The position numbers were made by a program, and so were the translations under genes. Positions 1 through 64,000 of a stretch of 64,000 nt of DNA are shown piece after piece (position 1 is the stretch's first letter; each line of letters opens with the position of its first letter). Below the pieces are notes generated by a model. It did not search any database and had not been told where the DNA came from. It saw only the letters and a list, made by a program, of their open reading frames with translations. The stretch is from Niameybacter massiliensis (GTDB lineage: Bacteria > Bacillota > Clostridia > Lachnospirales > Cellulosilyticaceae), in the NCBI RefSeq assembly GCF_001282685.1, contig NZ_LN875035.1:2528001-2592000 (forward strand), read 5' to 3'.

Positions 1-1086
1 AAAGATTTGAAGTATTTTTCAAACTATAGAGCATCTGATTTTTATATTACCGATTGCTACCATATGCGCCTTGACTGTCAGGTTGAAATTGATCCTGAAC
101 AAGCAATGGTACGTGTTATACCTACATATAACTATGACAAAAACAAATATTATTATCTTACTATTAAGTATACCTTACGTAAGGAGCCACTCTACGTAGC
201 TTTTCGTATTACAGATGCTCATTTTGAAACCATTTCTTTTGCTAATAAGGCAGAATATGCAGATTTTATGAAAGAAGACCGACTTTCTACTAAAGAATCT
301 TTTCAGACTAAAAACAACTCTAATGAAAAATCTTTAGAAGATACCTTTGTTGTACCTCCTCGTGAGTACTTAGGTCCTCTACCTTTTAAATTTAACCTAT
401 TCTTTATGTGGCTTAATATTTTAGTTGTACTTATAGAAATTATACTTGAAATGACCATGATGGATACAGGTGTTACCAATGCAACCATGCCACTTGTCAT
501 TTTTCTCGTCCCACTAACTACTATTTTGCAACTTTTTGTTTATCTTAAACAAAAAAAGTCACCAGCTTATCAAGCTATAACGACATATAATAATGGCGTT
601 ACAGCTTTTAATGCCAGTGACTATCCTTTAGCACGAGATTATTTCCAAGAAGCCCTTACCTTCAATCCACATAATCTTGCTATTGAAAAAGGGCTTGAAC
701 TCTGTCAAAAATATACTACATCAATGAGTTTGTTAGATAAGGAAACCGTTTATTTTGAAAAGGCACATTTTAATTATAATCATACCTTTATTATTGTGTC
801 AGGTATTTTAAATTTTCTTCAAATTTTGATTGTCCATATTCTAGAACTTCAATGGCGTTTTAGTCAGTATATCTATGATTTTTTTATTATTACATTTATA
901 CTTCAGCTTATTGTTCTAATCATTCAATATACAAGTAAGAAGCAAAAATCTATTGCTACTTATAATGCGGGGATTTCATCGCTTCTAGCAAAAGACTTCA
1001 CCTTATCAAAAGAACTGCTACTTAAAAGTCATTCTCTTGATGGTAACAATCTACACACAATAAAAGCTTTAGAATATCTTACTTAA
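1..1086 (+). CDS. Membrane protein with duplicated TM-pair plus TPR-like module (5' end probably cut)
   Basis: I do not recognise a named family. The frame is open to the left edge; the first possible start inside is TTG at 7, with no visible ribosome site, so the true start is probably outside the window. The C-terminal two thirds hold the same unit twice: a pair of hydrophobic helices (about residues 130-177 and 257-308), each followed by a TPR-like repeat. The repeats share the pattern A-T-Y-N-G-spaced alanines, then a D-(Y/F)-x-L segment (about residues 190-235 and 318-357). The N-terminal about 110 residues are soluble and beta-rich looking. The stop overlaps by 4 bp the stop of the convergent oxidoreductase gene. 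A TPR scaffold at the membrane is plausible; the function is unknown. Confidence 0.7.
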   Translation, partial: KDLKYFSNYRASDFYITDCYHMRLDCQVEIDPEQAMVRVIPTYNYDKNKYYYLTIKYTLRKEPLYVAFRITDAHFETISFANKAEYADFMKEDRLSTKESFQTKNNSNEKSLEDTFVVPPREYLGPLPFKFNLFFMWLNILVVLIEIILEMTMMDTGVTNATMPLVIFLVPLTTILQLFVYLKQKKSPAYQAITTYNNGVTAFNASDYPLARDYFQEALTFNPHNLAIEKGLELCQKYTTSMSLLDKETVYFEKAHFNYNHTFIIVSGILNFLQILIVHILELQWRFSQYIYDFFIITFILQLIVLIIQYTSKKQKSIATYNAGISSLLAKDFTLSKELLLKSHSLDGNNLHTIKALEYLT

Positions 1087-2324
1087 AGTTGTTTTAAGTA
1101 GTCTTCCATAGTGAGGGCTACTTTTTTTGCATTAGCTACTGCCTCAACTACTGTACGTGCGCCAGTAACCACATCACCAGAAGCAAATACACCTTGTTTG
1201 GTTGTATGACCTGATTCATCTGTTACAATAAGGCCATATTTATTAACTTCTAGTCCTTTAGAAGTGCTCACAACGTTACTATTAGGCACTTGACTTACAG
1301 CAATGATAATACTATCTGCTTGTATGAGTTCATTTGAATCTTCCACACCTATAACACTCATGCGTCCCTCTTCATCTTCTACTCTTTGCGTAGCTTGAAC
1401 AATAAGTCCTTCATCTGTAATTTCTATAGGCGCTTTATAAGTTGCAAATAAGACCTCATCCTCCAATGCTTCTTTAATTTCTACTTTTGTAGCTGGCATA
1501 TCAGGGAAATCTTTTCTATAAACAATGGTTACTTCTTTAGCACCTTGGCGTTTGGCAGTACGGGCAGCATCCATGGCTACATTCCCCGCACCAATAACAA
1601 GAACTTTGTCACCTAAATGATAAGCTTCTGGAGACTTGAGATAGTTTACAGCATAGTGAACATGACCTAAAGTCTCTCCTTTTATATTTAACGTTTTAGG
1701 ATCCCATACACCTGTTCCAATAAATATAGCTTTATAACCATCTGCCATAAGTCTATCTAAGGTAATAACAGGACCTATTAAAGTGTTGTAACGAATTTTC
1801 ACATTAAGTGCTAATAAACGCTTTTGAATTTGTTCTAATAATGCACTTGGTAATCTAAATTTAGGAATACCATAGCGTATCATACCCCCAATTTCATCAT
1901 TCATTTCAAATAACGTTACTTCATAGCCTTTTTCTGCAAGCATACAAGCCACTGTAATCCCAGCTGGACCTGCTCCAACTACTGCTACCTTTTCACCATT
2001 AGATGGTACACTCTCCCATTTATCTTTGGCTAAGTAAAGACCTGATAAATAGCGCTCTAATTCATAGAACTGAATAGGTTCACCTTTAATCCCTTTAATA
2101 CAATTACCATAACACTGCTTCTCATGTGGGCATACAATGGCACAGATCGCTGATAATGGATTGTTAGCAAAAAGTATTTCACCTGCTTTTTCTATTTCTC
2201 CGGCTTGGAAAAGTCTTATAATATCTGGAATAGGCGTGCTAATTGGGCAATGCTTTTGGCATCTTGCATTTTTACAGCCTAAACATCTATTCATTTCTTG
2301 TTGTATATCTTGATTCATTTGCAT
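1083..2324 (-). CDS. GltD-like NAD(P)H/FAD oxidoreductase with N-terminal Fe-S domain
   Basis: This belongs to the glutamate synthase small-subunit family (GltD / SudA / NfnB type), which moves electrons between NAD(P)H, FAD and Fe-S clusters. The N-terminal Fer4_20-type domain shows two cysteine groups, C14-C17-C22-C26 and C61-C65-C71-C75. An FAD-binding GAGPAG motif follows near residue 117, and a second Rossmann motif for the nicotinamide nucleotide (GAGNVAMDAART) near residue 245. At 413 residues it is slightly shorter than typical GltD. No large subunit (GltB) lies next to it, so it may work as a stand-alone NADPH dehydrogenase or with an unlinked partner. The start follows AAGGAGG at good spacing. 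The trxB-like gene lies 73 bp upstream on the same strand. Confidence 0.85.
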   Translation of the reverse strand: MQMNQDIQQEMNRCLGCKNARCQKHCPISTPIPDIIRLFQAGEIEKAGEILFANNPLSAICAIVCPHEKQCYGNCIKGIKGEPIQFYELERYLSGLYLAKDKWESVPSNGEKVAVVGAGPAGITVACMLAEKGYEVTLFEMNDEIGGMIRYGIPKFRLPSALLEQIQKRLLALNVKIRYNTLIGPVITLDRLMADGYKAIFIGTGVWDPKTLNIKGETLGHVHYAVNYLKSPEAYHLGDKVLVIGAGNVAMDAARTAKRQGAKEVTIVYRKDFPDMPATKVEIKEALEDEVLFATYKAPIEITDEGLIVQATQRVEDEEGRMSVIGVEDSNELIQADSIIIAVSQVPNSNVVSTSKGLEVNKYGLIVTDESGHTTKQGVFASGDVVTGARTVVEAVANAKKVALTMEDYLKQL

Positions 2325-2397
2325 AATTTCCTCCTTGCTTAAATTGTCACAAAAAGATACAAAGATGGGAGTGTTTTACAACACCCCCTTCTATACT

Positions 2398-2628
2398 TTA
2401 TAAGTTTTTTAATGCTTCGTCAATTTGATGTTTGTCAAATCCAATAATTACTTTATCATTAATTGTTGTCACTGGTACTGATCTTTGACCTGAAACTTGT
2501 AATACAACGTCACGTTCTTCTTTAGCATCAGCTACAGTTACCACTTCATAAGGGATACCTTTTGAATCTAAATATTTTTTAACTTTTTGACAAGGACCAC
2601 ACCATTGTACAGAATAAACTTTTACCAT
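2398..2628 (-). CDS. Possible internally initiated glutaredoxin-like protein (tail of the trxB fusion)
   Basis: Inside the fused reductase gene, an AAAGGAG sequence (2638-2644 on the minus strand) stands 9 bases before an in-frame ATG (2626-2628). Translation from there gives a 76-residue stand-alone glutaredoxin-like protein with WCGPC near its N-terminus, the right size for NrdH-type redoxins. The ATG is embedded in TAATG, the classic stop-start overlap of coupled genes, but here the TAA is out of frame with the reductase. This looks like an ancestral two-gene arrangement converted to a fusion by a frame change, possibly still making both products. A sequencing frameshift is the dull alternative. 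Confidence 0.45.
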   Translation of the reverse strand: MVKVYSVQWCGPCQKVKKYLDSKGIPYEVVTVADAKEERDVVLQVSGQRSVPVTTINDKVIIGFDKHQIDEALKNL

Positions 2629-3570
2629 TACGCATTTCTCCTTTTTCGCTACAATATATTTTTCAGCTTTAAGTGCTGCTATCGTTCCATCGGCTACAGC
2701 TGTTGAAACCTGTCTAAATTCTTTTTGACGTACGTCTCCAGCTGCATAAACACCTTTTACATTGGTCTGCATACTTTCATCTGTAATAATATAACCCGAT
2801 TGATCTAAACTAATATTTCCTTTAAAGAGATCCGTCTTCGGTTCTGTTCCTATATATCCAAAAACTGCTTTAATAGGTAATGTACTTTCTTTGCCTGTTT
2901 GTGTATTTCTTATGATAGCACGTTCTACAAATTCATCACCTTCTACATTTACCAAATCATGATTATAAAGAATCTCTATATTGGCTACTTGCTCTACTTC
3001 ATTGATAACTTTTGCTTCAGCATGGAAGCTGTCATATCTTCTAATGATTATCACTTTCTTTGCTAGTCTAGCGAGATACATGGCTTCTTCTAAAGCTGCG
3101 CTCCCACCACCTACAACAGCTATTTCTTCATCTGCATAGTTGGCACCATCACAGACCGCACAGTAATGAACCCCTTTACCTAAATACTTACTTTCATTAG
3201 AAATAGGTAATTTCTTAGGACTTGCCCCTGTTGCGATAATAACTGCTTTAGGTTTATAAATATAGTCGCCTGTTTCAATAATTTTCTCTTGGTCAGAGAA
3301 AGAAACACTTTCGATAAAATCAAATTCATCAATAATGGCACCTTCACCTGTTGCTTGAGCTTCCATTTTATCTGCCAGTTCCATTCCTGTAATATTATCA
3401 AATCCAGGATAGTTTTCTATTGTATAGCTGGATCTCATTTGTCCACCAATAATATCATTTTCTAATATTAATGTCTCTACATTGGCACGTGTAGCATAAA
3501 TTCCTGCTGTTAATCCTGCGGGTCCTGCTCCAATAACAATGAGGTCTATTTGTTTTTCTTCTTTATTCAT
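2398..3570 (-). CDS. trxB: Thioredoxin reductase fused to a C-terminal glutaredoxin-like domain
   Basis: An FAD- and NADPH-dependent thioredoxin reductase occupies residues 1 to about 310: FAD motif GAGPAG at 14-19, redox CAVC at 137-140, NADPH motif GGGSAA near 154, and a second FAD motif (GDVRQ) near 290. Residues 315-390 form a NrdH/glutaredoxin-like domain with active site WCGPC at 323-327 and a cis-proline segment (SVPVTT). A normal TrxB ends at about 310, so the extra domain is a fusion; the reductase could pass electrons directly to its own tail. The start has GGAAGGAG upstream. An internal ribosome site and ATG precede the tail domain (separate entry). A minus-strand promoter, TTCCTA-N17-TATAAT, lies at 3621-3649. 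Confidence 0.9.
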   Translation of the reverse strand: MNKEEKQIDLIVIGAGPAGLTAGIYATRANVETLILENDIIGGQMRSSYTIENYPGFDNITGMELADKMEAQATGEGAIIDEFDFIESVSFSDQEKIIETGDYIYKPKAVIIATGASPKKLPISNESKYLGKGVHYCAVCDGANYADEEIAVVGGGSAALEEAMYLARLAKKVIIIRRYDSFHAEAKVINEVEQVANIEILYNHDLVNVEGDEFVERAIIRNTQTGKESTLPIKAVFGYIGTEPKTDLFKGNISLDQSGYIITDESMQTNVKGVYAAGDVRQKEFRQVSTAVADGTIAALKAEKYIVAKKEKCVMVKVYSVQWCGPCQKVKKYLDSKGIPYEVVTVADAKEERDVVLQVSGQRSVPVTTINDKVIIGFDKHQIDEALKNL

Positions 3571-3620
3571 TACTATACTCCTTCCATCGTATGAAGGTTG
3601 TTTTTACTCCCTATGTAATT

Positions 3621-3649
3621 ATTATATACTAATAATTATTAATTAGGAA
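3621..3649 (-). promoter_or_regulatory. Candidate promoter of the trxB fusion gene
   Basis: On the minus strand TTCCTA (3649-3644), a 17-bp spacer and a perfect TATAAT (3626-3621) lie about 50 bp upstream of the start codon. The -35 matches consensus at 4 of 6 bases. Confidence 0.45.
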
Positions 3650-3758
3650 GCTATAAATAAAAAAATAATATTTTCACCTCACGTTCACTTAGATATCACA
3701 TTACTACATTATTATATTGGAGTATTAATTATACTATTTTATTTGAAAGGAGCTAAAA

Positions 3759-4184
3759 ATGAGTTTAACTATTCAAGCATCAACTGTTTCTATCAATCAA
3801 ACAACCGGTGACTTAGCAAAATCTATGCAAGCTACAAGTCAGTCCACTTCTTCCTCTAGCTCTGGCACCCTCAATCTAAAAAATACAAATGCTGCTACTG
3901 TACAAATTAGTGATGCAGCAAAACTATTAGCCCAGCAAGCGCTAGAAGAAGCTGCTACAACCTCAGATACTGAAGCTTTATCTGACACTACTAAACTCCT
4001 TGTAGAATCTGCTGAAACAGAAGAAGATGACGACACTACATCTTCCTCATCTATACAAAATCTCGCTTCCCTAACAGCACAACAGTTACAGCAACTAGCT
4101 AGTGAAGGTACCATTTCAGCATCTGAACTTGCAACAGAACTTGCAAAACGTGAACTCGGCTCCGAAATTGACTTACTAGCATGA
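3759..4184 (+). CDS. Small Ser/Thr/Ala-rich protein of unknown function
   Basis: The product is 141 residues, unrecognised. It starts after GAAAGGAG at good spacing and ends directly at a strong terminator, so it looks like a real monocistronic gene. It is rich in Ser, Thr, Ala and Gln, with a serine run near residue 30, a motif ISDAAKLLAQQA near 50, an acidic run (EEDDD) near 88 and a C-terminal helix-forming part. It has no signal peptide, membrane helix or cysteine. The low-complexity N-terminus followed by helical amphipathic stretches resembles small secreted or flagellum-associated adaptor proteins, but I cannot assign a function. Confidence 0.7.
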   Translation: MSLTIQASTVSINQTTGDLAKSMQATSQSTSSSSSGTLNLKNTNAATVQISDAAKLLAQQALEEAATTSDTEALSDTTKLLVESAETEEDDDTTSSSSIQNLASLTAQQLQQLASEGTISASELATELAKRELGSEIDLLA

Positions 4185-4185
4185 C

Positions 4186-4234
4186 AAAATAGAAAAACAC
4201 TTTCAGGCCCCTCCTGAAAGTGTTTTTCTATTTT
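4186..4234. terminator. Bidirectional intrinsic terminator
   Basis: A perfect 22-bp stem (4186-4207 with 4213-4234) and a 5-base loop separate two convergent genes. A-rich and T-rich flanks give a U-tract in both directions. The stop codon of the leftward gene lies inside the stem. Confidence 0.9.
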
Positions 4235-4581
4235 CTATTATTCCCACAATAAGGACAACAAATAAAATCCTCTTCTAAAATTCTACCACATGTTGCACAA
4301 CGTACCGGTCCTTTTTCCATGACTTCAACTTGTACTTGATCTGGCATAATCCCCGCATGTAACATGGCAATAGCATCTTCTTCTGATACAGCCATCATAG
4401 CTCCACAACTATGTCGCAAGAAATATCTTGTATGCCACTTAAATACAGGGATGAAGAAAAGCCTTAGACACTGATAGGTCTTAATCAGTTCTAGGTCACC
4501 ATTATGATGGCAACTTCTACAAGTACCAACTAAAAGCTTTAACACTTTAAGACCAGGCATTATGTCAATAATAAAAAACAT
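4228..4581 (-). CDS. Small zinc-ribbon protein
   Basis: The product has 117 residues and several metal-type cysteine pairs: CRSC at about 21-24, a HSC around 58, CATC at about 95-98 and CCPYC near the C-terminus. This resembles the zinc-ribbon family with an N-terminal CxxC, a beta-rich middle (conserved FFIPVFKWHTRYF region) and a C-terminal double CxxC rubredoxin-like knuckle. The function is unknown. It faces the Ser-rich gene and shares its terminator. A promoter is not obvious in the 150 bp upstream, which also contains the terminator of the glycerate kinase gene. Confidence 0.7.
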   Translation of the reverse strand: MFFIIDIMPGLKVLKLLVGTCRSCHHNGDLELIKTYQCLRLFFIPVFKWHTRYFLRHSCGAMMAVSEEDAIAMLHAGIMPDQVQVEVMEKGPVRCATCGRILEEDFICCPYCGNNRK

Positions 4582-4679
4582 AGTTTTATGCCTCCTATTT
4601 TCTCTGCTTTTTTTATTATAGCATACTTCTATTTTTTATAGTGTCTATACTTTATTAGATCCCTCATTACTTTTTTATT

Positions 4680-4738
4680 AAAGATAAAAGAAAAAGTTCA
4701 ATACCCTATACGAGCATTGAACTTTTTCTTTTATCTTT
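4680..4738 (-). terminator. Intrinsic terminator after the glycerate kinase gene
   Basis: A perfect 23-bp inverted repeat (4680-4702 with 4716-4738) with a 13-base loop overlaps the stop codon of the glycerate kinase gene. The arms are A/T rich and give a U-rich tail on the leftward transcript. Confidence 0.85.
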
Positions 4739-5855
4739 CTATCACTTTCATAACATTCTTCATCATAAAATAGAGATTCTCTACAGACTGATACCTTGCT
4801 TCTTCAAAAGGAATGGGTGCACGATTAATACTAAATATGGCTGTTACACCTTCATCATAAATAGGTTCAATCCCTTCTCCTATAGCCCCTACTAATACCA
4901 TTACAGGAACACCTTTTGATTTGGCACGTTTGGCTACACCCATAACTACTTTACCACTTAAACTTTGAGCATCTATCTTACCTTCTCCTGTGAAGACAAG
5001 ATCAGTGCCTTCTAGCAATTCTTCAAATCCAACTACATCTAGTACAGTCTCTATTCCCATTTGAAGTTTACTGCCTAGGAAAGCCACCATGCCTGCTCCC
5101 ATACCACCAGCTGCACCTGCACCTTTTAATACAGATACGTCTATTTTCAAAGCGTTTTGAATTACTTCTTGTAAGTGACGTAATCCGTTGTCTAATACCT
5201 CTACCATCTTTTCGTCCGCACCTTTTTGAGGACCAAAGATATAAGCTGCACCTTGCTTTCCATAGAGCGGATTATCAATATCACACATGGTAATGATTTC
5301 TATACCTTTAAGTTTTTCTCTACACGTTTCTATATCTATTCGTACAATGTCTTTTAATGTACCTCCTGTAGGGATAAATGTCTCCCCTTCAGTATTATAA
5401 AACCTTGCGCCTAATGCAGCTGCAGCGCCTACTCCACCATCATTAGTGCAGCTTCCACCAAGCCCTACAATGAGCTTTTTCGCACCCTTTTCTATAGCAT
5501 CAAGCATTAATTCACCCACACCATAAGTAGTCGTTAGCATAGGATCCTCTCTGCCTTCTACTAATGGCAATCCACTACAAGCTGCCATTTCAACAACCGC
5601 AGTATCCTGTTCTAACCTTCCGTAAAAAGCCTCCATCTCTTCAAAAAAAGGCCCTGTGACTTTACAATATACCTTTTCTCCTCGAAGTGCCTTCAAGAAA
5701 GCCTCAACACTTCCTTCTCCACCATCTGCCACTGGAATGGTTATGACTTCAATAGCCGAATTGATTTCATGTATCGCCGACTCCATTGTTCTACACACTT
5801 CACTGGAGCTCATAGTCCCTTTAAAGGAATCTGGTATCACGATCACTCTCTTCAT
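4731..5855 (-). CDS. glxK: Glycerate kinase (type II, GlxK/GarK family)
   Basis: It phosphorylates D-glycerate with ATP, feeding the lower glycolytic pathway. The family is recognised from the N-terminal PDSFKGTMSS motif, a DGGEGS segment near residue 48, GGSCTNDGG in the middle and GEGKIDAQSLSGK toward the C-terminus, all typical of the two-domain glycerate kinases of about 375-380 residues. The ATG at 5855 is preferred over a GTG nine bases upstream, because the GTG is part of the AAGGTG ribosome site. The gene lies downstream of the GntP-type permease and CdaR-type regulator genes, as in enterobacterial glucarate/glycerate clusters. The expected role is intracellular use of imported D-glycerate. 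Confidence 0.92.
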   Translation of the reverse strand: MKRVIVIPDSFKGTMSSSEVCRTMESAIHEINSAIEVITIPVADGGEGSVEAFLKALRGEKVYCKVTGPFFEEMEAFYGRLEQDTAVVEMAACSGLPLVEGREDPMLTTTYGVGELMLDAIEKGAKKLIVGLGGSCTNDGGVGAAAALGARFYNTEGETFIPTGGTLKDIVRIDIETCREKLKGIEIITMCDIDNPLYGKQGAAYIFGPQKGADEKMVEVLDNGLRHLQEVIQNALKIDVSVLKGAGAAGGMGAGMVAFLGSKLQMGIETVLDVVGFEELLEGTDLVFTGEGKIDAQSLSGKVVMGVAKRAKSKGVPVMVLVGAIGEGIEPIYDEGVTAIFSINRAPIPFEEARYQSVENLYFMMKNVMKVIER

Positions 5856-6025
5856 AGGTCTCACCTTCTTTTAGTCAAAATTTTGTCTTTTCATTTTCAA
5901 ATTATTCTCATCATACCTAAACTTCACTCATTATTTTATTAGAATCTCTTTGTTACCTTCTCTAAACCTTGTTGCCAATCTTATCCTAATGAATATACAA
6001 AGCACCTATTCATTAGCTGATCACT

Positions 6026-7405
6026 TTAAACTAAAAATAGAGATAGGATAAAGATAAAAATCATAGATACAATACCCATAATCAATGTGGTGATTGTATG
6101 TGTTTTGTACCCCTCTTGTGGTTTCATACCACCAAAGTTAGTAACTACCCAGAAGTAACTATCATTTGCATGGGATACAGTCATAGCACCTGCTCCTATT
6201 GCCATAACAGTAAGTGCTGCTGCAACTGGTGTTGTAAGTCCAAGTGCTGCCATCATTGTACCTGATTCTGCAAAAGAACCCATAATGGCCGCTGTCGTTG
6301 TTATAGACACAGTAGAAGAACCTTGTGCTGTCTTTAGAATGGCTGCAATTAAAAATGGGAAGAAAATACCTACTGAAGATAAGAAGGCTGCATTTTCTGT
6401 GATATAATCCACAAATCCTGCTGTTGTAATGACTTTACCAAGTACACCACCTGCTGCTGTTACAAACAAAATAGGTCCTACTACTTTAAGTGTTTCATTG
6501 GTCAAACCATTAAATTCGCTCATTTGCTTACGGCTTGCAAGTAAACCAATTGCAAATAAAAGCCCTGCGGTTAAAGCAATAAGTGGATTCCCAAGGAAGG
6601 TACAAAGACTCATAGCCATCCCTTCAAATTTAAGTACAGATGCAACTGAGCCTAATGCCATAAGTAAGATAGGAACAAGGATAGGTGCAAGTGCCATAAA
6701 GCCACTTGGCAGTTTGCCGTATTCTGCTACTAATTGTTCATAAGTTTTAGCAAGTTGTTGGTCCGCTTCACGGTCTTCATCTGAACGCACCTTTTTACCA
6801 ATGAATTTAGCATAGAAATATGCTGCTACAAGTGCCGGGATAGATACAAGTACACCAAGTCCAATAACAAGTAATAAGTTATCGCCTACACCTACAGAAC
6901 CTGCCGCTGCAATAGGTCCTGGTGTAGGTGGAATGAACACGTGAGAAACATATAATCCTGCTGCAAGTGCCACCGTCATAGCTACGCTAGAAGCTTGTGT
7001 ACGTTTTCTCATTGCTTTACGAATAGGGTCTAAAATAACAAATCCACTATCACAAAATACTGGAATAGATACAACCCATCCCATAATGAGAATGGCCAGT
7101 TCTGGACGCTTCTTACCTACTACTTTTACGACCATATCTGCAAGTTTCACAGCTGCTCCGGTCTTTTCTAAAACAATACCAATTAATGCTCCTAAAATAA
7201 TAACAATACCAATACTGGTAAATATGCCACTAAATCCAGATCCAATGGTCTTTGGCAGCTCTTCTAGCGGAATACCTACTACTATTCCAAGTAAAAGAGC
7301 TACACCCATAATTGCTAAAAATGGATGTACCTTAAACTTAGAAATAGCCAAAATCATAATAATAACTGCAACTACAAACGTAATAATAAGTGGTATACCT
7401 GTCAT
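6026..7405 (-). CDS. GntP-family gluconate/glycerate:H+ symporter
   Basis: An integral membrane permease of 459 residues with about 12 hydrophobic helices and the GntP-family signatures near MGWVVSIPVFCDSGF, AAGLYVSHVFIPPTPGPIAAA, QGSSTVSITTTAAIMG and SHANDSYFWV. The ATG at 7405 is chosen because GGGGGAAG stands just before it; an upstream in-frame extension of 27 codons lacks a ribosome site. The family imports gluconate, idonate or related acids. The neighbouring glycerate kinase and CdaR-like regulator make D-glycerate the likely substrate (inference). Two TATAAT hexamers on the minus strand (7443-7448 and 7517-7522) lack a good -35, which fits activator-dependent expression. Confidence 0.9.
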   Translation of the reverse strand: MTGIPLIITFVVAVIIMILAISKFKVHPFLAIMGVALLLGIVVGIPLEELPKTIGSGFSGIFTSIGIVIILGALIGIVLEKTGAAVKLADMVVKVVGKKRPELAILIMGWVVSIPVFCDSGFVILDPIRKAMRKRTQASSVAMTVALAAGLYVSHVFIPPTPGPIAAAGSVGVGDNLLLVIGLGVLVSIPALVAAYFYAKFIGKKVRSDEDREADQQLAKTYEQLVAEYGKLPSGFMALAPILVPILLMALGSVASVLKFEGMAMSLCTFLGNPLIALTAGLLFAIGLLASRKQMSEFNGLTNETLKVVGPILFVTAAGGVLGKVITTAGFVDYITENAAFLSSVGIFFPFLIAAILKTAQGSSTVSITTTAAIMGSFAESGTMMAALGLTTPVAAALTVMAIGAGAMTVSHANDSYFWVVTNFGGMKPQEGYKTHTITTLIMGIVSMIFIFILSLFLV

Positions 7406-7469
7406 ACTACTTCCCCCTTTATTTGTATATTGTGTTGTTATTATTATAGAACATACATCATTATTCGTA

Positions 7470-7487
7470 TATGTTACACAAAACATA
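7470..7487. promoter_or_regulatory. Small inverted repeat upstream of the permease, candidate CdaR site
   Basis: TATGTT and AACATA are separated by 6 bases, about 22 bp upstream of a minus-strand TATAAT at 7443-7448 that has no matching -35. The position suits an activator. This is inference only. Confidence 0.25.
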
Positions 7488-7537
7488 AACTATCATTCAT
7501 TTTTGTGTCCTATAACATTATATAATAGTCATATTTT

Positions 7538-8689
7538 TTATTTCTTTATTTGTCTAAAAAATACATTAGCCATATAAAGAGTAGGAATATCTTTCAAGTC
7601 TCTTGGATTGTGTCCTGTTTTTTCAAAAATACGATTAAGTTTATACTGTAACGTGTTTTTATGCATAAAAAGTCTTTCCGAGGCTAATGTAATAGATCCA
7701 TTACAGTTAATCAACATTTCAACAAGCTCAAGCATCTCCTTTACTTCACTATCTGATATACCTTTAAAAACTTTATTAATATATTCTTCTTTTAGGACTT
7801 TGGGAATTTCTCCTGTAAAAAGTTCTACTGTCATTTCTTCATAGAGTTTAATAGGATTTTGGCTATCTAATTTAGCTGCACCTAATGCTTTTTTGGCACA
7901 GGTATAGGCTAAGTACATACTTGTCCAATCTCCTTGTATTTTATCAATACCTATGGCTAATCTAACTTCGTATGTAGTCTTAATCCAATTTTCTAATGCT
8001 TTTGCAAAGTTTACCATCTCTTCATCAGACCTTGTTACGACAAACCCAATCAACTTATTTCTTGATCTTAAAAACAAATTGCCCTGCCTTTCTTCTTCTA
8101 CCCAACTTTTCATTTTTTTCTCTAAATGATTTAAAAAGATTTGGTCTTTTGCTCCATGTCCTTTTTCACTATCTAATAAAGGTGTCATAATGAGGATACG
8201 TCTTGGAATGATAATATCAATACCTATCGCTTCTCCCCTATCTATAAATGCCTTATCATAGGCCACATTTCCATCAAAAAGCCATTCCTCTAAATAACGA
8301 GAGCGAATTTTCTCATTTTCTTCTTTGATTTGTTTTCTTTGGGCTTCTACTACTAAAATCTCCGTCATCTTTTTAATAATTTGCCCATATATTTCGACCT
8401 GTTCTCGGTCTCCTGTTATACCAATAACACCTATTATTTCATCCTCTACTACAATAGGTAAATTAATCCCCTTCTTAGCACCTCTATAATCATCATCTTC
8501 TTCTATAATCAGGCAATTTAATTTCTCATGAATAATCACTTGAGCCCCTTCATGAAAATTCCCTATACGTTCTTCATCTGTACTAGCAACAATATAACCT
8601 AAATGATCCATTACATTAACATGTTGATGAATGAGTTCACTAATCTCCTTTGCAATGTGCATAGCAATATGTTTAGATAGCTTGATCAT
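7538..8689 (-). CDS. cdaR: CdaR/PucR-type sugar diacid regulator
   Basis: A transcription factor of 383 residues. The N-terminal part (1 to about 135) is a putative sugar-diacid recognition domain (typical MDHLGYIVASTD and GINLPIVVEDEIIGVIGITG segments). The C-terminal part carries the PucR/CdaR-type helix-turn-helix, with the signature FMHKNTLQYKLNRIFEKTG at about 342-360. In Escherichia coli CdaR activates the glucarate/galactarate/glycerate genes. Here it lies immediately upstream of the permease and kinase genes on the same strand, so it most likely activates the D-glycerate module. The 132-bp gap to the permease start holds promoter-like -10 boxes but no terminator. Confidence 0.88.
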   Translation of the reverse strand: MIKLSKHIAMHIAKEISELIHQHVNVMDHLGYIVASTDEERIGNFHEGAQVIIHEKLNCLIIEEDDDYRGAKKGINLPIVVEDEIIGVIGITGDREQVEIYGQIIKKMTEILVVEAQRKQIKEENEKIRSRYLEEWLFDGNVAYDKAFIDRGEAIGIDIIIPRRILIMTPLLDSEKGHGAKDQIFLNHLEKKMKSWVEEERQGNLFLRSRNKLIGFVVTRSDEEMVNFAKALENWIKTTYEVRLAIGIDKIQGDWTSMYLAYTCAKKALGAAKLDSQNPIKLYEEMTVELFTGEIPKVLKEEYINKVFKGISDSEVKEMLELVEMLINCNGSITLASERLFMHKNTLQYKLNRIFEKTGHNPRDLKDIPTLYMANVFFRQIKK

Positions 8690-8730
8690 CTACTTTCCCC
8701 CTACACCTTGAAATATTTTATAAACGAAAA

Positions 8731-8753
8731 CACTTTCATATGCCATGAAAGTG
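8731..8753. repeat. Hairpin-forming inverted repeat in a divergent promoter region
   Basis: CACTTTCAT and ATGAAAGTG (9-bp stem, 5-base loop) lie in the 5' leader of the CdaR-type gene. No gene ends here, so a terminator is unlikely unless it attenuates cdaR. Confidence 0.4.
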
Positions 8754-8797
8754 CTCTAATCAAAATGTATCAAAATCTCATCAATCTGTATTATTTT

Positions 8798-8816
8798 ACT
8801 TAAGTATAACTTAAGT
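8798..8816. promoter_or_regulatory. Two tandem 8-bp palindromes, candidate operator
   Basis: ACTTAAGT occurs at 8798-8805 and again at 8809-8816. The centres are 11 bp apart (one helical turn), between two divergently transcribed genes. This is the usual geometry for cooperative dimers. Confidence 0.4.
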
Positions 8817-8899
8817 TTTAAACTTTTAAAAGATAACACTAGATTTATGTCCATAAAATTTGTATAAATAAATTATACTACTTATTTTAGAGAGCGAGA

Positions 8900-10396
8900 A
8901 TGACTATGCACACTTTAAACTACAAAATCAGCCACTACGATATACTTAAGCAAACCTTAAAAATAGAAGCTATTTTTTCATCTGTTACAGATCCTGCCCT
9001 TAACCTTTTTAAAGGGAAGGTTAAACTCCTTAACTTTGAATGTAATTGCAAAGCACAAGATGCAGGGCCTTATATAGAAATACAAGTTACTCAAAATCCT
9101 ATTGTCTTTTCTTATACTGTACAAATAGGCACCCCTGCTAAACACGGATTTTACGGCATGGTCTCACATGATTTAACAGCCTTTGCCGGTGAGCAAGCCT
9201 TTTTATTCCCAACGACACTGCTTACCTCTAGTAGTTTCACACCTTCAACTGTTATTAAGGAAATTGAAATCAACTATAATTTAAAACAGCCCATCTGTAC
9301 CGTTGTTCCTTTTAAAAAAGCAGAAACAACTTCTGTCTGTGAAAGTCCTAAATGGTGTCATGCCTATGAACTGATGAAAAGTAGCTATATCTTTGGACAC
9401 CTAAATGTCTTTGAAGCTACTGTAGGCTCAAATACGCTTCATATTTATTATGAGGATACGCTTAAAACACTAGATGAACACATCTTAAACAACATGGTAA
9501 ATCTTTTTAAATACTACGCTGAACACTTTAAAATGTCTCATCATCATTTAAGTCTTGTTCTACTTGATATTCATCCTGAGCCAATACTTGGCGGCTGTGG
9601 TTCTCATATCATTTGTGCTAGCTTCACTCCTGAGAACCTTAGAGACTGGCAACTTTTAGCCCATCGTATGTTCCATAGTTTTATGGATGTGAAGTTACCA
9701 CTTAGTGACTTCCATATGCCTCCTCAACTTTGGCTTACAGAAGGACTTGCTACTTACTACGAAAATATGGCATTAAATGCTTTAGATAAATCACTTCAAG
9801 AGAAGCTAAACCTTAATATTGCTAAAGAGTTTCATAGACTCTACACAAGATATCTCTATGCTAAATTCAAAGATCCATCTCGTTTTTCTTTCCCACCTAT
9901 GGCAGAAAAACAAATTCGTAGTGCAGGTCAACTAGAGTTTCTTCACTATACCCACGCCCCTCTTGTAGTCAAATATATAGAAGATACTTTTGGAATGTCT
10001 GAACCTCATATCATGCTACGTACACTCTTAAATTTTAGCCTATGTGAACCTTTCTCACTTCAAGTCTTCTTTACAAAGATTTTAGGACAGCAAGTCCATA
10101 CTTTCGCAAGGCATTTTCTCTTTGGAGATGATACATTACCATTATGGTATTTAAAAACACCTGAACACTTCACGTCTCAAGAACTTATAGATGATCTCAA
10201 TTACTTTGAATATATGCTCTATAGTTGGTTTATCCTAGAAGATCCCGATTATAAACCAGCCGTACTTTCTCTAGATCACTTAGAAGAAAGGGTTACTTTA
10301 TCTAAACATGCTGCTTTTAACTTTGCATCTCCTCATATAGAGAATGAAGTCAAAACCTATTCTCTTCCTTTATATTATCTGTTAAAGACACTTTAA
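8900..10396 (+). CDS. Gluzincin-like peptidase homologue with degenerate HExxH motif
   Basis: A 498-residue protein, apparently cytoplasmic (no signal peptide or membrane helix). An N-terminal beta-rich region (to about 150) precedes a peptidase-like half. This contains HRMFH at 255-259, then TEGLATYYE at 280-288. The spacing and the downstream GLxTYYE glutamate (E281) match the M1/M61 gluzincin catalytic core, where the first motif should be HExxH. Here arginine replaces the catalytic glutamate, while both zinc histidines and the third ligand remain. It may bind zinc without hydrolysis, or be a regulatory or structural relative. It stands alone, with a bidirectional terminator behind it. The assignment to a fold is by motif and spacing only. 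Confidence 0.6.
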   Translation: MTMHTLNYKISHYDILKQTLKIEAIFSSVTDPALNLFKGKVKLLNFECNCKAQDAGPYIEIQVTQNPIVFSYTVQIGTPAKHGFYGMVSHDLTAFAGEQAFLFPTTLLTSSSFTPSTVIKEIEINYNLKQPICTVVPFKKAETTSVCESPKWCHAYELMKSSYIFGHLNVFEATVGSNTLHIYYEDTLKTLDEHILNNMVNLFKYYAEHFKMSHHHLSLVLLDIHPEPILGGCGSHIICASFTPENLRDWQLLAHRMFHSFMDVKLPLSDFHMPPQLWLTEGLATYYENMALNALDKSLQEKLNLNIAKEFHRLYTRYLYAKFKDPSRFSFPPMAEKQIRSAGQLEFLHYTHAPLVVKYIEDTFGMSEPHIMLRTLLNFSLCEPFSLQVFFTKILGQQVHTFARHFLFGDDTLPLWYLKTPEHFTSQELIDDLNYFEYMLYSWFILEDPDYKPAVLSLDHLEERVTLSKHAAFNFASPHIENEVKTYSLPLYYLLKTL

Positions 10397-10448
10397 TTTA
10401 CTTTTTCAGAAGCATTCATTTTACCACACTACAAATTACTAGACTACA

Positions 10449-10496
10449 AAAAGGTCAATGAAACACATTCTAAACTACGTGTTTCATTGACCTTTT
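10449..10496. terminator. Bidirectional intrinsic terminator
   Basis: An 18-bp stem (10449-10466 with 10479-10496) with a 12-base loop lies between the convergent gluzincin-like and MerR genes. A-rich and T-rich flanks serve both directions. Confidence 0.85.
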
Positions 10497-10530
10497 ATAT
10501 ATAACCCTATAGGCTATCCTATTATGTTTG

Positions 10531-11340
10531 CTATTTTCTCATAATAGGAATTTGTAATTCCGTTAACCACTCTGTCTCATCTTCTTTATTCCAAATACCA
10601 TCTATATAACTTTCTCTCGGACTATCTAATACAGCATAGCCGTTATCCTCTATCCATTTAAAAGCATAGGCGTATGCTTGATTAAGGCCAGCATAAGGCC
10701 CTCTGTGCATAACAGAAACAGCATTCACAGCTTCCATTTTCTTAAAGACAATATCTTCAAAGTCCTCTTTCAGTTCAGTAATCGCTTCGCAGAATTCTAC
10801 TTTAAAATTCGTTTCTTTGTATTCACCATCAAGATATACAATAAAGCAATAGGCTGGCATAGCACATTTTAAATCTGTATATTTTGTTGTAACCTTCTCA
10901 CCTATAGCTGGAATAAGTTGAAAATAGTCCTTATAACTTGGTACTGTCATCTTCTTTGAATAAACAATACACTGTGGTAATTCTTTGATAATTGCTTGAT
11001 AATGCATAAATGTTTCCTCCTCTTGACCGGACAAAATAAATTCAATTCGGGAGAGCTGCTGGGTAGCATTTTCAATTTCTGCTATTAATTCCATTTTGCG
11101 TTTTTCTAATACTATTTGTTTATTCGCATTTGACAAAATCATTTTAATTTCATCTGGTACTAATCCAATTTGTCTTAAAGCTTGAATATGATGTAACTTA
11201 AACAATTGATTTGTAGTATAAAAACGATAGTTAGTAAATGGATCAATATATTCTGGCTTAAGTAAATCAATTTCATCATAGTAACGTAATGTCTTGATTG
11301 TAGCTTTACTCATCTTTGAAAACTCACCAATACGATACAT
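10531..11340 (-). CDS. MerR-family regulator with C-terminal effector-binding (GyrI-like) domain
   Basis: The 269-residue product has a MerR winged helix-turn-helix at 1-70 (YRIGEFSKMSKATIKTLRYY), a connecting helix to about 108 and a GyrI-like ligand-binding domain to the end. This is the architecture of multidrug-responsive activators such as BltR/BmrR. The ATG at 11340 is chosen because AAGGAGTGAGG precedes it; a start 9 codons further upstream would fall within the promoter. The promoter has the MerR hallmark, a 19-bp spacer with an internal dyad (separate entry), so the gene is probably autoregulated. No efflux gene lies adjacent, so the regulated target is unknown. Confidence 0.9.
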   Translation of the reverse strand: MYRIGEFSKMSKATIKTLRYYDEIDLLKPEYIDPFTNYRFYTTNQLFKLHHIQALRQIGLVPDEIKMILSNANKQIVLEKRKMELIAEIENATQQLSRIEFILSGQEEETFMHYQAIIKELPQCIVYSKKMTVPSYKDYFQLIPAIGEKVTTKYTDLKCAMPAYCFIVYLDGEYKETNFKVEFCEAITELKEDFEDIVFKKMEAVNAVSVMHRGPYAGLNQAYAYAFKWIEDNGYAVLDSPRESYIDGIWNKEDETEWLTELQIPIMRK

Positions 11341-11365
11341 CGCCTCACTCCTTCCTTGTGAATTC

Positions 11366-11396
11366 ACTTTACTATCTCCAGTGACGGGAGAGTCAA
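11366..11396 (-). promoter_or_regulatory. MerR-type promoter/operator
   Basis: On the minus strand TTGACT (11396-11391) and TAAAGT (11371-11366) are separated by 19 bp, the over-long spacer typical of MerR-activated promoters. The spacer contains the dyad TCTCC-N7-GGAGA, close to known BmrR-type operators. Confidence 0.8.
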
Positions 11397-11427
11397 TGCC
11401 TATTTATAAAATCATTCATTGTTCTGA

Positions 11428-11922
11428 CTAAATTCTAGCAAGAATCACATCTTCCACTTCATCTCTTGCTATATCTAGTACAATTGCAAGTTCTTTGTGA
11501 AGTTCTTCCTTTGCTATATTGAAATACTTCTCATCACTTGCTGTTGCCTTCTTACCTTTAGCTTGCCTTTCTTCTCTAATAAGATATACCGTTTTAATTA
11601 TTTTTGCCCATTCTCTACAGTCACAGCTTTTAAGTGCTTCCTTGTAGATCTCTTCTTTTCTTCTAAAATCAAAAATTTCTAGAGGTTCAATCACTTTAAG
11701 TTCATCAATTAATGCCCATGCTTCTTCCTTTGTCAAAATAGGACGCATCATCACTTTGTTGTTGTCAACGGGTGTGAATACTTTACTGCCTGGCGCATAG
11801 ACAGGTACTAGATAATAGTACTCTTTATCTTGCGGTGTTCCTTGAATATCAAATTTTCCAATCTCTTCAACTCTACATACATTATTATAACCGTAAATAA
11901 TATAGTCACCTACTTGAAACAT
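11428..11922 (-). CDS. CarD/CdnL-family RNA polymerase-binding regulator
   Basis: The 164-residue product fits the CarD family in length and layout. An N-terminal Tudor-like RNA-polymerase interaction domain (MFQVGDYIIYGYNNVCRVEEIG, 1 to about 60) is followed by an all-helical C-terminal domain. CarD proteins bind the polymerase beta subunit and stabilise open complexes at promoters, acting in the cytoplasm. The gene stands alone, with GGAGG-type ribosome site 5' of the start. Which promoters it acts on cannot be told from the sequence. Confidence 0.85.
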   Translation of the reverse strand: MFQVGDYIIYGYNNVCRVEEIGKFDIQGTPQDKEYYYLVPVYAPGSKVFTPVDNNKVMMRPILTKEEAWALIDELKVIEPLEIFDFRRKEEIYKEALKSCDCREWAKIIKTVYLIREERQAKGKKATASDEKYFNIAKEELHKELAIVLDIARDEVEDVILARI

Positions 11923-12087
11923 ATTTTTCCTCCCTTATATAGGCTAAGCCTTATATTTTCTCATTCTGTTACATTAAGTTTATCAAATGAGGATTTTTTT
12001 CGTAAGGAAATTTTAGCTTCAAACAATAAGATTGGTGACTTTTACGCATAGTATAAAAAAATATTTTGTGCATTTTTACAATAACAA

Positions 12088-12136
12088 AACCTTTATTTTA
12101 GGTACCTATTCTATGGAGGTATCTATAATAAAGGTT
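12088..12136 (-). terminator. Probable terminator after the PH-domain gene
   Basis: A near-perfect 20-bp stem with 2 mismatches (12088-12107 with 12117-12136) and a 9-base loop. The leftward transcript continues in a U-rich stretch. It fills part of the 240-bp non-coding gap 11923-12163, in which I see nothing else clear. Confidence 0.55.
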
Positions 12137-12163
12137 ATCTGTTATATCTCATATACCTATTAC

Positions 12164-12781
12164 TTAGTTATTAATATAAAGTTTAAAGACATCTGCATAG
12201 TCTTCTCTAACATACTCTTTTCTAGATGCCATCAACCACTCAAAAGCTTTCTCATTAACTTGACCAAACGCATCTGCTAGATTAACTTCTTGCATATGTT
12301 TTGTTCCTGTTAGTACTTTTGCTGCAACTTCTAAACTTTGATGTGCATGATTTAATGCAGTTTGATTTTTTTTCATAATCATAGATATTTTATGAAGGGC
12401 TTTATATAAATCTTTAAGGGCTTCAATTTGCTTCTTATCTACATCTATAGAAAAAGCTATTTCACCAATAGTAAACTTAATCTCTGCATCTAAATCAACT
12501 GTTCCTGCTGTTTCTATTTTGACATTAGAGATCATATGATGGCAGTACTCATATCTATGTAATTGTCTCTTAGAACTTACTGCTGATGTCCCATCCAAAT
12601 GTATAAAAGCTAAATTTGTAAAGCAGTATTCATCTGTCTTTGATTTGATTAAAAAGAAAATTTGTTCTCCATCTTCATGAAAAATATAATCATCTGAACT
12701 TACCTTATCAAAATCCTTTGGGTCAATAATTGATCCTATATCACTTAATCCAAATGCATCTGCGGCTAAACGTTTAAGCAT
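12164..12781 (-). CDS. Bacterial PH-domain protein (YvbH-like)
   Basis: The 205-residue product has an N-terminal bacterial pleckstrin-homology domain (about 1-125, including the FFLIKSKTDEYCFTNLAF segment). A helical C-terminal oligomerisation region resembles the YvbH extension. It has no signal peptide or transmembrane segment. Family members form ring-like oligomers; their cellular role is not established. It is a single gene with GGAGG before the ATG and a hairpin behind it. Confidence 0.75.
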   Translation of the reverse strand: MLKRLAADAFGLSDIGSIIDPKDFDKVSSDDYIFHEDGEQIFFLIKSKTDEYCFTNLAFIHLDGTSAVSSKRQLHRYEYCHHMISNVKIETAGTVDLDAEIKFTIGEIAFSIDVDKKQIEALKDLYKALHKISMIMKKNQTALNHAHQSLEVAAKVLTGTKHMQEVNLADAFGQVNEKAFEWLMASRKEYVREDYADVFKLYINN

Positions 12782-12908
12782 ATGTATGCCTCCTTATAGT
12801 AGCTTTAATTTTATACACTATAACATATAAATTTTAATAATACTATTAATTTTATTTTACACAACGTTTACAAAATAAAATATTATATTATATCTCCCAT
12901 TTACACAA

Positions 12909-12944
12909 AAAGAAAAGGAAATACACGCCTATCTCCTTTTCTTT
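12909..12944 (-). terminator. Intrinsic terminator after the GH25 gene
   Basis: An 11-bp stem (12909-12919 with 12934-12944) with a 14-base loop; a U-run follows on the leftward transcript. Confidence 0.75.
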
Positions 12945-12961
12945 GATCTTTTTATATTAGG

Positions 12962-13573
12962 TTAAGCTAGAATAATATCTTCTGTGAATTTATTTAAATC
13001 GCACGCTCCACTCACGCCTTGGACCTTACCTTTTTCAGAGTACTGAAAGCCTATCCAGTTTGGCCAAATTCCATTATCCCCTGGCTCGTTAACACCATAA
13101 TGAGCAATCCATAAGCGATAGTCTTTTATATCTTGAATGAGATTTTCCTTAGCATAACCTGTGTAGGTATACACTACTGTTCCATGCCCTGTCAATTGTT
13201 TTATACGATTTAAAAAGAGAATGGCTAATTTAGTAATTGTAGCCTTTGAAAGTTTTGCATCATTTGTCTCTATATCTAGAGCCAGACGACAATGATACGT
13301 TTTACCTTTTATCGTCTTTACAAAATGTTCTGCTTGTAAAAGTGTATCTTGCTCATTAAGTGGGGTAAAGAAATGATAAAAACCAATTTTTAGATTTTGT
13401 GCACTAGCTCCCTTGTAGTTCTCCTCAAACATGGGATCTACACCCTTTGTACCTTGAGAAGCTTTGATATAAACAACACTTATGCCACTCGCCTTAACTT
13501 TGGCATAATCCACTTTTCCATCCCAATGACTCACATCTATACCTTTTAAATTTGCAGTACCACGACTTTGCAT
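12962..13573 (-). CDS. GH25-family lysozyme/muramidase
   Basis: A glycoside hydrolase family 25 catalytic domain makes up almost the whole protein: GIDVSHWDG (D13) at the N-terminus and the catalytic LALDIET motif (D100, E102). The family cleaves the N-acetylmuramic acid to N-acetylglucosamine bond of peptidoglycan. The start at 13573 is chosen for the GAGGTG site just before it and leaves 203 residues, the usual length of a bare GH25 domain; a longer version adds 29 unlike residues. No signal peptide or cell-wall-binding repeats are visible, so export would need another route, or it acts on lysis or in the cytoplasm. Confidence 0.88.
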   Translation of the reverse strand: MQSRGTANLKGIDVSHWDGKVDYAKVKASGISVVYIKASQGTKGVDPMFEENYKGASAQNLKIGFYHFFTPLNEQDTLLQAEHFVKTIKGKTYHCRLALDIETNDAKLSKATITKLAILFLNRIKQLTGHGTVVYTYTGYAKENLIQDIKDYRLWIAHYGVNEPGDNGIWPNWIGFQYSEKGKVQGVSGACDLNKFTEDIILA

Positions 13574-13663
13574 ATCTATCACCTCTTGTTTTGTTCTAAT
13601 ATAGGATATGCTATTTATTGCAAAATCGAGCTTATAATGTGTACAAAATTTCATATACAAAAA

Positions 13664-13699
13664 GTCTTATAGAGGATGCCTTTGCACCTTCTATAAGAC
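13664..13699 (-). terminator. Intrinsic terminator after the YibE/F gene
   Basis: A 16-bp stem with 2 weak positions (13664-13679 with 13684-13699) and a 4-base loop; UUUUU follows on the leftward transcript. Confidence 0.88.
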
Positions 13700-13722
13700 C
13701 TTTCTCTAATACTTAATATGTA

Positions 13723-14904
13723 CTATGACTTTTTTGCTTTCTTAGCTAAGCTTGCAGCGATCCAAGCCGTAATTGGAATGGTCAGGATCAATCCAATACT
13801 TCCTGCTATTCCTTGAAGAATCTCCATACCTAGTAAATCAATATTAATCAAACGATAGTACGTAAATTGATACATGTAGAAAAGCATCAATGTACTTAAT
13901 GAACTTCCTGCATAAGCTAGAATAAGTGTATTTGTCATCGTCCCCATTACATCTCGCCCTACGTTCATTCCACTTTTATACAAAGCATATACATTCATTT
14001 TAGGACTTACTGTGTGAACCTCAAATACAGAAGAAGCAATAGACATTCCTACATCCATAATTGCTCCTAAAGATGCGATGATGATTCCAGCAAATAGGAT
14101 TTCCTTTACCTGTAATCTTCCTTCCCCAGCAAGTCGCATCATCTCTTCTGCATGCTCCATATTAATTCCTGATAAGTCCATCAACTTTCCAAAAAGCATA
14201 CCTACAAGAGTTGCTACTACTAGTCCAGATACTATGCCTAATATAGCCGCCCATGACTTCTTATTTGATCCACTTACCAAAATAATATTAAATACAGTTG
14301 TGAGCCCTGCTATAATTAATGCAATTAATATAGGACTATACCCTTTAAGCACCATAGGAATCATAAAATAACAGATTAAAATCATAACAAACATTAATGA
14401 CAGTAAAGCAAAGAAACCTTTTCTACGCCCTATTACAAGTAATACGAGTATAAAACTTGCCAGCAAAACATAGATCATGGTGTCTCTAGAATAGGAGAAA
14501 ATTTGTACATTCAATAGTTCTCCTTCTCTAGAGGCAACTTGAACAACCATACTTCTACCTTCTCTTGCATAATAGTTATACTTACGATTCACTGTATTTT
14601 CAAGCTCTATTATTTCCCCAGAAAACTCACCTGTTAAAATTTCAAGTTGTAAGTTTTGTCTTCCTATATATATTCCCTCTACATAAGGATCTTCATCTAT
14701 ATCGTAATCATCTGCTTCTAGTATTCTACACTTTTCATAAGCATACTGTGTATCAAACTGCACACCTGTATCTGTATCTCTTCTAGCAGCTGGCATAAGC
14801 ATAACACCTATAGCAATAACTACCATCAAAATCAATACGACAAGGCGTCCTTCTCCAAAGCTTTCGGCTAATCTCTTTTTAATCCAACCCAATCCTTTGT
14901 TCAT
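13723..14904 (-). CDS. YibE/F-family integral membrane protein
   Basis: The 393-residue product has one N-terminal helix (about 20-38), an extracytoplasmic beta-rich region (about 45-135) and about seven further membrane helices from 140 to the C-terminus. The GRRKGFFALLSL segment and the ASLGAIMDVGMSIAS and RDVMGTMTNTLILAYAGSSL motifs are diagnostic of YibE/F. The function of the family is unsettled. The gene lies about 100 bp downstream of the giant S-layer protein gene on the same strand but is separated from it by a terminator. Confidence 0.88.
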   Translation of the reverse strand: MNKGLGWIKKRLAESFGEGRLVVLILMVVIAIGVMLMPAARRDTDTGVQFDTQYAYEKCRILEADDYDIDEDPYVEGIYIGRQNLQLEILTGEFSGEIIELENTVNRKYNYYAREGRSMVVQVASREGELLNVQIFSYSRDTMIYVLLASFILVLLVIGRRKGFFALLSLMFVMILICYFMIPMVLKGYSPILIALIIAGLTTVFNIILVSGSNKKSWAAILGIVSGLVVATLVGMLFGKLMDLSGINMEHAEEMMRLAGEGRLQVKEILFAGIIIASLGAIMDVGMSIASSVFEVHTVSPKMNVYALYKSGMNVGRDVMGTMTNTLILAYAGSSLSTLMLFYMYQFTYYRLINIDLLGMEILQGIAGSIGLILTIPITAWIAASLAKKAKKS

Positions 14905-14940
14905 TTTTATTTTTCACCTTTTCTAGAATAGAAAAATTAT

Positions 14941-14978
14941 AAATAGACTGCTGTAAAACTCAACTCAGCAGTCCATTT
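14941..14978 (-). terminator. Intrinsic terminator after the giant S-layer protein gene
   Basis: An 8-bp GC-containing stem (14946-14953 with 14966-14973) is extended by 4 A/T pairs across a mismatch; loop of 12. A moderately U-rich tail follows on the leftward transcript. Confidence 0.65.
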
Positions 14979-15000
14979 ATATTACTTATTTAATTTCTTG

Positions 15001-18000
15001 CTATTTTAATAGATCATCTAAGCGTACAAGTACAGTCATAAGTTCTGCACGTGTTACATCTTTTCCTGGCACCATAATTCCATCACCTACACCATTTAAT
15101 ACACCTGTTTCTACACAGTAAATAAGTGCTTCTTCATATGGTGATTGTGCCATATCACTAAACTTCATATCCATTTCTGTTCTTTCTAACTTACCATCTG
15201 TTATTTCATAAATAACTTGCGCAAGTAATTCTCTTGAAACAGCTTGATCGCCAAGCCCTGCAACTGCTTCAAGTGTGGCTTCACTAAGTTTTGAACCAAT
15301 AGATGCCATACTATAAAATGCCCAGTGTTCTTGATTTGTCATATACTTTTCAACTGTACTTCTTGAAAGTTTCATATCTGTTACACCATGAAGAAGTAAG
15401 AGACGATCTAAGAAAGTGAACGTATCTGATACTTTTAATACTTCACTTGGTCCAAAACTACCATCTGGATTACCAACTACTAAACCAAGTTTTGCAGCTT
15501 CTTTAATACTTTCATTTGCCCAGTGTGCTGATGTTACATCCGTAAATGTTGCATCTTCTATAGCATTTAATGTAATACTAGTATTTAATGTATCAATATC
15601 AATATCTAATGCTTTAAGAATTTCTGGTTTTGCTACCATTTCTTTAAGCTGCTCTTTAGTAAATTTACCACCTGTAAGTTGATCAAGTTGTTCAATTGTT
15701 AATCCACCTAAACTTGTGTAAGGTGCTTCTTCTTCAAATTTATGAAGGATTTCTTCTTTTTGTGTAGTTGTTAACTTCTCAATAGCTTGAGCTGCTGGTA
15801 CTTCTACAGGCTTTGTTGTATTAGATGAACTACTGCTATCTGATGAGCCTCCATCTGATGATTCACTAGCTGCTCTTGTTACTTTTACTGTATAGGTTTG
15901 AACTGTTGTACCATCTTCTGCTGTAACTACAATTTCAAACGTATTGTTACCTACTACAAGAGCTTTTGTTCCTGTACCTACTACAGTTGCTTTTGCATCC
16001 GCAGCTACTGCATCAATAACGATTTCCTTTGTACTATTACCTACTGATACTGTGTAATTAAATACATCTTGTGTAAATGTTGGTTTAAGTGTACCTTTAT
16101 TCACTTTAAGTGCACTTAGTAATGCATTATTTGATACTTCTACAAGCTTAATCTCACCTCTGTCACGTACACGAATACGTGGTAAGAATTCTGTCTCTGA
16201 AGAGTAGTTTTCCCCTACAGATGCAAGACCTACTGCTGAAATAGTCTTACCTACTTCTACAAAGTCTAAGTTTACATTCTTTGTGATATAACCATTGATG
16301 AAGATACGTGCTGCACCACTACCATCATTAATCATGATCTGGTTCACAACACCTTGATCTACAATGACTTCTTCCACTACACCTGTTACTTCAACAAGTC
16401 TACCTGTATGTTTACTTGCCATAGCTTCACCTGTTGAAAGCTTAGTTGGTTGTACTGGATTCATTGTTTCATCAATCATTTCTACTTTGCTTACTGCAAG
16501 TTGAACTTCATCTTGATAACCACTTACGACACCTGTTACACGGATTTTTTGTCCTGCTTCTACACCTTCTGAAACAGGGAATAAATTGATACCACCTGTA
16601 GCATCTTCTACGTAGATACAATCAAAGAACCCTTTATTGCTATCTGACCCATCATTTACACTTGAAGTTGCAATCCCTTCAATTGTAAATCTTGTACCTG
16701 GTTGTGCCGCTTTTACTTCTTTAATTGGTGTAATCTCTTGTGGATTAACCATCTTAATAATGTTTTCTAAAATGTTGTAGTTACTATAATTCTTAGAATC
16801 ATTATTATCAATTTCTGCTTGAATTTCGAAGTTAGACATAAATGCAGCACCTGCTACAATAACTTCTGAAGTCATGCCATTTTCATGAGTAAGTGTTTCT
16901 GATGCCATCAATAACACACGATTATTGTAACGTGGTATTGTTGTGCCACCTAAACCATCATTATCTTGATCTTTTGAATAAGTTGTTTCGTGTCCACTAA
17001 TAATTGGAAGAACATTTGCTGGTAATGTACTTACTGGTTCTCCCTGTGCATCTACTGCATGAATAGTTGCACCACCATAGTGACTAAATACTTGACCATC
17101 TACAATACCCTTTGTAAGTGGGTTGATAAAATCATTATGATCCGTTAAATAAAGTCTTGGTGATTGACCACCGTTGTTTACATCATCTAATGAACCATCA
17201 TCTGAGATACGTAGTGACGCACCCATTGCTTCAAGTAATTGATTTTGTTGAGCTGCCATATGCTCATCTTTTGGCATATTTGCTAAGTTACTATAGTTTT
17301 CATAGTAATCTGACCACCCCGCTATAATGACTGTTTTGCCTTCAGCAGCAAACTTAGCAATAGCTTTTATTTCTTCTTGTGAATATACATCATAAGGGTC
17401 ACGACCTGCTGTACCATTTCTACGACTTGGTGCTGTGAATACCATCATTTCGTATTTTGGATTTTCTAATGCTGCAAGTAATGCTTCTGTTGTATAAAGC
17501 TCTACTGTACGTACATCGTATTCTTCAGCTAACTTACCAAAGTTACCCATAGAATCTTTGTAATTACCATTTACATATTCATTTTGGTGTGAAGCATCAA
17601 TACCTACATAAATTAACTTATCTGCATCTTTTACATCTAATTTAATTTCTGCTTTAAAGGTTGTTGGTTCACCTACTACTTCAATAACTGCTGTTACAAC
17701 AACGGTTTGTTCACCTATTACGGTTGGTGTAAGATTTTGTTTATGTTGGAAGCTTGTATTGCTACCCATTACTTCATTGAAAGTATGGCTTCCAATACGT
17801 TCACCATCTTTGTAGTCATATGCAATAGATTTTAAAACAACTGATTCTACTTCATTATTGAAAAGTTCTGTTGTTAAAGTAAGTGCTTCACCTGTTACAG
17901 GCATAGAAACACTTGATTCTACTTTTGAAATCCCTACAACAATATCTTGACCAAGCCAGATCGGTGCTGTTACAGCAATATGTCCATCTGCTTGCACTAC

Positions 18001-20985
18001 TTTGATATAGTAATAACCTGCTCTAGGATCATCTAAAGTATAGTTAAAATCTACATTTTGATGATTATAAGTTTGCTTATGCACAACTTTACCACCATTT
18101 GTAATAATCTCAACACTCTTAATAGAGTCTGATGTATCTGGATCTTGAATATTTACTTTAAATTCAGCTACTTCTGGTACTTCACCTACGATTGTTCCTA
18201 ATACTTCATCATTTAAAGTATAAACAATATCTAAGTTGTTATCTTCACTTGCATAAACACGTCTTTCTCTTAATGCACTATATACACCATCTACAGAAAG
18301 GTCATCTGTATAAATAACTGTACGTGCTGTATTGGATGTTCCCCATCCCTTTTTGTGATTATCTTGGTTATTTGTAGGGGCTAAATGCCATCCTTTATCA
18401 AGTGCTGCTGTATACTCACCATATGATGGGAAGTAAGAGTTACTACCTACTGCACCTTCACCATTTCCTACCTCAATAAGTGAGATACGTTCATCAATAA
18501 TTGGATCATAGTAAGCATATCCACTAAACGTACCAAATGTTTTACCTGGATGGTTAAACTGTGAAATAGATTCTGGTGTCTGTTTTAATAAATCATAATA
18601 TGCACGCATACCCGCATCATTTGTTTTGTTGTTAAGCTCTTTATTGTTACGGCTTACAAAACCTTGTGTTCCAAAGGTATTGATATGGCCTGGTCCACCT
18701 GACCATGTCATTTCATAACCATAAATACTGATGTATTCATCTGTACGAGCAGCTTCTGCTTCTCTTTGACCATTTTGCCATTTTTCGTTACTTGCATTGT
18801 AAGAACCTAAGTTATAAGTACCTGCCTTATCACCTGTAGGTGCTTTGTCAAAACTATTTGAGTGGTCTGTAATTGCAAAGAAATCAAGGTTTGCATTATC
18901 TCTTGCCCATTCAAAACCTTCTTTTAAAGTTCCTTGACCATCTGAGTTCTCTGCTGTATGAGAGTGAAGTTGGCCAAAGTAGTTTTGCATTTCGCCTTGT
19001 GTACCTTTTAGGCGATAATTAAGCTCAATTTTTTCGCTATCTAGGTAATTATCTGCTGTTGCCCATGCTTCAATCTTCACTGGAAAGAGCTCTGGTGTTA
19101 AAGCAATTTTATCTGTATAAAGTGTTTCTTCACTTACATTCTGGTTCTCAAGATCTACATTAGTCGTCAAGATATATGTAATCGTTGCGTCATGTGTTGT
19201 TGTTGTTAAACCAATTTGTGAATTTCCATCAATTGCACCTACTGGTACAGATGGTGTAACTTTTTCTACTTTTGCTTGTGAGTAGATAAAGTCTACTTCT
19301 GGAGTTGTATAGTTACCATTTGTTGCTTTAGCACGAATAGTTGCTTTACCTTCACTATCAAATTTTTCAATTTTTACTTTTTCTGTATTTGTAGCACTTA
19401 CTAATTCTTCTCCACCATTTACAGTGTAAAGAATAGTTGCACCTTCTGTTTTAGTTGAAAGTGTTACCTCTGCATTTAATGGAATTTGACTTCCTGTCTC
19501 TGGTGTTGCTGTTACAACTGCTACTTCTGGTTCTTTACCAGCAGTAATATCTACAAACTTACTTACTAATAATTGAGGTTTACCATTATTATTAGCTGCA
19601 ATACCTGTGGCATTAATAGCCATACCTTCTTCAAATTCAGTTGGTAAACCATCTGCCTCTGTACAGCGCATTGTAAGGGAATCATTTGTAACACTGTCTT
19701 TAATTGTATGATTTACTTTAGAATCTTTACTCTCTAAAGTTACATCTTCAACCTTAACTAGTCTACCTTCATACGCTTTAGTTGCTAATTGAGCAAGAGT
19801 AATTACCTCAGCTTCTCTTGGTGTAGTTGTATCACCTAATACTTCAATAGCCTCTAAATTAGCTGGTTTAATCTGTAATACTCCATAATTCTCTGAGGTC
19901 TTCCCAGTCATCCTAACTTGTGCACCTATAGGATATTTATCCAATGTAATGCCACTTACATAAACAGCAATACCCGCCGTATCATCTTGTACATATACTG
20001 TACAATTCGTTTCATTACCTGAACTTGATTTAATCGCACGTGTAACCGTACCTTCAATCACTACATCTTTGCCTATACCGCCTTTACGTACATCTGCAAT
20101 AGATATAATCTCTGAAGGTGTTTCTACCTTTTTGAAGTATTCAAAAGTAGATGTTTTACTTTGTTCTAATCCCTCTTTTGTTGCATACGCACTTACTACA
20201 GCCTTTGCAGGTTCACCTTTAAAGTCATTTTCTGTAAGGGTAAGGGTATTGGTTGATCTTTGTCCATTTCCATTTACATCTAAGTAAATGGCACAACCTG
20301 TTGTTTGGGTTGAAAAGTCAATTTCTGTACCTACTTCAACTGTGCTACCACTTGGGATACTTGCTGTAACTGGGCTAACTTGTGTTTCTGGTGTACCACC
20401 TGATTCACCTTGTGTTCCTGTTACTTGTACATAGTAAAGTCGTGAAGTTCCACCTATACCTGTTGCACTACCATTAATAGCTATTTTTGCTGTATGAGCT
20501 AATCTGATATAAACTACATCTGCCTCATTTACACCTGATACATTGCTTAGATCTGCACTTATATTTTTTTGCTTTGTTTCAACCTCATACTTCATTACTT
20601 GTTCAAAATTGCTGCCATCTGTACTAACTTCTAATTCAAAGTCTTTAGGTCCAGTTTTTGAACCATAGCAATCAAAAGAAATAGCTAAATTACTGTAGCC
20701 CTCTTTAGGAATTGTAATTAGCCAATATTCTTCTCCTGTATTCCAACCATCTACTGAAATATAGTCAGGTTTTTCTGTAATCTTTTCACTACCTTTAGAG
20801 TAGACAAGTTCAGCCTCTCCCTTTTTGTCCCCTCCTGTTGCTTTTGCTTGATACGTTCCATTCCATACCCATTCTGCAATGGTTATGGGAGCTGCTTTCA
20901 ATGATGTAACTGGTAGCACTGTGATCATCATCACAATCGCCATCATAAAACTTAGAAAGCGCTTATTCAATTTAATCTCCGACAT
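15001..20985 (-). CDS. Giant secreted PHP-domain metallohydrolase with OB, chitobiase-like and S-layer anchor domains
   Basis: A 1994-residue secreted protein with a signal peptide (1 to about 31). Then in order: a beta-sandwich N-terminal region; an OB-fold of the YhcR/DUF6359 type (about 295-470); two or three chitobiase-like Ig repeats (about 490-660, pattern TATPETGSQIPLNAEVTL); a CehA/McbA-type PHP phosphoesterase domain (about 668-950). The PHP domain carries metal residues H674, H676, D707, H708 and later NHPGK, EVGNGEG and QDNH. A glutamine-amidotransferase-like fold (about 1100-1330) follows, then a second OB domain, a cadherin-like domain (about 1620-1705), a serine-rich linker and two or three SLH repeats (about 1805-1994). 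SLH repeats anchor proteins to wall polysaccharide at the cell surface. The substrate is unknown; nucleotides, phosphodiesters or glycans are all possible. It starts after GGAGGGG. It is apparently monocistronic. Confidence 0.85.
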   Translation of the reverse strand: MSEIKLNKRFLSFMMAIVMMITVLPVTSLKAAPITIAEWVWNGTYQAKATGGDKKGEAELVYSKGSEKITEKPDYISVDGWNTGEEYWLITIPKEGYSNLAISFDCYGSKTGPKDFELEVSTDGSNFEQVMKYEVETKQKNISADLSNVSGVNEADVVYIRLAHTAKIAINGSATGIGGTSRLYYVQVTGTQGESGGTPETQVSPVTASIPSGSTVEVGTEIDFSTQTTGCAIYLDVNGNGQRSTNTLTLTENDFKGEPAKAVVSAYATKEGLEQSKTSTFEYFKKVETPSEIISIADVRKGGIGKDVVIEGTVTRAIKSSSGNETNCTVYVQDDTAGIAVYVSGITLDKYPIGAQVRMTGKTSENYGVLQIKPANLEAIEVLGDTTTPREAEVITLAQLATKAYEGRLVKVEDVTLESKDSKVNHTIKDSVTNDSLTMRCTEADGLPTEFEEGMAINATGIAANNNGKPQLLVSKFVDITAGKEPEVAVVTATPETGSQIPLNAEVTLSTKTEGATILYTVNGGEELVSATNTEKVKIEKFDSEGKATIRAKATNGNYTTPEVDFIYSQAKVEKVTPSVPVGAIDGNSQIGLTTTTHDATITYILTTNVDLENQNVSEETLYTDKIALTPELFPVKIEAWATADNYLDSEKIELNYRLKGTQGEMQNYFGQLHSHTAENSDGQGTLKEGFEWARDNANLDFFAITDHSNSFDKAPTGDKAGTYNLGSYNASNEKWQNGQREAEAARTDEYISIYGYEMTWSGGPGHINTFGTQGFVSRNNKELNNKTNDAGMRAYYDLLKQTPESISQFNHPGKTFGTFSGYAYYDPIIDERISLIEVGNGEGAVGSNSYFPSYGEYTAALDKGWHLAPTNNQDNHKKGWGTSNTARTVIYTDDLSVDGVYSALRERRVYASEDNNLDIVYTLNDEVLGTIVGEVPEVAEFKVNIQDPDTSDSIKSVEIITNGGKVVHKQTYNHQNVDFNYTLDDPRAGYYYIKVVQADGHIAVTAPIWLGQDIVVGISKVESSVSMPVTGEALTLTTELFNNEVESVVLKSIAYDYKDGERIGSHTFNEVMGSNTSFQHKQNLTPTVIGEQTVVVTAVIEVVGEPTTFKAEIKLDVKDADKLIYVGIDASHQNEYVNGNYKDSMGNFGKLAEEYDVRTVELYTTEALLAALENPKYEMMVFTAPSRRNGTAGRDPYDVYSQEEIKAIAKFAAEGKTVIIAGWSDYYENYSNLANMPKDEHMAAQQNQLLEAMGASLRISDDGSLDDVNNGGQSPRLYLTDHNDFINPLTKGIVDGQVFSHYGGATIHAVDAQGEPVSTLPANVLPIISGHETTYSKDQDNDGLGGTTIPRYNNRVLLMASETLTHENGMTSEVIVAGAAFMSNFEIQAEIDNNDSKNYSNYNILENIIKMVNPQEITPIKEVKAAQPGTRFTIEGIATSSVNDGSDSNKGFFDCIYVEDATGGINLFPVSEGVEAGQKIRVTGVVSGYQDEVQLAVSKVEMIDETMNPVQPTKLSTGEAMASKHTGRLVEVTGVVEEVIVDQGVVNQIMINDGSGAARIFINGYITKNVNLDFVEVGKTISAVGLASVGENYSSETEFLPRIRVRDRGEIKLVEVSNNALLSALKVNKGTLKPTFTQDVFNYTVSVGNSTKEIVIDAVAADAKATVVGTGTKALVVGNNTFEIVVTAEDGTTVQTYTVKVTRAASESSDGGSSDSSSSSNTTKPVEVPAAQAIEKLTTTQKEEILHKFEEEAPYTSLGGLTIEQLDQLTGGKFTKEQLKEMVAKPEILKALDIDIDTLNTSITLNAIEDATFTDVTSAHWANESIKEAAKLGLVVGNPDGSFGPSEVLKVSDTFTFLDRLLLLHGVTDMKLSRSTVEKYMTNQEHWAFYSMASIGSKLSEATLEAVAGLGDQAVSRELLAQVIYEITDGKLERTEMDMKFSDMAQSPYEEALIYCVETGVLNGVGDGIMVPGKDVTRAELMTVLVRLDDLLK

Positions 20986-21058
20986 TCTTTCCCCTCCTAC
21001 TAATTTATAAAATACTAAAACAATTTTATATAATCATAAAACTATTTAATACAGTTTA

Positions 21059-21087
21059 ATATTACATAAAATCTATGTTAAATTCAA
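21059..21087 (-). promoter_or_regulatory. Possible promoter of the giant S-layer protein gene
   Basis: On the minus strand TTGAAT (21087-21082), a 17-bp spacer and TAATAT (21064-21059), about 75 bp upstream of the start codon. Both hexamers match consensus at 4 of 6 bases, in a very AT-rich context. Confidence 0.35.
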
Positions 21088-21209
21088 CCGATAAAATAGT
21101 TCCATTTATGTAAATATACACACATAACGTCCAAATAATTCCTATTTTATATACAAGTTTTAAATTATTTTTTGAACATTTTATACAAAAATACTACACT
21201 ATAAAAAAA

Positions 21210-21250
21210 CTCTTATGAAATAGCCATTCTATCATACTATTTCATAAGAG
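21210..21250 (-). terminator. Intrinsic terminator of the ten-gene sugar operon
   Basis: A perfect 14-bp stem (21210-21223 with 21237-21250) with a 13-base loop and a run of seven U on the leftward transcript. Confidence 0.92.
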
Positions 21251-21326
21251 CCCTCATCTTTATTAATTCATTTTTGTCACTCAGCCTTTATCTATACAAA
21301 AACCCTAAGCCTACATTCGCCTTATA

Positions 21327-22007
21327 CTAAGCTCTCGGATATTCATTACATAAATAGCGATAGGGTGCTTCATCTTCTTCTATTTCTGGAAATCTTCCTA
21401 CCGAATGATCATAGAAATAATTATCTGTTTGATCATCATTACACATAGATACTTCCCCTAATAATACAGGTCCTGTTCCCTTTTCTACCTCAAAATCATG
21501 GTACATACCTTGGGTAATCGTAATACTTTCTCCTGGAGTTAATCTAATCTGTGTACCTGGTTCTACCTCATAGCTTCTACCATCACATGTCACTTTAACT
21601 GGAGTATCTGCAAAAGATCCATCCTTCATAGAATTATAAATACGGATAAGTATATTTCCTCCGCCTTTATTTATAATGTCCTCCATTTTGTAAGCATGAT
21701 AGTGCATTTGTGCTGTTTGACCTTCTTGCATGAACAATAACTTTTCTGCATAAGGTTTTACATACTTTGTATTTTTTACATTTCCATTACGTAGGGTAAT
21801 AAGTGAAAATCCAATCTTTTCAAATTGTCCGAGTCCAAAATCAGTAATGTCCCACCCTAGCATATTATCCCTTACTTCATCATATTCGCTCCCCTTGCTT
21901 TTCCAGTCATCAGGTGTAAAGTTACAAAAAGGTGGTAGTGCTACCTGGTAAGCTTGAATCATTTTTTCCATTTCTTGTAGCGCATGATTAATTTCTGATC
22001 TTTTCAT
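21327..22007 (-). CDS. D-lyxose/D-mannose ketol-isomerase (cupin type)
   Basis: It belongs to the D-lyxose isomerase family, which interconverts D-lyxose with D-xylulose and usually D-mannose with D-fructose. The product is 226 residues, the family's usual size. Metal-binding cupin residues are visible: H102 and H104 in MHYHAYKMED, E109, and H170 in GMYHDFE, matching the known site. It is the last gene of the leftward operon that begins with the sugar-binding protein at 31315, with the LacI regulator gene directly upstream and a strong terminator behind. It would supply the ketose for the DhaKL-type kinase of the same operon (inference). Confidence 0.9.
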   Translation of the reverse strand: MKRSEINHALQEMEKMIQAYQVALPPFCNFTPDDWKSKGSEYDEVRDNMLGWDITDFGLGQFEKIGFSLITLRNGNVKNTKYVKPYAEKLLFMQEGQTAQMHYHAYKMEDIINKGGGNILIRIYNSMKDGSFADTPVKVTCDGRSYEVEPGTQIRLTPGESITITQGMYHDFEVEKGTGPVLLGEVSMCNDDQTDNYFYDHSVGRFPEIEEDEAPYRYLCNEYPRA

Positions 22008-22048
22008 TATAGTTCCCCCTATAATTTTATTACCAACTTTATAATTAT

Positions 22049-23056
22049 TTAACTTAAAACACTTTCACGAATAATCTTTTCACCACCTACATACGTTTTG
22101 ATGCTACTTATAGTTGGATCTTCCATAACTTCTAGCAAAACTTTTAAAGCAAGCTTACCCATAAGTTTTTTAGGTATACTCATTGTAGATAAAGACGGTG
22201 AGTGGATTGCTGAAAACTGAATATCATCAACCCCTATGATAGAAACATCTTCTGGCACACGTATACCATATTCTTGAAGGGCTTTCATAACGCCTATTGC
22301 AATGATATCATTGTCTGCAAAAGCACATGGTGCTATTTTTATACCCTGTTGCAAATAAGTTTTCATGCTTTCATAGGCCCCTAGTAAAGTAGGTGTAATC
22401 AAAAATTCATTTTCTTTTTTACAACTTATATTAAAGTGCTCTGCAGCTTCTTTGAATGCTTGACTACGCTCTTCAAAGTTATGGATGGCGTTATTGCTTT
22501 TAAAATAGGCAACTTCCCTAAACCCTAGGTCCGCAAAATGTTCTATCGCCTCATAAACTAAAGCCCTGTTATCCATAACTACACTATGACACTTAAAGTT
22601 AGTCATACTATTATCTAATATCACATAAGGAATAGGAATCTGATTAAGATATTCATAGTCCCCTGAGTCTAGTTCTGTTCCTAACACAATTACGCCGCTG
22701 AAATTGTCATATTCTATTTCTCTTAGTGTTTCATCTAGCTGATTAATAGAATGTAAAATATTTAAATGATAGCCTTCTTTTCTACAGTTTACCTCAATAG
22801 ATTCCATAATACTTGAAATAAACCCTGTATTTTCTTCTACAACCATTCCATCTTGCATGTATTTTAAAAACAAAATATTATTATTAACAGGTACACTTTT
22901 AGGCGTACCACGTTGTGGTATTGGATAATTGTGTTCAGCAATTAATTCTAAAACTCTTTTTCTTGTCTCTTCTGCTACCCCTTTTTTGTTGTTTAATACA
23001 AGTGAAACTGTAGCAGGCGAAACTTGCGCAAGCTCTGCTAATTCTCTAATTGTCAT
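22049..23056 (-). CDS. LacI-family transcriptional regulator of the sugar operon
   Basis: The 335-residue product has a LacI helix-turn-helix at 1-45 (MTIRELAELAQVSPATVSLVLNN is the recognition part) followed by a periplasmic-binding-protein-like sugar-sensing domain (CAFADNDIIAIGVMKAL and SIIGVDDIQ are the usual landmarks). The ATG at 23056 is used because GGAAGTAAGGG precedes it; the longer frame would overlap the phosphofructokinase gene and add 33 unrelated residues. Being inside the operon it probably controls its own transcription, for example through the GTTTAAT boxes near the operon promoter at 31357-31392. Effector sugar unknown. Confidence 0.88.
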   Translation of the reverse strand: MTIRELAELAQVSPATVSLVLNNKKGVAEETRKRVLELIAEHNYPIPQRGTPKSVPVNNNILFLKYMQDGMVVEENTGFISSIMESIEVNCRKEGYHLNILHSINQLDETLREIEYDNFSGVIVLGTELDSGDYEYLNQIPIPYVILDNSMTNFKCHSVVMDNRALVYEAIEHFADLGFREVAYFKSNNAIHNFEERSQAFKEAAEHFNISCKKENEFLITPTLLGAYESMKTYLQQGIKIAPCAFADNDIIAIGVMKALQEYGIRVPEDVSIIGVDDIQFSAIHSPSLSTMSIPKKLMGKLALKVLLEVMEDPTISSIKTYVGGEKIIRESVLS

Positions 23057-23090
23057 TCCCTTACTTCCTTCCTCATTCTTATGTATCCTA

Positions 23091-24323
23091 CTACTTATTA
23101 TGATATAAAATGAGATGTTTTGGAATGCCCTTTTCATATTTTGTATAGACTTCACCTTGGATAAGGGGCGTTAAATAGCTTAACATTTCCTTTGTTACAT
23201 CATTTCCTTCATCATTTATCCAGTTTAAAGGCACTGTTCTTTCAATATTAGCTACCTTACTCACAGGTACAGCTACATATTCTATTTGATAAGGTGTATC
23301 TTTTATTCTTCTAATCGCTACCATATGTCCACTTAATCCCTCTACTACACAATTTAACGCCTTCATCCCTATCATTTTTGACTCTTCTAGGTCTACTTTA
23401 CTTGCAATATGTGCAGCAGATCTTTGCATTAAATTCAGCTCTATGGCACGCACCTTACACCCTAATGTTTCTCTTAGCATTTGGGCAAGAACTTGCCCTA
23501 CCCCTGCTATGTATTTGTGCCCAAACTCATCTTGCACTTTGCTTTGTACCTTCTCGGAAATATAAGTACCTTCCTTGTCTTTGACCCCTTCACTTACTAC
23601 TACCAAAATAGCTTTTCTTTCTACAAGTTTTGTCTGTACATCTTTTACAAATTGTTCTACATCAAATGCTCTTTCACATATATAAATCAAACTGGGCCCT
23701 ATACCTTCGCCAAGTCTAGATAATGCCGATGCTGCAGTTAACCATCCTGCATTGCGTCCCATGACTTCTACAATAGTTACAGCAGGCGTATCATATACGG
23801 AAATATCTCGTTCTAGTTCTTGGCAGGTGACTGCTACATATTTAGCTGCCGATCCAAAGCCTGGACAATGGTCAGTACCTACTAAATCATTATCAATTGT
23901 TTTAGGAGCACCTACAACACAAATACTTGTGTCACCAATAGCATTTAGATATTCAGAAAGTTTACATACAGTATCCATTGAATCATTTCCACCGATATAT
24001 ATAAAATAACCTATATCATAAGCCTTTAATATGCCAACTATTGTTTCGTATAACTTTGCATCTTTTCGCCAATCATCTAACTTAAATCTACAAGATCCTA
24101 GTGCTGCTGCCGGAGTCTGTGCTAAGCAATCTAAAGTACTTGTATCTTGCATAATATCATTGAGTATAATGAATTCTTCATTCACCACTCCTTGTATGCC
24201 ATGAATAGCACCATAAATCGTTTTAATATGTGAACTGGTTAAAGCTGCTTGTAAAATACCTACTAAAGTCGCATTAATAGCTACAGTAGGTCCTCCAGAT
24301 TGGGCAATAAGTAAATTCTTCAT
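23091..24323 (-). CDS. 6-phosphofructokinase, PPi-dependent type
   Basis: The 410-residue phosphofructokinase family member carries GGNDS at 111-115 and PKTIDND at 140-146. In ATP enzymes these are GGDGS and PGTIDND; an aspartate at the fourth position of the first motif and the lysine in PKTIDND are the changes linked to pyrophosphate use. The enzyme should phosphorylate fructose-6-phosphate, or a related ketose phosphate, at the distal hydroxyl in the cytoplasm. It sits between dhaL and the LacI gene; a hairpin without U-tract separates it from dhaL. Its place in a sugar-specific operon rather than a glycolytic one suggests a dedicated substrate (inference). Confidence 0.88.
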   Translation of the reverse strand: MKNLLIAQSGGPTVAINATLVGILQAALTSSHIKTIYGAIHGIQGVVNEEFIILNDIMQDTSTLDCLAQTPAAALGSCRFKLDDWRKDAKLYETIVGILKAYDIGYFIYIGGNDSMDTVCKLSEYLNAIGDTSICVVGAPKTIDNDLVGTDHCPGFGSAAKYVAVTCQELERDISVYDTPAVTIVEVMGRNAGWLTAASALSRLGEGIGPSLIYICERAFDVEQFVKDVQTKLVERKAILVVVSEGVKDKEGTYISEKVQSKVQDEFGHKYIAGVGQVLAQMLRETLGCKVRAIELNLMQRSAAHIASKVDLEESKMIGMKALNCVVEGLSGHMVAIRRIKDTPYQIEYVAVPVSKVANIERTVPLNWINDEGNDVTKEMLSYLTPLIQGEVYTKYEKGIPKHLILYHNK

Positions 24324-24357
24324 ATTCCCTCCTATATCTACTGACTTTTAGCCGATA

Positions 24358-24392
24358 TTGAAATAGCCCTTCACAATGAAGGGCTATTTCAA
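24358..24392 (-). other. Intercistronic hairpin between dhaL and the phosphofructokinase gene
   Basis: A perfect 16-bp stem (24358-24373 with 24377-24392) with a 3-base loop and no U-tract on the leftward transcript. It is more likely a processing or stability element than a terminator. Confidence 0.6.
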
Positions 24393-24400
24393 CAAACTAT

Positions 24401-25021
24401 CTAGAAGAGATTACAAAATCCCTTCATCATTAGCATAGCTACTGCTGCACCAGGGTCTTGTAGCGTTCTAGAAGCTTCCCCTCTTGTAGCTGCACGTCCA
24501 TGTACAGCTATCATCGTTGTTGTATTCTCAAAGCCTTTACATGCTGCCTCGTATGCTTTCTTAGCAGCTGACTCTAATGATTCATCAGTATCAATAGCTT
24601 CCTCTAGAGCTTCTACTGCTGGATATAAACCGTCTAAAAATGTTTTTTCTCCAACTTTAGCTTTACCTCTATTTGCTACACCTTCTAAATATCCTTTAAA
24701 GAGGAGTGTAATGTCTTGATTACTCAACTCTTCTTTTCCTTTAAGCCTTTTTCCAGCTTCCATAAGACCTGATGCCATAAGAGTACCCATTGTAGAAGGT
24801 ACTGCTGTAGACATAGCTTTACCTGCTGTGTAAAGTACTTTACCTGTATCCTTTTCTTCTATTCCCATCACCTTTTCATAGGCTGCTTTAAATCCATCAC
24901 TCATAGTAAGACCAAGATCACCATCTCCAACTACACTATCAAGTTCAATAAGATAATCTCTATTATCACACATAATCTTTTGAATCTCATCTAATAGTTT
25001 TACAACAAATGCTGTACTCAT
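24401..25021 (-). CDS. dhaL: DhaL-type kinase subunit (ADP/ATP-binding)
   Basis: This is the nucleotide-binding subunit of the dihydroxyacetone-kinase family, 206 residues, all-helical barrel. The metal-nucleotide motif DSVVGDGDLG (D28, D33, D35) is intact and the C-terminal GRAATRGEASRT loop is present. It partners DhaK, encoded directly upstream with 26 bp between the genes. In PTS-type systems DhaL holds ADP that is rephosphorylated by DhaM; no DhaM is present here, so the phosphate source would be ATP or an unlinked DhaM. Confidence 0.9.
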   Translation of the reverse strand: MSTAFVVKLLDEIQKIMCDNRDYLIELDSVVGDGDLGLTMSDGFKAAYEKVMGIEEKDTGKVLYTAGKAMSTAVPSTMGTLMASGLMEAGKRLKGKEELSNQDITLLFKGYLEGVANRGKAKVGEKTFLDGLYPAVEALEEAIDTDESLESAAKKAYEAACKGFENTTTMIAVHGRAATRGEASRTLQDPGAAVAMLMMKGFCNLF

Positions 25022-25047
25022 ATGAATCCCTCCCTAAAATGTATCTA

Positions 25048-26058
25048 CTATAGTTGTACAAAGAATGGTGTTTGTGCTGGAGCATCTAATAATTCTTTTA
25101 GCTCATCATCTAATTTCAGTAATGAAATAGAGAATCCTGCCATTTCAAGAGATGTAGCATATTCACCAACATAATAACGATGTACACTGATTCCTTTTTC
25201 TTTTAGAAATGCATCAATACGTCTTGTCACAATGTATTGTTCATCTAAAGATGTTGCACCAAGTCCATTTACAAGTACAGCAACTTCATCTCCTGATACA
25301 TATGGAATATCTGCTACAACCTTTTCTAACATTTCATCCACTATGGCATCAGCTGGCTCAAGTTTTGCACGACGAATGCCAGTTTCACCGTGAATACCCA
25401 TACCAATTTCCATTTCGTCTTCACCAATTGTAAACCCAGGTTTACCTACTCTAGGTACAATACATGGTGTAAGCGCAACACCCATCGTTCTTACATTTGC
25501 AGCGGCTTTTTCAGCTACACGTTTCACCTCATCTAAATTCATCATTTTATCTGCAGCTGCTCCTGCACACTTGTAGACAAATACAATTCCTGCTACACCA
25601 CGTCTTGTATTTTTCTCTCCTTCTTTTGATGGTCCAGCAGATGCTACATCTTCACCTGCTACTACACTTTCTACTCGAATATTTTCTTCAAAGTCTGCCA
25701 TTTCTGCTGCCATATCAAAGTTAAAGATATCCCCGTTATAGTTACCATAGATATAGAGTACGCCTGCACCTGAATCAATAGCTTTGGTTACTTCAAGCAT
25801 TTGCTCTGCACTTGGTGATTGGAATACATCCCCTACAGAACATCCATCAAGCATGCCCTTTCCTACATAGCCTAAGAAAAGTGGTAAGTGACCAGATCCA
25901 CCACCTGTTGCTATACCTACTTTACCTGGCTTTTTATTCACACTAACTAAACAATGTACATCTTCTCCTGTATAAGTAATAAGATCTGGATGTGCAATAT
26001 ATAAACCTTCTAACATTTCTTTTACATAATTTTCTGGTTGGTTAATAATTTTTTTCAT
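25048..26058 (-). CDS. dhaK: DhaK-type ketose kinase subunit, variant active site
   Basis: This is the substrate-binding subunit of the dihydroxyacetone-kinase family, 336 residues. H223 in GMGIHGETG is the histidine that forms the covalent hemiaminal with a ketone substrate. The second motif is GGGSGHLP at 52-59 where classical DhaK has GGGSGHEP; the Glu to Leu change next to H57 alters the pocket. The usual YVGKGMLD follows. Together with the isomerase and sugar transporter this suggests a C4-C6 ketose as substrate rather than dihydroxyacetone (inference). It is translated after AGGGGG, with DhaL following. Confidence 0.88.
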   Translation of the reverse strand: MKKIINQPENYVKEMLEGLYIAHPDLITYTGEDVHCLVSVNKKPGKVGIATGGGSGHLPLFLGYVGKGMLDGCSVGDVFQSPSAEQMLEVTKAIDSGAGVLYIYGNYNGDIFNFDMAAEMADFEENIRVESVVAGEDVASAGPSKEGEKNTRRGVAGIVFVYKCAGAAADKMMNLDEVKRVAEKAAANVRTMGVALTPCIVPRVGKPGFTIGEDEMEIGMGIHGETGIRRAKLEPADAIVDEMLEKVVADIPYVSGDEVAVLVNGLGATSLDEQYIVTRRIDAFLKEKGISVHRYYVGEYATSLEMAGFSISLLKLDDELKELLDAPAQTPFFVQL

Positions 26059-26089
26059 TTTTAATTCCCCCTATTTAAATTTAATTTGT

Positions 26090-26575
26090 TTAAGCTAATG
26101 TTATTTCAAAGTACTCTTCTTCCTTATAGTCCACAACTGTACAATCATTAAAGTAAATACGTTCTGGTAAGGTAATAAGCACATGTACAACCTCATTATG
26201 AATAGGCAACGGTGCAAGATGCCATACGCCCGTCTTAAGAACTACCATCGTACCACGTGGTACAATAAAAGCTTCAGTTAAATGTGGTACAGGTGTTGTA
26301 GAAGGTGGCGCTACATGTAATACAATGTCATCATCTAATGCCAATATGCCTTCAGGCGTTGTATTATGATATTCTGCTGCTGTAATAATCATTTTCTCAG
26401 GTTTAGCTGAAGCAAGAGCAGAAAATCCAATAGGCATCTGCCCACTTACTGGCATTAGAACATGATCGGGATAAAATGCTCCTAAATGATTACCTTCTGG
26501 ATGTACCATATCAAAATAATTTCCATAAGCTTTAAAGCCTTCTGCACTTAATTCCTTTGCTTTTATACTTCTCAT
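26090..26575 (-). CDS. Ureidoglycolate-lyase-like cupin (AllA fold), role unknown
   Basis: The 161-residue product resembles the ureidoglycolate lyase family. The N-terminal SAEGFKAYGNYFDM, the FIVPRGTMVVLKTGVWH motif (about 112-128) and the C-terminal VVHVLITLPERIYFNDCTV follow the AllA pattern. In purine breakdown that enzyme splits ureidoglycolate, but no other purine gene is nearby. Here it lies between an ABC permease and dhaK, so it probably acts on a sugar or sugar phosphate, as an isomerase, epimerase or lyase on a cupin scaffold. It is tightly packed in the operon (31 bp to dhaK). Confidence 0.7.
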   Translation of the reverse strand: MRSIKAKELSAEGFKAYGNYFDMVHPEGNHLGAFYPDHVLMPVSGQMPIGFSALASAKPEKMIITAAEYHNTTPEGILALDDDIVLHVAPPSTTPVPHLTEAFIVPRGTMVVLKTGVWHLAPLPIHNEVVHVLITLPERIYFNDCTVVDYKEEEYFEITLA

Positions 26576-26586
26576 TTAAATCCCCC

Positions 26587-27561
26587 CTATCTTGTCACTT
26601 TTTTGCGTTCAATTAAATGTGTTGCAACCATAACAACAATTAGAATAAGCCCCCATACACATGTTTTGATAAAGGCATTAACACGTAAAATGTTAAAGGC
26701 ACTAGATACAAGTTGGAGTACAATAATAGCTAGTGTGACACCTATTACTTTTCCTTTTCCTCCGTCTGGATGTGTTCCACCTAGCACAGCAATAAGCAAT
26801 GTAAGTAATGTATAACTTGAACCATAATCTGATTTAGCTGAATTATAGTGAGAAACCATCAAAATTCCACTAATTGCTCCTAATACGCCTGATGTCATAT
26901 AAGTAATCATAGTAACTTTTAAATTATTAATCCCCGCATACCTTGAAGCAATGTGATTACTACCCATAAAGCATAATTCTTTGCCATATGTTGTTGACTT
27001 CATTAAAAAACACATCATCACAACAACAATTGCAAAAATGACTACTGGAACTGGAATGCCAAGCACTGTACCATTCGTTAATAAAGTAAAGGATTGTGGC
27101 AATCCTGTAATAGCTGGTCCCTTTGTGATAATAAGTCCTATACCTGTATAAAGTTGTAAGCCACATAAGGTAACAAGCATAGCTGGTATTCGTAAATAAC
27201 CGATAAAAAATCCATTAAAGGCACCGCAGATAGCGCCTACCACTAAAGCACATAAGATCCCTATAAGCATAGCTGGCAAGGTTCCACCCATTGCTACCAT
27301 TACAACAGCTCCTACAATACCTGATAGATTGGCAATTCCTACTAGAGATAAGTCAATCCCTCCCGAAATCATAGCAAGCATCATTCCAAAAGCTAATATT
27401 CCGAACTCTGGAAACTGGCTTCCCATACCCTGGAAGTTCTTAACACTTAAAAATGCCTTGGGTTGTAAAATCCCCATAACGAGTGTAATCAAAACTGCTA
27501 TAATGATTAAACCCATTATGTTTTTATCTATTTTCTTTATTTGGGTTTTCATTTTCTCCAT
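26587..27561 (-). CDS. Sugar ABC transporter permease (RbsC type), second
   Basis: An integral membrane permease of the BPD_transp_2 family with about 9-10 helices and the GGIDLSL motif typical of RbsC/XylH/AraH permeases. At about 324 residues it has the normal size. The start is uncertain: a GTG at 27573, the ATG at 27561 after AGAAGG, and a later ATG are all possible. The operon carries two such permeases, so the channel is probably a heterodimer used with the RbsA-like ATPase and the lipoprotein at 30230. Confidence 0.88.
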   Translation of the reverse strand: MEKMKTQIKKIDKNIMGLIIIAVLITLVMGILQPKAFLSVKNFQGMGSQFPEFGILAFGMMLAMISGGIDLSLVGIANLSGIVGAVVMVAMGGTLPAMLIGILCALVVGAICGAFNGFFIGYLRIPAMLVTLCGLQLYTGIGLIITKGPAITGLPQSFTLLTNGTVLGIPVPVVIFAIVVVMMCFLMKSTTYGKELCFMGSNHIASRYAGINNLKVTMITYMTSGVLGAISGILMVSHYNSAKSDYGSSYTLLTLLIAVLGGTHPDGGKGKVIGVTLAIIVLQLVSSAFNILRVNAFIKTCVWGLILIVVMVATHLIERKKVTR

Positions 27562-27599
27562 ATTCCTTCTCACTCCCTTAGCTACTTTCTTCTTATCTA

Positions 27600-28598
27600 T
27601 TAAATTTTAGCTTTTGCTTCAATGTGCCTTACTCTTATAGATGTAATTACAGTTCCAATAACAATAATTAGACCTACTATAAAAGTTTGGAAATGTGTTG
27701 GAATACCTAGCATAATTAAGTTATTTTGAACAAGTGCAATAAGGGTTACACCAAGAATCGTACCAAACACTGTTCCATGTCCTCCTGTGATACGTGTACC
27801 ACCTATAACCACTGCTGCAATAACCATCATCTCACTACCCATTAATACCTGTGGACTTGCTTGTCGCATTAAGATTGTATATGTCATACCACCAATTCCT
27901 GCTAATAAACCTGCTGTCATATACACAATAAATTGGATTTTTGTAATACTAAAACCAGCTATTCTCGCTGCATTTTTATCTCCACCTATTGCGTAAATGC
28001 CTCTTCCAAGCATGGTATGTTTTAATATAAAATAGCCTAAAATATAAAGCACTATAGGAATCAAAACAAGTATTGTCAAAGAATATTTAATCCCATCTTG
28101 GTTGATATAAGTATAAATAAATTGTTGTGAAAGACGATCCACATTAGGAGGAATTTTAGAAATATCTTTAGCACCTAAAAAAGCCAATGTTGCGCCATTA
28201 ACCAAGCTACTTACTCCTAAGGTTGCAATAAGTGGTGGTATTTTTACTTTGGATATAAGTACTGCATTAATGAATCCAAAGCCTAATCCAATCCCCCCTG
28301 CCATTGCAAATGCAAAAAGTGCACTATCAATTTCAAAGGCATTCATAAACTTAATCGTTGCATAGAGTGACATACATGCTACTGCCGGAAAGGATACATC
28401 TATGCCACCTGACACAATGACAAGCATTTCAGCTATAGCAAAAATCAAAGTTACAAGCATTGCTCTTACTAAACTAATTCCTGTTTGAGGTCCAAAGAAT
28501 ATAGGATTAACAATCCCAATAATCAAGCTAAGCCCTATGATCATATAGGCTACAATCATCTCATTTGAGCTTACAATTTGTTTCACTTTCTTATGCAT
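27600..28598 (-). CDS. Sugar ABC transporter permease (RbsC type), first
   Basis: An integral membrane permease with about 9-10 helices and the GGIDVSFPAVA motif near residue 64. The ATG at 28598 begins one base after the stop of the ATPase gene and is preceded by GAGGGGG at about 10 bases; the longer frame would overlap the ATPase. It is 332 residues long. It works with the second permease at 26587 (38 bp downstream). The motif GGHGTVFGTILGVTLIALVQNNL is characteristic of the family. Confidence 0.88.
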   Translation of the reverse strand: MHKKVKQIVSSNEMIVAYMIIGLSLIIGIVNPIFFGPQTGISLVRAMLVTLIFAIAEMLVIVSGGIDVSFPAVACMSLYATIKFMNAFEIDSALFAFAMAGGIGLGFGFINAVLISKVKIPPLIATLGVSSLVNGATLAFLGAKDISKIPPNVDRLSQQFIYTYINQDGIKYSLTILVLIPIVLYILGYFILKHTMLGRGIYAIGGDKNAARIAGFSITKIQFIVYMTAGLLAGIGGMTYTILMRQASPQVLMGSEMMVIAAVVIGGTRITGGHGTVFGTILGVTLIALVQNNLIMLGIPTHFQTFIVGLIIVIGTVITSIRVRHIEAKAKI

Positions 28599-28599
28599 T

Positions 28600-30105
28600 C
28601 TAGTGGCCCCCTCTCTTATTAATCTCACTACTTAATAACGCTGATAGCTTCGCTTCATCTAAATCTTTACTGCTTTCCTTAGCCACTATACGACCATTTT
28701 GTAAAACAATTACCTTATTACAATTATGGATAATTTCAGATAGATCATCTGAGATAATGATGACACCCACTCCTTGTGAAGCAAGTTCATGGAGAATCTT
28801 ATGAATATCCGCTTTAGCACCAATATCTACACCAACTGTTGGGCCATTCAAAATGATTAAATCTGGTTCTGTGTTTAACCATTTTGCTATAACAACCTTT
28901 TGTGCATTTCCACCTGACAAAGTATTAATAGGTGCTTGTGGTGAAGACGCTACGCAGCCAATCTTTTGAATCCACATCTTTGTTGTTTCTAACATGGCCG
29001 CATGATCTAATTTAAACTGATTGAAATACTTCTTAACTGAAGCAGCTATTGTATTATCTTCTATAGAACGTTCTAAGAATAAACCTTGCGTCAACCTGTC
29101 TTCTGGCACATATGCAATCTTATGTTTAACTGCATCTTGCACTGATTTAATCATAATTTTCTTTTCATTTAATAAAACTGTACCTGACTCAGCAGGTGCT
29201 AGCCCAAAAAGGGCATCTCCTATTTCTCCACGTCCTGACCCAAGTAAACCTGTTATGCCAAGTACATCCCCTTTATGTAAGTTAAAGCTAATATCCTCAA
29301 AAGCTCCTTTTTTGGTATAATGCTCTACTCTTAAAATTTCTTCTTTTGATTCTTCTGGTCTATAAAGGGCTTCTTCAATTTCTCTACCTGTTAAGCATTT
29401 AATAAAACGTTGCCTATCAAATTCCTCAATAAGACCATGTGCTACATTTTTTCCATTTCTTAGTACAGTCAGCTTTTCTGCGATTTGATAAATTTCATCT
29501 AACTTATGATTCACAATCACAACCGCAATATTTTTATTTTTAAGATTAATAATGATTTCATTTAAACGCTCTACCTCTTTAGCTGTTAAAGCTGTTGTTG
29601 GCTCATCCAAAATAACCAATTTTGCATCATTCATAATGGCACGACAAATGGCTACAATTTGTTTATTAGCTACAGAAAGCCTTTCTACAAGAACATCCGG
29701 GTCAATATTCACCCCAATACGCTCCATTGCTTCTTTGGCAAGTATACGCGCCTTTTTCCAATCCATTCTTTTTGCACCCGTCATAAGTGCTTGGTTCATA
29801 GCAATATTTTCTGCTACTGTTAAGTTAGGAAAAATTGCAAAATCTTGATAAATAACTTGAATACCCATTTTGATAGCATCAATTGGTGTGAGCTTGTTAA
29901 TCTTTTTTCCTTCAATGATAATCGTGCCCTCTGTTGCATCATGTACTCCTGAAATCACTTTAATTAAAGTAGATTTACCACATCCATTTTCCCCAGCAAG
30001 ACAATGTACTTCTCCTAGTCTTACTTCTAAATCCACACCTTTTAGTGCATGGACACCACCAAAAGATTTTTTAATTCCCTCCAACTGTAAAAATACGTCT
30101 CCCAT
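28600..30105 (-). CDS. Sugar ABC transporter ATPase (RbsA/MglA type, two domains)
   Basis: The 501-residue double ATPase couples ATP hydrolysis to sugar import. Domain 1 has GENGCGKST (Walker A, near 38), a signature near LSVANKQIVAICRAI and Walker B VILDEPTT. Domain 2 has the family's degenerate Walker A (GLLGSGRGE) and an intact signature (LSGGNAQKVV). The start follows GGATGGAGGCG. It is the second gene of the operon, 124 bp after the binding-protein gene, with a hairpin between them. It feeds both permeases. Confidence 0.92.
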   Translation of the reverse strand: MGDVFLQLEGIKKSFGGVHALKGVDLEVRLGEVHCLAGENGCGKSTLIKVISGVHDATEGTIIIEGKKINKLTPIDAIKMGIQVIYQDFAIFPNLTVAENIAMNQALMTGAKRMDWKKARILAKEAMERIGVNIDPDVLVERLSVANKQIVAICRAIMNDAKLVILDEPTTALTAKEVERLNEIIINLKNKNIAVVIVNHKLDEIYQIAEKLTVLRNGKNVAHGLIEEFDRQRFIKCLTGREIEEALYRPEESKEEILRVEHYTKKGAFEDISFNLHKGDVLGITGLLGSGRGEIGDALFGLAPAESGTVLLNEKKIMIKSVQDAVKHKIAYVPEDRLTQGLFLERSIEDNTIAASVKKYFNQFKLDHAAMLETTKMWIQKIGCVASSPQAPINTLSGGNAQKVVIAKWLNTEPDLIILNGPTVGVDIGAKADIHKILHELASQGVGVIIISDDLSEIIHNCNKVIVLQNGRIVAKESSKDLDEAKLSALLSSEINKRGGH

Positions 30106-30154
30106 AACTCGCCTCCATCCATGCTACCATCTATTAATTGAAATACTTGATAGG

Positions 30155-30199
30155 TGATAGCATGAATTTTTCGGCGTATACCTTATTTTCATGCTATCA
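30155..30199 (-). other. Intercistronic hairpin between binding-protein and ATPase genes
   Basis: A 12-bp stem (30155-30166 with 30188-30199) with a 21-base loop. Such hairpins after binding-protein genes usually protect the upstream message and lower expression of the transporter genes. No U-tract. Confidence 0.55.
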
Positions 30200-30229
30200 T
30201 CTTATTTCTAGCTTACTCGCTCTTTATTC

Positions 30230-31315
30230 TTAGAAATCATACGCTGGATCATTAACGTTATCTTTTGTAACATCAATCCAAGCTTGACCTGTTAACACTT
30301 TATCTGTAAGGGTTAAATTGTCATATCCTTCTATACCAAGGTTTAAACCTGTTGTTACGTCTTCTTCATTTAACACTTTAAGCGCAAGTTCAATCATCGC
30401 TTTACCTGCAAGTGCTGGATCCCAGAAAGAAATCATATCAATGGTTCCATTTTCTACATATTTACCTGATACAGATACTAATGATGTGCCTGCGATCTTC
30501 ACTTTACCTGCAAGCCCTAACTCTTCAACTGCTAATGCTGCACCTGCTACGTCTGCCATAGCTGAACCTTGAATAGCAGCAATACTTGGATTTGCTGTTA
30601 ATACTTCTTTAACTTTGTTATATGAAGTAGATTGGTCATCTGCTGTTTCAATTTTATCTCCATATACTTTCATATTAGGGAATTTTTCTTCTTGTAAAGC
30701 ACGACTTGCATCTACCCATTGATTATGTGATTGAGAAGTTAATGCACCTACTTCAAGGATGTATTCACCTTCACCACCTGTAATTTCACCTAATTTCTCC
30801 ATAAAGTGTCTACCATACTCATCATTATCAAATGCTTCAATATCGTAGTCTATATTTTCCATACCACTTGCTTCATGAGCAATAACAACAATACCTGCAT
30901 CTCTTGCTTTCTTTAAAACAGGTTCAAGTGATTCTGTAGAAAATGGTACAACACAAATTGCGTCCACATCTTGTGCAATTAAATCTTCAATAACTTGAGC
31001 TTGAAGTGCACCATCACCTTCTGATGGACCTGTATAGAAGGCATCTACTCCTGTTTCTTTTGCATATTCTTTAACTCCAACTTCCATTCTTTGGAACCAA
31101 GCAATACTTGTTAGCTTAGGTACCACTGCAATCTTATAATCTTTTTCCTCTCCCTTACTATCACCACCATCTGTACTTGGCGCTGAACTGTTAGAAGAAG
31201 TATTTGAGTCACTTGATGTCCCTTGACTAGATTCAACTGTTCCACAACCTGCTAGAGAAAATACCATTGTTGCACATGATAATAAAGCCAAAAACTTTTT
31301 TGTCACTCTTTTCAT
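30230..31315 (-). CDS. Sugar-binding lipoprotein of the RbsB type
   Basis: A 361-residue lipoprotein whose signal peptide ends in the lipobox LAGC (cysteine at about 24), followed by a serine-rich linker to about 55. The rest is a Peripla_BP_4 domain of the kind that binds aldopentoses, aldohexoses or autoinducer-2-like ketoses. It would be anchored outside the membrane and deliver sugar to the two permeases. It is the first gene of the operon, behind a strong promoter at 31405-31433. The specificity cannot be read from the sequence. Confidence 0.9.
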   Translation of the reverse strand: MKRVTKKFLALLSCATMVFSLAGCGTVESSQGTSSDSNTSSNSSAPSTDGGDSKGEEKDYKIAVVPKLTSIAWFQRMEVGVKEYAKETGVDAFYTGPSEGDGALQAQVIEDLIAQDVDAICVVPFSTESLEPVLKKARDAGIVVIAHEASGMENIDYDIEAFDNDEYGRHFMEKLGEITGGEGEYILEVGALTSQSHNQWVDASRALQEEKFPNMKVYGDKIETADDQSTSYNKVKEVLTANPSIAAIQGSAMADVAGAALAVEELGLAGKVKIAGTSLVSVSGKYVENGTIDMISFWDPALAGKAMIELALKVLNEEDVTTGLNLGIEGYDNLTLTDKVLTGQAWIDVTKDNVNDPAYDF

Positions 31316-31356
31316 TTTATTTCCCCCTATTTGTTTAACTGTTTTTAATTACTTTT

Positions 31357-31392
31357 ATTAAACTTTTTACGCTGTTTAATAAAATGTTTAAT
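31357..31392. repeat. GTTTAAT/ATTAAAC boxes, candidate LacI-type operators
   Basis: ATTAAAC (31357-31363), GTTTAAT (31374-31380) and GTTTAAT (31386-31392) lie just downstream of the predicted transcription start. A distal inverted pair, ATTAAACAAA at 31549-31558 and TTTGTTTAAT at 31573-31582, lies upstream. The region 31316-31682 holds no gene. Confidence 0.45.
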
Positions 31393-31404
31393 AAATTTAA
31401 ATTA

Positions 31405-31433
31405 ATTCTAGTATAATTTTTTATAATTGTCAA
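31405..31433 (-). promoter_or_regulatory. Promoter of the ten-gene sugar operon
   Basis: On the minus strand TTGACA (31433-31428), a 17-bp spacer and TAGAAT (31410-31405), about 90 bp upstream of the binding-protein start codon. Near-consensus sigma-A promoter. Confidence 0.75.
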
Positions 31434-31548
31434 TAAAATTATATATTTATTTTAGTTATTTTAAATATTTTAATGCTAAATTTTAAATATTTTATAGTAA
31501 ATATTGACTACTATTTTTACTTTTTACATATATATACATTTGTTTATT

Positions 31549-31582
31549 ATTAAACAAACTAAACATTTTATTTTTGTTTAAT
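31549..31582. repeat. Distal inverted repeat of the GTTTAAT box
   Basis: A 10-bp perfect inverted repeat (31549-31558 with 31573-31582) separated by 14 bp, about 150-185 bp upstream of the operon's predicted start site. It may be an upstream operator for looping. Confidence 0.4.
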
Positions 31583-31626
31583 CATGTTTTTTCTTTATGA
31601 ATATCAATACATTTTTTTAATAAATA

Positions 31627-31672
31627 AAACCGTATAGAAATTACTTGGCATTAAGTAACTTCTATACGGTTT
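31627..31672 (-). terminator. Intrinsic terminator after the esterase gene
   Basis: A 20-bp stem with one mismatch (31627-31646 with 31653-31672), loop of 6, A/T-rich flanks. Confidence 0.85.
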
Positions 31673-31682
31673 ATAACTCACT

Positions 31683-32426
31683 TTATAACTGCTCAAAAAA
31701 CTTCATCACTTTCTGGATTCCCTCATCCCAGAAATTCCAATCATGTACACCTTCCCATTCTTCAAAGGTAAAATTAAATTCAAGTTTTTCTAGATGTGCT
31801 TTAAAAGCTTTGTTTTCCTTATATAAGAAATCTTCTGTACCACAGGCAATCATTAGTCTAGGTCTTGCTTCTTGTGGTAAATCCATAAGTTTTTCACTTA
31901 AATGATAAAGATCATAGCTAGGGTCTATTAGTTTATCTCCTATAATTGCTTTGATTAGTTTATCTTCCCTGCCTCTTTCTGTGATTCTTGCCTTAATATC
32001 ACAAACAGCTGAAAGAGCACCACAAGCTTTATATTGATCAGGCTTGCTTAAAGCACATAACATGCTTCCATATCCCCCCATAGAAAGTCCTGCTATATAA
32101 GTCTTTTCCCTATCAGGTTGGATACCAAACATCTTCTCACAAAGCATAGGTAATTCTTCTGTTATATAAGTATAATAATTCCCACCATACTCCATATTGG
32201 TATAAAAACTAATATGGACTTCTGGCATAATCACAATATAGCCATATTGATTGGCGTAATGCTCAATGCGTGTCCATCTTGACCAAGCCCCGCATCCGTC
32301 AGACATACCATGAAGTAAATAAAGTACTTTAAGCTCCTTATCACATGTATCATAAGGTAAGATCACATTAAGACCTACATTCATTCCTAAAGATTTTGCA
32401 AATATTTCTCCTTTAAAAAAAGCCAT
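31683..32426 (-). CDS. Esterase of the FrmB/tributyrin-esterase family (CE1-like)
   Basis: A 247-residue alpha/beta-hydrolase of the PF00756 family. The nucleophile elbow is GLSMGGYG (S115); the oxyanion segment LLHGMSDG is near 38-45; the catalytic histidine is expected in EGVHDWNFWD near the C-terminus. Relatives hydrolyse short-chain esters, feruloyl or acetyl groups on plant polysaccharides, or S-formylglutathione. It has no signal peptide, so it acts in the cytoplasm, for example on imported acylated oligosaccharides. It is a single gene with AGAGGAGG before the start and a terminator behind it. The exact substrate is unknown. Confidence 0.8.
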   Translation of the reverse strand: MAFFKGEIFAKSLGMNVGLNVILPYDTCDKELKVLYLLHGMSDGCGAWSRWTRIEHYANQYGYIVIMPEVHISFYTNMEYGGNYYTYITEELPMLCEKMFGIQPDREKTYIAGLSMGGYGSMLCALSKPDQYKACGALSAVCDIKARITERGREDKLIKAIIGDKLIDPSYDLYHLSEKLMDLPQEARPRLMIACGTEDFLYKENKAFKAHLEKLEFNFTFEEWEGVHDWNFWDEGIQKVMKFFEQL

Positions 32427-32543
32427 TTTATGCCTCCTCTATTTTCTTTTTAAAACGTATACGCCTATTAATTTTTATATTATCAGAATATTATTCATCT
32501 ATCAACTTTTATATCTTCCCCCTGTGTCATAACACTATAACAA

Positions 32544-32602
32544 AGCCACCTTAATTTAACCTTTATACTCTGTCTACACAGAAAAAGGCTTTTAAGGTGG
32601 CT
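32544..32602 (-). terminator. Probable terminator after the ABC exporter genes
   Basis: An 11-bp perfect stem (32544-32554 with 32592-32602) around a 37-base loop that can fold further. The U-tract is weak. It lies just downstream of the second exporter gene. Confidence 0.55.
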
Positions 32603-32613
32603 CTTAAACCTTA

Positions 32614-34383
32614 TTACGCTACATACCATGCTTCTTGTGTTTTATACATTTCAGCATAGATACCCTCTTGCTCTATAAGTTGGGCATGACTACCTTGTTC
32701 TACTATCTTTCCATCATGGAATACAATGATACGGTCTGTACGTTTGGCAAATCCTAAACGGTGAGAAATAAAGAGCACAATACGTTCACCTGCTAACTTA
32801 TAAATCAAATCATAAATTTCAATTTCTGAGATAGGGTCAAGATAAGCTGTAGGTTCATCTAATACCCATATTTTTGCCTCCGGGTTAGCTAATAGCCTTG
32901 CTATAGCTATACGTTGCCATTGTCCTTTTGAAAGATCTACACCTTCTTGAAGCTGCCCAAGCATGGTATCTATACCTTGTGGCAATTTAGTTACCATCTC
33001 TTTTAATCCTACTTGTTCTAAGCATTTCCAGATCTCTACATCTGTAAACTTCTTCCCGATATAGCCTAATTCAATATTCTCACGAATAGTCAATTGATAC
33101 TGGGCAAAGTCTTGTAAAATACAAGAAGACAAACTGGATAGTGGAATCTTTTCTTCTCCACTTCCTTCTATATTAATAGTGCCTTCAAAGCGATCTGTAA
33201 GGTCTAATAGAATATTGGTAAAAGTCGTCTTCCCACTTCCATTGTGTCCTACTATAGCAATTTTTTCCCCTAACTTAATATTGAGTTCTACGCCTTTAAG
33301 ACTTTTATTTTGTGCTTGTGGATAGGCGTAGGCGAGTTGATCAAAGTGAATCCCTTTAAAATCTTGGCTAGACACATTACTTGACTTTTCCACTTCTTCT
33401 AACTTAAGTAAGTTGAAGAAGCTTTCTACAAAACCATATTGCGTACGGGCATCATTGACACTATATTGAATGCCCGTCACTAAGTCTAGTACGTAGTTAA
33501 AAAGTTGATTACAGAGCATTAAAAAACCAATTTCATGCTTACCTACAGCTATCTCATAGCCTACAAAAATCAACATAGCGATATAGGGTAAATTAATCAG
33601 GAATCTTGCCGTTTGAAAAGTAATTTCATATTTCCCAAAGATTTTCATCTGTACCTTATATTCTGCATGATAGAGTTGCTCCCACCTATCGGCTACAAAT
33701 CCAAAGAGCCTATTGAACTGATACTCTTGATGAGTCACTTTATCTCCACTTAAACTGAAGAAATAATTTTGTTTTTGTTTATAAGGTTGGAGTTCATCCC
33801 ACGCATCCTTCACTTGCTTATAGACTTTTTCAAAGGCTTTATTCATAAACAAGAGTAATACCAAGTATGCAACTACTGCAACGAGATTAATCTGTGCCAG
33901 TAAGGTTAGGAATATCACGCCACCTAATACAAAGTAAACCCCTTGCATCATCAGTCCTACAAAGTTTTTCATCTGTTCTAAAGACTTTTCTCTTACCTTA
34001 TGAATTTCTACTGCTGTCTCATGATTTTCGTAATACTCCCAATTGACCTTCCCAAGTTTCCGTCCTAAGGCATATTCAAAGTCATAACTCATATGAAGCA
34101 TCAGCTTGTTATCTAGGAGATCTTTTGCTATACCCAACAAATAAAAAATCAAGGAACCAAGAGCAAATAAACTTACACCTACTATAACCTCATTGATATG
34201 CGCTTGCCCTTCAAACAAACGATAGGCACTATTTGTTGTATACTCGACAGACTTCATACTCAGTAGAGCACCAAATACGCCAATAATTTCTGTAAGCACG
34301 CGTCCAATATAAGCCCCTTTATGACTTTTGTAAGCAAACTGATTGGCTTCTATAAGCGCCTTAAGTGCTGGCATCTTATGCAT
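32614..34383 (-). CDS. ABC exporter half-transporter, second subunit
   Basis: A fused membrane-ATPase half transporter of 589 residues. About five to six helices lie between residues 25 and 310; then comes an ATPase with Walker A GHNGSGKTT (379-387), a slightly degenerate signature LSKGQ and Walker B IWVLDEPT. The ATG at 34383 is used because GGAGGAGGT precedes it and it overlaps the stop of the upstream gene by 8 bp, which means translational coupling. It most likely forms a heterodimer with the upstream gene product to export a lipid, peptide or drug. The substrate is unknown. Confidence 0.86.
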   Translation of the reverse strand: MHKMPALKALIEANQFAYKSHKGAYIGRVLTEIIGVFGALLSMKSVEYTTNSAYRLFEGQAHINEVIVGVSLFALGSLIFYLLGIAKDLLDNKLMLHMSYDFEYALGRKLGKVNWEYYENHETAVEIHKVREKSLEQMKNFVGLMMQGVYFVLGGVIFLTLLAQINLVAVVAYLVLLLFMNKAFEKVYKQVKDAWDELQPYKQKQNYFFSLSGDKVTHQEYQFNRLFGFVADRWEQLYHAEYKVQMKIFGKYEITFQTARFLINLPYIAMLIFVGYEIAVGKHEIGFLMLCNQLFNYVLDLVTGIQYSVNDARTQYGFVESFFNLLKLEEVEKSSNVSSQDFKGIHFDQLAYAYPQAQNKSLKGVELNIKLGEKIAIVGHNGSGKTTFTNILLDLTDRFEGTINIEGSGEEKIPLSSLSSCILQDFAQYQLTIRENIELGYIGKKFTDVEIWKCLEQVGLKEMVTKLPQGIDTMLGQLQEGVDLSKGQWQRIAIARLLANPEAKIWVLDEPTAYLDPISEIEIYDLIYKLAGERIVLFISHRLGFAKRTDRIIVFHDGKIVEQGSHAQLIEQEGIYAEMYKTQEAWYVA

Positions 34384-36196
34384 AACATACCTCCTCCTCT
34401 TCATAAAGAGCCTGTTGAGCTGTAAATAAAGTATAATAATAACCTTTACGTGCCATAAGCATCTCATGGGTTCCATCTTCTACGATTTTGCCCTCTTCCA
34501 TCATACAAATACGATCCGCCATCCTTGCAAATCCAATGCGATGGGAGATAATAAGCGCTGTCTTATCTTCTATAATTTCACCAAACTGCCCAAGCATTCT
34601 CATTTCTTCTAACGGATCAATAGATGCAGTAGGTTCATCTAATATGAGTACATCTGGCTCACCCATATAAGCACGAGAAAGGATAATGCGCTGCCACTGT
34701 CCACCACTTAGATCTTGCCCCTCCTTGCTATATTCCTTGCCTAGAATAGTGTCTATCCCCTTTGGCAACTTTCTTATCACCTCTTCTAGATTTCCTTTAG
34801 ATATGGCTTTTTGAATAGCATACTCCTCTTCAAAAGCTTCAATCATCCCTACCGCTACATTTTCCTTCAAGCTCATGCTATAGCGACTAAACTCTTGAAA
34901 ACCAATACCAAAATAACGATATAATATTTCTTTAGGTACTTTTCTAAGCTCTACACCATTAAAGAGAATCTCTCCTTCATAGTCTTCTAAAAGCCCACAC
35001 ATCAACTTAGATAAAGTCGTTTTCCCACTCCCATTATACCCAAGTAAACTCACTACCTCTCCACGTCTTAGGGTTAAGTTAACACCCTTAACCGCATAGT
35101 TTTCACTCCCTGGATATTTATAAGAAACATTTAGGAACTCAAGGGTCTCAAAATCTCCTAATTTTCCTTCTGCCTCACTGAGTAACTGATAATCATCTAT
35201 GGCTTTAAGTTGATGAAGGCTGGTTCTACCTGTAAATCCTTCATACTTTTCAACATATTTATCGTTTTCTGCTAGATCCTTGGTCAGTACATTAATTACA
35301 CTAGATATGGCACTGGTTAAGGTCATCATCATCCCATTAAGAAAGACAAAATCGCCTACAGCAAGACTGCCATTTGCCACTAACATCAGAAAATAAACGC
35401 TAAGTCCATAGGTCATGGCCATCTGTGCAATGCCTGCCACTTTGCCTAACCCTATCGCCTTCACTTCAAATTGGTACTTTCCTTTCATATAGCCGCTGTA
35501 AGTAGACGCCCATTTTTTAAGAAATCTTTCTTGAAGTCCAAATAGACGTAGTTCCTTAGCATGGGTTCTTGAAGAAAGAAGTTCCATATAATACTTAGCT
35601 TGACGTTCATCATTAATATAAGTTTCTTGTAAGGCAACACGCTTTTTGACCACATACTGATTAATACCAATCAATATAAAAGCTAAGAGGCTCATATAAA
35701 CAACAATCAATGGATTGAAATAAGAAATGGCCCCAACTGCCAAAATCACACGGTAAATGGATAAAGTCAGTTTATTAAATACCGTTACAGCAATATTCGC
35801 TGTATGATCGATATTATTTTTTACAAAAGCATATTGATCATAAAACTTACTCTCATAAAAAGCATCTTGCTTAGTCCTATAGCTCTTATGTAAAAAATAT
35901 TTAGCAAATATACGCTTGGCTTTATGACTGTAAGCTGTAATCATCATCTTTTCAAAGTTACCTGTATTCCCACCAATACAAATCAAAAGAAAAAAAAGTA
36001 AAATAGGAAAAGCAATTTTAACAGATACTTGCCCACTAGCCTGGGCATCCATCAATACATCTGTTGCTAACTTAAAACTATACCCTATACCTAATTGGCT
36101 AAGGGCAATAATAAATAGCGCAATCATATTCAAACTAAAAAATATCGGTGAAGCACTTACTGTAATCTTACAAAAATGCATCAATCGTCTAAACAT
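34376..36196 (-). CDS. ABC exporter half-transporter, first subunit
   Basis: A half transporter of 606 residues. The membrane part (about 15-310) carries several helices; Walker A is GYNGSGKTT (386-394), the signature LSGGQWQRI is canonical and Walker B is VLILDEPT. Because the partner has a degenerate LSKGQ, one of the two composite ATP sites may be catalytically weak, as in many heterodimeric exporters. It lies 115 bp downstream of the sigma-factor-like gene and is coupled to the next gene by an 8-bp overlap. Confidence 0.87.
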   Translation of the reverse strand: MFRRLMHFCKITVSASPIFFSLNMIALFIIALSQLGIGYSFKLATDVLMDAQASGQVSVKIAFPILLFFLLICIGGNTGNFEKMMITAYSHKAKRIFAKYFLHKSYRTKQDAFYESKFYDQYAFVKNNIDHTANIAVTVFNKLTLSIYRVILAVGAISYFNPLIVVYMSLLAFILIGINQYVVKKRVALQETYINDERQAKYYMELLSSRTHAKELRLFGLQERFLKKWASTYSGYMKGKYQFEVKAIGLGKVAGIAQMAMTYGLSVYFLMLVANGSLAVGDFVFLNGMMMTLTSAISSVINVLTKDLAENDKYVEKYEGFTGRTSLHQLKAIDDYQLLSEAEGKLGDFETLEFLNVSYKYPGSENYAVKGVNLTLRRGEVVSLLGYNGSGKTTLSKLMCGLLEDYEGEILFNGVELRKVPKEILYRYFGIGFQEFSRYSMSLKENVAVGMIEAFEEEYAIQKAISKGNLEEVIRKLPKGIDTILGKEYSKEGQDLSGGQWQRIILSRAYMGEPDVLILDEPTASIDPLEEMRMLGQFGEIIEDKTALIISHRIGFARMADRICMMEEGKIVEDGTHEMLMARKGYYYTLFTAQQALYEEEEVCYA

Positions 36197-36311
36197 TTCT
36201 ACCTCCTTATTTTTAGAGCTATTCTTTTTTAATAACTCTAATAACCTAGTTCCTATCTTCTAACCAACTAATACCAATACCTCCTCTTACCCTAAGAACA
36301 TCTTTCAAAAT

Positions 36312-37931
36312 CTACTTCTCAGATTGGGTATATAAAAGGGTAGCTATTGCTTTTTGTTGTGATGCAGTTGGTTCTTGAAGTACACCTTGATTTAGCATTT
36401 CTTCAAACACATAAGGCCACAGATGTTGCATACGTCCCTGAGCTAAATAACGTAACGTTTTATGCATATGAGCTGGATGCCCTACCTTGGTCATCTTGTA
36501 GCATTTCTCATCATATTCAAGGAGTTTCTTACGAAGGGTATCTGAAGGCTTTGGAAAAAGGTTTTTAAGTTTTTCCATTTGCTCCTTTCCTGCTACATGA
36601 ACCACATTGAGCTTATACCCCTCTGGTGTTCTTACAAGATATTCTTTTTCCAAAAGTCTGCTATAAATCTCTTGTGTCACTTCACTTTCGATCAGTTGCC
36701 CTGTTACAAAATACATCATTCCCACATAATCACTATATTTATTATCACGCCAATCTAGCTCTCTGTGGCTCCAGTAAGTACCCACTTGCCAACCATAGAC
36801 TTTATTGTCTTCCCCATCATCCCTTGTCATCACCATAGCACCATATTTCTCTTGGTCATAAGAAAGTTCTATCGGCCTATCTAGTAGTGCAATGGCAATA
36901 TACTTACCACCATCCTTGCGATAAACCATAACCTCATCCGATTCAATCTGATAAGCTTCTGGAATATCAAAGAATTGTATCGCATAAGGAATCAACGTCC
37001 AAAGTAGACAATTAAAATCTTGGTCAGGATAATAAATTCCTATCTCCTTAATTGCTGGCTCTAGAGCTAAAAACTGTTTGTAATATTCCTCGTATAAGAT
37101 TTTCCCATATTCCTTTGCTAGCTTATGAAAAGCTTCTTCTTCACTTGCAGAAGGCTCTCTAATAATCATCTGTGTTTGATATCTTCCTCCTGGCAAGCAC
37201 TCCATAAACCCATACTCCTCCAAAATCTTAACCTCATCTTCTATAAACACAGGTGAGATACCAAGTTCCTCAGACAGTTCACGTATGGTTCTTGGCTCAT
37301 GGTAAGCCGCATAGACAATATTTTGTGTAATTACCTTAGCAAGAAAATCACGAGTATCCCCCTTTGTTCCTGGTTGACCTGTATGCCCCATATCTAGAAA
37401 CTTTATAGGATTGATTCCTAAGTTCCCTATCGTCCGTATTGCTTTCATCCCTGTTTTCAACTCCTTTTTGGCATCAAATAAATTCCACTTTACTGTTCCT
37501 TCTGAAAGTTCTAGTTCTTCAGCAATCTCTTTGATTTTCTTCTGTTTATAATAATAAGACACCACAATCTCTCTTTGTTGCTTAGAAAGATAAGCTATTT
37601 CTCGCCTCAAGGTCCCTTCTGTTTCTTGGTCTATATAGCTTTTATCTGGACCATCCTCATGACCACTACTACTCGCCTCATCTAACTGTAACTCACATTT
37701 TTTCTTAGTCTTTTCTGAAATATATCTTGCCCATACATTGTGGGCAACCTTAAACACGTAACTATTCATATCTACAAAGTCATCCTTGTGACAAAGCACA
37801 TGATAAACTTCTAGGATAATACGTGAAGCAAGCTCCTCGGCTTCTTCTGAATTACCCATTTTATTAAGAGCAAACCCATACATAGGTCGTGTATAATATT
37901 CAATAATCTGATCCGCGCGTTTCTTCTCCAT
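36312..37931 (-). CDS. ECF-type sigma factor with winged-helix and large C-terminal extension
   Basis: A 539-residue protein that starts like an ECF sigma factor: sigma2 about 6-78 (polymerase-binding and -10 recognition) and sigma4 about 115-165 (VSYYYKQKKIKEIAEELELSEG, -35 recognition). A winged-helix-like segment follows at about 210-262 (ELSEELGISPVFIEDEVKIL). The last 275 residues have no recognised domain, are rich in aromatic residues and have no membrane helix. Ordinary ECF factors have about 180 residues. The gene lies directly upstream of the ABC exporter pair on the same strand. The extension may be a built-in sensor replacing an anti-sigma factor (inference). Confidence 0.75.
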   Translation of the reverse strand: MEKKRADQIIEYYTRPMYGFALNKMGNSEEAEELASRIILEVYHVLCHKDDFVDMNSYVFKVAHNVWARYISEKTKKKCELQLDEASSSGHEDGPDKSYIDQETEGTLRREIAYLSKQQREIVVSYYYKQKKIKEIAEELELSEGTVKWNLFDAKKELKTGMKAIRTIGNLGINPIKFLDMGHTGQPGTKGDTRDFLAKVITQNIVYAAYHEPRTIRELSEELGISPVFIEDEVKILEEYGFMECLPGGRYQTQMIIREPSASEEEAFHKLAKEYGKILYEEYYKQFLALEPAIKEIGIYYPDQDFNCLLWTLIPYAIQFFDIPEAYQIESDEVMVYRKDGGKYIAIALLDRPIELSYDQEKYGAMVMTRDDGEDNKVYGWQVGTYWSHRELDWRDNKYSDYVGMMYFVTGQLIESEVTQEIYSRLLEKEYLVRTPEGYKLNVVHVAGKEQMEKLKNLFPKPSDTLRKKLLEYDEKCYKMTKVGHPAHMHKTLRYLAQGRMQHLWPYVFEEMLNQGVLQEPTASQQKAIATLLYTQSEK

Positions 37932-38017
37932 GGCCCCTCCTTAAAAAGCTTTCATCTATATAGTGTAGCAAAAAACAAAAAGGTTGGAAAAAAATTTAAA
38001 AATATTTATATAAAGTA

Positions 38018-38048
38018 AAACCACCTTAAGAGTGACTTAAAGTGGTTT
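38018..38048 (-). terminator. Intrinsic terminator after the CE7 esterase gene
   Basis: A 13-bp stem (38018-38030 with 38036-38048), loop of 5. The single imperfect position becomes a G-U pair only on the leftward transcript, which shows its direction. Confidence 0.8.
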
Positions 38049-38078
38049 ATTTTGTATCTTTTATTTATTATATAAATC

Positions 38079-39041
38079 CTATAGTTCTATTACCTTCAAC
38101 ACTTTATTTAGATATTCTAGCTTGATTGTTGTATGTTTACGTCCGCCACCTTCATGTCCATTAAAGGGATATATATATACTTGCTTTTCTGATTTTATTC
38201 TATTATAAGTAGCAAAATATAATTCTGCAGGACATACAGAATCTTTAAGTCCTACTGAAGCCAGCACTCTACATCTAATTAAATCCGCCATATTCATAGT
38301 ATCAAAATAACTCAACGTCTCAAAAACTTTATCTATATACTCTGGATATTCTCTTAAATATTCTGCCACACACTTAAATGCTCCATTTTCATTTTCTACT
38401 CGTTTGTCAATATTACTATTACTCGGAACATCTGCCAGAGCAATTATAGGTCTAGGATCCAGGGCAGCTACTGCCATCACCAATCCTCCACCTTGACTTC
38501 CCCCTTCTATTATTATCCGATCCTCATCTACTTCAGGTTGATTGATCGCAAAATCAATAGCCTTTATACAGTCTATATAAAGTGCCCTTAAATAATATTC
38601 TTCTTTATTTAGTATCCCTTTGCATATTACAGATTGTGTATTTCCACTATTAATCTTGGCATGATTTCCAGTTGCACCTAGTTGTTCACGACAATCTATA
38701 GCTAATACAGCCATCCCAGACATTACCCAATGCATATACTCCCATGGTTCACCTGAACTATTTCCAAATCCATGATAATGTATAAGACAAGGGTATTTCT
38801 CCTTTTTCTTTTGGGGTACAATGAACCATCCATGTATATCCGTTGTATCAAATCCATTATATACAATTTTATAAACTGTAATATCCGGTATAGGATAATC
38901 CACCTTTTCTCTCCTTATATTAAGTGGACTATCTTTCGCATGCTCTAATGTCTGCTTCCAAAACATTTCAAAATCATCTTGTTTAGTAAGTGGTGGTACA
39001 TAATCATATAACTTTTTACTTATTTGTTCTATATAGCTCAT
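38079..39041 (-). CDS. CE7-family acetyl esterase (acetyl xylan esterase type)
   Basis: A 320-residue cytoplasmic esterase of the acetyl xylan esterase / cephalosporin-C deacetylase family, which removes acetyl groups from short oligosaccharides after uptake. Visible marks: HYHGFG near 88-93, the nucleophile motif GGSQGGG (S182) and the final GHEGGG carrying the catalytic histidine. The usual RGQ motif reads REQ here (R118-Q120), a change worth noting. It is the last gene of the leftward operon, 26 bp after a GH3 gene, and is followed by a terminator. The context suggests it trims acetylated glucooligosaccharides. Confidence 0.85.
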   Translation of the reverse strand: MSYIEQISKKLYDYVPPLTKQDDFEMFWKQTLEHAKDSPLNIRREKVDYPIPDITVYKIVYNGFDTTDIHGWFIVPQKKKEKYPCLIHYHGFGNSSGEPWEYMHWVMSGMAVLAIDCREQLGATGNHAKINSGNTQSVICKGILNKEEYYLRALYIDCIKAIDFAINQPEVDEDRIIIEGGSQGGGLVMAVAALDPRPIIALADVPSNSNIDKRVENENGAFKCVAEYLREYPEYIDKVFETLSYFDTMNMADLIRCRVLASVGLKDSVCPAELYFATYNRIKSEKQVYIYPFNGHEGGGRKHTTIKLEYLNKVLKVIEL

Positions 39042-39066
39042 CGTCTCTCTCCTTTATCCTTATCTA

Positions 39067-41214
39067 CTAACTTATATATTTTCTTACCATTTGAGTATCA
39101 GCTGAATTTTTGCCTATCATAATATCGAATTCACCTTCCTCAAAAACATACTCATAATCATATCTATAAAATTTCAACATTTCTTTTGTAATTTCAAATT
39201 CTACCCTTTGTTTTTCATAACCTTTTAATACAATTTGTCTAAACCCTTTAAGTTCTTTGATCGGCCTCACAACTGTAGCATAAACATCTCTAATATATAG
39301 CTGCACTGTCTCCTTTATTTCTACATTAGATTTGTTAATTACTATTACACTTGCTATCATTTTATTTTTTACAGTTTCTACTTTAAATTCTGTATATTCT
39401 GTTTCTCCATAGCTTAATCCATATCCAAAAGGATATAACGGTTCATTTGAGCAGTCCAAGTATCTTGATATATATCTCTCATCTTTCCCACTATAAGGTC
39501 TTCCTGTATTATAGCAATTATAATGAACAGGTATCTGTCCTACTGTCTGTGGAAAGCTCATAGCTAGCCTACCCGATGGGTTATATACTCCCGTTATAAC
39601 ATCTGCAAGTGCTCCACTTGATTCTGTACCCAAAAACCAAGCTTCAATTATTGCATCACATACAGGAACAATAGGCTTAATTTCTAGAGGTCTTCCACTA
39701 AAAATAATTGCAATTAAAGGCTTATTTAATTGCTTTAGCCTATAAATTAATTTTTCTTGATTATAGGATAATCTTATATTTGTTTTACTCGCTCCTTCTC
39801 CTGTATCTTGTGCATTTTCTCCTACTCCTACTATAATTACATCGCAATGCTCTAATTTCTTTATTTCTTCTTCTACCCAATCTTCTATATCAAAACACCC
39901 ATCTTGCATTGCTCCTAATCCTTTTGTTACTGATGTTATCACATCAAACCCTTTTTCTCTTATGGCTTCCTCTAGTGTAAAGGAATTTTTATCATCTCCT
40001 AGTACCCATCCTCCCATCGTACTATCTACAGCCACAAACGGACCAGCCATTCCAATACTCCCGTTTTCTTCTAATGGTAAGATTTGATTATTTTTTAATA
40101 GTACAATTGATTCCCTTGCAATTTCCCTCGCCCTTTTTAGATGTTCCTTACACTTATGTAACTTTTGCTCCTCTTTTGCATCTGCGTATCTATAAGGATT
40201 ATCAAATAACCCTAATTCCTCTTTTAGCATTAATATATTTCTTGTAGCTTGGTTAATTAAATCAATAGATAATCTACCTTCCTCTACTAACTTCTTTCCA
40301 TATTGAACGTAATGTGTAGACATCATCTCAATATCTATCCCCGCTTCAATACAAGCTTTTGCTGCTCCATATCCATCTTTCACTAATCCGTTAATAACGG
40401 TTTCATCAATAGCTCCATAATCAGATATCGTCACACCTTTAAATCCCCATTTATCCCTCAATATATCTCTAAACAAACTTTTATTAGCACTTGTTGGTAT
40501 ACCATCAATTACATTAAATGCAGTCATTACCATTTTTACTCCCGCATCCACTGCTGCCTTATATGATGGTAAATAGTACTGCCAAAGACTATGTTTTGAG
40601 AGCTCTACCCAATTGTAGTCACGTCCTCCCTGTGAAGCTCCATATCCAGCAAAGTGTTTTACACAAGCTGCTATTGTTCCTTTATCATTAAGACTGTCTC
40701 CTTGAAACCCCCTAACAGCCGCCTCTGTCATCATAGCATTCAAATAAGGGTCTTCACCTGGAGATTCCATAACACGCCCCCACCTTGGGTCTCTAACTAA
40801 GTCCGACATAGGTGCAAATGTAAGATGTATCCCTGATGCTGCACTTTCTTTTGCAACAATCTGAGTAGCATCATGATAGTTTTGCGGATTAAAGCTACAG
40901 CTTAATGCCAATGGTATAGGAAATACAGTTTTATAACCATAAATAACGTCTGCCATAAACAACATTGGTATCTTAAGCCTACTTTTCTCTAGATAATCAT
41001 CCTGTAACTTCTTCAACTTATCTGCACCAAAATAATTCAACGTACTTCCTAATCTACTTACTACTGAATTATCTATGCTTAGCGCTTCTAGAGGCCCTGT
41101 TATATCCACACCATCTTCTACTCCCCAAAAAAAGGGGGATAACTGGGTCATCTGCCCCAATTTTTCTTCAATCGTCATTTTAGTAATAAGTGCTTCTATT
41201 CTTTCACTGCTCAT
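39067..41214 (-). CDS. GH3 beta-glucosidase, second copy
   Basis: A 715-residue GH3 glycoside hydrolase with the (beta/alpha)8 domain, alpha/beta sandwich and C-terminal fibronectin-like domain. The nucleophile lies in VTISDYGAID (D265), and the substrate motif KHFAGYG is intact. The start at 41214 has AAGGGG at good spacing; a longer frame adds 12 residues without a site. No signal peptide, hence cytoplasmic. It shares the plan of the other GH3 gene upstream, from which it is separated by an intrinsic terminator (41260-41297), so it probably depends on read-through. It would cleave glucose from imported oligosaccharides; linkage not certain. Confidence 0.9.
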   Translation of the reverse strand: MSSERIEALITKMTIEEKLGQMTQLSPFFWGVEDGVDITGPLEALSIDNSVVSRLGSTLNYFGADKLKKLQDDYLEKSRLKIPMLFMADVIYGYKTVFPIPLALSCSFNPQNYHDATQIVAKESAASGIHLTFAPMSDLVRDPRWGRVMESPGEDPYLNAMMTEAAVRGFQGDSLNDKGTIAACVKHFAGYGASQGGRDYNWVELSKHSLWQYYLPSYKAAVDAGVKMVMTAFNVIDGIPTSANKSLFRDILRDKWGFKGVTISDYGAIDETVINGLVKDGYGAAKACIEAGIDIEMMSTHYVQYGKKLVEEGRLSIDLINQATRNILMLKEELGLFDNPYRYADAKEEQKLHKCKEHLKRAREIARESIVLLKNNQILPLEENGSIGMAGPFVAVDSTMGGWVLGDDKNSFTLEEAIREKGFDVITSVTKGLGAMQDGCFDIEDWVEEEIKKLEHCDVIIVGVGENAQDTGEGASKTNIRLSYNQEKLIYRLKQLNKPLIAIIFSGRPLEIKPIVPVCDAIIEAWFLGTESSGALADVITGVYNPSGRLAMSFPQTVGQIPVHYNCYNTGRPYSGKDERYISRYLDCSNEPLYPFGYGLSYGETEYTEFKVETVKNKMIASVIVINKSNVEIKETVQLYIRDVYATVVRPIKELKGFRQIVLKGYEKQRVEFEITKEMLKFYRYDYEYVFEEGEFDIMIGKNSADTQMVRKYIS

Positions 41215-41259
41215 AACACACCCCTTATCGATTACTCTATATGAGTACAATTTGATAAA

Positions 41260-41297
41260 AAGGAACCGAGATTGTATGATTTTGATCTCGATTCCTT
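41260..41297 (-). terminator. Intrinsic terminator between the two GH3 genes
   Basis: A 13-bp stem (41260-41272 with 41285-41297), loop of 12, U-run after it on the leftward transcript. The one imperfect position pairs G-U only on that strand. Downstream genes need read-through or a hidden promoter in only 45 bp. Confidence 0.82.
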
Positions 41298-41314
41298 AAA
41301 AGTTTGCAATATTC

Positions 41315-43465
41315 CTATTTAATTAATTCAAATGTTTTCTCTAATCCTTCTTGGCTATTAGGCCCTATTATTATACTAAATTTACCTGACTCTGAATCAA
41401 ATCCATTTTTTAAAGTATTGTATTTTAACATTTCTTCTGTAATATCAAATTCTACTCTAATTTCCTCATCCGGATTTAAGTATATTTGCTTAAATCCTTT
41501 AAGTTCTTTTACAGGTCTCACTGTACTTCCTACCCAGTCTCTTATATAAAGTTGTACAGTTTCTTTTCCTGCTACCTTCCCAACATTCTTTATTTTTACA
41601 CTTGCCTTTATGCATTCACCTTCAACTAGCTTTTCCTTATCTATATTCATCTCTTCATATGTATAATGAGTGTAACTTAACCCATATCCAAAAGAATACA
41701 ATGGTGCATTCGGACTATCTATGTACTCTGAGCAATACCCCATTCTACCCTCATCTTTTGGTTTAGGTCTTCCTGTATTGTAATGATTATAATATATTGG
41801 AGCTTGGCCTACTGTATATGGAAAGCTCATTGTCAATCTAGCTGATGGATTATAATCTCCATATAAGATATCCGCTAGTGCATTACCAGCTTCTGATCCT
41901 GGATACCATGCACTTAAAAGTGCATGAGAGTTTTCACTTACTTCCTTGATTTCTAGTGGTCTTCCACTAAACATAACTGTAACAACCGGTTTGCCTGCTT
42001 GTTTTACCAATTTAACTAAAGCTTCTTGAACGCCTGGCAACTTAATAACTGTTCGACTTCCAGCCTCACCAGCCATATCTTCTGATTCACCTACAGCAAG
42101 AATGATTACATCACTTTCATCTATAACCTTTAAAACTTCTTCTTCATTAATCGTATCGTCTATAACGTCGCAACCTTTAGCATATTGAACAGCACCTACT
42201 TTAGCTTTTATTCCCTCTAATACACTAACTGTAGCTTTTCTATCACCTTGCCAAGACCACGCCCCTAGCAATTCACCTGTATTTCCTAAAGGTCCTATAA
42301 TTCCTACTTTTTTATTTTTGCTCAATGGTAATACATCTTCATTTTTCAAAAGCACAATAGACTCCCTCGCTACTTCTCTAGCAACTTCTCTATGCTCATC
42401 AGAAAATAACAGCTTTGCTTCCTCTCCAACATTGGCCATTTTATACGGATTCTCAAATAATCCTAAATCTTCTTTTAACTTAAGAATTCTATAGACTGCA
42501 TCATTAACTTGTTGCTCATCTACTCTACCTTCTTGTATAAGTTCTTCTAGATAATGTACATAGTGACTTGTCATCATCTCCATATCAAGTGTAGCATGCA
42601 TAGCACTTTCAGCTGCTTGCTTACCATCTTCTGCAACACCATGTGTAATCAGTTCTCCCACTGCTGCCCAGTCAGAAATAATAACACCATCGAAGTTCCA
42701 TTCATCTCTTAAAATATCTTTTAATAAATACTTATTTCCTGTGCTTGGAACACCATGTACAGTATTAAAAGAAGTCATCACAAGTTTTGCACCTGCTTCA
42801 ACAGCAGCTTTATAAGAAGGTAAATAATACTCTCTCAATGTCCTATCTGATAAGTCTACTGTGTTATACTCACGTCCTGCTTCTGCTGCCCCATATGCAG
42901 CAAAGTGCTTCACACACGCACCAATATTATATGGATCATCAAAATTCCCTTGATAGCCTTCTACCATTGCTTTTGCCATACAACTATTTAAGTAAGCATC
43001 TTCACCAGTTGATTCTAACACTCTTCCCCATCTTGCATCACGTACTAAATCCACCATTGGAGCAAAGGTAACATGGATGCCTGAAACAGCTGCTTCTATT
43101 GCTGATACTCTTGCCATTTTATATGCCGCTTCTATATTCCATGTTGCCCCAATCGCCAGTGGAATAGGGAAAATCGTCTTATAGCCATGTATAATATCTG
43201 CCATAAATACCAAGGGAATCCCTAATCTATTATGCTCTAAATATTTTTTTTGAATCTCTATTGCATCTTTCGCATTACCTGTCCCTAATACAGAACCATT
43301 AATCCATAGATTTTCTTCTCCTATTCCTAACTCTTCCAAAGGACCTGTAATATCTCCCTGTGTATTAGACTTATATAAAAACGCAATTAATTGGCCTAAT
43401 TGTCCTATTTTTTCTTTTAAGGTCATTTGGTCTATTAAAGCATAAATATCCACTTTTTTATTCAT
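41315..43465 (-). CDS. GH3 beta-glucosidase, first copy
   Basis: A 716-residue GH3 enzyme with nucleophile in VIISDWAAVG (D265) and the KHFAAYGAAE motif intact. The C-terminal fibronectin-like domain ends near 700. The length and the gene neighbourhood match the sophorose-type GH3 found beside 1,2-beta-oligoglucan phosphorylase in Listeria innocua, although the linkage cannot be read from the sequence. Cytoplasmic (no signal peptide). It is the fifth gene of the leftward operon, 53 bp after the LacI regulator gene, and is followed by a terminator. Confidence 0.9.
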   Translation of the reverse strand: MNKKVDIYALIDQMTLKEKIGQLGQLIAFLYKSNTQGDITGPLEELGIGEENLWINGSVLGTGNAKDAIEIQKKYLEHNRLGIPLVFMADIIHGYKTIFPIPLAIGATWNIEAAYKMARVSAIEAAVSGIHVTFAPMVDLVRDARWGRVLESTGEDAYLNSCMAKAMVEGYQGNFDDPYNIGACVKHFAAYGAAEAGREYNTVDLSDRTLREYYLPSYKAAVEAGAKLVMTSFNTVHGVPSTGNKYLLKDILRDEWNFDGVIISDWAAVGELITHGVAEDGKQAAESAMHATLDMEMMTSHYVHYLEELIQEGRVDEQQVNDAVYRILKLKEDLGLFENPYKMANVGEEAKLLFSDEHREVAREVARESIVLLKNEDVLPLSKNKKVGIIGPLGNTGELLGAWSWQGDRKATVSVLEGIKAKVGAVQYAKGCDVIDDTINEEEVLKVIDESDVIILAVGESEDMAGEAGSRTVIKLPGVQEALVKLVKQAGKPVVTVMFSGRPLEIKEVSENSHALLSAWYPGSEAGNALADILYGDYNPSARLTMSFPYTVGQAPIYYNHYNTGRPKPKDEGRMGYCSEYIDSPNAPLYSFGYGLSYTHYTYEEMNIDKEKLVEGECIKASVKIKNVGKVAGKETVQLYIRDWVGSTVRPVKELKGFKQIYLNPDEEIRVEFDITEEMLKYNTLKNGFDSESGKFSIIIGPNSQEGLEKTFELIK

Positions 43466-43518
43466 AATGATCCTCCTTTCATTAAATCTATCTATTTTCT
43501 ATAAATTATTTTCTCATC

Positions 43519-44541
43519 TTAAATCGCTCTACATGAGCCCCTTTTCAAGAGTACTGCATCATAAACCAAATGCTTAGATTCTCCTCCTTGAATCATATCA
43601 AATAATGTTTCTATAGAAGAAAGAGCCATTTGGTCTGCTGGTTGATAAATTGTATCAATAGACGGATTATAGAACTCCGCTACGTCTATTCCATCAAATC
43701 CAACCACAGAAATATCATTTGGAACTGAAAGACCCATTGAAAAAATAGCTTTTGCTGCACCAACTGCAACGACATCTGCAAATGCGAATACAGCTGTCAT
43801 ATCCTTATTTCGCATTATAAGTTGTTTCATCATATTAAATCCATAATTATATCCAGATAATGTAGAATACTCTGATGCCACTAAATCTTCATCCAAAGGT
43901 ATATTATATTCTTGCAGTGCTTTAACATATCCATTATATCTTAATGAATTTGGCGTAATTATATCTAAGGGTTTGTTGTTAATAAATCCTATTCTTTTAT
44001 GTCCCAGTTTAATTAAATATTCTGTCGCCTTAAATGCTTCTTTTTCATCATCTATCGTAACACTTGAGTACATACCTAAATCTACCTCACTATTTGCAGC
44101 AATGGTTACTAAAACACAAGGTATACCAAGTCTTTCAAACTCTATCTTCGAATGATTAAAAGTTCCTCCCATAATAATTGCACCACATAAATTCCTGTCT
44201 TTCGCTTCTCTAATAGCAATTTCTAATTCATCTTCTATACCTGTAACATTCTGAATAATTAATTGATAACCTCTAAGTGCTATCTTTTCTTCTATTACAT
44301 GAATCATTTTTTGAAAAAATGGATTTTCAATACTTCTAACAAATAGTGCTATATTCTTTGAACTTCCACTCTTCAAATTACGTGCACTTGTATTGGGCAT
44401 ATAATTGTATTCTTTGATAACTTGCATTACACGTTGTTTGGTCTTATCACTTATTGATCCAGTATTATTCATAACACGGGATACTGTAGAAATACTTACC
44501 CCTGCCTTTTCTGCTATTGTTTTAATTGTTATTTCTTCCAT
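43519..44541 (-). CDS. LacI-family regulator of the glucooligosaccharide locus
   Basis: A 340-residue LacI protein: helix-turn-helix at 1-50 (IKTIAEKAGVSISTVSRVMNN) and a sugar-binding regulatory domain. The hinge helix and typical FVRSIENPFF segment follow. It is the only LacI gene in this locus and the divergent promoter region holds two GAAAACGTTTTC palindromes, the standard form of a LacI-family site, so it is the obvious candidate to bind them. The start codon has only a weak ribosome site (GTAGGA). It lies downstream of the binding-protein gene behind a hairpin without U-tract. Confidence 0.88.
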   Translation of the reverse strand: MEEITIKTIAEKAGVSISTVSRVMNNTGSISDKTKQRVMQVIKEYNYMPNTSARNLKSGSSKNIALFVRSIENPFFQKMIHVIEEKIALRGYQLIIQNVTGIEDELEIAIREAKDRNLCGAIIMGGTFNHSKIEFERLGIPCVLVTIAANSEVDLGMYSSVTIDDEKEAFKATEYLIKLGHKRIGFINNKPLDIITPNSLRYNGYVKALQEYNIPLDEDLVASEYSTLSGYNYGFNMMKQLIMRNKDMTAVFAFADVVAVGAAKAIFSMGLSVPNDISVVGFDGIDVAEFYNPSIDTIYQPADQMALSSIETLFDMIQGGESKHLVYDAVLLKRGSCRAI

Positions 44542-44573
44542 AATATTGTTCCTACTTCTATTATTTTATTCTT

Positions 44574-44620
44574 TAGAAAGTGAATCTAAAGAAATATACT
44601 TCTTTTAGATTCACTTTCTA
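44574..44620 (-). other. Intercistronic hairpin between binding-protein and LacI genes
   Basis: A perfect 17-bp stem (44574-44590 with 44604-44620), loop of 13. There is no U-tract on the leftward transcript, so it probably stabilises the upstream message and limits expression of LacI and GH3. Confidence 0.6.
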
Positions 44621-44624
44621 ATTT

Positions 44625-46208
44625 TTATTTACTAAATTCAGCTAACTGTGATTTTACCTCTTCAATAACTGTATCAACTCCTGCTTTTTGAAGTTGATTT
44701 CTATATTCTGCAACTGCTTCTTTCGGATCCATAGTTGTCTTTCCTAATAGAATTTGTATACCTAACTGAGCATTTACATTAGAAATAGCTGCTAATTCTG
44801 TAGTTACTTTGCTATTATCAAAATTAAATCCTACATATGGATTATCAATAGCATTTTTATTCCACTCTTCATTTAGTTCATAGCGTCTTGGGTCTTCTGA
44901 TGCATATGGAATATTAAATTTATCACTACGTAATGACCAAACTGAGAACCCTCCTCCATCAACAGCAGAATCAAATGTTGCAGGCTTTTCTACTACTCCA
45001 TCTATAACTTCATATTGTCTACCTTCAATACCATATTGGATTAAATTATAGTATGATTCATCTGTCATAAACTTCTCTATCGCCATTAATGCTCTCTCTG
45101 GATTTTTAGAAGTCATACTAATAACAGTTGAATTTTCTACACCCATCTTTCTCTTAATTTTTCCACCTTTTTCAGCAAAACACCAGAAATCTGATTCAAT
45201 ACCAGGTAGTTTTTCTTTCATTGCACCATATTGACCCGTCCAGTCTGCCATATGAGTAATATAAGCAGCAGATAAACCATTCATAAAGTTATCTTTTGCA
45301 GATTGTTGAGATGACAATACATCCTTTGTCCAATATCCTTTATCAGCCCACTCTCTCATACGTACTGCAAAATCTTCAAATTCATCTGTGAATGCTGGAT
45401 GAAATACTTCTTGGTATTCTTCAGCACTTTTAGCCACTAATCCCATTTCAGAAGTCGGAATACCTGGTGCTTCACAAATCCATGTACCTGTAGTATCAAT
45501 CAATAATTTATATAAATCCATCGCTAAAGAGGAGTTTCCATTTAGAGGTACAAACTCCCCCTCTACAAGTGCTTTGTCCAAATATTCTTCCATTGTTTCA
45601 ATAGAGTTAACCACCTCTATACCATACTTCTCTCTTAAATCACGTCTTGTTACAAAACCAGCCGGAGTAAACTCACTATATAAACTAGGTACACCATAAA
45701 TTCTACCATTAACTTTACTCGTTTCCCAAACACTATCTGGAATTTCTGCCTTTAATTTTGGAGCTGCTATCTCTAACATATCTGTAATATCAACAATCGC
45801 TCCTTGAGTTGCTAATGTTCCGTATGGTATAGCACTTCCTGTTGAAGCATGTGACATATCAAAATTTTCACCTGATGCAAATAATAATGGATATTTAGTA
45901 GATGTATCGCCCCAGTCTATGTATTTAACTTCAATAGTTGCATTAATATCTTCTTTTAACTTTTTATTAATTTCTGATAAAATATCTTTATTTGCAACAC
46001 CTTCACTTCCCCATAAATAGTACACTAATTTTACTTCTTTAGAAGTATCTACTCCTTGAGCTACTGATTGATTACCTGATCCACTCCCTGTTGATGTTGA
46101 TCCAGCATTTGAGGTTTTTACTTGTTCAGTTTTTCCACATCCTGTCATTACCCCAACTGTACATGTGATAACTAATGCCATTGAAAAAAACTTTTTAAAC
46201 TTTTTCAT
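44625..46208 (-). CDS. Oligosaccharide-binding lipoprotein (LplA-type family 1)
   Basis: A 527-residue extracytoplasmic lipoprotein: signal peptide with lipobox TGC (cysteine near 24), a serine/glycine-rich linker to about 50, then a family 1 solute-binding domain. The partner permeases are LplB/LplC-like and no ATPase gene is in the locus, so a shared MsmX-type ATPase elsewhere is expected. It is likely to bind glucooligosaccharides, given the adjacent GH3/GH94/GH35 genes (inference). Start after TGGAGG. Confidence 0.9.
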   Translation of the reverse strand: MKKFKKFFSMALVITCTVGVMTGCGKTEQVKTSNAGSTSTGSGSGNQSVAQGVDTSKEVKLVYYLWGSEGVANKDILSEINKKLKEDINATIEVKYIDWGDTSTKYPLLFASGENFDMSHASTGSAIPYGTLATQGAIVDITDMLEIAAPKLKAEIPDSVWETSKVNGRIYGVPSLYSEFTPAGFVTRRDLREKYGIEVVNSIETMEEYLDKALVEGEFVPLNGNSSLAMDLYKLLIDTTGTWICEAPGIPTSEMGLVAKSAEEYQEVFHPAFTDEFEDFAVRMREWADKGYWTKDVLSSQQSAKDNFMNGLSAAYITHMADWTGQYGAMKEKLPGIESDFWCFAEKGGKIKRKMGVENSTVISMTSKNPERALMAIEKFMTDESYYNLIQYGIEGRQYEVIDGVVEKPATFDSAVDGGGFSVWSLRSDKFNIPYASEDPRRYELNEEWNKNAIDNPYVGFNFDNSKVTTELAAISNVNAQLGIQILLGKTTMDPKEAVAEYRNQLQKAGVDTVIEEVKSQLAEFSK

Positions 46209-46256
46209 GATATTACCTCCATTTTATTAGTGTTTTTATTTAAATATAAAAAATAT

Positions 46257-47153
46257 CTACTCTTTTACAGCACCTATTGTTAATCCCGTTATAAAATACT
46301 TTTGTATAAAGGGATAAAGTAAAATAATTGGTCCTATAGAGACTACGGCTGTCGCCATCTTAATTGACTCTGATGGCAATTCTGACGTATTAATAACCGC
46401 TCCTTGTTGCACTAACATTTGTACATTAGCTTGATTTACTACCTTTTGAAGGAAAAATTGAAGTGGAAATTTATCTTGAGATTGTATATATAACATCGCA
46501 TTATACCATTCATTCCAAAATCCTAATGCTAAGAATAACCCTACTGTTGCTAATGACGGTATAGAAAGTGGCATAAATATCTGCCAATAAATTCTAAAAT
46601 CTCCAGCTCCGTCAATAGCAGCTGATTCATATAATGAATCAGGTATTGCCTTCATAAAGTTTCTCATTAAAAAGATAGACCACGGACTCATTATCCCAGG
46701 TAAAATCATTGCCCATACACTATCTTTTAGATTTAGTACAGATACCATCAATATATAGCTTGCAACCAGTCCACCACTAAATAGTGTTGTAAAATATATA
46801 AAAAATGAAATTTGATTTCTGTATTTAAAATCTTTTCTACTTAAAACATATCCTGCCATAGACATGCAAAATAGTTCTAAAACAGTTCCGACTACTGTTA
46901 TAAAAATTGTTATGCCATATGCATCTACTAGTTTTTTTGCATTTTGAAACAAGAAAGTATAGGCACTAAAATCAAGCTCTTTAGGAATGAGTTTAAAACC
47001 TTCTGTAATAATCTCTTTTTCATTCATAAATGATGAAATAACCATTAATACAAATGGGAATAAACAGATTAAAGCAAATACCGTTATTACTATATAAGAA
47101 ATAATTTTAATTACTAATCCATCTGTATTTTTTTGTTTTAATATCGTATTCAC
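46257..47153 (-). CDS. Sugar ABC permease, MalG/LplC type
   Basis: A 298-residue permease with six membrane helices and the EAA-type cytoplasmic loop ESAAIDGAGDFRIYWQIFMPLSIP. It forms the membrane channel with the LplB-like permease encoded just upstream (18 bp between the genes) and serves the binding protein encoded 48 bp downstream. The ATPase is missing from the locus. Start codon preceded by a GGGAGGAG-type site. Confidence 0.9.
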   Translation of the reverse strand: MNTILKQKNTDGLVIKIISYIVITVFALICLFPFVLMVISSFMNEKEIITEGFKLIPKELDFSAYTFLFQNAKKLVDAYGITIFITVVGTVLELFCMSMAGYVLSRKDFKYRNQISFFIYFTTLFSGGLVASYILMVSVLNLKDSVWAMILPGIMSPWSIFLMRNFMKAIPDSLYESAAIDGAGDFRIYWQIFMPLSIPSLATVGLFLALGFWNEWYNAMLYIQSQDKFPLQFFLQKVVNQANVQMLVQQGAVINTSELPSESIKMATAVVSIGPIILLYPFIQKYFITGLTIGAVKE

Positions 47154-47171
47154 ATGCTCTCCTCCCTCTTA

Positions 47172-48107
47172 TTAAAATAATGCACAATCTGGTTCTATTT
47201 TTTTAACAATAAAGTTTATGACTAATACAAATATTAAGCCAAATATAGATTGATAAAATCCTACTGCTGCTCCTAATGAGAAGTTAAACTGTCCAACCAA
47301 GCTTCTAAAAACATATGTATCAATAATATCTGTTTGAGGGAAGAGAACTGAGTTATTCCCTATTAAGTTATAGAATAAATCAAAAGAACCTTTTAAAATA
47401 CCACCTAGACCAAATAAGAATAGCAATATGAATGTTGGCTTTAATAATGGGAGCGTGATGTATCTAATACGTTGCCACACACTTGACCCATCTAAATAGG
47501 CTGCTTCATATATTTCCGAACTAATTCCTGTAATTGCAGCTAAATATACTATCATCCCATATCCTGTTCCAGACCAAATCTTAAAGGCTACAATAATGTA
47601 TTTCCATATACCTTGATCTGAATAGAATTCATGACTCTCAAGGCCCAAAGAATTTAATATAGAATTGACGAATCCATAATTGTAATTGAATAGATTGTAT
47701 GCAAAAAATCCTACAATAACCATTGATATAAAATGAGGTAATAGAATTACAGATTGTGAAATTTTCTTAAACCACTTGCTGCTTACCTCAGAAATCATAA
47801 TTGCAAATGTTATTTGAAAGATATTACCTAAACCTAAAAATGCCAAATTATAAAGTAATGTATTTTTTGTAATATTCCACAAATCTCCATTCTTAATTAA
47901 AAATTCAAAATTTCTTAATCCAATAAATTCACTGCCAAAAATCCCTTTATTAATATTGTAGTCAACAAATGCTACATATGCACCAGGCATAGGTAAGTAA
48001 CAAAATACTATAAAGAAAATAATTGTTGGTAAAAGCATTAAAAATAATATCTTATTCTTTTTTAACTCTTTGCCAAAATTCTTAAACCGTAAAGTTATCG
48101 CCGCCAT
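47172..48107 (-). CDS. Sugar ABC permease, LplB type
   Basis: A 311-residue permease with six helices and the EAA loop EAAYLDGSSVWQRIRYITLP. It is the first gene of the leftward operon and starts 3' of a promoter at 48228-48255 and an operator at 48143-48159. Ribosome site GGGAGGAAGG just before the ATG. Confidence 0.9.
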   Translation of the reverse strand: MAAITLRFKNFGKELKKNKILFLMLLPTIIFFIVFCYLPMPGAYVAFVDYNINKGIFGSEFIGLRNFEFLIKNGDLWNITKNTLLYNLAFLGLGNIFQITFAIMISEVSSKWFKKISQSVILLPHFISMVIVGFFAYNLFNYNYGFVNSILNSLGLESHEFYSDQGIWKYIIVAFKIWSGTGYGMIVYLAAITGISSEIYEAAYLDGSSVWQRIRYITLPLLKPTFILLFLFGLGGILKGSFDLFYNLIGNNSVLFPQTDIIDTYVFRSLVGQFNFSLGAAVGFYQSIFGLIFVLVINFIVKKIEPDCALF

Positions 48108-48142
48108 GTACCTTCCTCCCTTAAATTCTTTGGCCTTTGCTT

Positions 48143-48159
48143 AGGAAAACGTTTTCTTT
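48143..48159. promoter_or_regulatory. Operator, copy 1 (LacI-type palindrome)
   Basis: AGGAAAACGTTTTCTTT, containing the perfect 12-bp palindrome GAAAACGTTTTC (48145-48156). It lies about 65 bp downstream of the leftward transcription start, a roadblock position. Confidence 0.8.
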
Positions 48160-48227
48160 CTCTTTTCCTATGCAATTTGCACATTATTTCTTAATTTTAT
48201 TTTATTGTTATGTAACTTATGTCTCTA

Positions 48228-48255
48228 ATTATATATTTATTTTACAAATTGTCAA
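48228..48255 (-). promoter_or_regulatory. Promoter of the leftward transporter operon
   Basis: On the minus strand TTGACA (48255-48250), a 16-bp spacer and TATAAT (48233-48228): both hexamers match consensus perfectly. Confidence 0.82.
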
Positions 48256-48304
48256 TAAAAATAAATATATTTTATAAAAATAAAATGATTCAAATAACAT
48301 TTTC

Positions 48305-48333
48305 TTGACTTTACTTCTACTAACATCTAAAAT
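48305..48333 (+). promoter_or_regulatory. Promoter of the GH35-GH94 operon
   Basis: TTGACT (48305-48310), exact 17-bp spacer, TAAAAT (48328-48333). Predicted start near 48340, about 20 bp before operator copy 2. Confidence 0.75.
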
Positions 48334-48355
48334 TAATTTATATTTTTCATATTTT

Positions 48356-48372
48356 AAAGAAAACGTTTTCCT
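48356..48372. promoter_or_regulatory. Operator, copy 2 (inverted identical copy)
   Basis: AAAGAAAACGTTTTCCT is the exact reverse complement of copy 1 over 17 bp; its palindrome is at 48359-48370, 214 bp from the other centre. Together with copy 1 it brackets both promoters. Confidence 0.8.
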
Positions 48373-48420
48373 ATTAATTTCCTTATTGTTTCATTATTAA
48401 AAGAAAGGAGCTTTAATTTT

Positions 48421-50781
48421 ATGGTTAGCTTTGAAAAACAACAAATTTTCATTGATGGTCAACCTATTTTTCTATTATCTGGAGAATTACATTATTTCCG
48501 ACAACCTAGAGAAAATTGGCAACATTTGATAGATGAAGCTAAATCAATGGGCTTAAATTGTATTGCATCATATGTCCCTTGGATTCTTCATGAAGAATCT
48601 GAAAATCATTATAATTTCATTGATAATTTAGACCTCGCCGCTTTTATTGATCTATGTAAGGAAAATAATCTTTACTTTTTTGTTCGCCCAGGCCCTTTTG
48701 TTATGGCAGAAATTAAAAATGAAGGACTCCCTTATTGGATAGCTCAAAAGTATCCAGATGCCCTTCCTACCTCTTTTGATCATATTAATAAACCTTCAAC
48801 TACCCTAGATTATTTGCATCCTGGTTATTTAAAAGAATGTGCAAAATGGTATAAAAAAATCATGTCCATTATACAGCCACGCCTACATTGTAACGGTGGA
48901 AACATTATTGGCCTGCAACTTGATAACGAAGTTGGTATGCTCAATTGGGTAACAAATACACCTCTTTTAAATGATCACGTACTTGAAAGATTTATCTACT
49001 ATTTAAAGTCTACTTATACACCAGAACACTTTACTAATCGCTATGGCTTTACATTGGAAGCTATCAATTATAATATCCTTCGTTCTCCACATGAACATTA
49101 TAGTGTTGCTTTTCATTTTGATTTCGGAAAATTTATGCGTCATTATTATGCAGAATACATACTTATACTTAAGAGATATGCTTTAGATAACGGCATTAAG
49201 GGTATACCTTTCTTCATCAATATCCATGGAACAGGTGAAGGCCGCATCTTTGATTTCCCTTTAGGTATTAGCCAACTTTATGAAGCTTATAACTCAGATG
49301 AAGGTATGATTAGTGGGACGGACGTCTATTTAGGTGAACCAACAGAAGGAACTTATCAAGACCTCTATGTTATTAACGCTCTTACTTCCTGTATGAACAA
49401 AAAAGGAAATCCATTAACCTCTATTGAATTTGAGTGTAGCGATGGTCCTTATTGTTCTTTAAGTGGTAGACGTTATCATCCTAGTGCTACTTCACACAAA
49501 ATGCTTATGTGCCTATCTCAAAATGCACGTATGCTCAGCTTTTATGTTTTTAGTGGCGGTGAAAATTACTTATTGGCTCATCCTCATAATGATGCCAATG
49601 GTCGTATGGCCTTTACTGGTGAAAAACATGGTTATAATGCACCTATCCAACCTGACGGTTCTCACAACTTCTCTTTTTCTCATATTGCATCTACTGCTCA
49701 GAGCATTCATACATTAAATCATTTAATTGCTACGTCATATCAGGTTACCGACCCAGTATCTTTAGCCTTTATACCTGATTACTTCTTAACTGAGTTACAA
49801 TATAATCACTCAGAAAGTATCTCTAAGATTCATAGTAACTTGAAAAGGTTCCGCTGTTCACCAAGTATAGATCATATTGGGCGCGCTTTACTAGATCACC
49901 ATGTCGCATTTGATGCAGTTGATATTCAACATGAAGATATTCCTACAAGCAAAGCACTCGTCCTATTATCTGCACGCTATATGAACACACAAATTCAAAC
50001 TAAACTTATTGAATATATTTCATCTGGAGGCAACCTTTTATTATATGGAGAACTACCTGAATTTGATCTCGAAGGCAATCCTTGCGACCTTCTTATCAAG
50101 GCACTTAATCTCCCCTCACCTACTTATCAGAAAGATAATCCTCCAACTACATTTCTTACTGCAAGTAGTTCCTCTAATCATCCAGATTTACGCATAACCT
50201 CCGCTCAGTGCTTTCCTAATGACGGCACAGAAATTATTACTCTTTATGGTACTGACCAGATGTGTGGCATGATTAAAACACTTGGTAACGGAAAAATATG
50301 CGCTATTACATGTGATTATCCAAATGATTTAGCATTCTTCAAAATGGTTTTCAAAGAACTTTCTATTACTGCTTCTATAGAAGTAGATTACTATAGACAA
50401 GGTATTTATATTTCACGCACGCGCTCTCAAGATAACCAAGAACTTCTTTATATTCTTAATCTAGATGCTGAAGAAAAATCTATAGATATTCATGTTAATA
50501 AAAAATTAATTTTTGAAAACTTTTATCTCAAAGAAAAGGCATGCTATATACTTCCATTAAAAGTTAAAATCAATGATATGGAAATTATTAATACTACATC
50601 TGAACTTATTAACATTTCTCCAAACACTATTACTTTACGTCCAACACAAAAAACTCATTCCATTATTCTTCGAGGTACACGTACTGTACTTCCAGACCCT
50701 AGCTACCAAATATCTATTAAAGGAGAATACACAATTATAACTACTTTACATTCTCAAACAATTACTATTAAAATACTTTAA
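48421..50781 (+). CDS. GH35-family glycosidase (beta-galactosidase or glucosyl-transferring relative)
   Basis: A 786-residue GH35 protein. The barrel begins with FLLSGELHYFR and has YVPWILHE, RPGPFVMAEIKNEGLP (about 95-110), the acid/base in LQLDNEVG (E170) and the probable nucleophile in SIEFECSDG (E336). The C-terminal half is beta-rich. No signal peptide, so cytoplasmic. Canonical acid/base motif is QIENEYG; here LDNEVG, and the nucleophile context is also unusual, which fits a divergent subgroup. Some GH35 members act on beta-1,2-glucosidic links rather than galactosides, and the partner genes suggest that here (inference). First gene of the rightward operon, 15 bp before the GH94 gene. 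Confidence 0.82.
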   Translation: MVSFEKQQIFIDGQPIFLLSGELHYFRQPRENWQHLIDEAKSMGLNCIASYVPWILHEESENHYNFIDNLDLAAFIDLCKENNLYFFVRPGPFVMAEIKNEGLPYWIAQKYPDALPTSFDHINKPSTTLDYLHPGYLKECAKWYKKIMSIIQPRLHCNGGNIIGLQLDNEVGMLNWVTNTPLLNDHVLERFIYYLKSTYTPEHFTNRYGFTLEAINYNILRSPHEHYSVAFHFDFGKFMRHYYAEYILILKRYALDNGIKGIPFFINIHGTGEGRIFDFPLGISQLYEAYNSDEGMISGTDVYLGEPTEGTYQDLYVINALTSCMNKKGNPLTSIEFECSDGPYCSLSGRRYHPSATSHKMLMCLSQNARMLSFYVFSGGENYLLAHPHNDANGRMAFTGEKHGYNAPIQPDGSHNFSFSHIASTAQSIHTLNHLIATSYQVTDPVSLAFIPDYFLTELQYNHSESISKIHSNLKRFRCSPSIDHIGRALLDHHVAFDAVDIQHEDIPTSKALVLLSARYMNTQIQTKLIEYISSGGNLLLYGELPEFDLEGNPCDLLIKALNLPSPTYQKDNPPTTFLTASSSSNHPDLRITSAQCFPNDGTEIITLYGTDQMCGMIKTLGNGKICAITCDYPNDLAFFKMVFKELSITASIEVDYYRQGIYISRTRSQDNQELLYILNLDAEEKSIDIHVNKKLIFENFYLKEKACYILPLKVKINDMEIINTTSELINISPNTITLRPTQKTHSIILRGTRTVLPDPSYQISIKGEYTIITTLHSQTITIKIL

Positions 50782-50796
50782 AGAAAGGGCAATACT

Positions 50797-53700
50797 ATGA
50801 AAACACTTAATACTTTTTTTGAATTCAGCGCTCAAAATACTCTTTATCGTTTTCTTCCAACAGGCGATATTTTTTCCTTCACTTCTCACAATATCATGTT
50901 AAATCAATTTCGTGGGAATCCATTAGACGGCTCTATTAATAATATTTATCTACGCATTTATAACTCAGATAAAATCGAATTTTATCCTTTGCTAGGAATC
51001 AAATCACATAGTACATTATCAAAAGGAGAAAATACCTTAGTTTATCAAGGAACTATCGATTCAATTCGTTATATCTTAACCTTTTACGGAACAGATGAAC
51101 TATGGTTTTGGGATATTGCCCTTACCGGCACTGGCCAAACTGTAGATTTAGTATACGGCCAAGATATTGCTATTGCTTCTGCTGGGGCTGTTTTGACCAA
51201 CGAACTTTATGTTTCTCAATATATTGATCACAAAATCTTCAATTCAAATCATGGATATATTGTATGTTCGCGTCAAAACCAACCTCAAGGTACTACATTC
51301 CCTTATCTTCAGCAGGGTAGCCTTGGTATTAAAACAACTCACTATTCTACAGATGGTATGCAATTCTTCGGTCTTTCTTATAAATCTACACAGACTCCAA
51401 GTGCATTAACTGGCAATTTACAAGACTTTAACTATCAATATGAGTTTGCCTATACCGCTTTGCAGACAGAAAAATTTCAGCTAGACCACCCTAGGACATT
51501 TGCCTTTTATGGCTTATTTAAAGAAAATCACCCTACACCTATTGAAACACTAGAATTCACTGACTATATTGAGACTACATATCATACTATTAAACAGCCT
51601 GAAGCAATCAATACCTGTCCATCTATAGTACTTAAACCTTGCTTTAGCACCCCCTATGTCTCTCCTAAGTTTTCTGAGAAAGAAATTTTCAATCTTTTCC
51701 CTGATCACAAATTAGAAGAATACAAAAATGAACAACTACTTTCTTTTTTCACTAGCGAAGCTTCACATATCGTAACTCAAGACAAAGAACTTATAAGTGA
51801 ACGCCCTCATGGCACCATTATTACAACTCAGATTGATTTACATCGTATTAATAACGAATTAATTACATCAACTAATTATATGTATGGGCAATTTAATGGC
51901 CAGACAGTTGTAGGCAATACCTCTTTCCACAAATTCTTGTCTACTCCTCGCGGACTGCTTAACATTCAAAAAACTTGTGGACAACATATATATATCAAAC
52001 TTGATGAAAATTACCATTTACTGACCTTACCTGCTCTTTACGAAATGGGTATGAATTATTCTAAATGGTTCTATATATTACCAAATGACTTACTTATCAT
52101 CACTTCATTTGCCGCTGCTGATGAAGCTGATATTGTATTAGAAGTACATTCGCAAAAGGGTAAAAACTACGACTTCATCATAACTAATCAATTAGTTTTA
52201 GGAGAAAACGAATTTACCCACGATATTACCTACTCTACAATTACTAACGGACTCCGTTTTGAATTAAACTCTAATACCTACTCAGGTATCCATTATGACT
52301 TACAGCTCTCAACATCAGATTTTGAGATAAGTGATGATCGTATTTTCTTCACAAATGACTGCACTTATAACGGCACTTTACTAACCATAACGACCAAAAA
52401 TCAAAGTCATTTTCAATGTATTATTAGAGGAAGATTAAACAGCGCATTACCTCTTCCTATCCCAAACTATACATTTAATGAAGAAGCTTCTAAATATCAG
52501 CTATTTTTCCAACATTTAATGGGCGGGTTCAAACTAGAAAGTACTTCTTCTCATTACTCAAAACAACTTGATATTTTGAATACTACACTTTGGTGGTATA
52601 GCCATAATGCACTTGTTCACTTTGCTGTTCCTCACGGACTGGAGCAACCTGGAGGTGCAGCATGGGGGACTCGAGATATCTGCCAAGGACCTCTAGAATA
52701 TTTCCTTGCAACTCAGCATTTTGATCTAGTTAAAGAGATTCTATTTAATATCTTTTCACACCAAGACTGCTGTACAGGAGAATGGCCACAATGGTTTATG
52801 TTTGATCGCTATCCTTATAATGCAGGCGAATGCCATGGAGACGTAGTTTTCTGGCCTTTAAAAGCTGTTACTGATTATATTCATCAAACCGGTGACCTAG
52901 AAATTCTAAATCAAGTTCTTCCATATGCTAATGATGCAGATATACCAGAGACTCTATTCAAACATATTCAGCACGCTGTTACTGCTATTCAATCTCGTTT
53001 TATTGATGATACAGGACTTATTACTTATGCCGGTGGAGATTGGGATGATACACTTCAACCTGTCAATGACACACTAAAAAAACAACTAGTAAGTTCTTGG
53101 ACTGTAGCATTAGGTTATCAAACCTTATCACATCTAAGCACCGTCATTAGCAAAGTAGATCTAGAGTATGCTCACCTAGTTAAAGCAAGTGCTGATAAAA
53201 TTCACTATGCCTTTAATCATTTGCTCATCAAAGACAATGTTATCTCTGGTTTTGTTCGCTGCAACAACGGCTATCAATATATGCTTCATCCATCTGATGA
53301 CACTACCGGCATCCACTATAGATTGCTCCCTATGACTCGCAGTATTATCGCAGAGTTAGTCTCTCCCGAGCAAGCAGAGCATAATTATAATGTGATTGAA
53401 GAAAACTTAAAATGTCCAGATGGTATCCGTTTAATGGACCATCCTGCTGCATATGCAGGAGGCGTGAGCAAACTCTTTAAACGCGCAGAACAAGCTTCTA
53501 ACGTAGGTCGCGAAATTAGTCTTCAATATACTCATGCACACATTAGATATATAGAAGCTATGGCCAAGCTCGGTAAGTGCAATGATGCTTGGGATGGACT
53601 CTTTACTATTAACCCTATACTCATTCAAGAAAGTGTACCTAATGCTTGTATTAGACAAAGCAATTTATACTTTAGTAGTTCAGAAGGTGCCTACAACGAC

Positions 53701-54096
53701 CGTTATGAATATGCAAAATCCTTCAATAAATTAAAGGAGGGCTCTATTGATGTTAAAGGAGGTTGGAGGCTATACTCTAGCGGCCCAGGAATCTATATTA
53801 ATCAGCTTATTACAAATCTCTTAGGCATCAAGTCTTGTCCTGAAGGTCTGATAATTGACCCTGTCCTTCCTTCATCTCTAGATGGTTTAAAATGCTCTTT
53901 TAGATGTAAAGGTTATGACTTCACCTTCTATTATCACTTTACTTCAACTAACCATCTCTACATCACCGATGGTTCTAAAAAATTAACCACTATCAGTATA
54001 GAAAACATCTATCGACCTAGCGGTGTAATGCTTAGCAATAATACGCTCTCTGATTGTGATAATATATTGCATATCTTTATCCCTCTTAATGCTTAA
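50797..54096 (+). CDS. GH94-family phosphorylase, probably 1,2-beta-oligoglucan phosphorylase type
   Basis: A 1099-residue GH94 enzyme that splits a beta-glucoside with phosphate to give alpha-glucose-1-phosphate. The N-terminal half is beta-sandwich; the (alpha/alpha)6 barrel carries GAAWGTRDICQGP, with D627 in the place of the catalytic acid, and GEWPQWF and YAGGDWDDT, where most GH94 have DWND. The C-terminal GGWRLYSSGPGIYINQL and EGLIIDPVLPSSLDGLK segments and the length (about 1100, versus about 810 for cellobiose phosphorylase) point to the oligoglucan phosphorylase subgroup. Cytoplasmic. Last gene of its operon, followed by a bidirectional terminator. Confidence 0.82.
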   Translation: MKTLNTFFEFSAQNTLYRFLPTGDIFSFTSHNIMLNQFRGNPLDGSINNIYLRIYNSDKIEFYPLLGIKSHSTLSKGENTLVYQGTIDSIRYILTFYGTDELWFWDIALTGTGQTVDLVYGQDIAIASAGAVLTNELYVSQYIDHKIFNSNHGYIVCSRQNQPQGTTFPYLQQGSLGIKTTHYSTDGMQFFGLSYKSTQTPSALTGNLQDFNYQYEFAYTALQTEKFQLDHPRTFAFYGLFKENHPTPIETLEFTDYIETTYHTIKQPEAINTCPSIVLKPCFSTPYVSPKFSEKEIFNLFPDHKLEEYKNEQLLSFFTSEASHIVTQDKELISERPHGTIITTQIDLHRINNELITSTNYMYGQFNGQTVVGNTSFHKFLSTPRGLLNIQKTCGQHIYIKLDENYHLLTLPALYEMGMNYSKWFYILPNDLLIITSFAAADEADIVLEVHSQKGKNYDFIITNQLVLGENEFTHDITYSTITNGLRFELNSNTYSGIHYDLQLSTSDFEISDDRIFFTNDCTYNGTLLTITTKNQSHFQCIIRGRLNSALPLPIPNYTFNEEASKYQLFFQHLMGGFKLESTSSHYSKQLDILNTTLWWYSHNALVHFAVPHGLEQPGGAAWGTRDICQGPLEYFLATQHFDLVKEILFNIFSHQDCCTGEWPQWFMFDRYPYNAGECHGDVVFWPLKAVTDYIHQTGDLEILNQVLPYANDADIPETLFKHIQHAVTAIQSRFIDDTGLITYAGGDWDDTLQPVNDTLKKQLVSSWTVALGYQTLSHLSTVISKVDLEYAHLVKASADKIHYAFNHLLIKDNVISGFVRCNNGYQYMLHPSDDTTGIHYRLLPMTRSIIAELVSPEQAEHNYNVIEENLKCPDGIRLMDHPAAYAGGVSKLFKRAEQASNVGREISLQYTHAHIRYIEAMAKLGKCNDAWDGLFTINPILIQESVPNACIRQSNLYFSSSEGAYNDRYEYAKSFNKLKEGSIDVKGGWRLYSSGPGIYINQLITNLLGIKSCPEGLIIDPVLPSSLDGLKCSFRCKGYDFTFYYHFTSTNHLYITDGSKKLTTISIENIYRPSGVMLSNNTLSDCDNILHIFIPLNA

Positions 54097-54104
54097 ACAA
54101 ATAC

Positions 54105-54140
54105 AAAATGCCACCTTCATCTTACTGAAAGTGGCATTTT
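54105..54140. terminator. Bidirectional terminator between the GH94 and discoidin-like genes
   Basis: A 10-bp outer stem (54105-54114 with 54131-54140) plus an inner 4-bp stem around a 6-base loop; T-rich on both sides. It lies in the 54-bp gap between convergent genes. Confidence 0.85.
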
Positions 54141-54150
54141 ATATATTCTT

Positions 54151-54939
54151 CTATTTAGCTTCTACACCATAGACTTCTATTTGAGAAAGCGCAGGGAATG
54201 GAGATGGATCATCCGCTTTAATTAACTTCCCTAGCTCTAACCATTCAACTTCTTTTTTATCAAAGATTATTTCCTGTGCCTTATCTGTTTTTTCTAGATT
54301 AAATACAACTTCACTGCCATCTGAGAATGCAACGGTTGCTTGTTCCCACCATGCATCATGAGGGAAATCGGCTCTTGTATAAAGACATATTTTATCTACT
54401 GCAACTTTTCTCCCAAACTCTATTTTCATCACAGCATCAGGATTTTGATTAATCCCCCATGATTCATAAGGCCATGCACCGTGAGAATGATTTTCACAGT
54501 TCCCATTGATGGCATTTTTTGCTGCAAATACAGACTCTCCTCTTGTTTCTACGTTAGCTGAAGCATGTGGGAAACAATTTGGTTCACCGTGTTGGTCATA
54601 TTTATTAAGGGCAAGATTTTTATAGGCACTTATTTCTTCATGTGTTGCATAGCGAACTTTTAATAAGTGTTTGTCATAAGCAAAGCTTTTAGGTGAGTAA
54701 CAAATCTTCTTTTCTCCAAAAGGAATGGTATAAGATAAAGCCCCTCCTTTTAATAAAACAAAACTTTCCCCTATAGCATCATCTAATTGAAGTATTAAAA
54801 AAGCTTCTTCATCGCTACTTTTTACAAGGATTATATCCCCTTCTTCGTAGGTATTGGCATGGACTAAAGAAACTTCTTTTTCACCTTTTGCAGTATTTAA
54901 TAGCGTATGATCTTTATTTAAAATGGCTAACTCTAACAT
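54151..54939 (-). CDS. Discoidin-like carbohydrate-binding domain protein
   Basis: A 262-residue protein with an N-terminal beta-rich part (to about 115) and a C-terminal galactose-binding-like (F5/8 type C) domain, including SVFAAKNAINGNCENHSHGAWP, ESWGINQNPDAVMKIEFG and a terminal IEVYG. No signal peptide is visible, which is odd for a binding domain. The start at 54939 follows GGGAGGAT; a GTG or ATG 8 codons upstream lacks a site. Probably the last gene after kduD in the uronate locus, behind a structured leader (54964-55070). Function unknown. Confidence 0.75.
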   Translation of the reverse strand: MLELAILNKDHTLLNTAKGEKEVSLVHANTYEEGDIILVKSSDEEAFLILQLDDAIGESFVLLKGGALSYTIPFGEKKICYSPKSFAYDKHLLKVRYATHEEISAYKNLALNKYDQHGEPNCFPHASANVETRGESVFAAKNAINGNCENHSHGAWPYESWGINQNPDAVMKIEFGRKVAVDKICLYTRADFPHDAWWEQATVAFSDGSEVVFNLEKTDKAQEIIFDKKEVEWLELGKLIKADDPSPFPALSQIEVYGVEAK

Positions 54940-54963
54940 TTTTATCCTCCCTCTATATAACAA

Positions 54964-55070
54964 GAACTATTACACCCTTTCTTTCATCCTCTAATCTCTT
55001 TAGATAAGATTTTCTAAAATTTAGTGTTCATAAAAATACATTCTAAATTTTATTTGTGGTGTAATAGTTC
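54964..55070 (-). other. Structured leader: long inverted repeat with inner hairpin
   Basis: A perfect 13-bp outer stem (54964-54976 with 55058-55070) encloses an inner 9-bp stem (55016-55024 with 55043-55051). It ends about 10 bp before the ribosome site of the discoidin-like gene. It could be a cis-regulatory RNA, a processed spacer or a small palindromic repeat element. Confidence 0.5.
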
Positions 55071-55127
55071 TATATTTATTTAAACTATCATTATTATTTA
55101 TTCTATCTTTTTTATTATTTCTTTTTA

Positions 55128-55928
55128 TTATTTAGGTTGCTTACCGATGTAGGCTAAAATACCACCATCTACATAAAGAATATGTCCATTTACAAAGTTA
55201 GAAGCATCTGATGCTAAGAATACTGCTGGACCACTTAAATCTTCTGCTTCTCCCCAACGTGCCGCTGGTGTTTTAGCAATAATAAATTGATCAAATGGGT
55301 GTTTGCTTCCATCTGCTTGCACTTCTCTAAGAGGTGCAGTTTGAGGTGTTGCAATATAACCTGGTCCAATACCATTACATTGGATGTTGAACTCGCCGTA
55401 TTCTGAAGCGATGTTCTTAGTAAGCATTTTTAAGCCACCTTTTGCAGCAGCATATGCAGATACTGTTTCACGACCAAGTTCACTCATCATTGAGCAAATA
55501 TTAATAATCTTGCCATGACCTTTTTTAATCATTGAAGGTATAACGGCTTTAGACACAATAAATGGCGCATTTAAGTCTACATCAATGACTTGTCTAAATT
55601 CCTCTGCACTCATTTCACACATTGGTACACGTTTGATAATCCCAGCATTATTTACAAGAATGTCAATAACACCTACTTCTTTTTCAATTTGTGCAACCAT
55701 TTCATTCACTGCTTTTTCATCGGTTACATTACATACATAACCATGAGCTTCAATGCCCTCTTCTTTGTAAGCCGCAACGCCCATATCTACTTTTTCTTGT
55801 GTGATATCGTTAAAACAAACAGTAGCACCTGCCTTGGCATAAGCTTTTGCCATTGCAAAACCAATACCATATGATGCACCTGTTACCAATGCAATTTTGC
55901 CTTCTAATGAAAATAGATTTTTCTCCAT
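55128..55928 (-). CDS. kduD: 2-dehydro-3-deoxy-D-gluconate/2-deoxygluconate dehydrogenase (KduD-type SDR)
   Basis: A 266-residue short-chain dehydrogenase: cofactor loop GASYGIG (17-23), NNAG (93-96), catalytic S146, Y159 and K163. The length and the KduI gene 100 bp upstream indicate the KduD step, reduction of 2,5-diketo-3-deoxygluconate to 2-keto-3-deoxygluconate in the breakdown of unsaturated uronates. Gluconate 5-dehydrogenase activity is a close alternative for this family. Start after GGGAGG. It is in one leftward unit with kduI. Confidence 0.88.
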   Translation of the reverse strand: MEKNLFSLEGKIALVTGASYGIGFAMAKAYAKAGATVCFNDITQEKVDMGVAAYKEEGIEAHGYVCNVTDEKAVNEMVAQIEKEVGVIDILVNNAGIIKRVPMCEMSAEEFRQVIDVDLNAPFIVSKAVIPSMIKKGHGKIINICSMMSELGRETVSAYAAAKGGLKMLTKNIASEYGEFNIQCNGIGPGYIATPQTAPLREVQADGSKHPFDQFIIAKTPAARWGEAEDLSGPAVFLASDASNFVNGHILYVDGGILAYIGKQPK

Positions 55929-56028
55929 ATGTAATCCTCCCTATATTAAATACTTATTTTACTTAAATACATACTATTTAAATTCTTACTCTATTTAAAC
56001 ATGTATTCTAAACGGTTCTCATAGGTCT

Positions 56029-56892
56029 CTATCTTAAATCTTTATTATCCACGCCATCCATATCTGTAAATACTTGGTTTTCTCCAACCATTCCCCAGAT
56101 AAAGGTATAAGCTCTTGAACCACTTCCTGCATGAATAGACCAACTTGGAGAAATAACCGCTTCTTCATTTCTCATGACAATATGTCTTGTTTGGGTAGGC
56201 TCACCCATATAATGCATCACGAATGCATCTTCTGGCATTTCAAAGTAAAGGTATACTTCCATTCTTCTGTCATGTGTATGGCATGGCATTGTATTCCATA
56301 CGCTACCTGGTTTTAATGCAGTCATTCCCATTACTAATTGGCAACTTTCTACTTGACCTGGAAGAATGTATTTATTGATTACACGGTGATTAGATTCTTC
56401 TAATGTACCAAGTTCTACTTTGTTTTCATCTTTAATGATGACTACGCCTTCTTCTTTTTCACCATCCATTTTGATTAAAACTGTAGGATAAGTTGTATGT
56501 GCTGGTGCGCTGTTTAAGTAGAATTTAGCTGGATTTGTAGCATCTTCACTTGCAAAAGAAATGTCTTTTTGGCCCATTCCAATGTACATACCATCTTTAT
56601 AATCTAATGTATAAGCTCTACCATCAACTGTAATAGTACCTTTGCCACCAACATTGATAATGCCCATTTCTCTTCTTTGTAAGAAGTAATCTGCACGAAG
56701 TTCTTCTCCAGCTGTTAAAACAAGTGGTTTATCTGTTGGAACTGCTGCACCTGTAATAATACGGTCAATATGACTGTATACTAGTTTAATTTCTCCACCT
56801 ACAAAAAGATTTTGAATTAAAAATTCTTCTCTTAAACGCTCTGTTGTATAATGTTTTACATCTCTTGGTGAGGATGCTGTTCTAATTTCCAT
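56029..56892 (-). CDS. kduI: 5-keto-4-deoxyuronate isomerase KduI
   Basis: A 287-residue cupin isomerase converting 5-keto-4-deoxyuronate to 2,5-diketo-3-deoxygluconate. Metal ligands H205, H207, E212 and H254 (in CHTHDRRMEVYLYF and SIHAGSGSR) agree with the known KduI site. The start is preceded by AAAAGGGG. It is the first gene of the leftward kduI-kduD unit and divergent from an AraC-type gene. The substrate comes from pectin-, alginate- or glycosaminoglycan-type lyases, such as the lyase encoded at 60114. Confidence 0.93.
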   Translation of the reverse strand: MEIRTASSPRDVKHYTTERLREEFLIQNLFVGGEIKLVYSHIDRIITGAAVPTDKPLVLTAGEELRADYFLQRREMGIINVGGKGTITVDGRAYTLDYKDGMYIGMGQKDISFASEDATNPAKFYLNSAPAHTTYPTVLIKMDGEKEEGVVIIKDENKVELGTLEESNHRVINKYILPGQVESCQLVMGMTALKPGSVWNTMPCHTHDRRMEVYLYFEMPEDAFVMHYMGEPTQTRHIVMRNEEAVISPSWSIHAGSGSRAYTFIWGMVGENQVFTDMDGVDNKDLR

Positions 56893-56950
56893 GTTAATGA
56901 CCCCTTTTCTTAATCTTTAATCGTTATAGTATTAGTTTATCATGCATTTT

Positions 56951-56979
56951 TTTCTATTTCTTGGCTTATATTCACTCAA
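56951..56979 (-). promoter_or_regulatory. Candidate promoter for kduI
   Basis: On the minus strand TTGAGT (56979-56974), 17-bp spacer, TAGAAA (56956-56951), about 60 bp before the start codon. Weak match. Confidence 0.3.
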
Positions 56980-56982
56980 ATA

Positions 56983-57011
56983 TGGCTTTTTTTGAACTCA
57001 TTTTATATAAT
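56983..57011 (+). promoter_or_regulatory. Candidate promoter for the AraC-type gene
   Basis: A perfect TATAAT at 57006-57011 lies 30 bp before the start codon. The -35 (TGGCTT, 56983-56988) is poor, which fits activator-assisted expression. Confidence 0.35.
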
Positions 57012-57041
57012 AGAATTATCTTATTTTTAAAAGGAGGTTCT

Positions 57042-57905
57042 ATGCAAAAACTATCTTCCTGCAAAGAAGCTATGACTAACTGTATACAACAAAAATACTT
57101 TTCCATTGCCCATCTCTATAAAGAAGAAAAGGCTATGGCTATGCATATTCATGATTGTTATGAAATTTATTATTCCATTTCTGGTGGCAAGCAATTTTTG
57201 ATTGACAATAAGTTTTATACCATTTCCCCTGGTGATCTCTTTGTTATTAATCAATATGAAAGTCATTATTTAGCTCAGATTGATACTCAGGTTCATGAGC
57301 GCATTGTGCTAGCTGTGTCTCCTGAATTTATTAAACATCTTTCTTCTTCTAAGACGGATTTATCCCTTTGTTTTAATAATCGTCAAGACTCTTTTAGCCA
57401 TAAACTTTCTTTGAACAAAGAGCAGCAACAGCGCTTCTTATACTTCATCAATAAGATTACTTCCACTACAGGGTATGGCCAAGATTTAGCCGAACAAGCT
57501 ACCTTTATAGAACTCATGCTCTTTCTCAATGCAGCTTATTTAGAAAATACCCAAGTGCTTTCCCTAGAAGAAATCACTCCTAAATATAACGAGCAAGTGG
57601 ATGACATTTTGACCTATATCAACCTACATATCCATGAACGTATTACTCTTGAAACGCTCTCACAGGCATTCTTTTTAAGTGATTCCTATATTTGTCGTGT
57701 CTTTAAAAATACAACAGGTACTACTATTAACAAATACATTACCGCAAGGCGTATCAGTATTGCAAAATCACTGCTGGCTGATGGTTTAAGTATCAACGAA
57801 GTCTGTGAACAATGCGGCTATAATGACTATAGTAACTTTGTAAAAACGTTTACAAAAATAGTAGGCATATCTCCTAAGAAATATGCCCAACTATGTGTGT
57901 GTTAA
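57042..57905 (+). CDS. AraC-family regulator of the uronate locus
   Basis: A 287-residue product with an N-terminal cupin sensor (about 20-110, HIHDCYEIYYSISGG is typical) and the double helix-turn-helix at about 190-287 (VCEQCGYNDYSNFVKTF). Start ATG at 57042 with AAAGGAGG at ideal spacing; an extended frame adds 27 residues without a site. It faces kduI and ends 15 bp before the convergent DUF2264 gene. It probably controls kduI-kduD in response to a uronate (inference). Confidence 0.88.
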   Translation: MQKLSSCKEAMTNCIQQKYFSIAHLYKEEKAMAMHIHDCYEIYYSISGGKQFLIDNKFYTISPGDLFVINQYESHYLAQIDTQVHERIVLAVSPEFIKHLSSSKTDLSLCFNNRQDSFSHKLSLNKEQQQRFLYFINKITSTTGYGQDLAEQATFIELMLFLNAAYLENTQVLSLEEITPKYNEQVDDILTYINLHIHERITLETLSQAFFLSDSYICRVFKNTTGTTINKYITARRISIAKSLLADGLSINEVCEQCGYNDYSNFVKTFTKIVGISPKKYAQLCVC

Positions 57906-57920
57906 AAATACGCTATTTAT

Positions 57921-59936
57921 TTATACTCTAAGATGTCCTTCTAGTCCTTCATAATCTACAGTGTAGCTTTCACCATTTTTCAATCTGATTTCTATAGGTC
58001 CATAACCACCACATTGTTCTTTGTCTGTAAACGTCACCTTTGCAACGGGGAAGAGTTCTTCATCGGTCCATTCTTCCTCGTTGTTTTTAGTTAAGATAGC
58101 TGAGATGAGTACATAATCTTTATACGCATAATGTACCTTTCTTGTTGTCTCCGCATAGATCAGCATACTTTCATCTGAGACTGGACTCACATCTTTCCTT
58201 CTTTTAGTTGCCATGTTGTCAAAGCCTGTATAGGTAACAAGTGCAATTTGACCACGAGAAGTCTTTAGGATGATTGCTTTGCCCTTTGCACCTCCTATTT
58301 CCTTTCGTTCTTGTACAGTAACCTCTCTGTCTAAAGGCATTCCATAAGAACCAAAAGTGAGTCGATAAGGTTTGTCTGGAATACGCATTTTATCTACTCT
58401 TAAGTGACCATAAGGAATGGTGAAGTCCGCTAGGTCAATAGATGCTTGGCTTTGGAAGGTATCTACATAGTCAAAATACTGCTTACGATAAAGTACACCT
58501 TCTTTTTCCCTTCCGTATAAAATCAAATTAGGTATGCTGCTACTTTCTACTCCTTCATATTGAAGGCTATACTGCATCGTCTCTTCCCCTTCATAACTAA
58601 AGTCTTCCCACATAAATCCACTGTGGAACGCCACTCTGCTATAACTGTTTAAAGATGTATTCCCTACTCTCATAGAAATCTTACCTGTTCTAAACTCTGT
58701 GAAACCGTTTTCCAAATGATTATCTATTACAATCCCTGGGGCATCCAAAACAGTATGGGTATCGTTAAGTTCCTCCCATACACCATTCTCCTCTTTGGCT
58801 GTCCAGAAGGGGTGATCTTCTGGAAGATAGAGACATACAAACGTATTAGCAAGCCAAAATGGGCTGGCTGCACAGCTATAACTTTGTACTAAAGGCGAGA
58901 AAGGTTTGTAGAAACCAAGGCTTGGTACACCTTCATAGAAACATTCCTCCTTGGTTGCAAACTGTAGTAAACTTCCAGATGCAATTCTTCTTGCTAACCC
59001 AGCATTGGCTGTAGCCTTTTTGAGCAAAAAGTTAGCTGCTAGTGGAGCTGCTGCTGCACTTCGATAAATACTACTCCTTCCCCACATGGTTACATGTGCA
59101 TCTTGGTCAAAGAATCTGGGATAAGTTTCCACAAACGTATTAGAGTATGCTTCTATCTTACTTGCAATGTACGGTTCTTTTTCATACCCATACCAGACAT
59201 TCCAAAGTGGTCCATACACATGGAATGCCCACGGGCAATAATAGTCAAATAAGTGACCATCTCTATACCACCCATCACCTGCATAATAAGATAAAATTGT
59301 GGCAGCATGATCTCTCATCGTTTCTTCATTAATCGTGTAGCCTTCCATTGAAAGAAAGGCTAAAATCAACATATTAAATAAACGCCAATTATGATGCCCT
59401 GTATAAGAATGTCCAAACTCAGATAGATAAGCTGCTATTGTATCTTTTTCTGCTTGGGTATAGGTATCCCAAATCACAGACTTACACATATATAAACCAA
59501 TAGTTAAAGAAGCACATTCACAAGTATGTTGAAAGGCACGTTCTCCATTTTCTGCGGTCTCCATAATTTGTTCTAAACTGAGTAAGTAAGATGGATGTCC
59601 TGGTGTTGCTCCATTTAAAATTGCTTGCTTATAGTACGTCTTTAAGGCATATCCACCTACAACTGCTTCAGGCTCATTATGTAAAAGAGGTGCTGCAATC
59701 AGAAAGCTTCTTGCTAACCCTTCAAAACGTTCTGCTGCTAAACGCCAAGCTGGGCTTGTAGGATTTGGATAGCCTACTTCATCACTATGTTTAGGCACAA
59801 TGATTGGGCTATCTATACTTTTTACATGTTTAAAAATCCCTTCTAAATAAAAATGGCTGACTTCTAACCAATGGCTTCTTCCCATTCCTGTATAAGGGTT
59901 TTTCTCATAATCAGGTTCTGTTATTTTAAATTTCAT
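57921..59936 (-). CDS. DUF2264-family protein, (alpha/alpha)6-barrel uronate glycosidase candidate
   Basis: A 671-residue DUF2264 protein. The N-terminal helical barrel includes NPYTGMGRSHWLE, ERFEGLARSFLIAAPL, HHNWRLFNMLILAFL and GDGWYRDGHLFDYYCPWAFH, the family's hallmarks; the rest is beta-sandwich. Members assigned to GH154 act as beta-glucuronidases, which would suit removal of uronyl residues before KduI/KduD. No signal peptide, so it works on imported oligosaccharides. It lies downstream of the heparinase-like gene on the same strand with 177 bp between, in which I see no clear terminator. Confidence 0.82.
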   Translation of the reverse strand: MKFKITEPDYEKNPYTGMGRSHWLEVSHFYLEGIFKHVKSIDSPIIVPKHSDEVGYPNPTSPAWRLAAERFEGLARSFLIAAPLLHNEPEAVVGGYALKTYYKQAILNGATPGHPSYLLSLEQIMETAENGERAFQHTCECASLTIGLYMCKSVIWDTYTQAEKDTIAAYLSEFGHSYTGHHNWRLFNMLILAFLSMEGYTINEETMRDHAATILSYYAGDGWYRDGHLFDYYCPWAFHVYGPLWNVWYGYEKEPYIASKIEAYSNTFVETYPRFFDQDAHVTMWGRSSIYRSAAAAPLAANFLLKKATANAGLARRIASGSLLQFATKEECFYEGVPSLGFYKPFSPLVQSYSCAASPFWLANTFVCLYLPEDHPFWTAKEENGVWEELNDTHTVLDAPGIVIDNHLENGFTEFRTGKISMRVGNTSLNSYSRVAFHSGFMWEDFSYEGEETMQYSLQYEGVESSSIPNLILYGREKEGVLYRKQYFDYVDTFQSQASIDLADFTIPYGHLRVDKMRIPDKPYRLTFGSYGMPLDREVTVQERKEIGGAKGKAIILKTSRGQIALVTYTGFDNMATKRRKDVSPVSDESMLIYAETTRKVHYAYKDYVLISAILTKNNEEEWTDEELFPVAKVTFTDKEQCGGYGPIEIRLKNGESYTVDYEGLEGHLRV

Positions 59937-60113
59937 TTTTAAGTCCTCCTAATCTTTATACCTTTACATGTTAGCGATCATCTGCAGTGCTCTATCTTCT
60001 ACATACTGGCATGAATGGCTCCACACCATTACACGCCTGTCTAAATACAACCTTTATCTATTAAAAGTTATTGAATAAACTCTATTGGCTTAAAGCTCTC
60101 AACTAAAATCCAC

Positions 60114-61886
60114 TTACCTTATTCGTATTTCACAACCTATATGTTGTGCCTTATCTTTTCTACAAGCTTGTAAGATATAAGCTGTGCACATTTTCATTTT
60201 ATGATTTTCATAGTTTTCTTCTAATACTTCTAAAGCATATGTCTCATCAAATGAAAGGGTTAGGACTTCTTCCCCATTTTTGATGTATGCACACGTTCCT
60301 TCTATTGTAATCGGTGAATGACTGACAAAACGTTCTGCTACTGTACCTGCCTTCTGGAAGTCAAAAACATCTTCAAGTAAGATACATTCTTTCTCTTTAT
60401 CATGCTTCAAAGTACGCCTAAAGGATTCCAGCTGCATGACTGGATAGCACGATTTCAATTCTGTTTGAAATACATCCAACTTTCCATCTACATCCCCTAA
60501 TCTTACTTCAATCACTTCTGCCCTATAAGCCTCACCTGAGCATTGTTCCATGTCTTCTATAAGTGGTACATTATGACTTTTAGAGCGGTTCACAAAAATT
60601 TCATATCGCTTATCTGAGAAATACTCAGCTGTATAGACGCCTGCACCTAAATCCTCTAGCATAGGCACACCATTTTTATAAAGGATAAAGGAACCGCAAT
60701 CATTGTGATTGTGACTTTCTCCATTGTGTCCACCTTTTGCTACAAGGATAAAAGGATCCCCATAAGATAAGAACCATTGTGCCCCAGGCAACCAAAGTGA
60801 CTGTTTCTTCTCTTCCTGCCATACAAAATCACGGTCATACCAGATGATATCTCGTAGTGCCAAGCAAAACCGGTAACATGAATCTTCTAGAACATCTTGA
60901 GCATAAGCTATAGGTGGAAGCTGCACTTCTTGATAGCACTTTTTAAGATACATGGATAATCCCAGTCGGTATCTTCCTTCATCCCTACCATCAGCAAAAC
61001 TAATGGTATGATTCTCTACGAGATAATAAGCTTGTTGGTTCAGTGCTATCTGCTTTACCTTCTCATCTTGGAACAGGTCAATGACGCCACCTGTTCTTTC
61101 TTTCAAATAGTCTGCACAACATACAAAGAATCCAAAACCATAAGTCCAGTAGTCTACCCCTTCTACACATACGCCATCTTCTCCAAAGGATTGTAAGTAG
61201 ACTTCTAAACAGGAAAGTACTCTATGTAAGAAGTTCGTAAGCTGCTCTTCATCTTCAAGCATCAAAATCCCTATACATCCTATGGCACCGCCACATACAG
61301 ATGCCCAGTTATTCTCCATCACTTCAAAGCGATAAAAATTGTTGCCATCTAGGAAAGGTGCTATCATACGTTTATGTAGTTGTACTCTTACATACTCTGC
61401 ACATTTCTTATCCAAATAGGGCTCACACATACGCAAAGCTTCTACAAGTGCAAAGCCTGTTTCAGTTGCAAACAAATCAATCAGTTCATCGTATGTCTCC
61501 ATAGGTACATCATTACCTGCTCGATCCATAAAATGTGCAGGTAATGCCCACATAGGCTCACAGCAAATACTCCACAAAATATTTTGTAGCTTTTCTTTAT
61601 AATGAGTATTTTCTGGCTCTCTCCATAGCAACAAACTATATATTAAAAGCTTTTTACGCTTAGCATAATACACTTCTTGATAGGTATTTCTATCACCTGT
61701 TTCCCAGTAGAGCTTGAATTTGTCATAACTTAATTCTTGAATACCCTCAACTTTATCTGCCTCTACTTCTAAAAGTCTAAATTGCTCTTTAATATAGGGG
61801 ATTTGGTCATAGGCATGATTGTATGTCACGTAAAAAGATAATGGCTTTCCAGATGCTATGCCTTTTAAAAGTGTGCTTTTATTCAT
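60114..61886 (-). CDS. Heparinase II/III-family lyase-like protein
   Basis: A 590-residue protein with an N-terminal (alpha/alpha) toroid and a C-terminal beta-sheet domain (from about 360) of the heparinase II/III family. Diagnostic motif GGHNGESHNHNDCGSF (about 373-388) carries the metal/catalytic region; a conserved YEIFVNRSKSHNVPLI follows. Such lyases cleave uronate-containing polymers by beta-elimination and give unsaturated uronates, the substrate upstream of KduI. No signal peptide, so it may cut imported oligosaccharides. It starts 8 bp after the YesN-type gene. Confidence 0.82.
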   Translation of the reverse strand: MNKSTLLKGIASGKPLSFYVTYNHAYDQIPYIKEQFRLLEVEADKVEGIQELSYDKFKLYWETGDRNTYQEVYYAKRKKLLIYSLLLWREPENTHYKEKLQNILWSICCEPMWALPAHFMDRAGNDVPMETYDELIDLFATETGFALVEALRMCEPYLDKKCAEYVRVQLHKRMIAPFLDGNNFYRFEVMENNWASVCGGAIGCIGILMLEDEEQLTNFLHRVLSCLEVYLQSFGEDGVCVEGVDYWTYGFGFFVCCADYLKERTGGVIDLFQDEKVKQIALNQQAYYLVENHTISFADGRDEGRYRLGLSMYLKKCYQEVQLPPIAYAQDVLEDSCYRFCLALRDIIWYDRDFVWQEEKKQSLWLPGAQWFLSYGDPFILVAKGGHNGESHNHNDCGSFILYKNGVPMLEDLGAGVYTAEYFSDKRYEIFVNRSKSHNVPLIEDMEQCSGEAYRAEVIEVRLGDVDGKLDVFQTELKSCYPVMQLESFRRTLKHDKEKECILLEDVFDFQKAGTVAERFVSHSPITIEGTCAYIKNGEEVLTLSFDETYALEVLEENYENHKMKMCTAYILQACRKDKAQHIGCEIRIR

Positions 61887-61894
61887 AACTTCTT

Positions 61895-63511
61895 CTACCT
61901 ACCTCTTACTTTATTTTGATATTCCTTAGGTGTTCTACCAATATAACGTTTGAATACTTTTGTAAAATAGTACGCATTTTCAAAACTTAACAAATAAGAA
62001 ATCTCATAAATCTTGTAATTGCCTTCACGAATGAGTTCACAGGCTTTATGCATCTTCACTTCATTAATATAATCTACTAAATTTTGATTGCAGTGCTTCT
62101 TAAACAAGGCTGATAAATAGCTAGGTGACATATTCACATAATCTGCAAGATCTTGTAACATTAATTTTTCTGTAGCATGGGCTACAACATAGTTCTTAAC
62201 TCTTTCCATAACCTCAAAGTGACTGCCTGTCAGTTGCTCTAATTGCCAAATCACTTGTTCTGCAAACCCCCTTACCCACTTTTGTAGCTGACTAAAGGTA
62301 AGCATTTCACTAATGGTTTGTATCATCTTCGATAAGTCTACAAAATAGGCATTCATCCCATCTTCTGGTAAGAGTGGTACAAGGACTGCATAAACCGTAC
62401 TATATAAGTCAATACAACTTCTAATTTCAACAACTGGATTATGGGGAGTGCTTCCAAACTTCTCCTCTATCTTTGCAAAAGTCGCCTTGCACGCTGCCAC
62501 ATCCTTTAATCTAATAGCTATAACCAATTTATTAATCTCTGGCGTAAGACTGATATCTTTGTATACCGTTTCACCTATTTGCTTATAATAGACAAGCTCA
62601 GGCTCATGGCAATAATAATATTCAAGTAATTGGTCTATTTGACGCAAACCATGAAAAATATCTTTTTCTTTCAATACATCACTTACTAGCAAAGAAATTT
62701 TGGTTGCTGTTGCATTAGAAGATGCAAGAAGGAATTTATTATAAAAGGTCTCTATATGCTCTTTAAATGTCACTTCATCTACATCCCAAACGAAGATTTG
62801 AAACTTTTGATAGGCGCTATCTGATGCCACTAAAAAATAATGATTAAAAAGCTTAGGCAAAATTGTTTCTAATAGTTCCTGCTCCCATCCAAAGATACGC
62901 TCTCTATCAAAGGCTGATGTATTTTGAGCCTTAGGGAGAATAGAATAATCAAGCACTACTTCTAATAATGCAAACCTATCTAAAATATGATGGGCTTCTA
63001 GAAGCTTATAGCCTTCACTATTTCTATTTCTTATTTTTCTTTCTAAGAGTTTTTTGAGACACCCTTGTATGATTTTATGATTATCTTCTTCTATGACTTC
63101 ATTGGCTAAGTCTATCTTGGCCATCTTGTTTCTTTTATCACATTCTAGAATGGCACTTTGGATTGCCTTTTCTAAGACTTCTGGTTCTAATTGTGTCTTT
63201 AATAAATAATCCACAGCTTTATAACGGAGAGATTCACGGGCCATATCAAACTCTTGATGATTGGTCAACATTACAAATACTGGTTGATGTTGCCTGTGGG
63301 TGACTTCTTTAAGTACTTCTAGCCCTGAAAGGATAGGCATATTAATGTCACATAAAACAATATCAGGTTTTTCAACCTCTATGATTTCAAGGGCTTGCTT
63401 GCCATTTCTTGCTGTATTTTGAATATCACAATCAAGCTTATGCCAATCTAGCAAAAACTTGATGCCTGAAAGTACTAGAGGTTCATCATCTACTAATAAG
63501 ACTTTATACAT
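61895..63511 (-). CDS. YesN-type response regulator (REC plus AraC domain)
   Basis: A 538-residue response regulator. The receiver domain (about 1-120) has VLLVDDEP, phospho-acceptor D55 in LCDINMP and a TNHQEF/LKTQ segment; the middle about 300 residues resemble YesN proteins; the C-terminus has an AraC-type double helix-turn-helix (LADYVNMSPSYLSALFKKHC and AYYFTKVFKRYIGRTPKEYQ). It overlaps the sensor kinase gene by 19 bp. The pair probably senses an extracellular polysaccharide fragment and activates the lyase gene just downstream. Confidence 0.92.
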   Translation of the reverse strand: MYKVLLVDDEPLVLSGIKFLLDWHKLDCDIQNTARNGKQALEIIEVEKPDIVLCDINMPILSGLEVLKEVTHRQHQPVFVMLTNHQEFDMARESLRYKAVDYLLKTQLEPEVLEKAIQSAILECDKRNKMAKIDLANEVIEEDNHKIIQGCLKKLLERKIRNRNSEGYKLLEAHHILDRFALLEVVLDYSILPKAQNTSAFDRERIFGWEQELLETILPKLFNHYFLVASDSAYQKFQIFVWDVDEVTFKEHIETFYNKFLLASSNATATKISLLVSDVLKEKDIFHGLRQIDQLLEYYYCHEPELVYYKQIGETVYKDISLTPEINKLVIAIRLKDVAACKATFAKIEEKFGSTPHNPVVEIRSCIDLYSTVYAVLVPLLPEDGMNAYFVDLSKMIQTISEMLTFSQLQKWVRGFAEQVIWQLEQLTGSHFEVMERVKNYVVAHATEKLMLQDLADYVNMSPSYLSALFKKHCNQNLVDYINEVKMHKACELIREGNYKIYEISYLLSFENAYYFTKVFKRYIGRTPKEYQNKVRGR

Positions 63512-64000
63512 TCATCTCTCTCCTTTCTTATCTTAACCGTTATTTTTGTATAGTGATCTACTTCACTTTCTACAAATAAGCCGCATGCCTTACCATAGAT
63601 AAGCTTAAGACGTCTATTCACATTGGAAACGCCTATGCCACTCATTGTATTTCTACCTACTTGTTTTTTGTCTGCAAGTAAGTGTTGTACCTGCTCCTCA
63701 TTCATTCCAACTCCATTATCTTCTACATCTATATAAAGGTACGTTTCATCTTCACGGGCACTGATGCGGATTGTACCTATCCTTCCCGAAGGCTCTATGC
63801 CATGGAAAATAGCATTTTCTACAACAGGTTGCAACGTCATTTTAACAATACGATACTGCAAAAATGCCTCTTCAATATCATTCTTATATTCAAAGGTCTC
63901 TGCATAGCGAATACTTTGTATGGTAATATAGTCCTTGAGTAAACTTAGTTCATCTTCTAGAAGAATTTTATCCGATACACCTTTTGCCATATTTTTAAGT
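63493..64000 (-). CDS. YesM-type sensor histidine kinase, C-terminal fragment (cut by window edge)
   Basis: Only the last about 170 codons are inside the window; the frame is open at the right edge, where the ATG at 63990 is internal. The visible part includes EDELSLLKDYITIQSIRY (His_kinase dimerisation follow-on), TLQPVVENAIFHGIEP (N box) and DNGVGM (G1 box), the histidine-kinase ATPase domain of the YesM family. The membrane sensor half should lie beyond 64000. It partners the overlapping YesN-type gene. Confidence 0.93.
   Translation of the reverse strand, partial: LKNMAKGVSDKILLEDELSLLKDYITIQSIRYAETFEYKNDIEEAFLQYRIVKMTLQPVVENAIFHGIEPSGRIGTIRISAREDETYLYIDVEDNGVGMNEEQVQHLLADKKQVGRNTMSGIGVSNVNRRLKLIYGKACGLFVESEVDHYTKITVKIRKERDECIKSY

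Follow-up and report, generated by a model that had tools for sequence, protein, structure and literature searches.

What does a cluster of nine genes that combines a long GH94 protein with a GH35 enzyme, two GH3 enzymes and a CE7 esterase take up and degrade? The cluster lies in a 64,000-nt stretch of Niameybacter massiliensis, here called the window (GCF_001282685.1, NZ_LN875035.1, 2,528,001-2,592,000, forward strand). A sequence-only reading had proposed that it serves beta-1,2-gluco-oligosaccharides and holds the parts of the known Listeria clusters. We believe, with a probability of about 85%, that the cluster encodes a LacI-controlled system which takes up and degrades beta-1,2-gluco-oligosaccharides and represents a second type next to that of Listeria. 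With its CE7 esterase, it is perhaps a system for acylated oligosaccharides.

Layout of the locus

In a Pfam profile search, each of the nine open reading frames in 38079-54096 matched its expected family (AXE1/CE7, two GH3, LacI, a solute-binding protein with DUF3502, two BPD_transp_1, GH35, and SOGP_N/SOGP_2nd/GH94/SOGP_4th), which confirms the gene list of the earlier reading. Seven genes are on the minus strand, and the GH35 and GH94 genes, 15 bp apart, run divergently from them on the plus strand across a 313-bp gap. The features are:

38018..38048, minus strand, terminator-like hairpin after the CE7 gene, a 13-pair stem followed by TACTTTATAT (consensus match only)
38079..39041, minus strand, CE7 acetyl esterase, 320 aa (Pfam AXE1)
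39067..41214, minus strand, GH3A beta-glucosidase, type-B clade (reading frame listed to 41250, from a TTG)
41315..43465, minus strand, GH3B beta-glucosidase, closest to Lin1840 (PDB match)
43519..44541, minus strand, LacI-family regulator (Pfam LacI and Peripla_BP_3)
44625..46208, minus strand, lipoprotein solute-binding protein, DUF3502/NgtS-like, type B (PF12010 and SBP_bac_8)
46257..47153, minus strand, ABC permease, MalG side (BPD_transp_1)
47172..48107, minus strand, ABC permease, MalF side (BPD_transp_1)
48145..48156, no strand, operator-like palindrome GAAAACGTTTTC, importer side (exact match)
48228..48255, minus strand, sigma-A promoter-like TTGACA-16-TATAAT of the importer/GH3/CE7 unit (12/12; consensus match only)
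48305..48333, plus strand, sigma-A promoter-like TTGACT-17-TAAAAT of the GH35-SOGP unit (10/12; consensus match only)
48359..48370, no strand, operator-like palindrome GAAAACGTTTTC, GH35 side (25 bp downstream of the -10 box)
48421..50781, plus strand, GH35, 786 aa, of a side clade of IaSGT-like enzymes (no signal peptide by eye)
50797..54096, plus strand, GH94/SOGP, 1099 aa (SOGP domain set)
54101..54144, no strand, terminator-like 19-pair hairpin separating SOGP from the converging gene at 54151 (detected on the minus strand; consensus match only)

The GH3A start is most likely the ATG at 41214 rather than the TTG at 41250, since residue 1 of Lin1840 aligns to residue 13 of the query and AAGGGG precedes the ATG.

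The phosphorylase and the GH3 enzymes

The GH94 protein had been read as a 1,2-beta-oligoglucan phosphorylase (SOGP), and by its domain make-up and conserved residues we classify it as one. It scores 307.2 bits for SOGP_N, 299.6 for SOGP_2nd, 61.8 for GH94 and 36.7 for SOGP_4th, and in a PDB sequence search it matches LpSOGP of Lachnoclostridium phytofermentans over its whole length (1181.7 bits). All 14 named LpSOGP residues are identical in the alignment, leaving no difference between the two among the residues checked. Enzymes of this kind require at least three beta-1,2-linked glucoses (PMC5309861).

Lin1840 is the best PDB match of both GH3 enzymes (627.6 bits for GH3A, 723.2 for GH3B). 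In alignments read by eye, GH3B has 9/9 of the Lin1840 residues D91, R149, K191, H192, D270, E473, W271, R572 and Y583, the last three being those of subsite +1; GH3A has eight of them, with Tyr for W271 as in JMB19063. Both are Lin1840-like, catalytic and subsite residues being kept, which favours a sophorose type; that Lin1840 also cleaves laminaribiose (PMC4757417) speaks against it. In trees, GH3B clusters with the GH3 enzymes of two clusters with a Lin1841-type importer, L035 and L036 (support 96/98), and GH3A with those of L009, L053 and L060 (100/100); GH3A and the SOGP fall outside the clades of L052, a further Lin1841-type cluster.

The importer and the regulator

The likeness to Listeria holds for the SOGP and the GH3 enzymes but fails for the importer and the regulator. 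The reference system is lin1839-lin1841 of Listeria innocua (LiSOGP, the GH3 Lin1840 and the binding protein Lin1841), with which the window shares an SOGP, a sophorose GH3 with conserved residues and an ABC importer, and to which it adds a GH35, a second GH3 and a CE7. We compared importer and regulator through L052, whose binding protein matches Lin1841 at 392 bits. The window binding protein (Pfam PF12010 and SBP_bac_8) is 29% identical to that of L052 over 237 aa, compared with 49-51% for those of L035, L036 and L047, and Lin1841 is not among its four PDB matches at E <=0.001, which include 5swa, 5suo and 5mlt. By these comparisons the importer is not of the Listeria type, and its binding protein is no more than a distant relative of the Lin1841-type ones. 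The best solved relative is 5swa (NgtS, SP_0092, of Streptococcus pneumoniae; E 3.1e-25). NgtS binds N-glycan fragments according to the available part of PMC5215778, and at this low similarity no shared ligand is implied. In the literature searched, only the Lin1841-type importer is already known for beta-1,2-glucan fragments. The authors of PMC8861115 call the Ignavibacterium binding protein homologous to that of L. innocua. For a DUF3502 binding protein, a literature search with thin coverage of subscription papers returned no relevant report, its sole match being off-subject by title and abstract.

The LacI protein is 50-63% identical to the LacI of six other loci and 30% identical to that of L052. 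At up to one mismatch, GAAAACGTTTTC has three matches in the window where 0.12 are expected, two of them exact and in the 313-bp gap. Genome-wide the count is hardly above the control (3 sites, against 2 with the reversed pattern), and it is the pairing of two sites in one gap, rather than the genome-wide number, that is remarkable. The third genome match was rejected as a regulon member, since it falls within the gene of an iron-sulphur protein (L064 7462-8487). The window operator also resembles CcpA-type cre sites.

At 4/14 positions the two window sites depart from the consensus derived for the other loci. At up to two mismatches, the pattern TGGAAACGTTTCCA gave six matches in reversed sequences, in 4 of 13 loci, and none in the window itself; for this reason we adopted for cross-locus counts a relaxed core pattern, drawn up after the sites were seen. 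With it, Heritagella has two sites upstream of an unlinked SOGP, whose promoter is at L070 7772-8271, and only one is present in L009, in L053 and at the permease promoter of L027. L030, with a LacI 30% identical to that of the window, has no such operator. L049 has a similar LacI and operator beside an unlike importer, so this pair is not tied to the type-B importer of the window alone.

Promoter-like sites number 5 in the gap and its edges (48050-48480; 2.3 expected), two of them facing outward to the units. Across 37800-55200, promoter-like sites (65, 83.2 expected) and terminator-like sites (6, 7.4 expected) are not above chance.

Recurrence in other genomes

Six other loci, from Clostridia, other Bacillota and one Spirochaetia genome, have a type-B importer with SOGP, GH3 or GH35, and five of the six also have a similar LacI and operator; one genome holds a type-B system alongside a Listeria-type system. 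A contig scan gave only two loci, and the wider samples came from genome searches. Searching by the binding protein alone, close relatives besides the protein itself were found in 2/398 and 2/311 genomes, and all four loci also hold SOGP, GH35 or a Lin1840-like GH3. The background of SOGP is 7/398 in the phylum sample and 4/59 among relatives, own genome included, whereas in the seven-member clade of the window GH35 an SOGP is present in the locus or genome of 5/6 members besides the window. Since overlapping gene sets recur in other genomes, the clustering is not due to chance.

These comparisons bear on the strongest alternative, that this is an ordinary sophoro-oligosaccharide locus in which CE7 and GH35 are passengers serving other glycans. 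No enzymes beyond SOGP and GH3B would be needed, as in Listeria (PMC4757417), L053 and L060 have a GH3 and no GH35 in the stretch read, and none of the 25 compared loci contains a relative of CE7, which may thus be a passenger. The binding protein, however, is not Lin1841-like, and the GH35 gene, besides its 15-bp spacing from SOGP, adjoins SOGP in L008 and L027 too, with the same promoter-operator layout. We consider this alternative unlikely.

The esterase and the substrate

The CE7 protein scores 272.7 bits for AXE1 and has GGSQGG at residue 180, HEG at 296 and, at residue 118, REQ instead of RGQ; GxSQG, HE and RGQ are the CE7 motifs. No signal peptide was seen by eye. Perhaps the enzyme acts on acylated oligosaccharides. 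Possible substituent-removing families stand beside some relatives, and the glucans of Dickeya are O-acetylated according to the accessible text of PMC4726272. On these grounds we hypothesize that the locus serves substituted glucans of bacterial neighbours. In L031, L033 and L034, GH35 relatives have neighbours from PF10091, presumably the GH144-type family; a PF10091 search for a GH144-type glucanase in the own genome found none. A literature search returned no joint mention of PF10091 and GH144, and PF10091 is not named in PMC12102758.

A related precedent is the beta-1,2-glucan cluster SGR_2422-2427 of Streptomyces griseus, where a beta-1,2-oligosaccharide importer accompanies a gene annotated as acetyl-esterase; as far as the available sections of PMC12369401 describe it, that locus differs in having GH1 and GH193, a Lin1841-like binding protein and an esterase outside the CE families. 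Joint mention of "oligoglucan phosphorylase" and "acetyl esterase" was not found in our literature search, in which subscription papers were thinly covered; the phosphorylase together with GH35 was mentioned in three papers.

Rather than bacterial glucans, the locus might mainly import sophorosides, glycosides from plants or yeasts with a beta-1,2-diglucose, some of them acetylated. According to the same sections of PMC12369401, natural sophoro-oligosaccharides are reported mainly as sophorosides; numerous aryl and alkyl glucosides are acceptors for IaSGT, the solved GH35 discussed below (PMC8861115), and a CE7 would suit acetylated glycosides. A disaccharide glycoside, however, needs no SOGP, given that enzyme's requirement for at least three glucoses (PMC5309861), and we regard this source as somewhat less likely still than a locus with passengers.

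The GH35 enzyme

The GH35 had been read as divergent and possibly of a beta-1,2 type, and this agrees with its nearest relative being IaSGT, the beta-1,2-glucosyltransferase of Ignavibacterium album. IaSGT, 21-24% identical, is its best PDB match by sequence and by structural Z (41.5; the top GlmA-type row reaches 36.2 and the top galactanase/galactosidase row 33.7), although query-normalised TM-scores put GlmA-type structures (0.77-0.82) level with or above IaSGT (0.76-0.78). The subsite -1 and catalytic residues of IaSGT, Y52, E102, N175, E176, N275, E343 and Y378, are invariant in 11/11 aligned homologues and IaSGT itself. N275 alone is telling, being kept in 0/3 BgaC-like rows, since the other six occur in 3/3 of those rows too.

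The acceptor site is different. Arg349, the key +1 recognition residue of IaSGT, is replaced by Ser, Cys or Asn throughout the seven-row window clade; only L034 and IaSGT have Arg in this column, L030, L032 and L033 having it one column earlier, and the IaSGT authors note that the residue varies among homologues. Trp279, Tyr397 and aglycone-pocket residues also differ, and two loops are longer in the window GH35. In the tree it is separate from the three BgaC-like rows, with a split support of just 72/77. It belongs to a side clade next to IaSGT. An assignment as GlmA exo-beta-glucosaminidase was rejected, as Asn169, aligned to Asn175 of IaSGT, stands where TkGlmA has Asp178. That Asp178 is considered responsible for amino-group specificity.

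The reaction cannot be read from the sequence: in Bacteroides, a GH35 adjoining a GH144 turned out to have beta-1,2-galactosidase activity and none on beta-1,2-gluco-oligosaccharides, according to the available text of PMC11739564. That precedent, the predominance of beta-galactosidases among characterised GH35 enzymes and the six residues shared with BgaC-like rows would fit a beta-galactosidase in a locus for a mixed galactosylated glucan, but we find this very improbable, as its authors place the Bacteroides enzyme far away from the SGT group (same text) and the window GH35 is closest to IaSGT by sequence and Z, with N275 in 11/11 homologues against 0/3 BgaC-like rows.

Proposed pathway

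In the beta-1,2-gluco-oligosaccharide system that we favor, chains would be imported by the lipoprotein binding protein and the two permeases, presumably driven by a shared ATPase whose gene lies elsewhere, and CE7 would strip O-acyl groups in the cytoplasm. SOGP would use phosphate to shorten chains of at least three glucoses, giving glucose 1-phosphate and sophorose, and the two GH3 enzymes would split the sophorose. The GH35 would move or remove beta-1,2-linked glucose with an acceptor site unlike that of IaSGT. Sitting on the two palindromes, LacI would keep both divergent units repressed until it binds an oligosaccharide or sophorose.

In the stretches read of L008 and L027 (21 and 18 kb), GH35 and SOGP are present and GH3 is absent, as if GH35 and GH3 were alternative answers to sophorose when set against L053 and L060. 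A more speculative idea, which we think doubtful but less so than any of the alternatives above, is that the GH35 disproportionates sophorose (two Sop2 to Sop3 and glucose) and feeds SOGP as MalQ feeds MalP, in a second, decorated-glucan catabolic branch with its own importer and regulon. The absence of Arg349 or Trp279 and the two longer loops would admit sophorose or glucose, both disfavoured by IaSGT, to the acceptor role. Although sophorose itself is not phosphorolysed by SOGP, this enzyme could then use nearly the whole chain, making the two enzymes a phosphate-saving pair.

Beta-1,2-glucans act in symbiosis, pathogenesis and osmoregulation, according to published abstracts. A second importer-regulator type, often beside GH35 enzymes of a clade whose acceptor site is altered, provides concrete candidate genes for the use of decorated beta-1,2-glucans, and the pairing of GH35 with SOGP, if true, would be a possible new ATP-saving route in oligosaccharide catabolism.

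Organization of the locus and its core enzymes

All nine genes that the sequence-only reading had claimed at 38079-54096 are present. Seven form a minus-strand unit with spacings of 18 to 100 bp, and a GH35 and a GH94 gene, 15 bp apart, form a plus-strand unit. The divergent units are separated by a 313-bp gap with five promoter-like sites (2.3 expected), including sigma-A-like sites that match the consensus at 12/12 positions for the minus unit and 10/12 for the plus unit. Downstream of each unit's promoter-like site there is a GAAAACGTTTTC palindrome. Terminator-like hairpins lie 3' of the CE7 and GH94 genes, and the count of such sites over the region is not above chance.

Features of the window
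15001-20985, minus strand: protein of 1994 aa containing S-layer homology and cadherin-like domains
36312-37931, minus strand: 539-aa protein with N-terminal ECF sigma-70 regions; weak HTH matches around residues 211-241, no Pfam match in the rest
39067-41214, minus strand: GH3A, whose start, judged from the sequence, should be 41214 rather than 41250
41315-43465, minus strand: GH3B
55128-59936: possible uronate/pectin cluster, with a short-chain dehydrogenase, KduI, an AraC regulator and DUF2264

The proposal that the GH94 protein is a 1,2-beta-oligoglucan phosphorylase (SOGP) is borne out by its domains (SOGP_N, SOGP_2nd, GH94, SOGP_4th), by a match to the Lachnoclostridium phytofermentans enzyme LpSOGP over the entire length (1181.7 bits), and by the identity of 14/14 LpSOGP residues named in the available text of PMC5309861, compared with a one-position adjustment because the PDB sequence is numbered one ahead of that paper. 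As far as sequence can say, it is an SOGP. Two further GH94 genes are found in this genome, at C11:1210770-1212053 and C9:41820-43037; one is a strong match (531.9 bits) and one scores 112 bits in a 903-aa frame.

Lin1840, the GH3 of the Listeria innocua beta-1,2-oligoglucan cluster, is the best match of both GH3A (627.6 bits) and GH3B (723.2 bits). The portion of PMC4757417 available names six Lin1840 residues at -1, including the catalytic D270 and E473, and +1 residues including W271, R572, and Y583. In alignments read by eye, all six -1 residues plus R572 and Y583 are retained in both proteins, and W271 is Tyr in GH3A, as it likewise is in JMB19063 according to the same text. In a tree of 12 GH3, GH3A groups with those of loci L009, L053, and L060 (support 100/100); GH3B joins the enzymes of L035 and L036 (96/98), two loci whose binding proteins are of the type of Lin1841, the Listeria binding protein. 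The operon therefore holds two GH3 lineages and no recent duplication.

The importer and its recurrence

The earlier expectation of Listeria-type parts fails for the importer. Its binding protein carries a DUF3502 domain, and within an E-value limit of 0.001 it is related to four PDB sequences, 5swa (NgtS), 5suo, 5mlt, and 7x0i (CpbB), with Lin1841 absent among them; the NgtS ligand is given as N-glycan fragments in the available part of PMC5215778. The binding protein of L052, an SOGP cluster, matches Lin1841 at 392 bits and shares 49-51% identity with its counterparts in L035, L036, and L047, while the window's has 29% identity to it over 237 aa (E 9e-6) and is outside the Lin1841 group. Genome G657 carries both the Lin1841-type cluster L052 and a window-like importer system (L053), which we call type B.

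Close relatives of the window binding protein are rare, occurring in 3/398 genomes of a phylum sample and 3/311 of a class sample, own genome included in each. All four non-self relatives from both samples lie with SOGP, GH35, or a Lin1840-like GH3. Two more loci with this importer type, L008 and L009, were found via GH35 and hence are not independent evidence of its recurrence.

Loci with the window-type importer and their accompanying genes
L053, binding-protein relative: SOGP, GH3
L060, binding-protein relative: GH3
L027, binding-protein relative: GH35, SOGP
L030, binding-protein relative: 30%-identical GH35, GH3
L008, Spirochaetia genome, same importer type: GH35, SOGP
L009, Candidatus Heritagella gallinarum (class Clostridia), same importer type: GH35, GH3

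The binding proteins of L048 (11925-13523) and L049 (11987-13642), beside SOGP and GH3, show no close similarity to either the Lin1841 type or the window's, so further importer types may exist.

A shared putative LacI operator

The operator in other loci is TGGAAACGTTTCCA or a close variant, from which the window's two operator-like sites differ at 4/14 positions. With a core pattern, G[AG]AAACGTTT[CT]C (one mismatch allowed), that was defined once the sites were known, two sites occur in 6/9 promoter regions tested (reached in 0/1000 shuffles) and a single site in the remaining 3/9 (reached in 4 to 11/1000). The pattern was not found at L030, whose LacI is 30% identical, or upstream of the binding-protein gene in L052. 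L049 is an exception, with a 50%-identical LacI and two operator sites beside its unlike importer.

The Heritagella SOGP (L070) is on a different contig from the GH35-GH3 locus, and two core-pattern sites within 500 bp upstream tie it to the regulon. It forms one clade (97/96) with the SOGPs of the window, L008, L027, L053, and L071; 4/6 lie with a type-B importer, L070 has the operator, and by the tests made L071 has neither. In type B, the importer thus mostly comes with this regulator and operator and with the SOGP and GH3A lineages.

The GH35 protein

The best solved relative of the GH35 by sequence is IaSGT, the Ignavibacterium album beta-1,2-glucosyltransferase (167 bits). An AlphaFold2 model built with 11 homologues (mean pLDDT 84.6) aligns to IaSGT with Z 41.5 (673 aligned, rmsd 3.1), compared with Z 33.8-36.2 (714-738 aligned) for GlmA-type structures and 33.7 for the best galactanase/galactosidase. 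Foldseek places IaSGT first by E-value, whereas the query-normalised TM-score is up to 0.82 for GlmA-type structures and 0.78 for IaSGT.

Seven IaSGT residues, catalytic or at -1 and taken from the available text of PMC8861115, are invariant in 11/11 homologues. Six are also in 3/3 BgaC-like sequences, so N275 alone separates the two groups. In the tree, the window GH35 belongs to a seven-member clade (98/100) that does not include IaSGT; IaSGT pairs with the L034 GH35 (100/100). In this clade, IaSGT Trp279 is replaced by Thr, Tyr397 by Gly, and Val179-Phe180 by Met-Leu, and the loops that follow the nucleophile and Tyr378 are longer. Arg349 of IaSGT is absent from the clade, as is an Arg one column earlier, where the GH35 of L030, L032, and L033 have one. 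Model segments 96-102, 272-274, and 341-350 have pLDDT <50, too low for modelling the acceptor site. Because the -1 and catalytic residues are kept and the acceptor residues and loops changed, the window GH35 probably binds glucose at -1 like IaSGT and differs from it in its acceptor site.

Besides the window, we read ten GH35 relatives (from one scan and from samples of 391 and 398 genomes, E up to 1e-50), annotating their neighbours partially. SOGP adjoins GH35 in L008 and L027 and is elsewhere in the genome for L009 (G387), L029 (G409), and L031 (G704). SOGP was not found in genomes G148 and G061; G463, G590, and G616 are absent from the SOGP matches of an equal-sized phylum sample, which we infer to be the same sample. 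PF10091 proteins, presumably GH144-type, are within L031, L033, and L034. L030 has the window-type importer and GH3; the two neighbours annotated in L032 are another GH94 and a GH2, and L034 likewise has a GH94 of this kind. In L028 the neighbour is a 426-aa protein (11484-12764, minus strand) with no match in Pfam or NCBIfam; it shares 27% identity over 289 aa (E 2e-18) with the PF10091 protein of L033 and is possibly a divergent beta-1,2-glucanase. Both L028 genes are flanked by TCGAAACGTTTCGA sites, identical to a site in L052 and to a site in L036. The L029 and L031 GH35 relatives have DUF5696 and NHL/Yip1-domain proteins as common neighbours.

Proposed pathway and substrate

In the proposed pathway, oligosaccharides would be imported and deacylated, SOGP would phosphorolyse them to glucose 1-phosphate and sophorose, and GH3 would hydrolyse the sophorose. 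GH35 might remove beta-1,2-glucose from ends beyond SOGP's reach, or disproportionate sophorose, letting SOGP finish. GH3 was not found in L008 (21 kb read) or L027 (18 kb read), which favours disproportionation; the two GH3 in the window leave less need for it.

CE7 follows GH3A as the final gene of the importer operon. In L053 and L060, from one genus, the gene next after the type-B GH3 encodes a metallophosphoesterase (14374-15324 and 2638-3684, 73% mutual identity) that could remove phosphate-linked substituents. In L071, a sulfatase-family gene (10623-12098, minus strand) is 59 bp upstream of SOGP. The periplasmic glucans of Dickeya, built of 4 to 12 glucoses, are O-acetylated (PMC4726272, in part), and succinyl and methylmalonyl groups are possible on such glucans (PMC9558356, in part). 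Like the window, a Streptomyces beta-1,2-glucan cluster includes an esterase gene, annotated acetyl-esterase in the available text of PMC12369401. Given CE7, the neighbouring substituent-type genes, and these decorations as far as the sources describe them, it is plausible that the type-B locus imports substituted oligosaccharides. Counting against this, no CE7 relative was found in 25 compared loci. Substituent-type genes are also not special to type B: ten neighbours were annotated across seven further SOGP loci, and one of them, at 3696-4760 in L048, is a phosphodiester glycosidase.

On sequence evidence, this is a real, coherent beta-1,2-gluco-oligosaccharide locus that differs from the standard Listeria type. 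What is new here is an importer-regulator type with a traceable operator, together with a GH35 clade.
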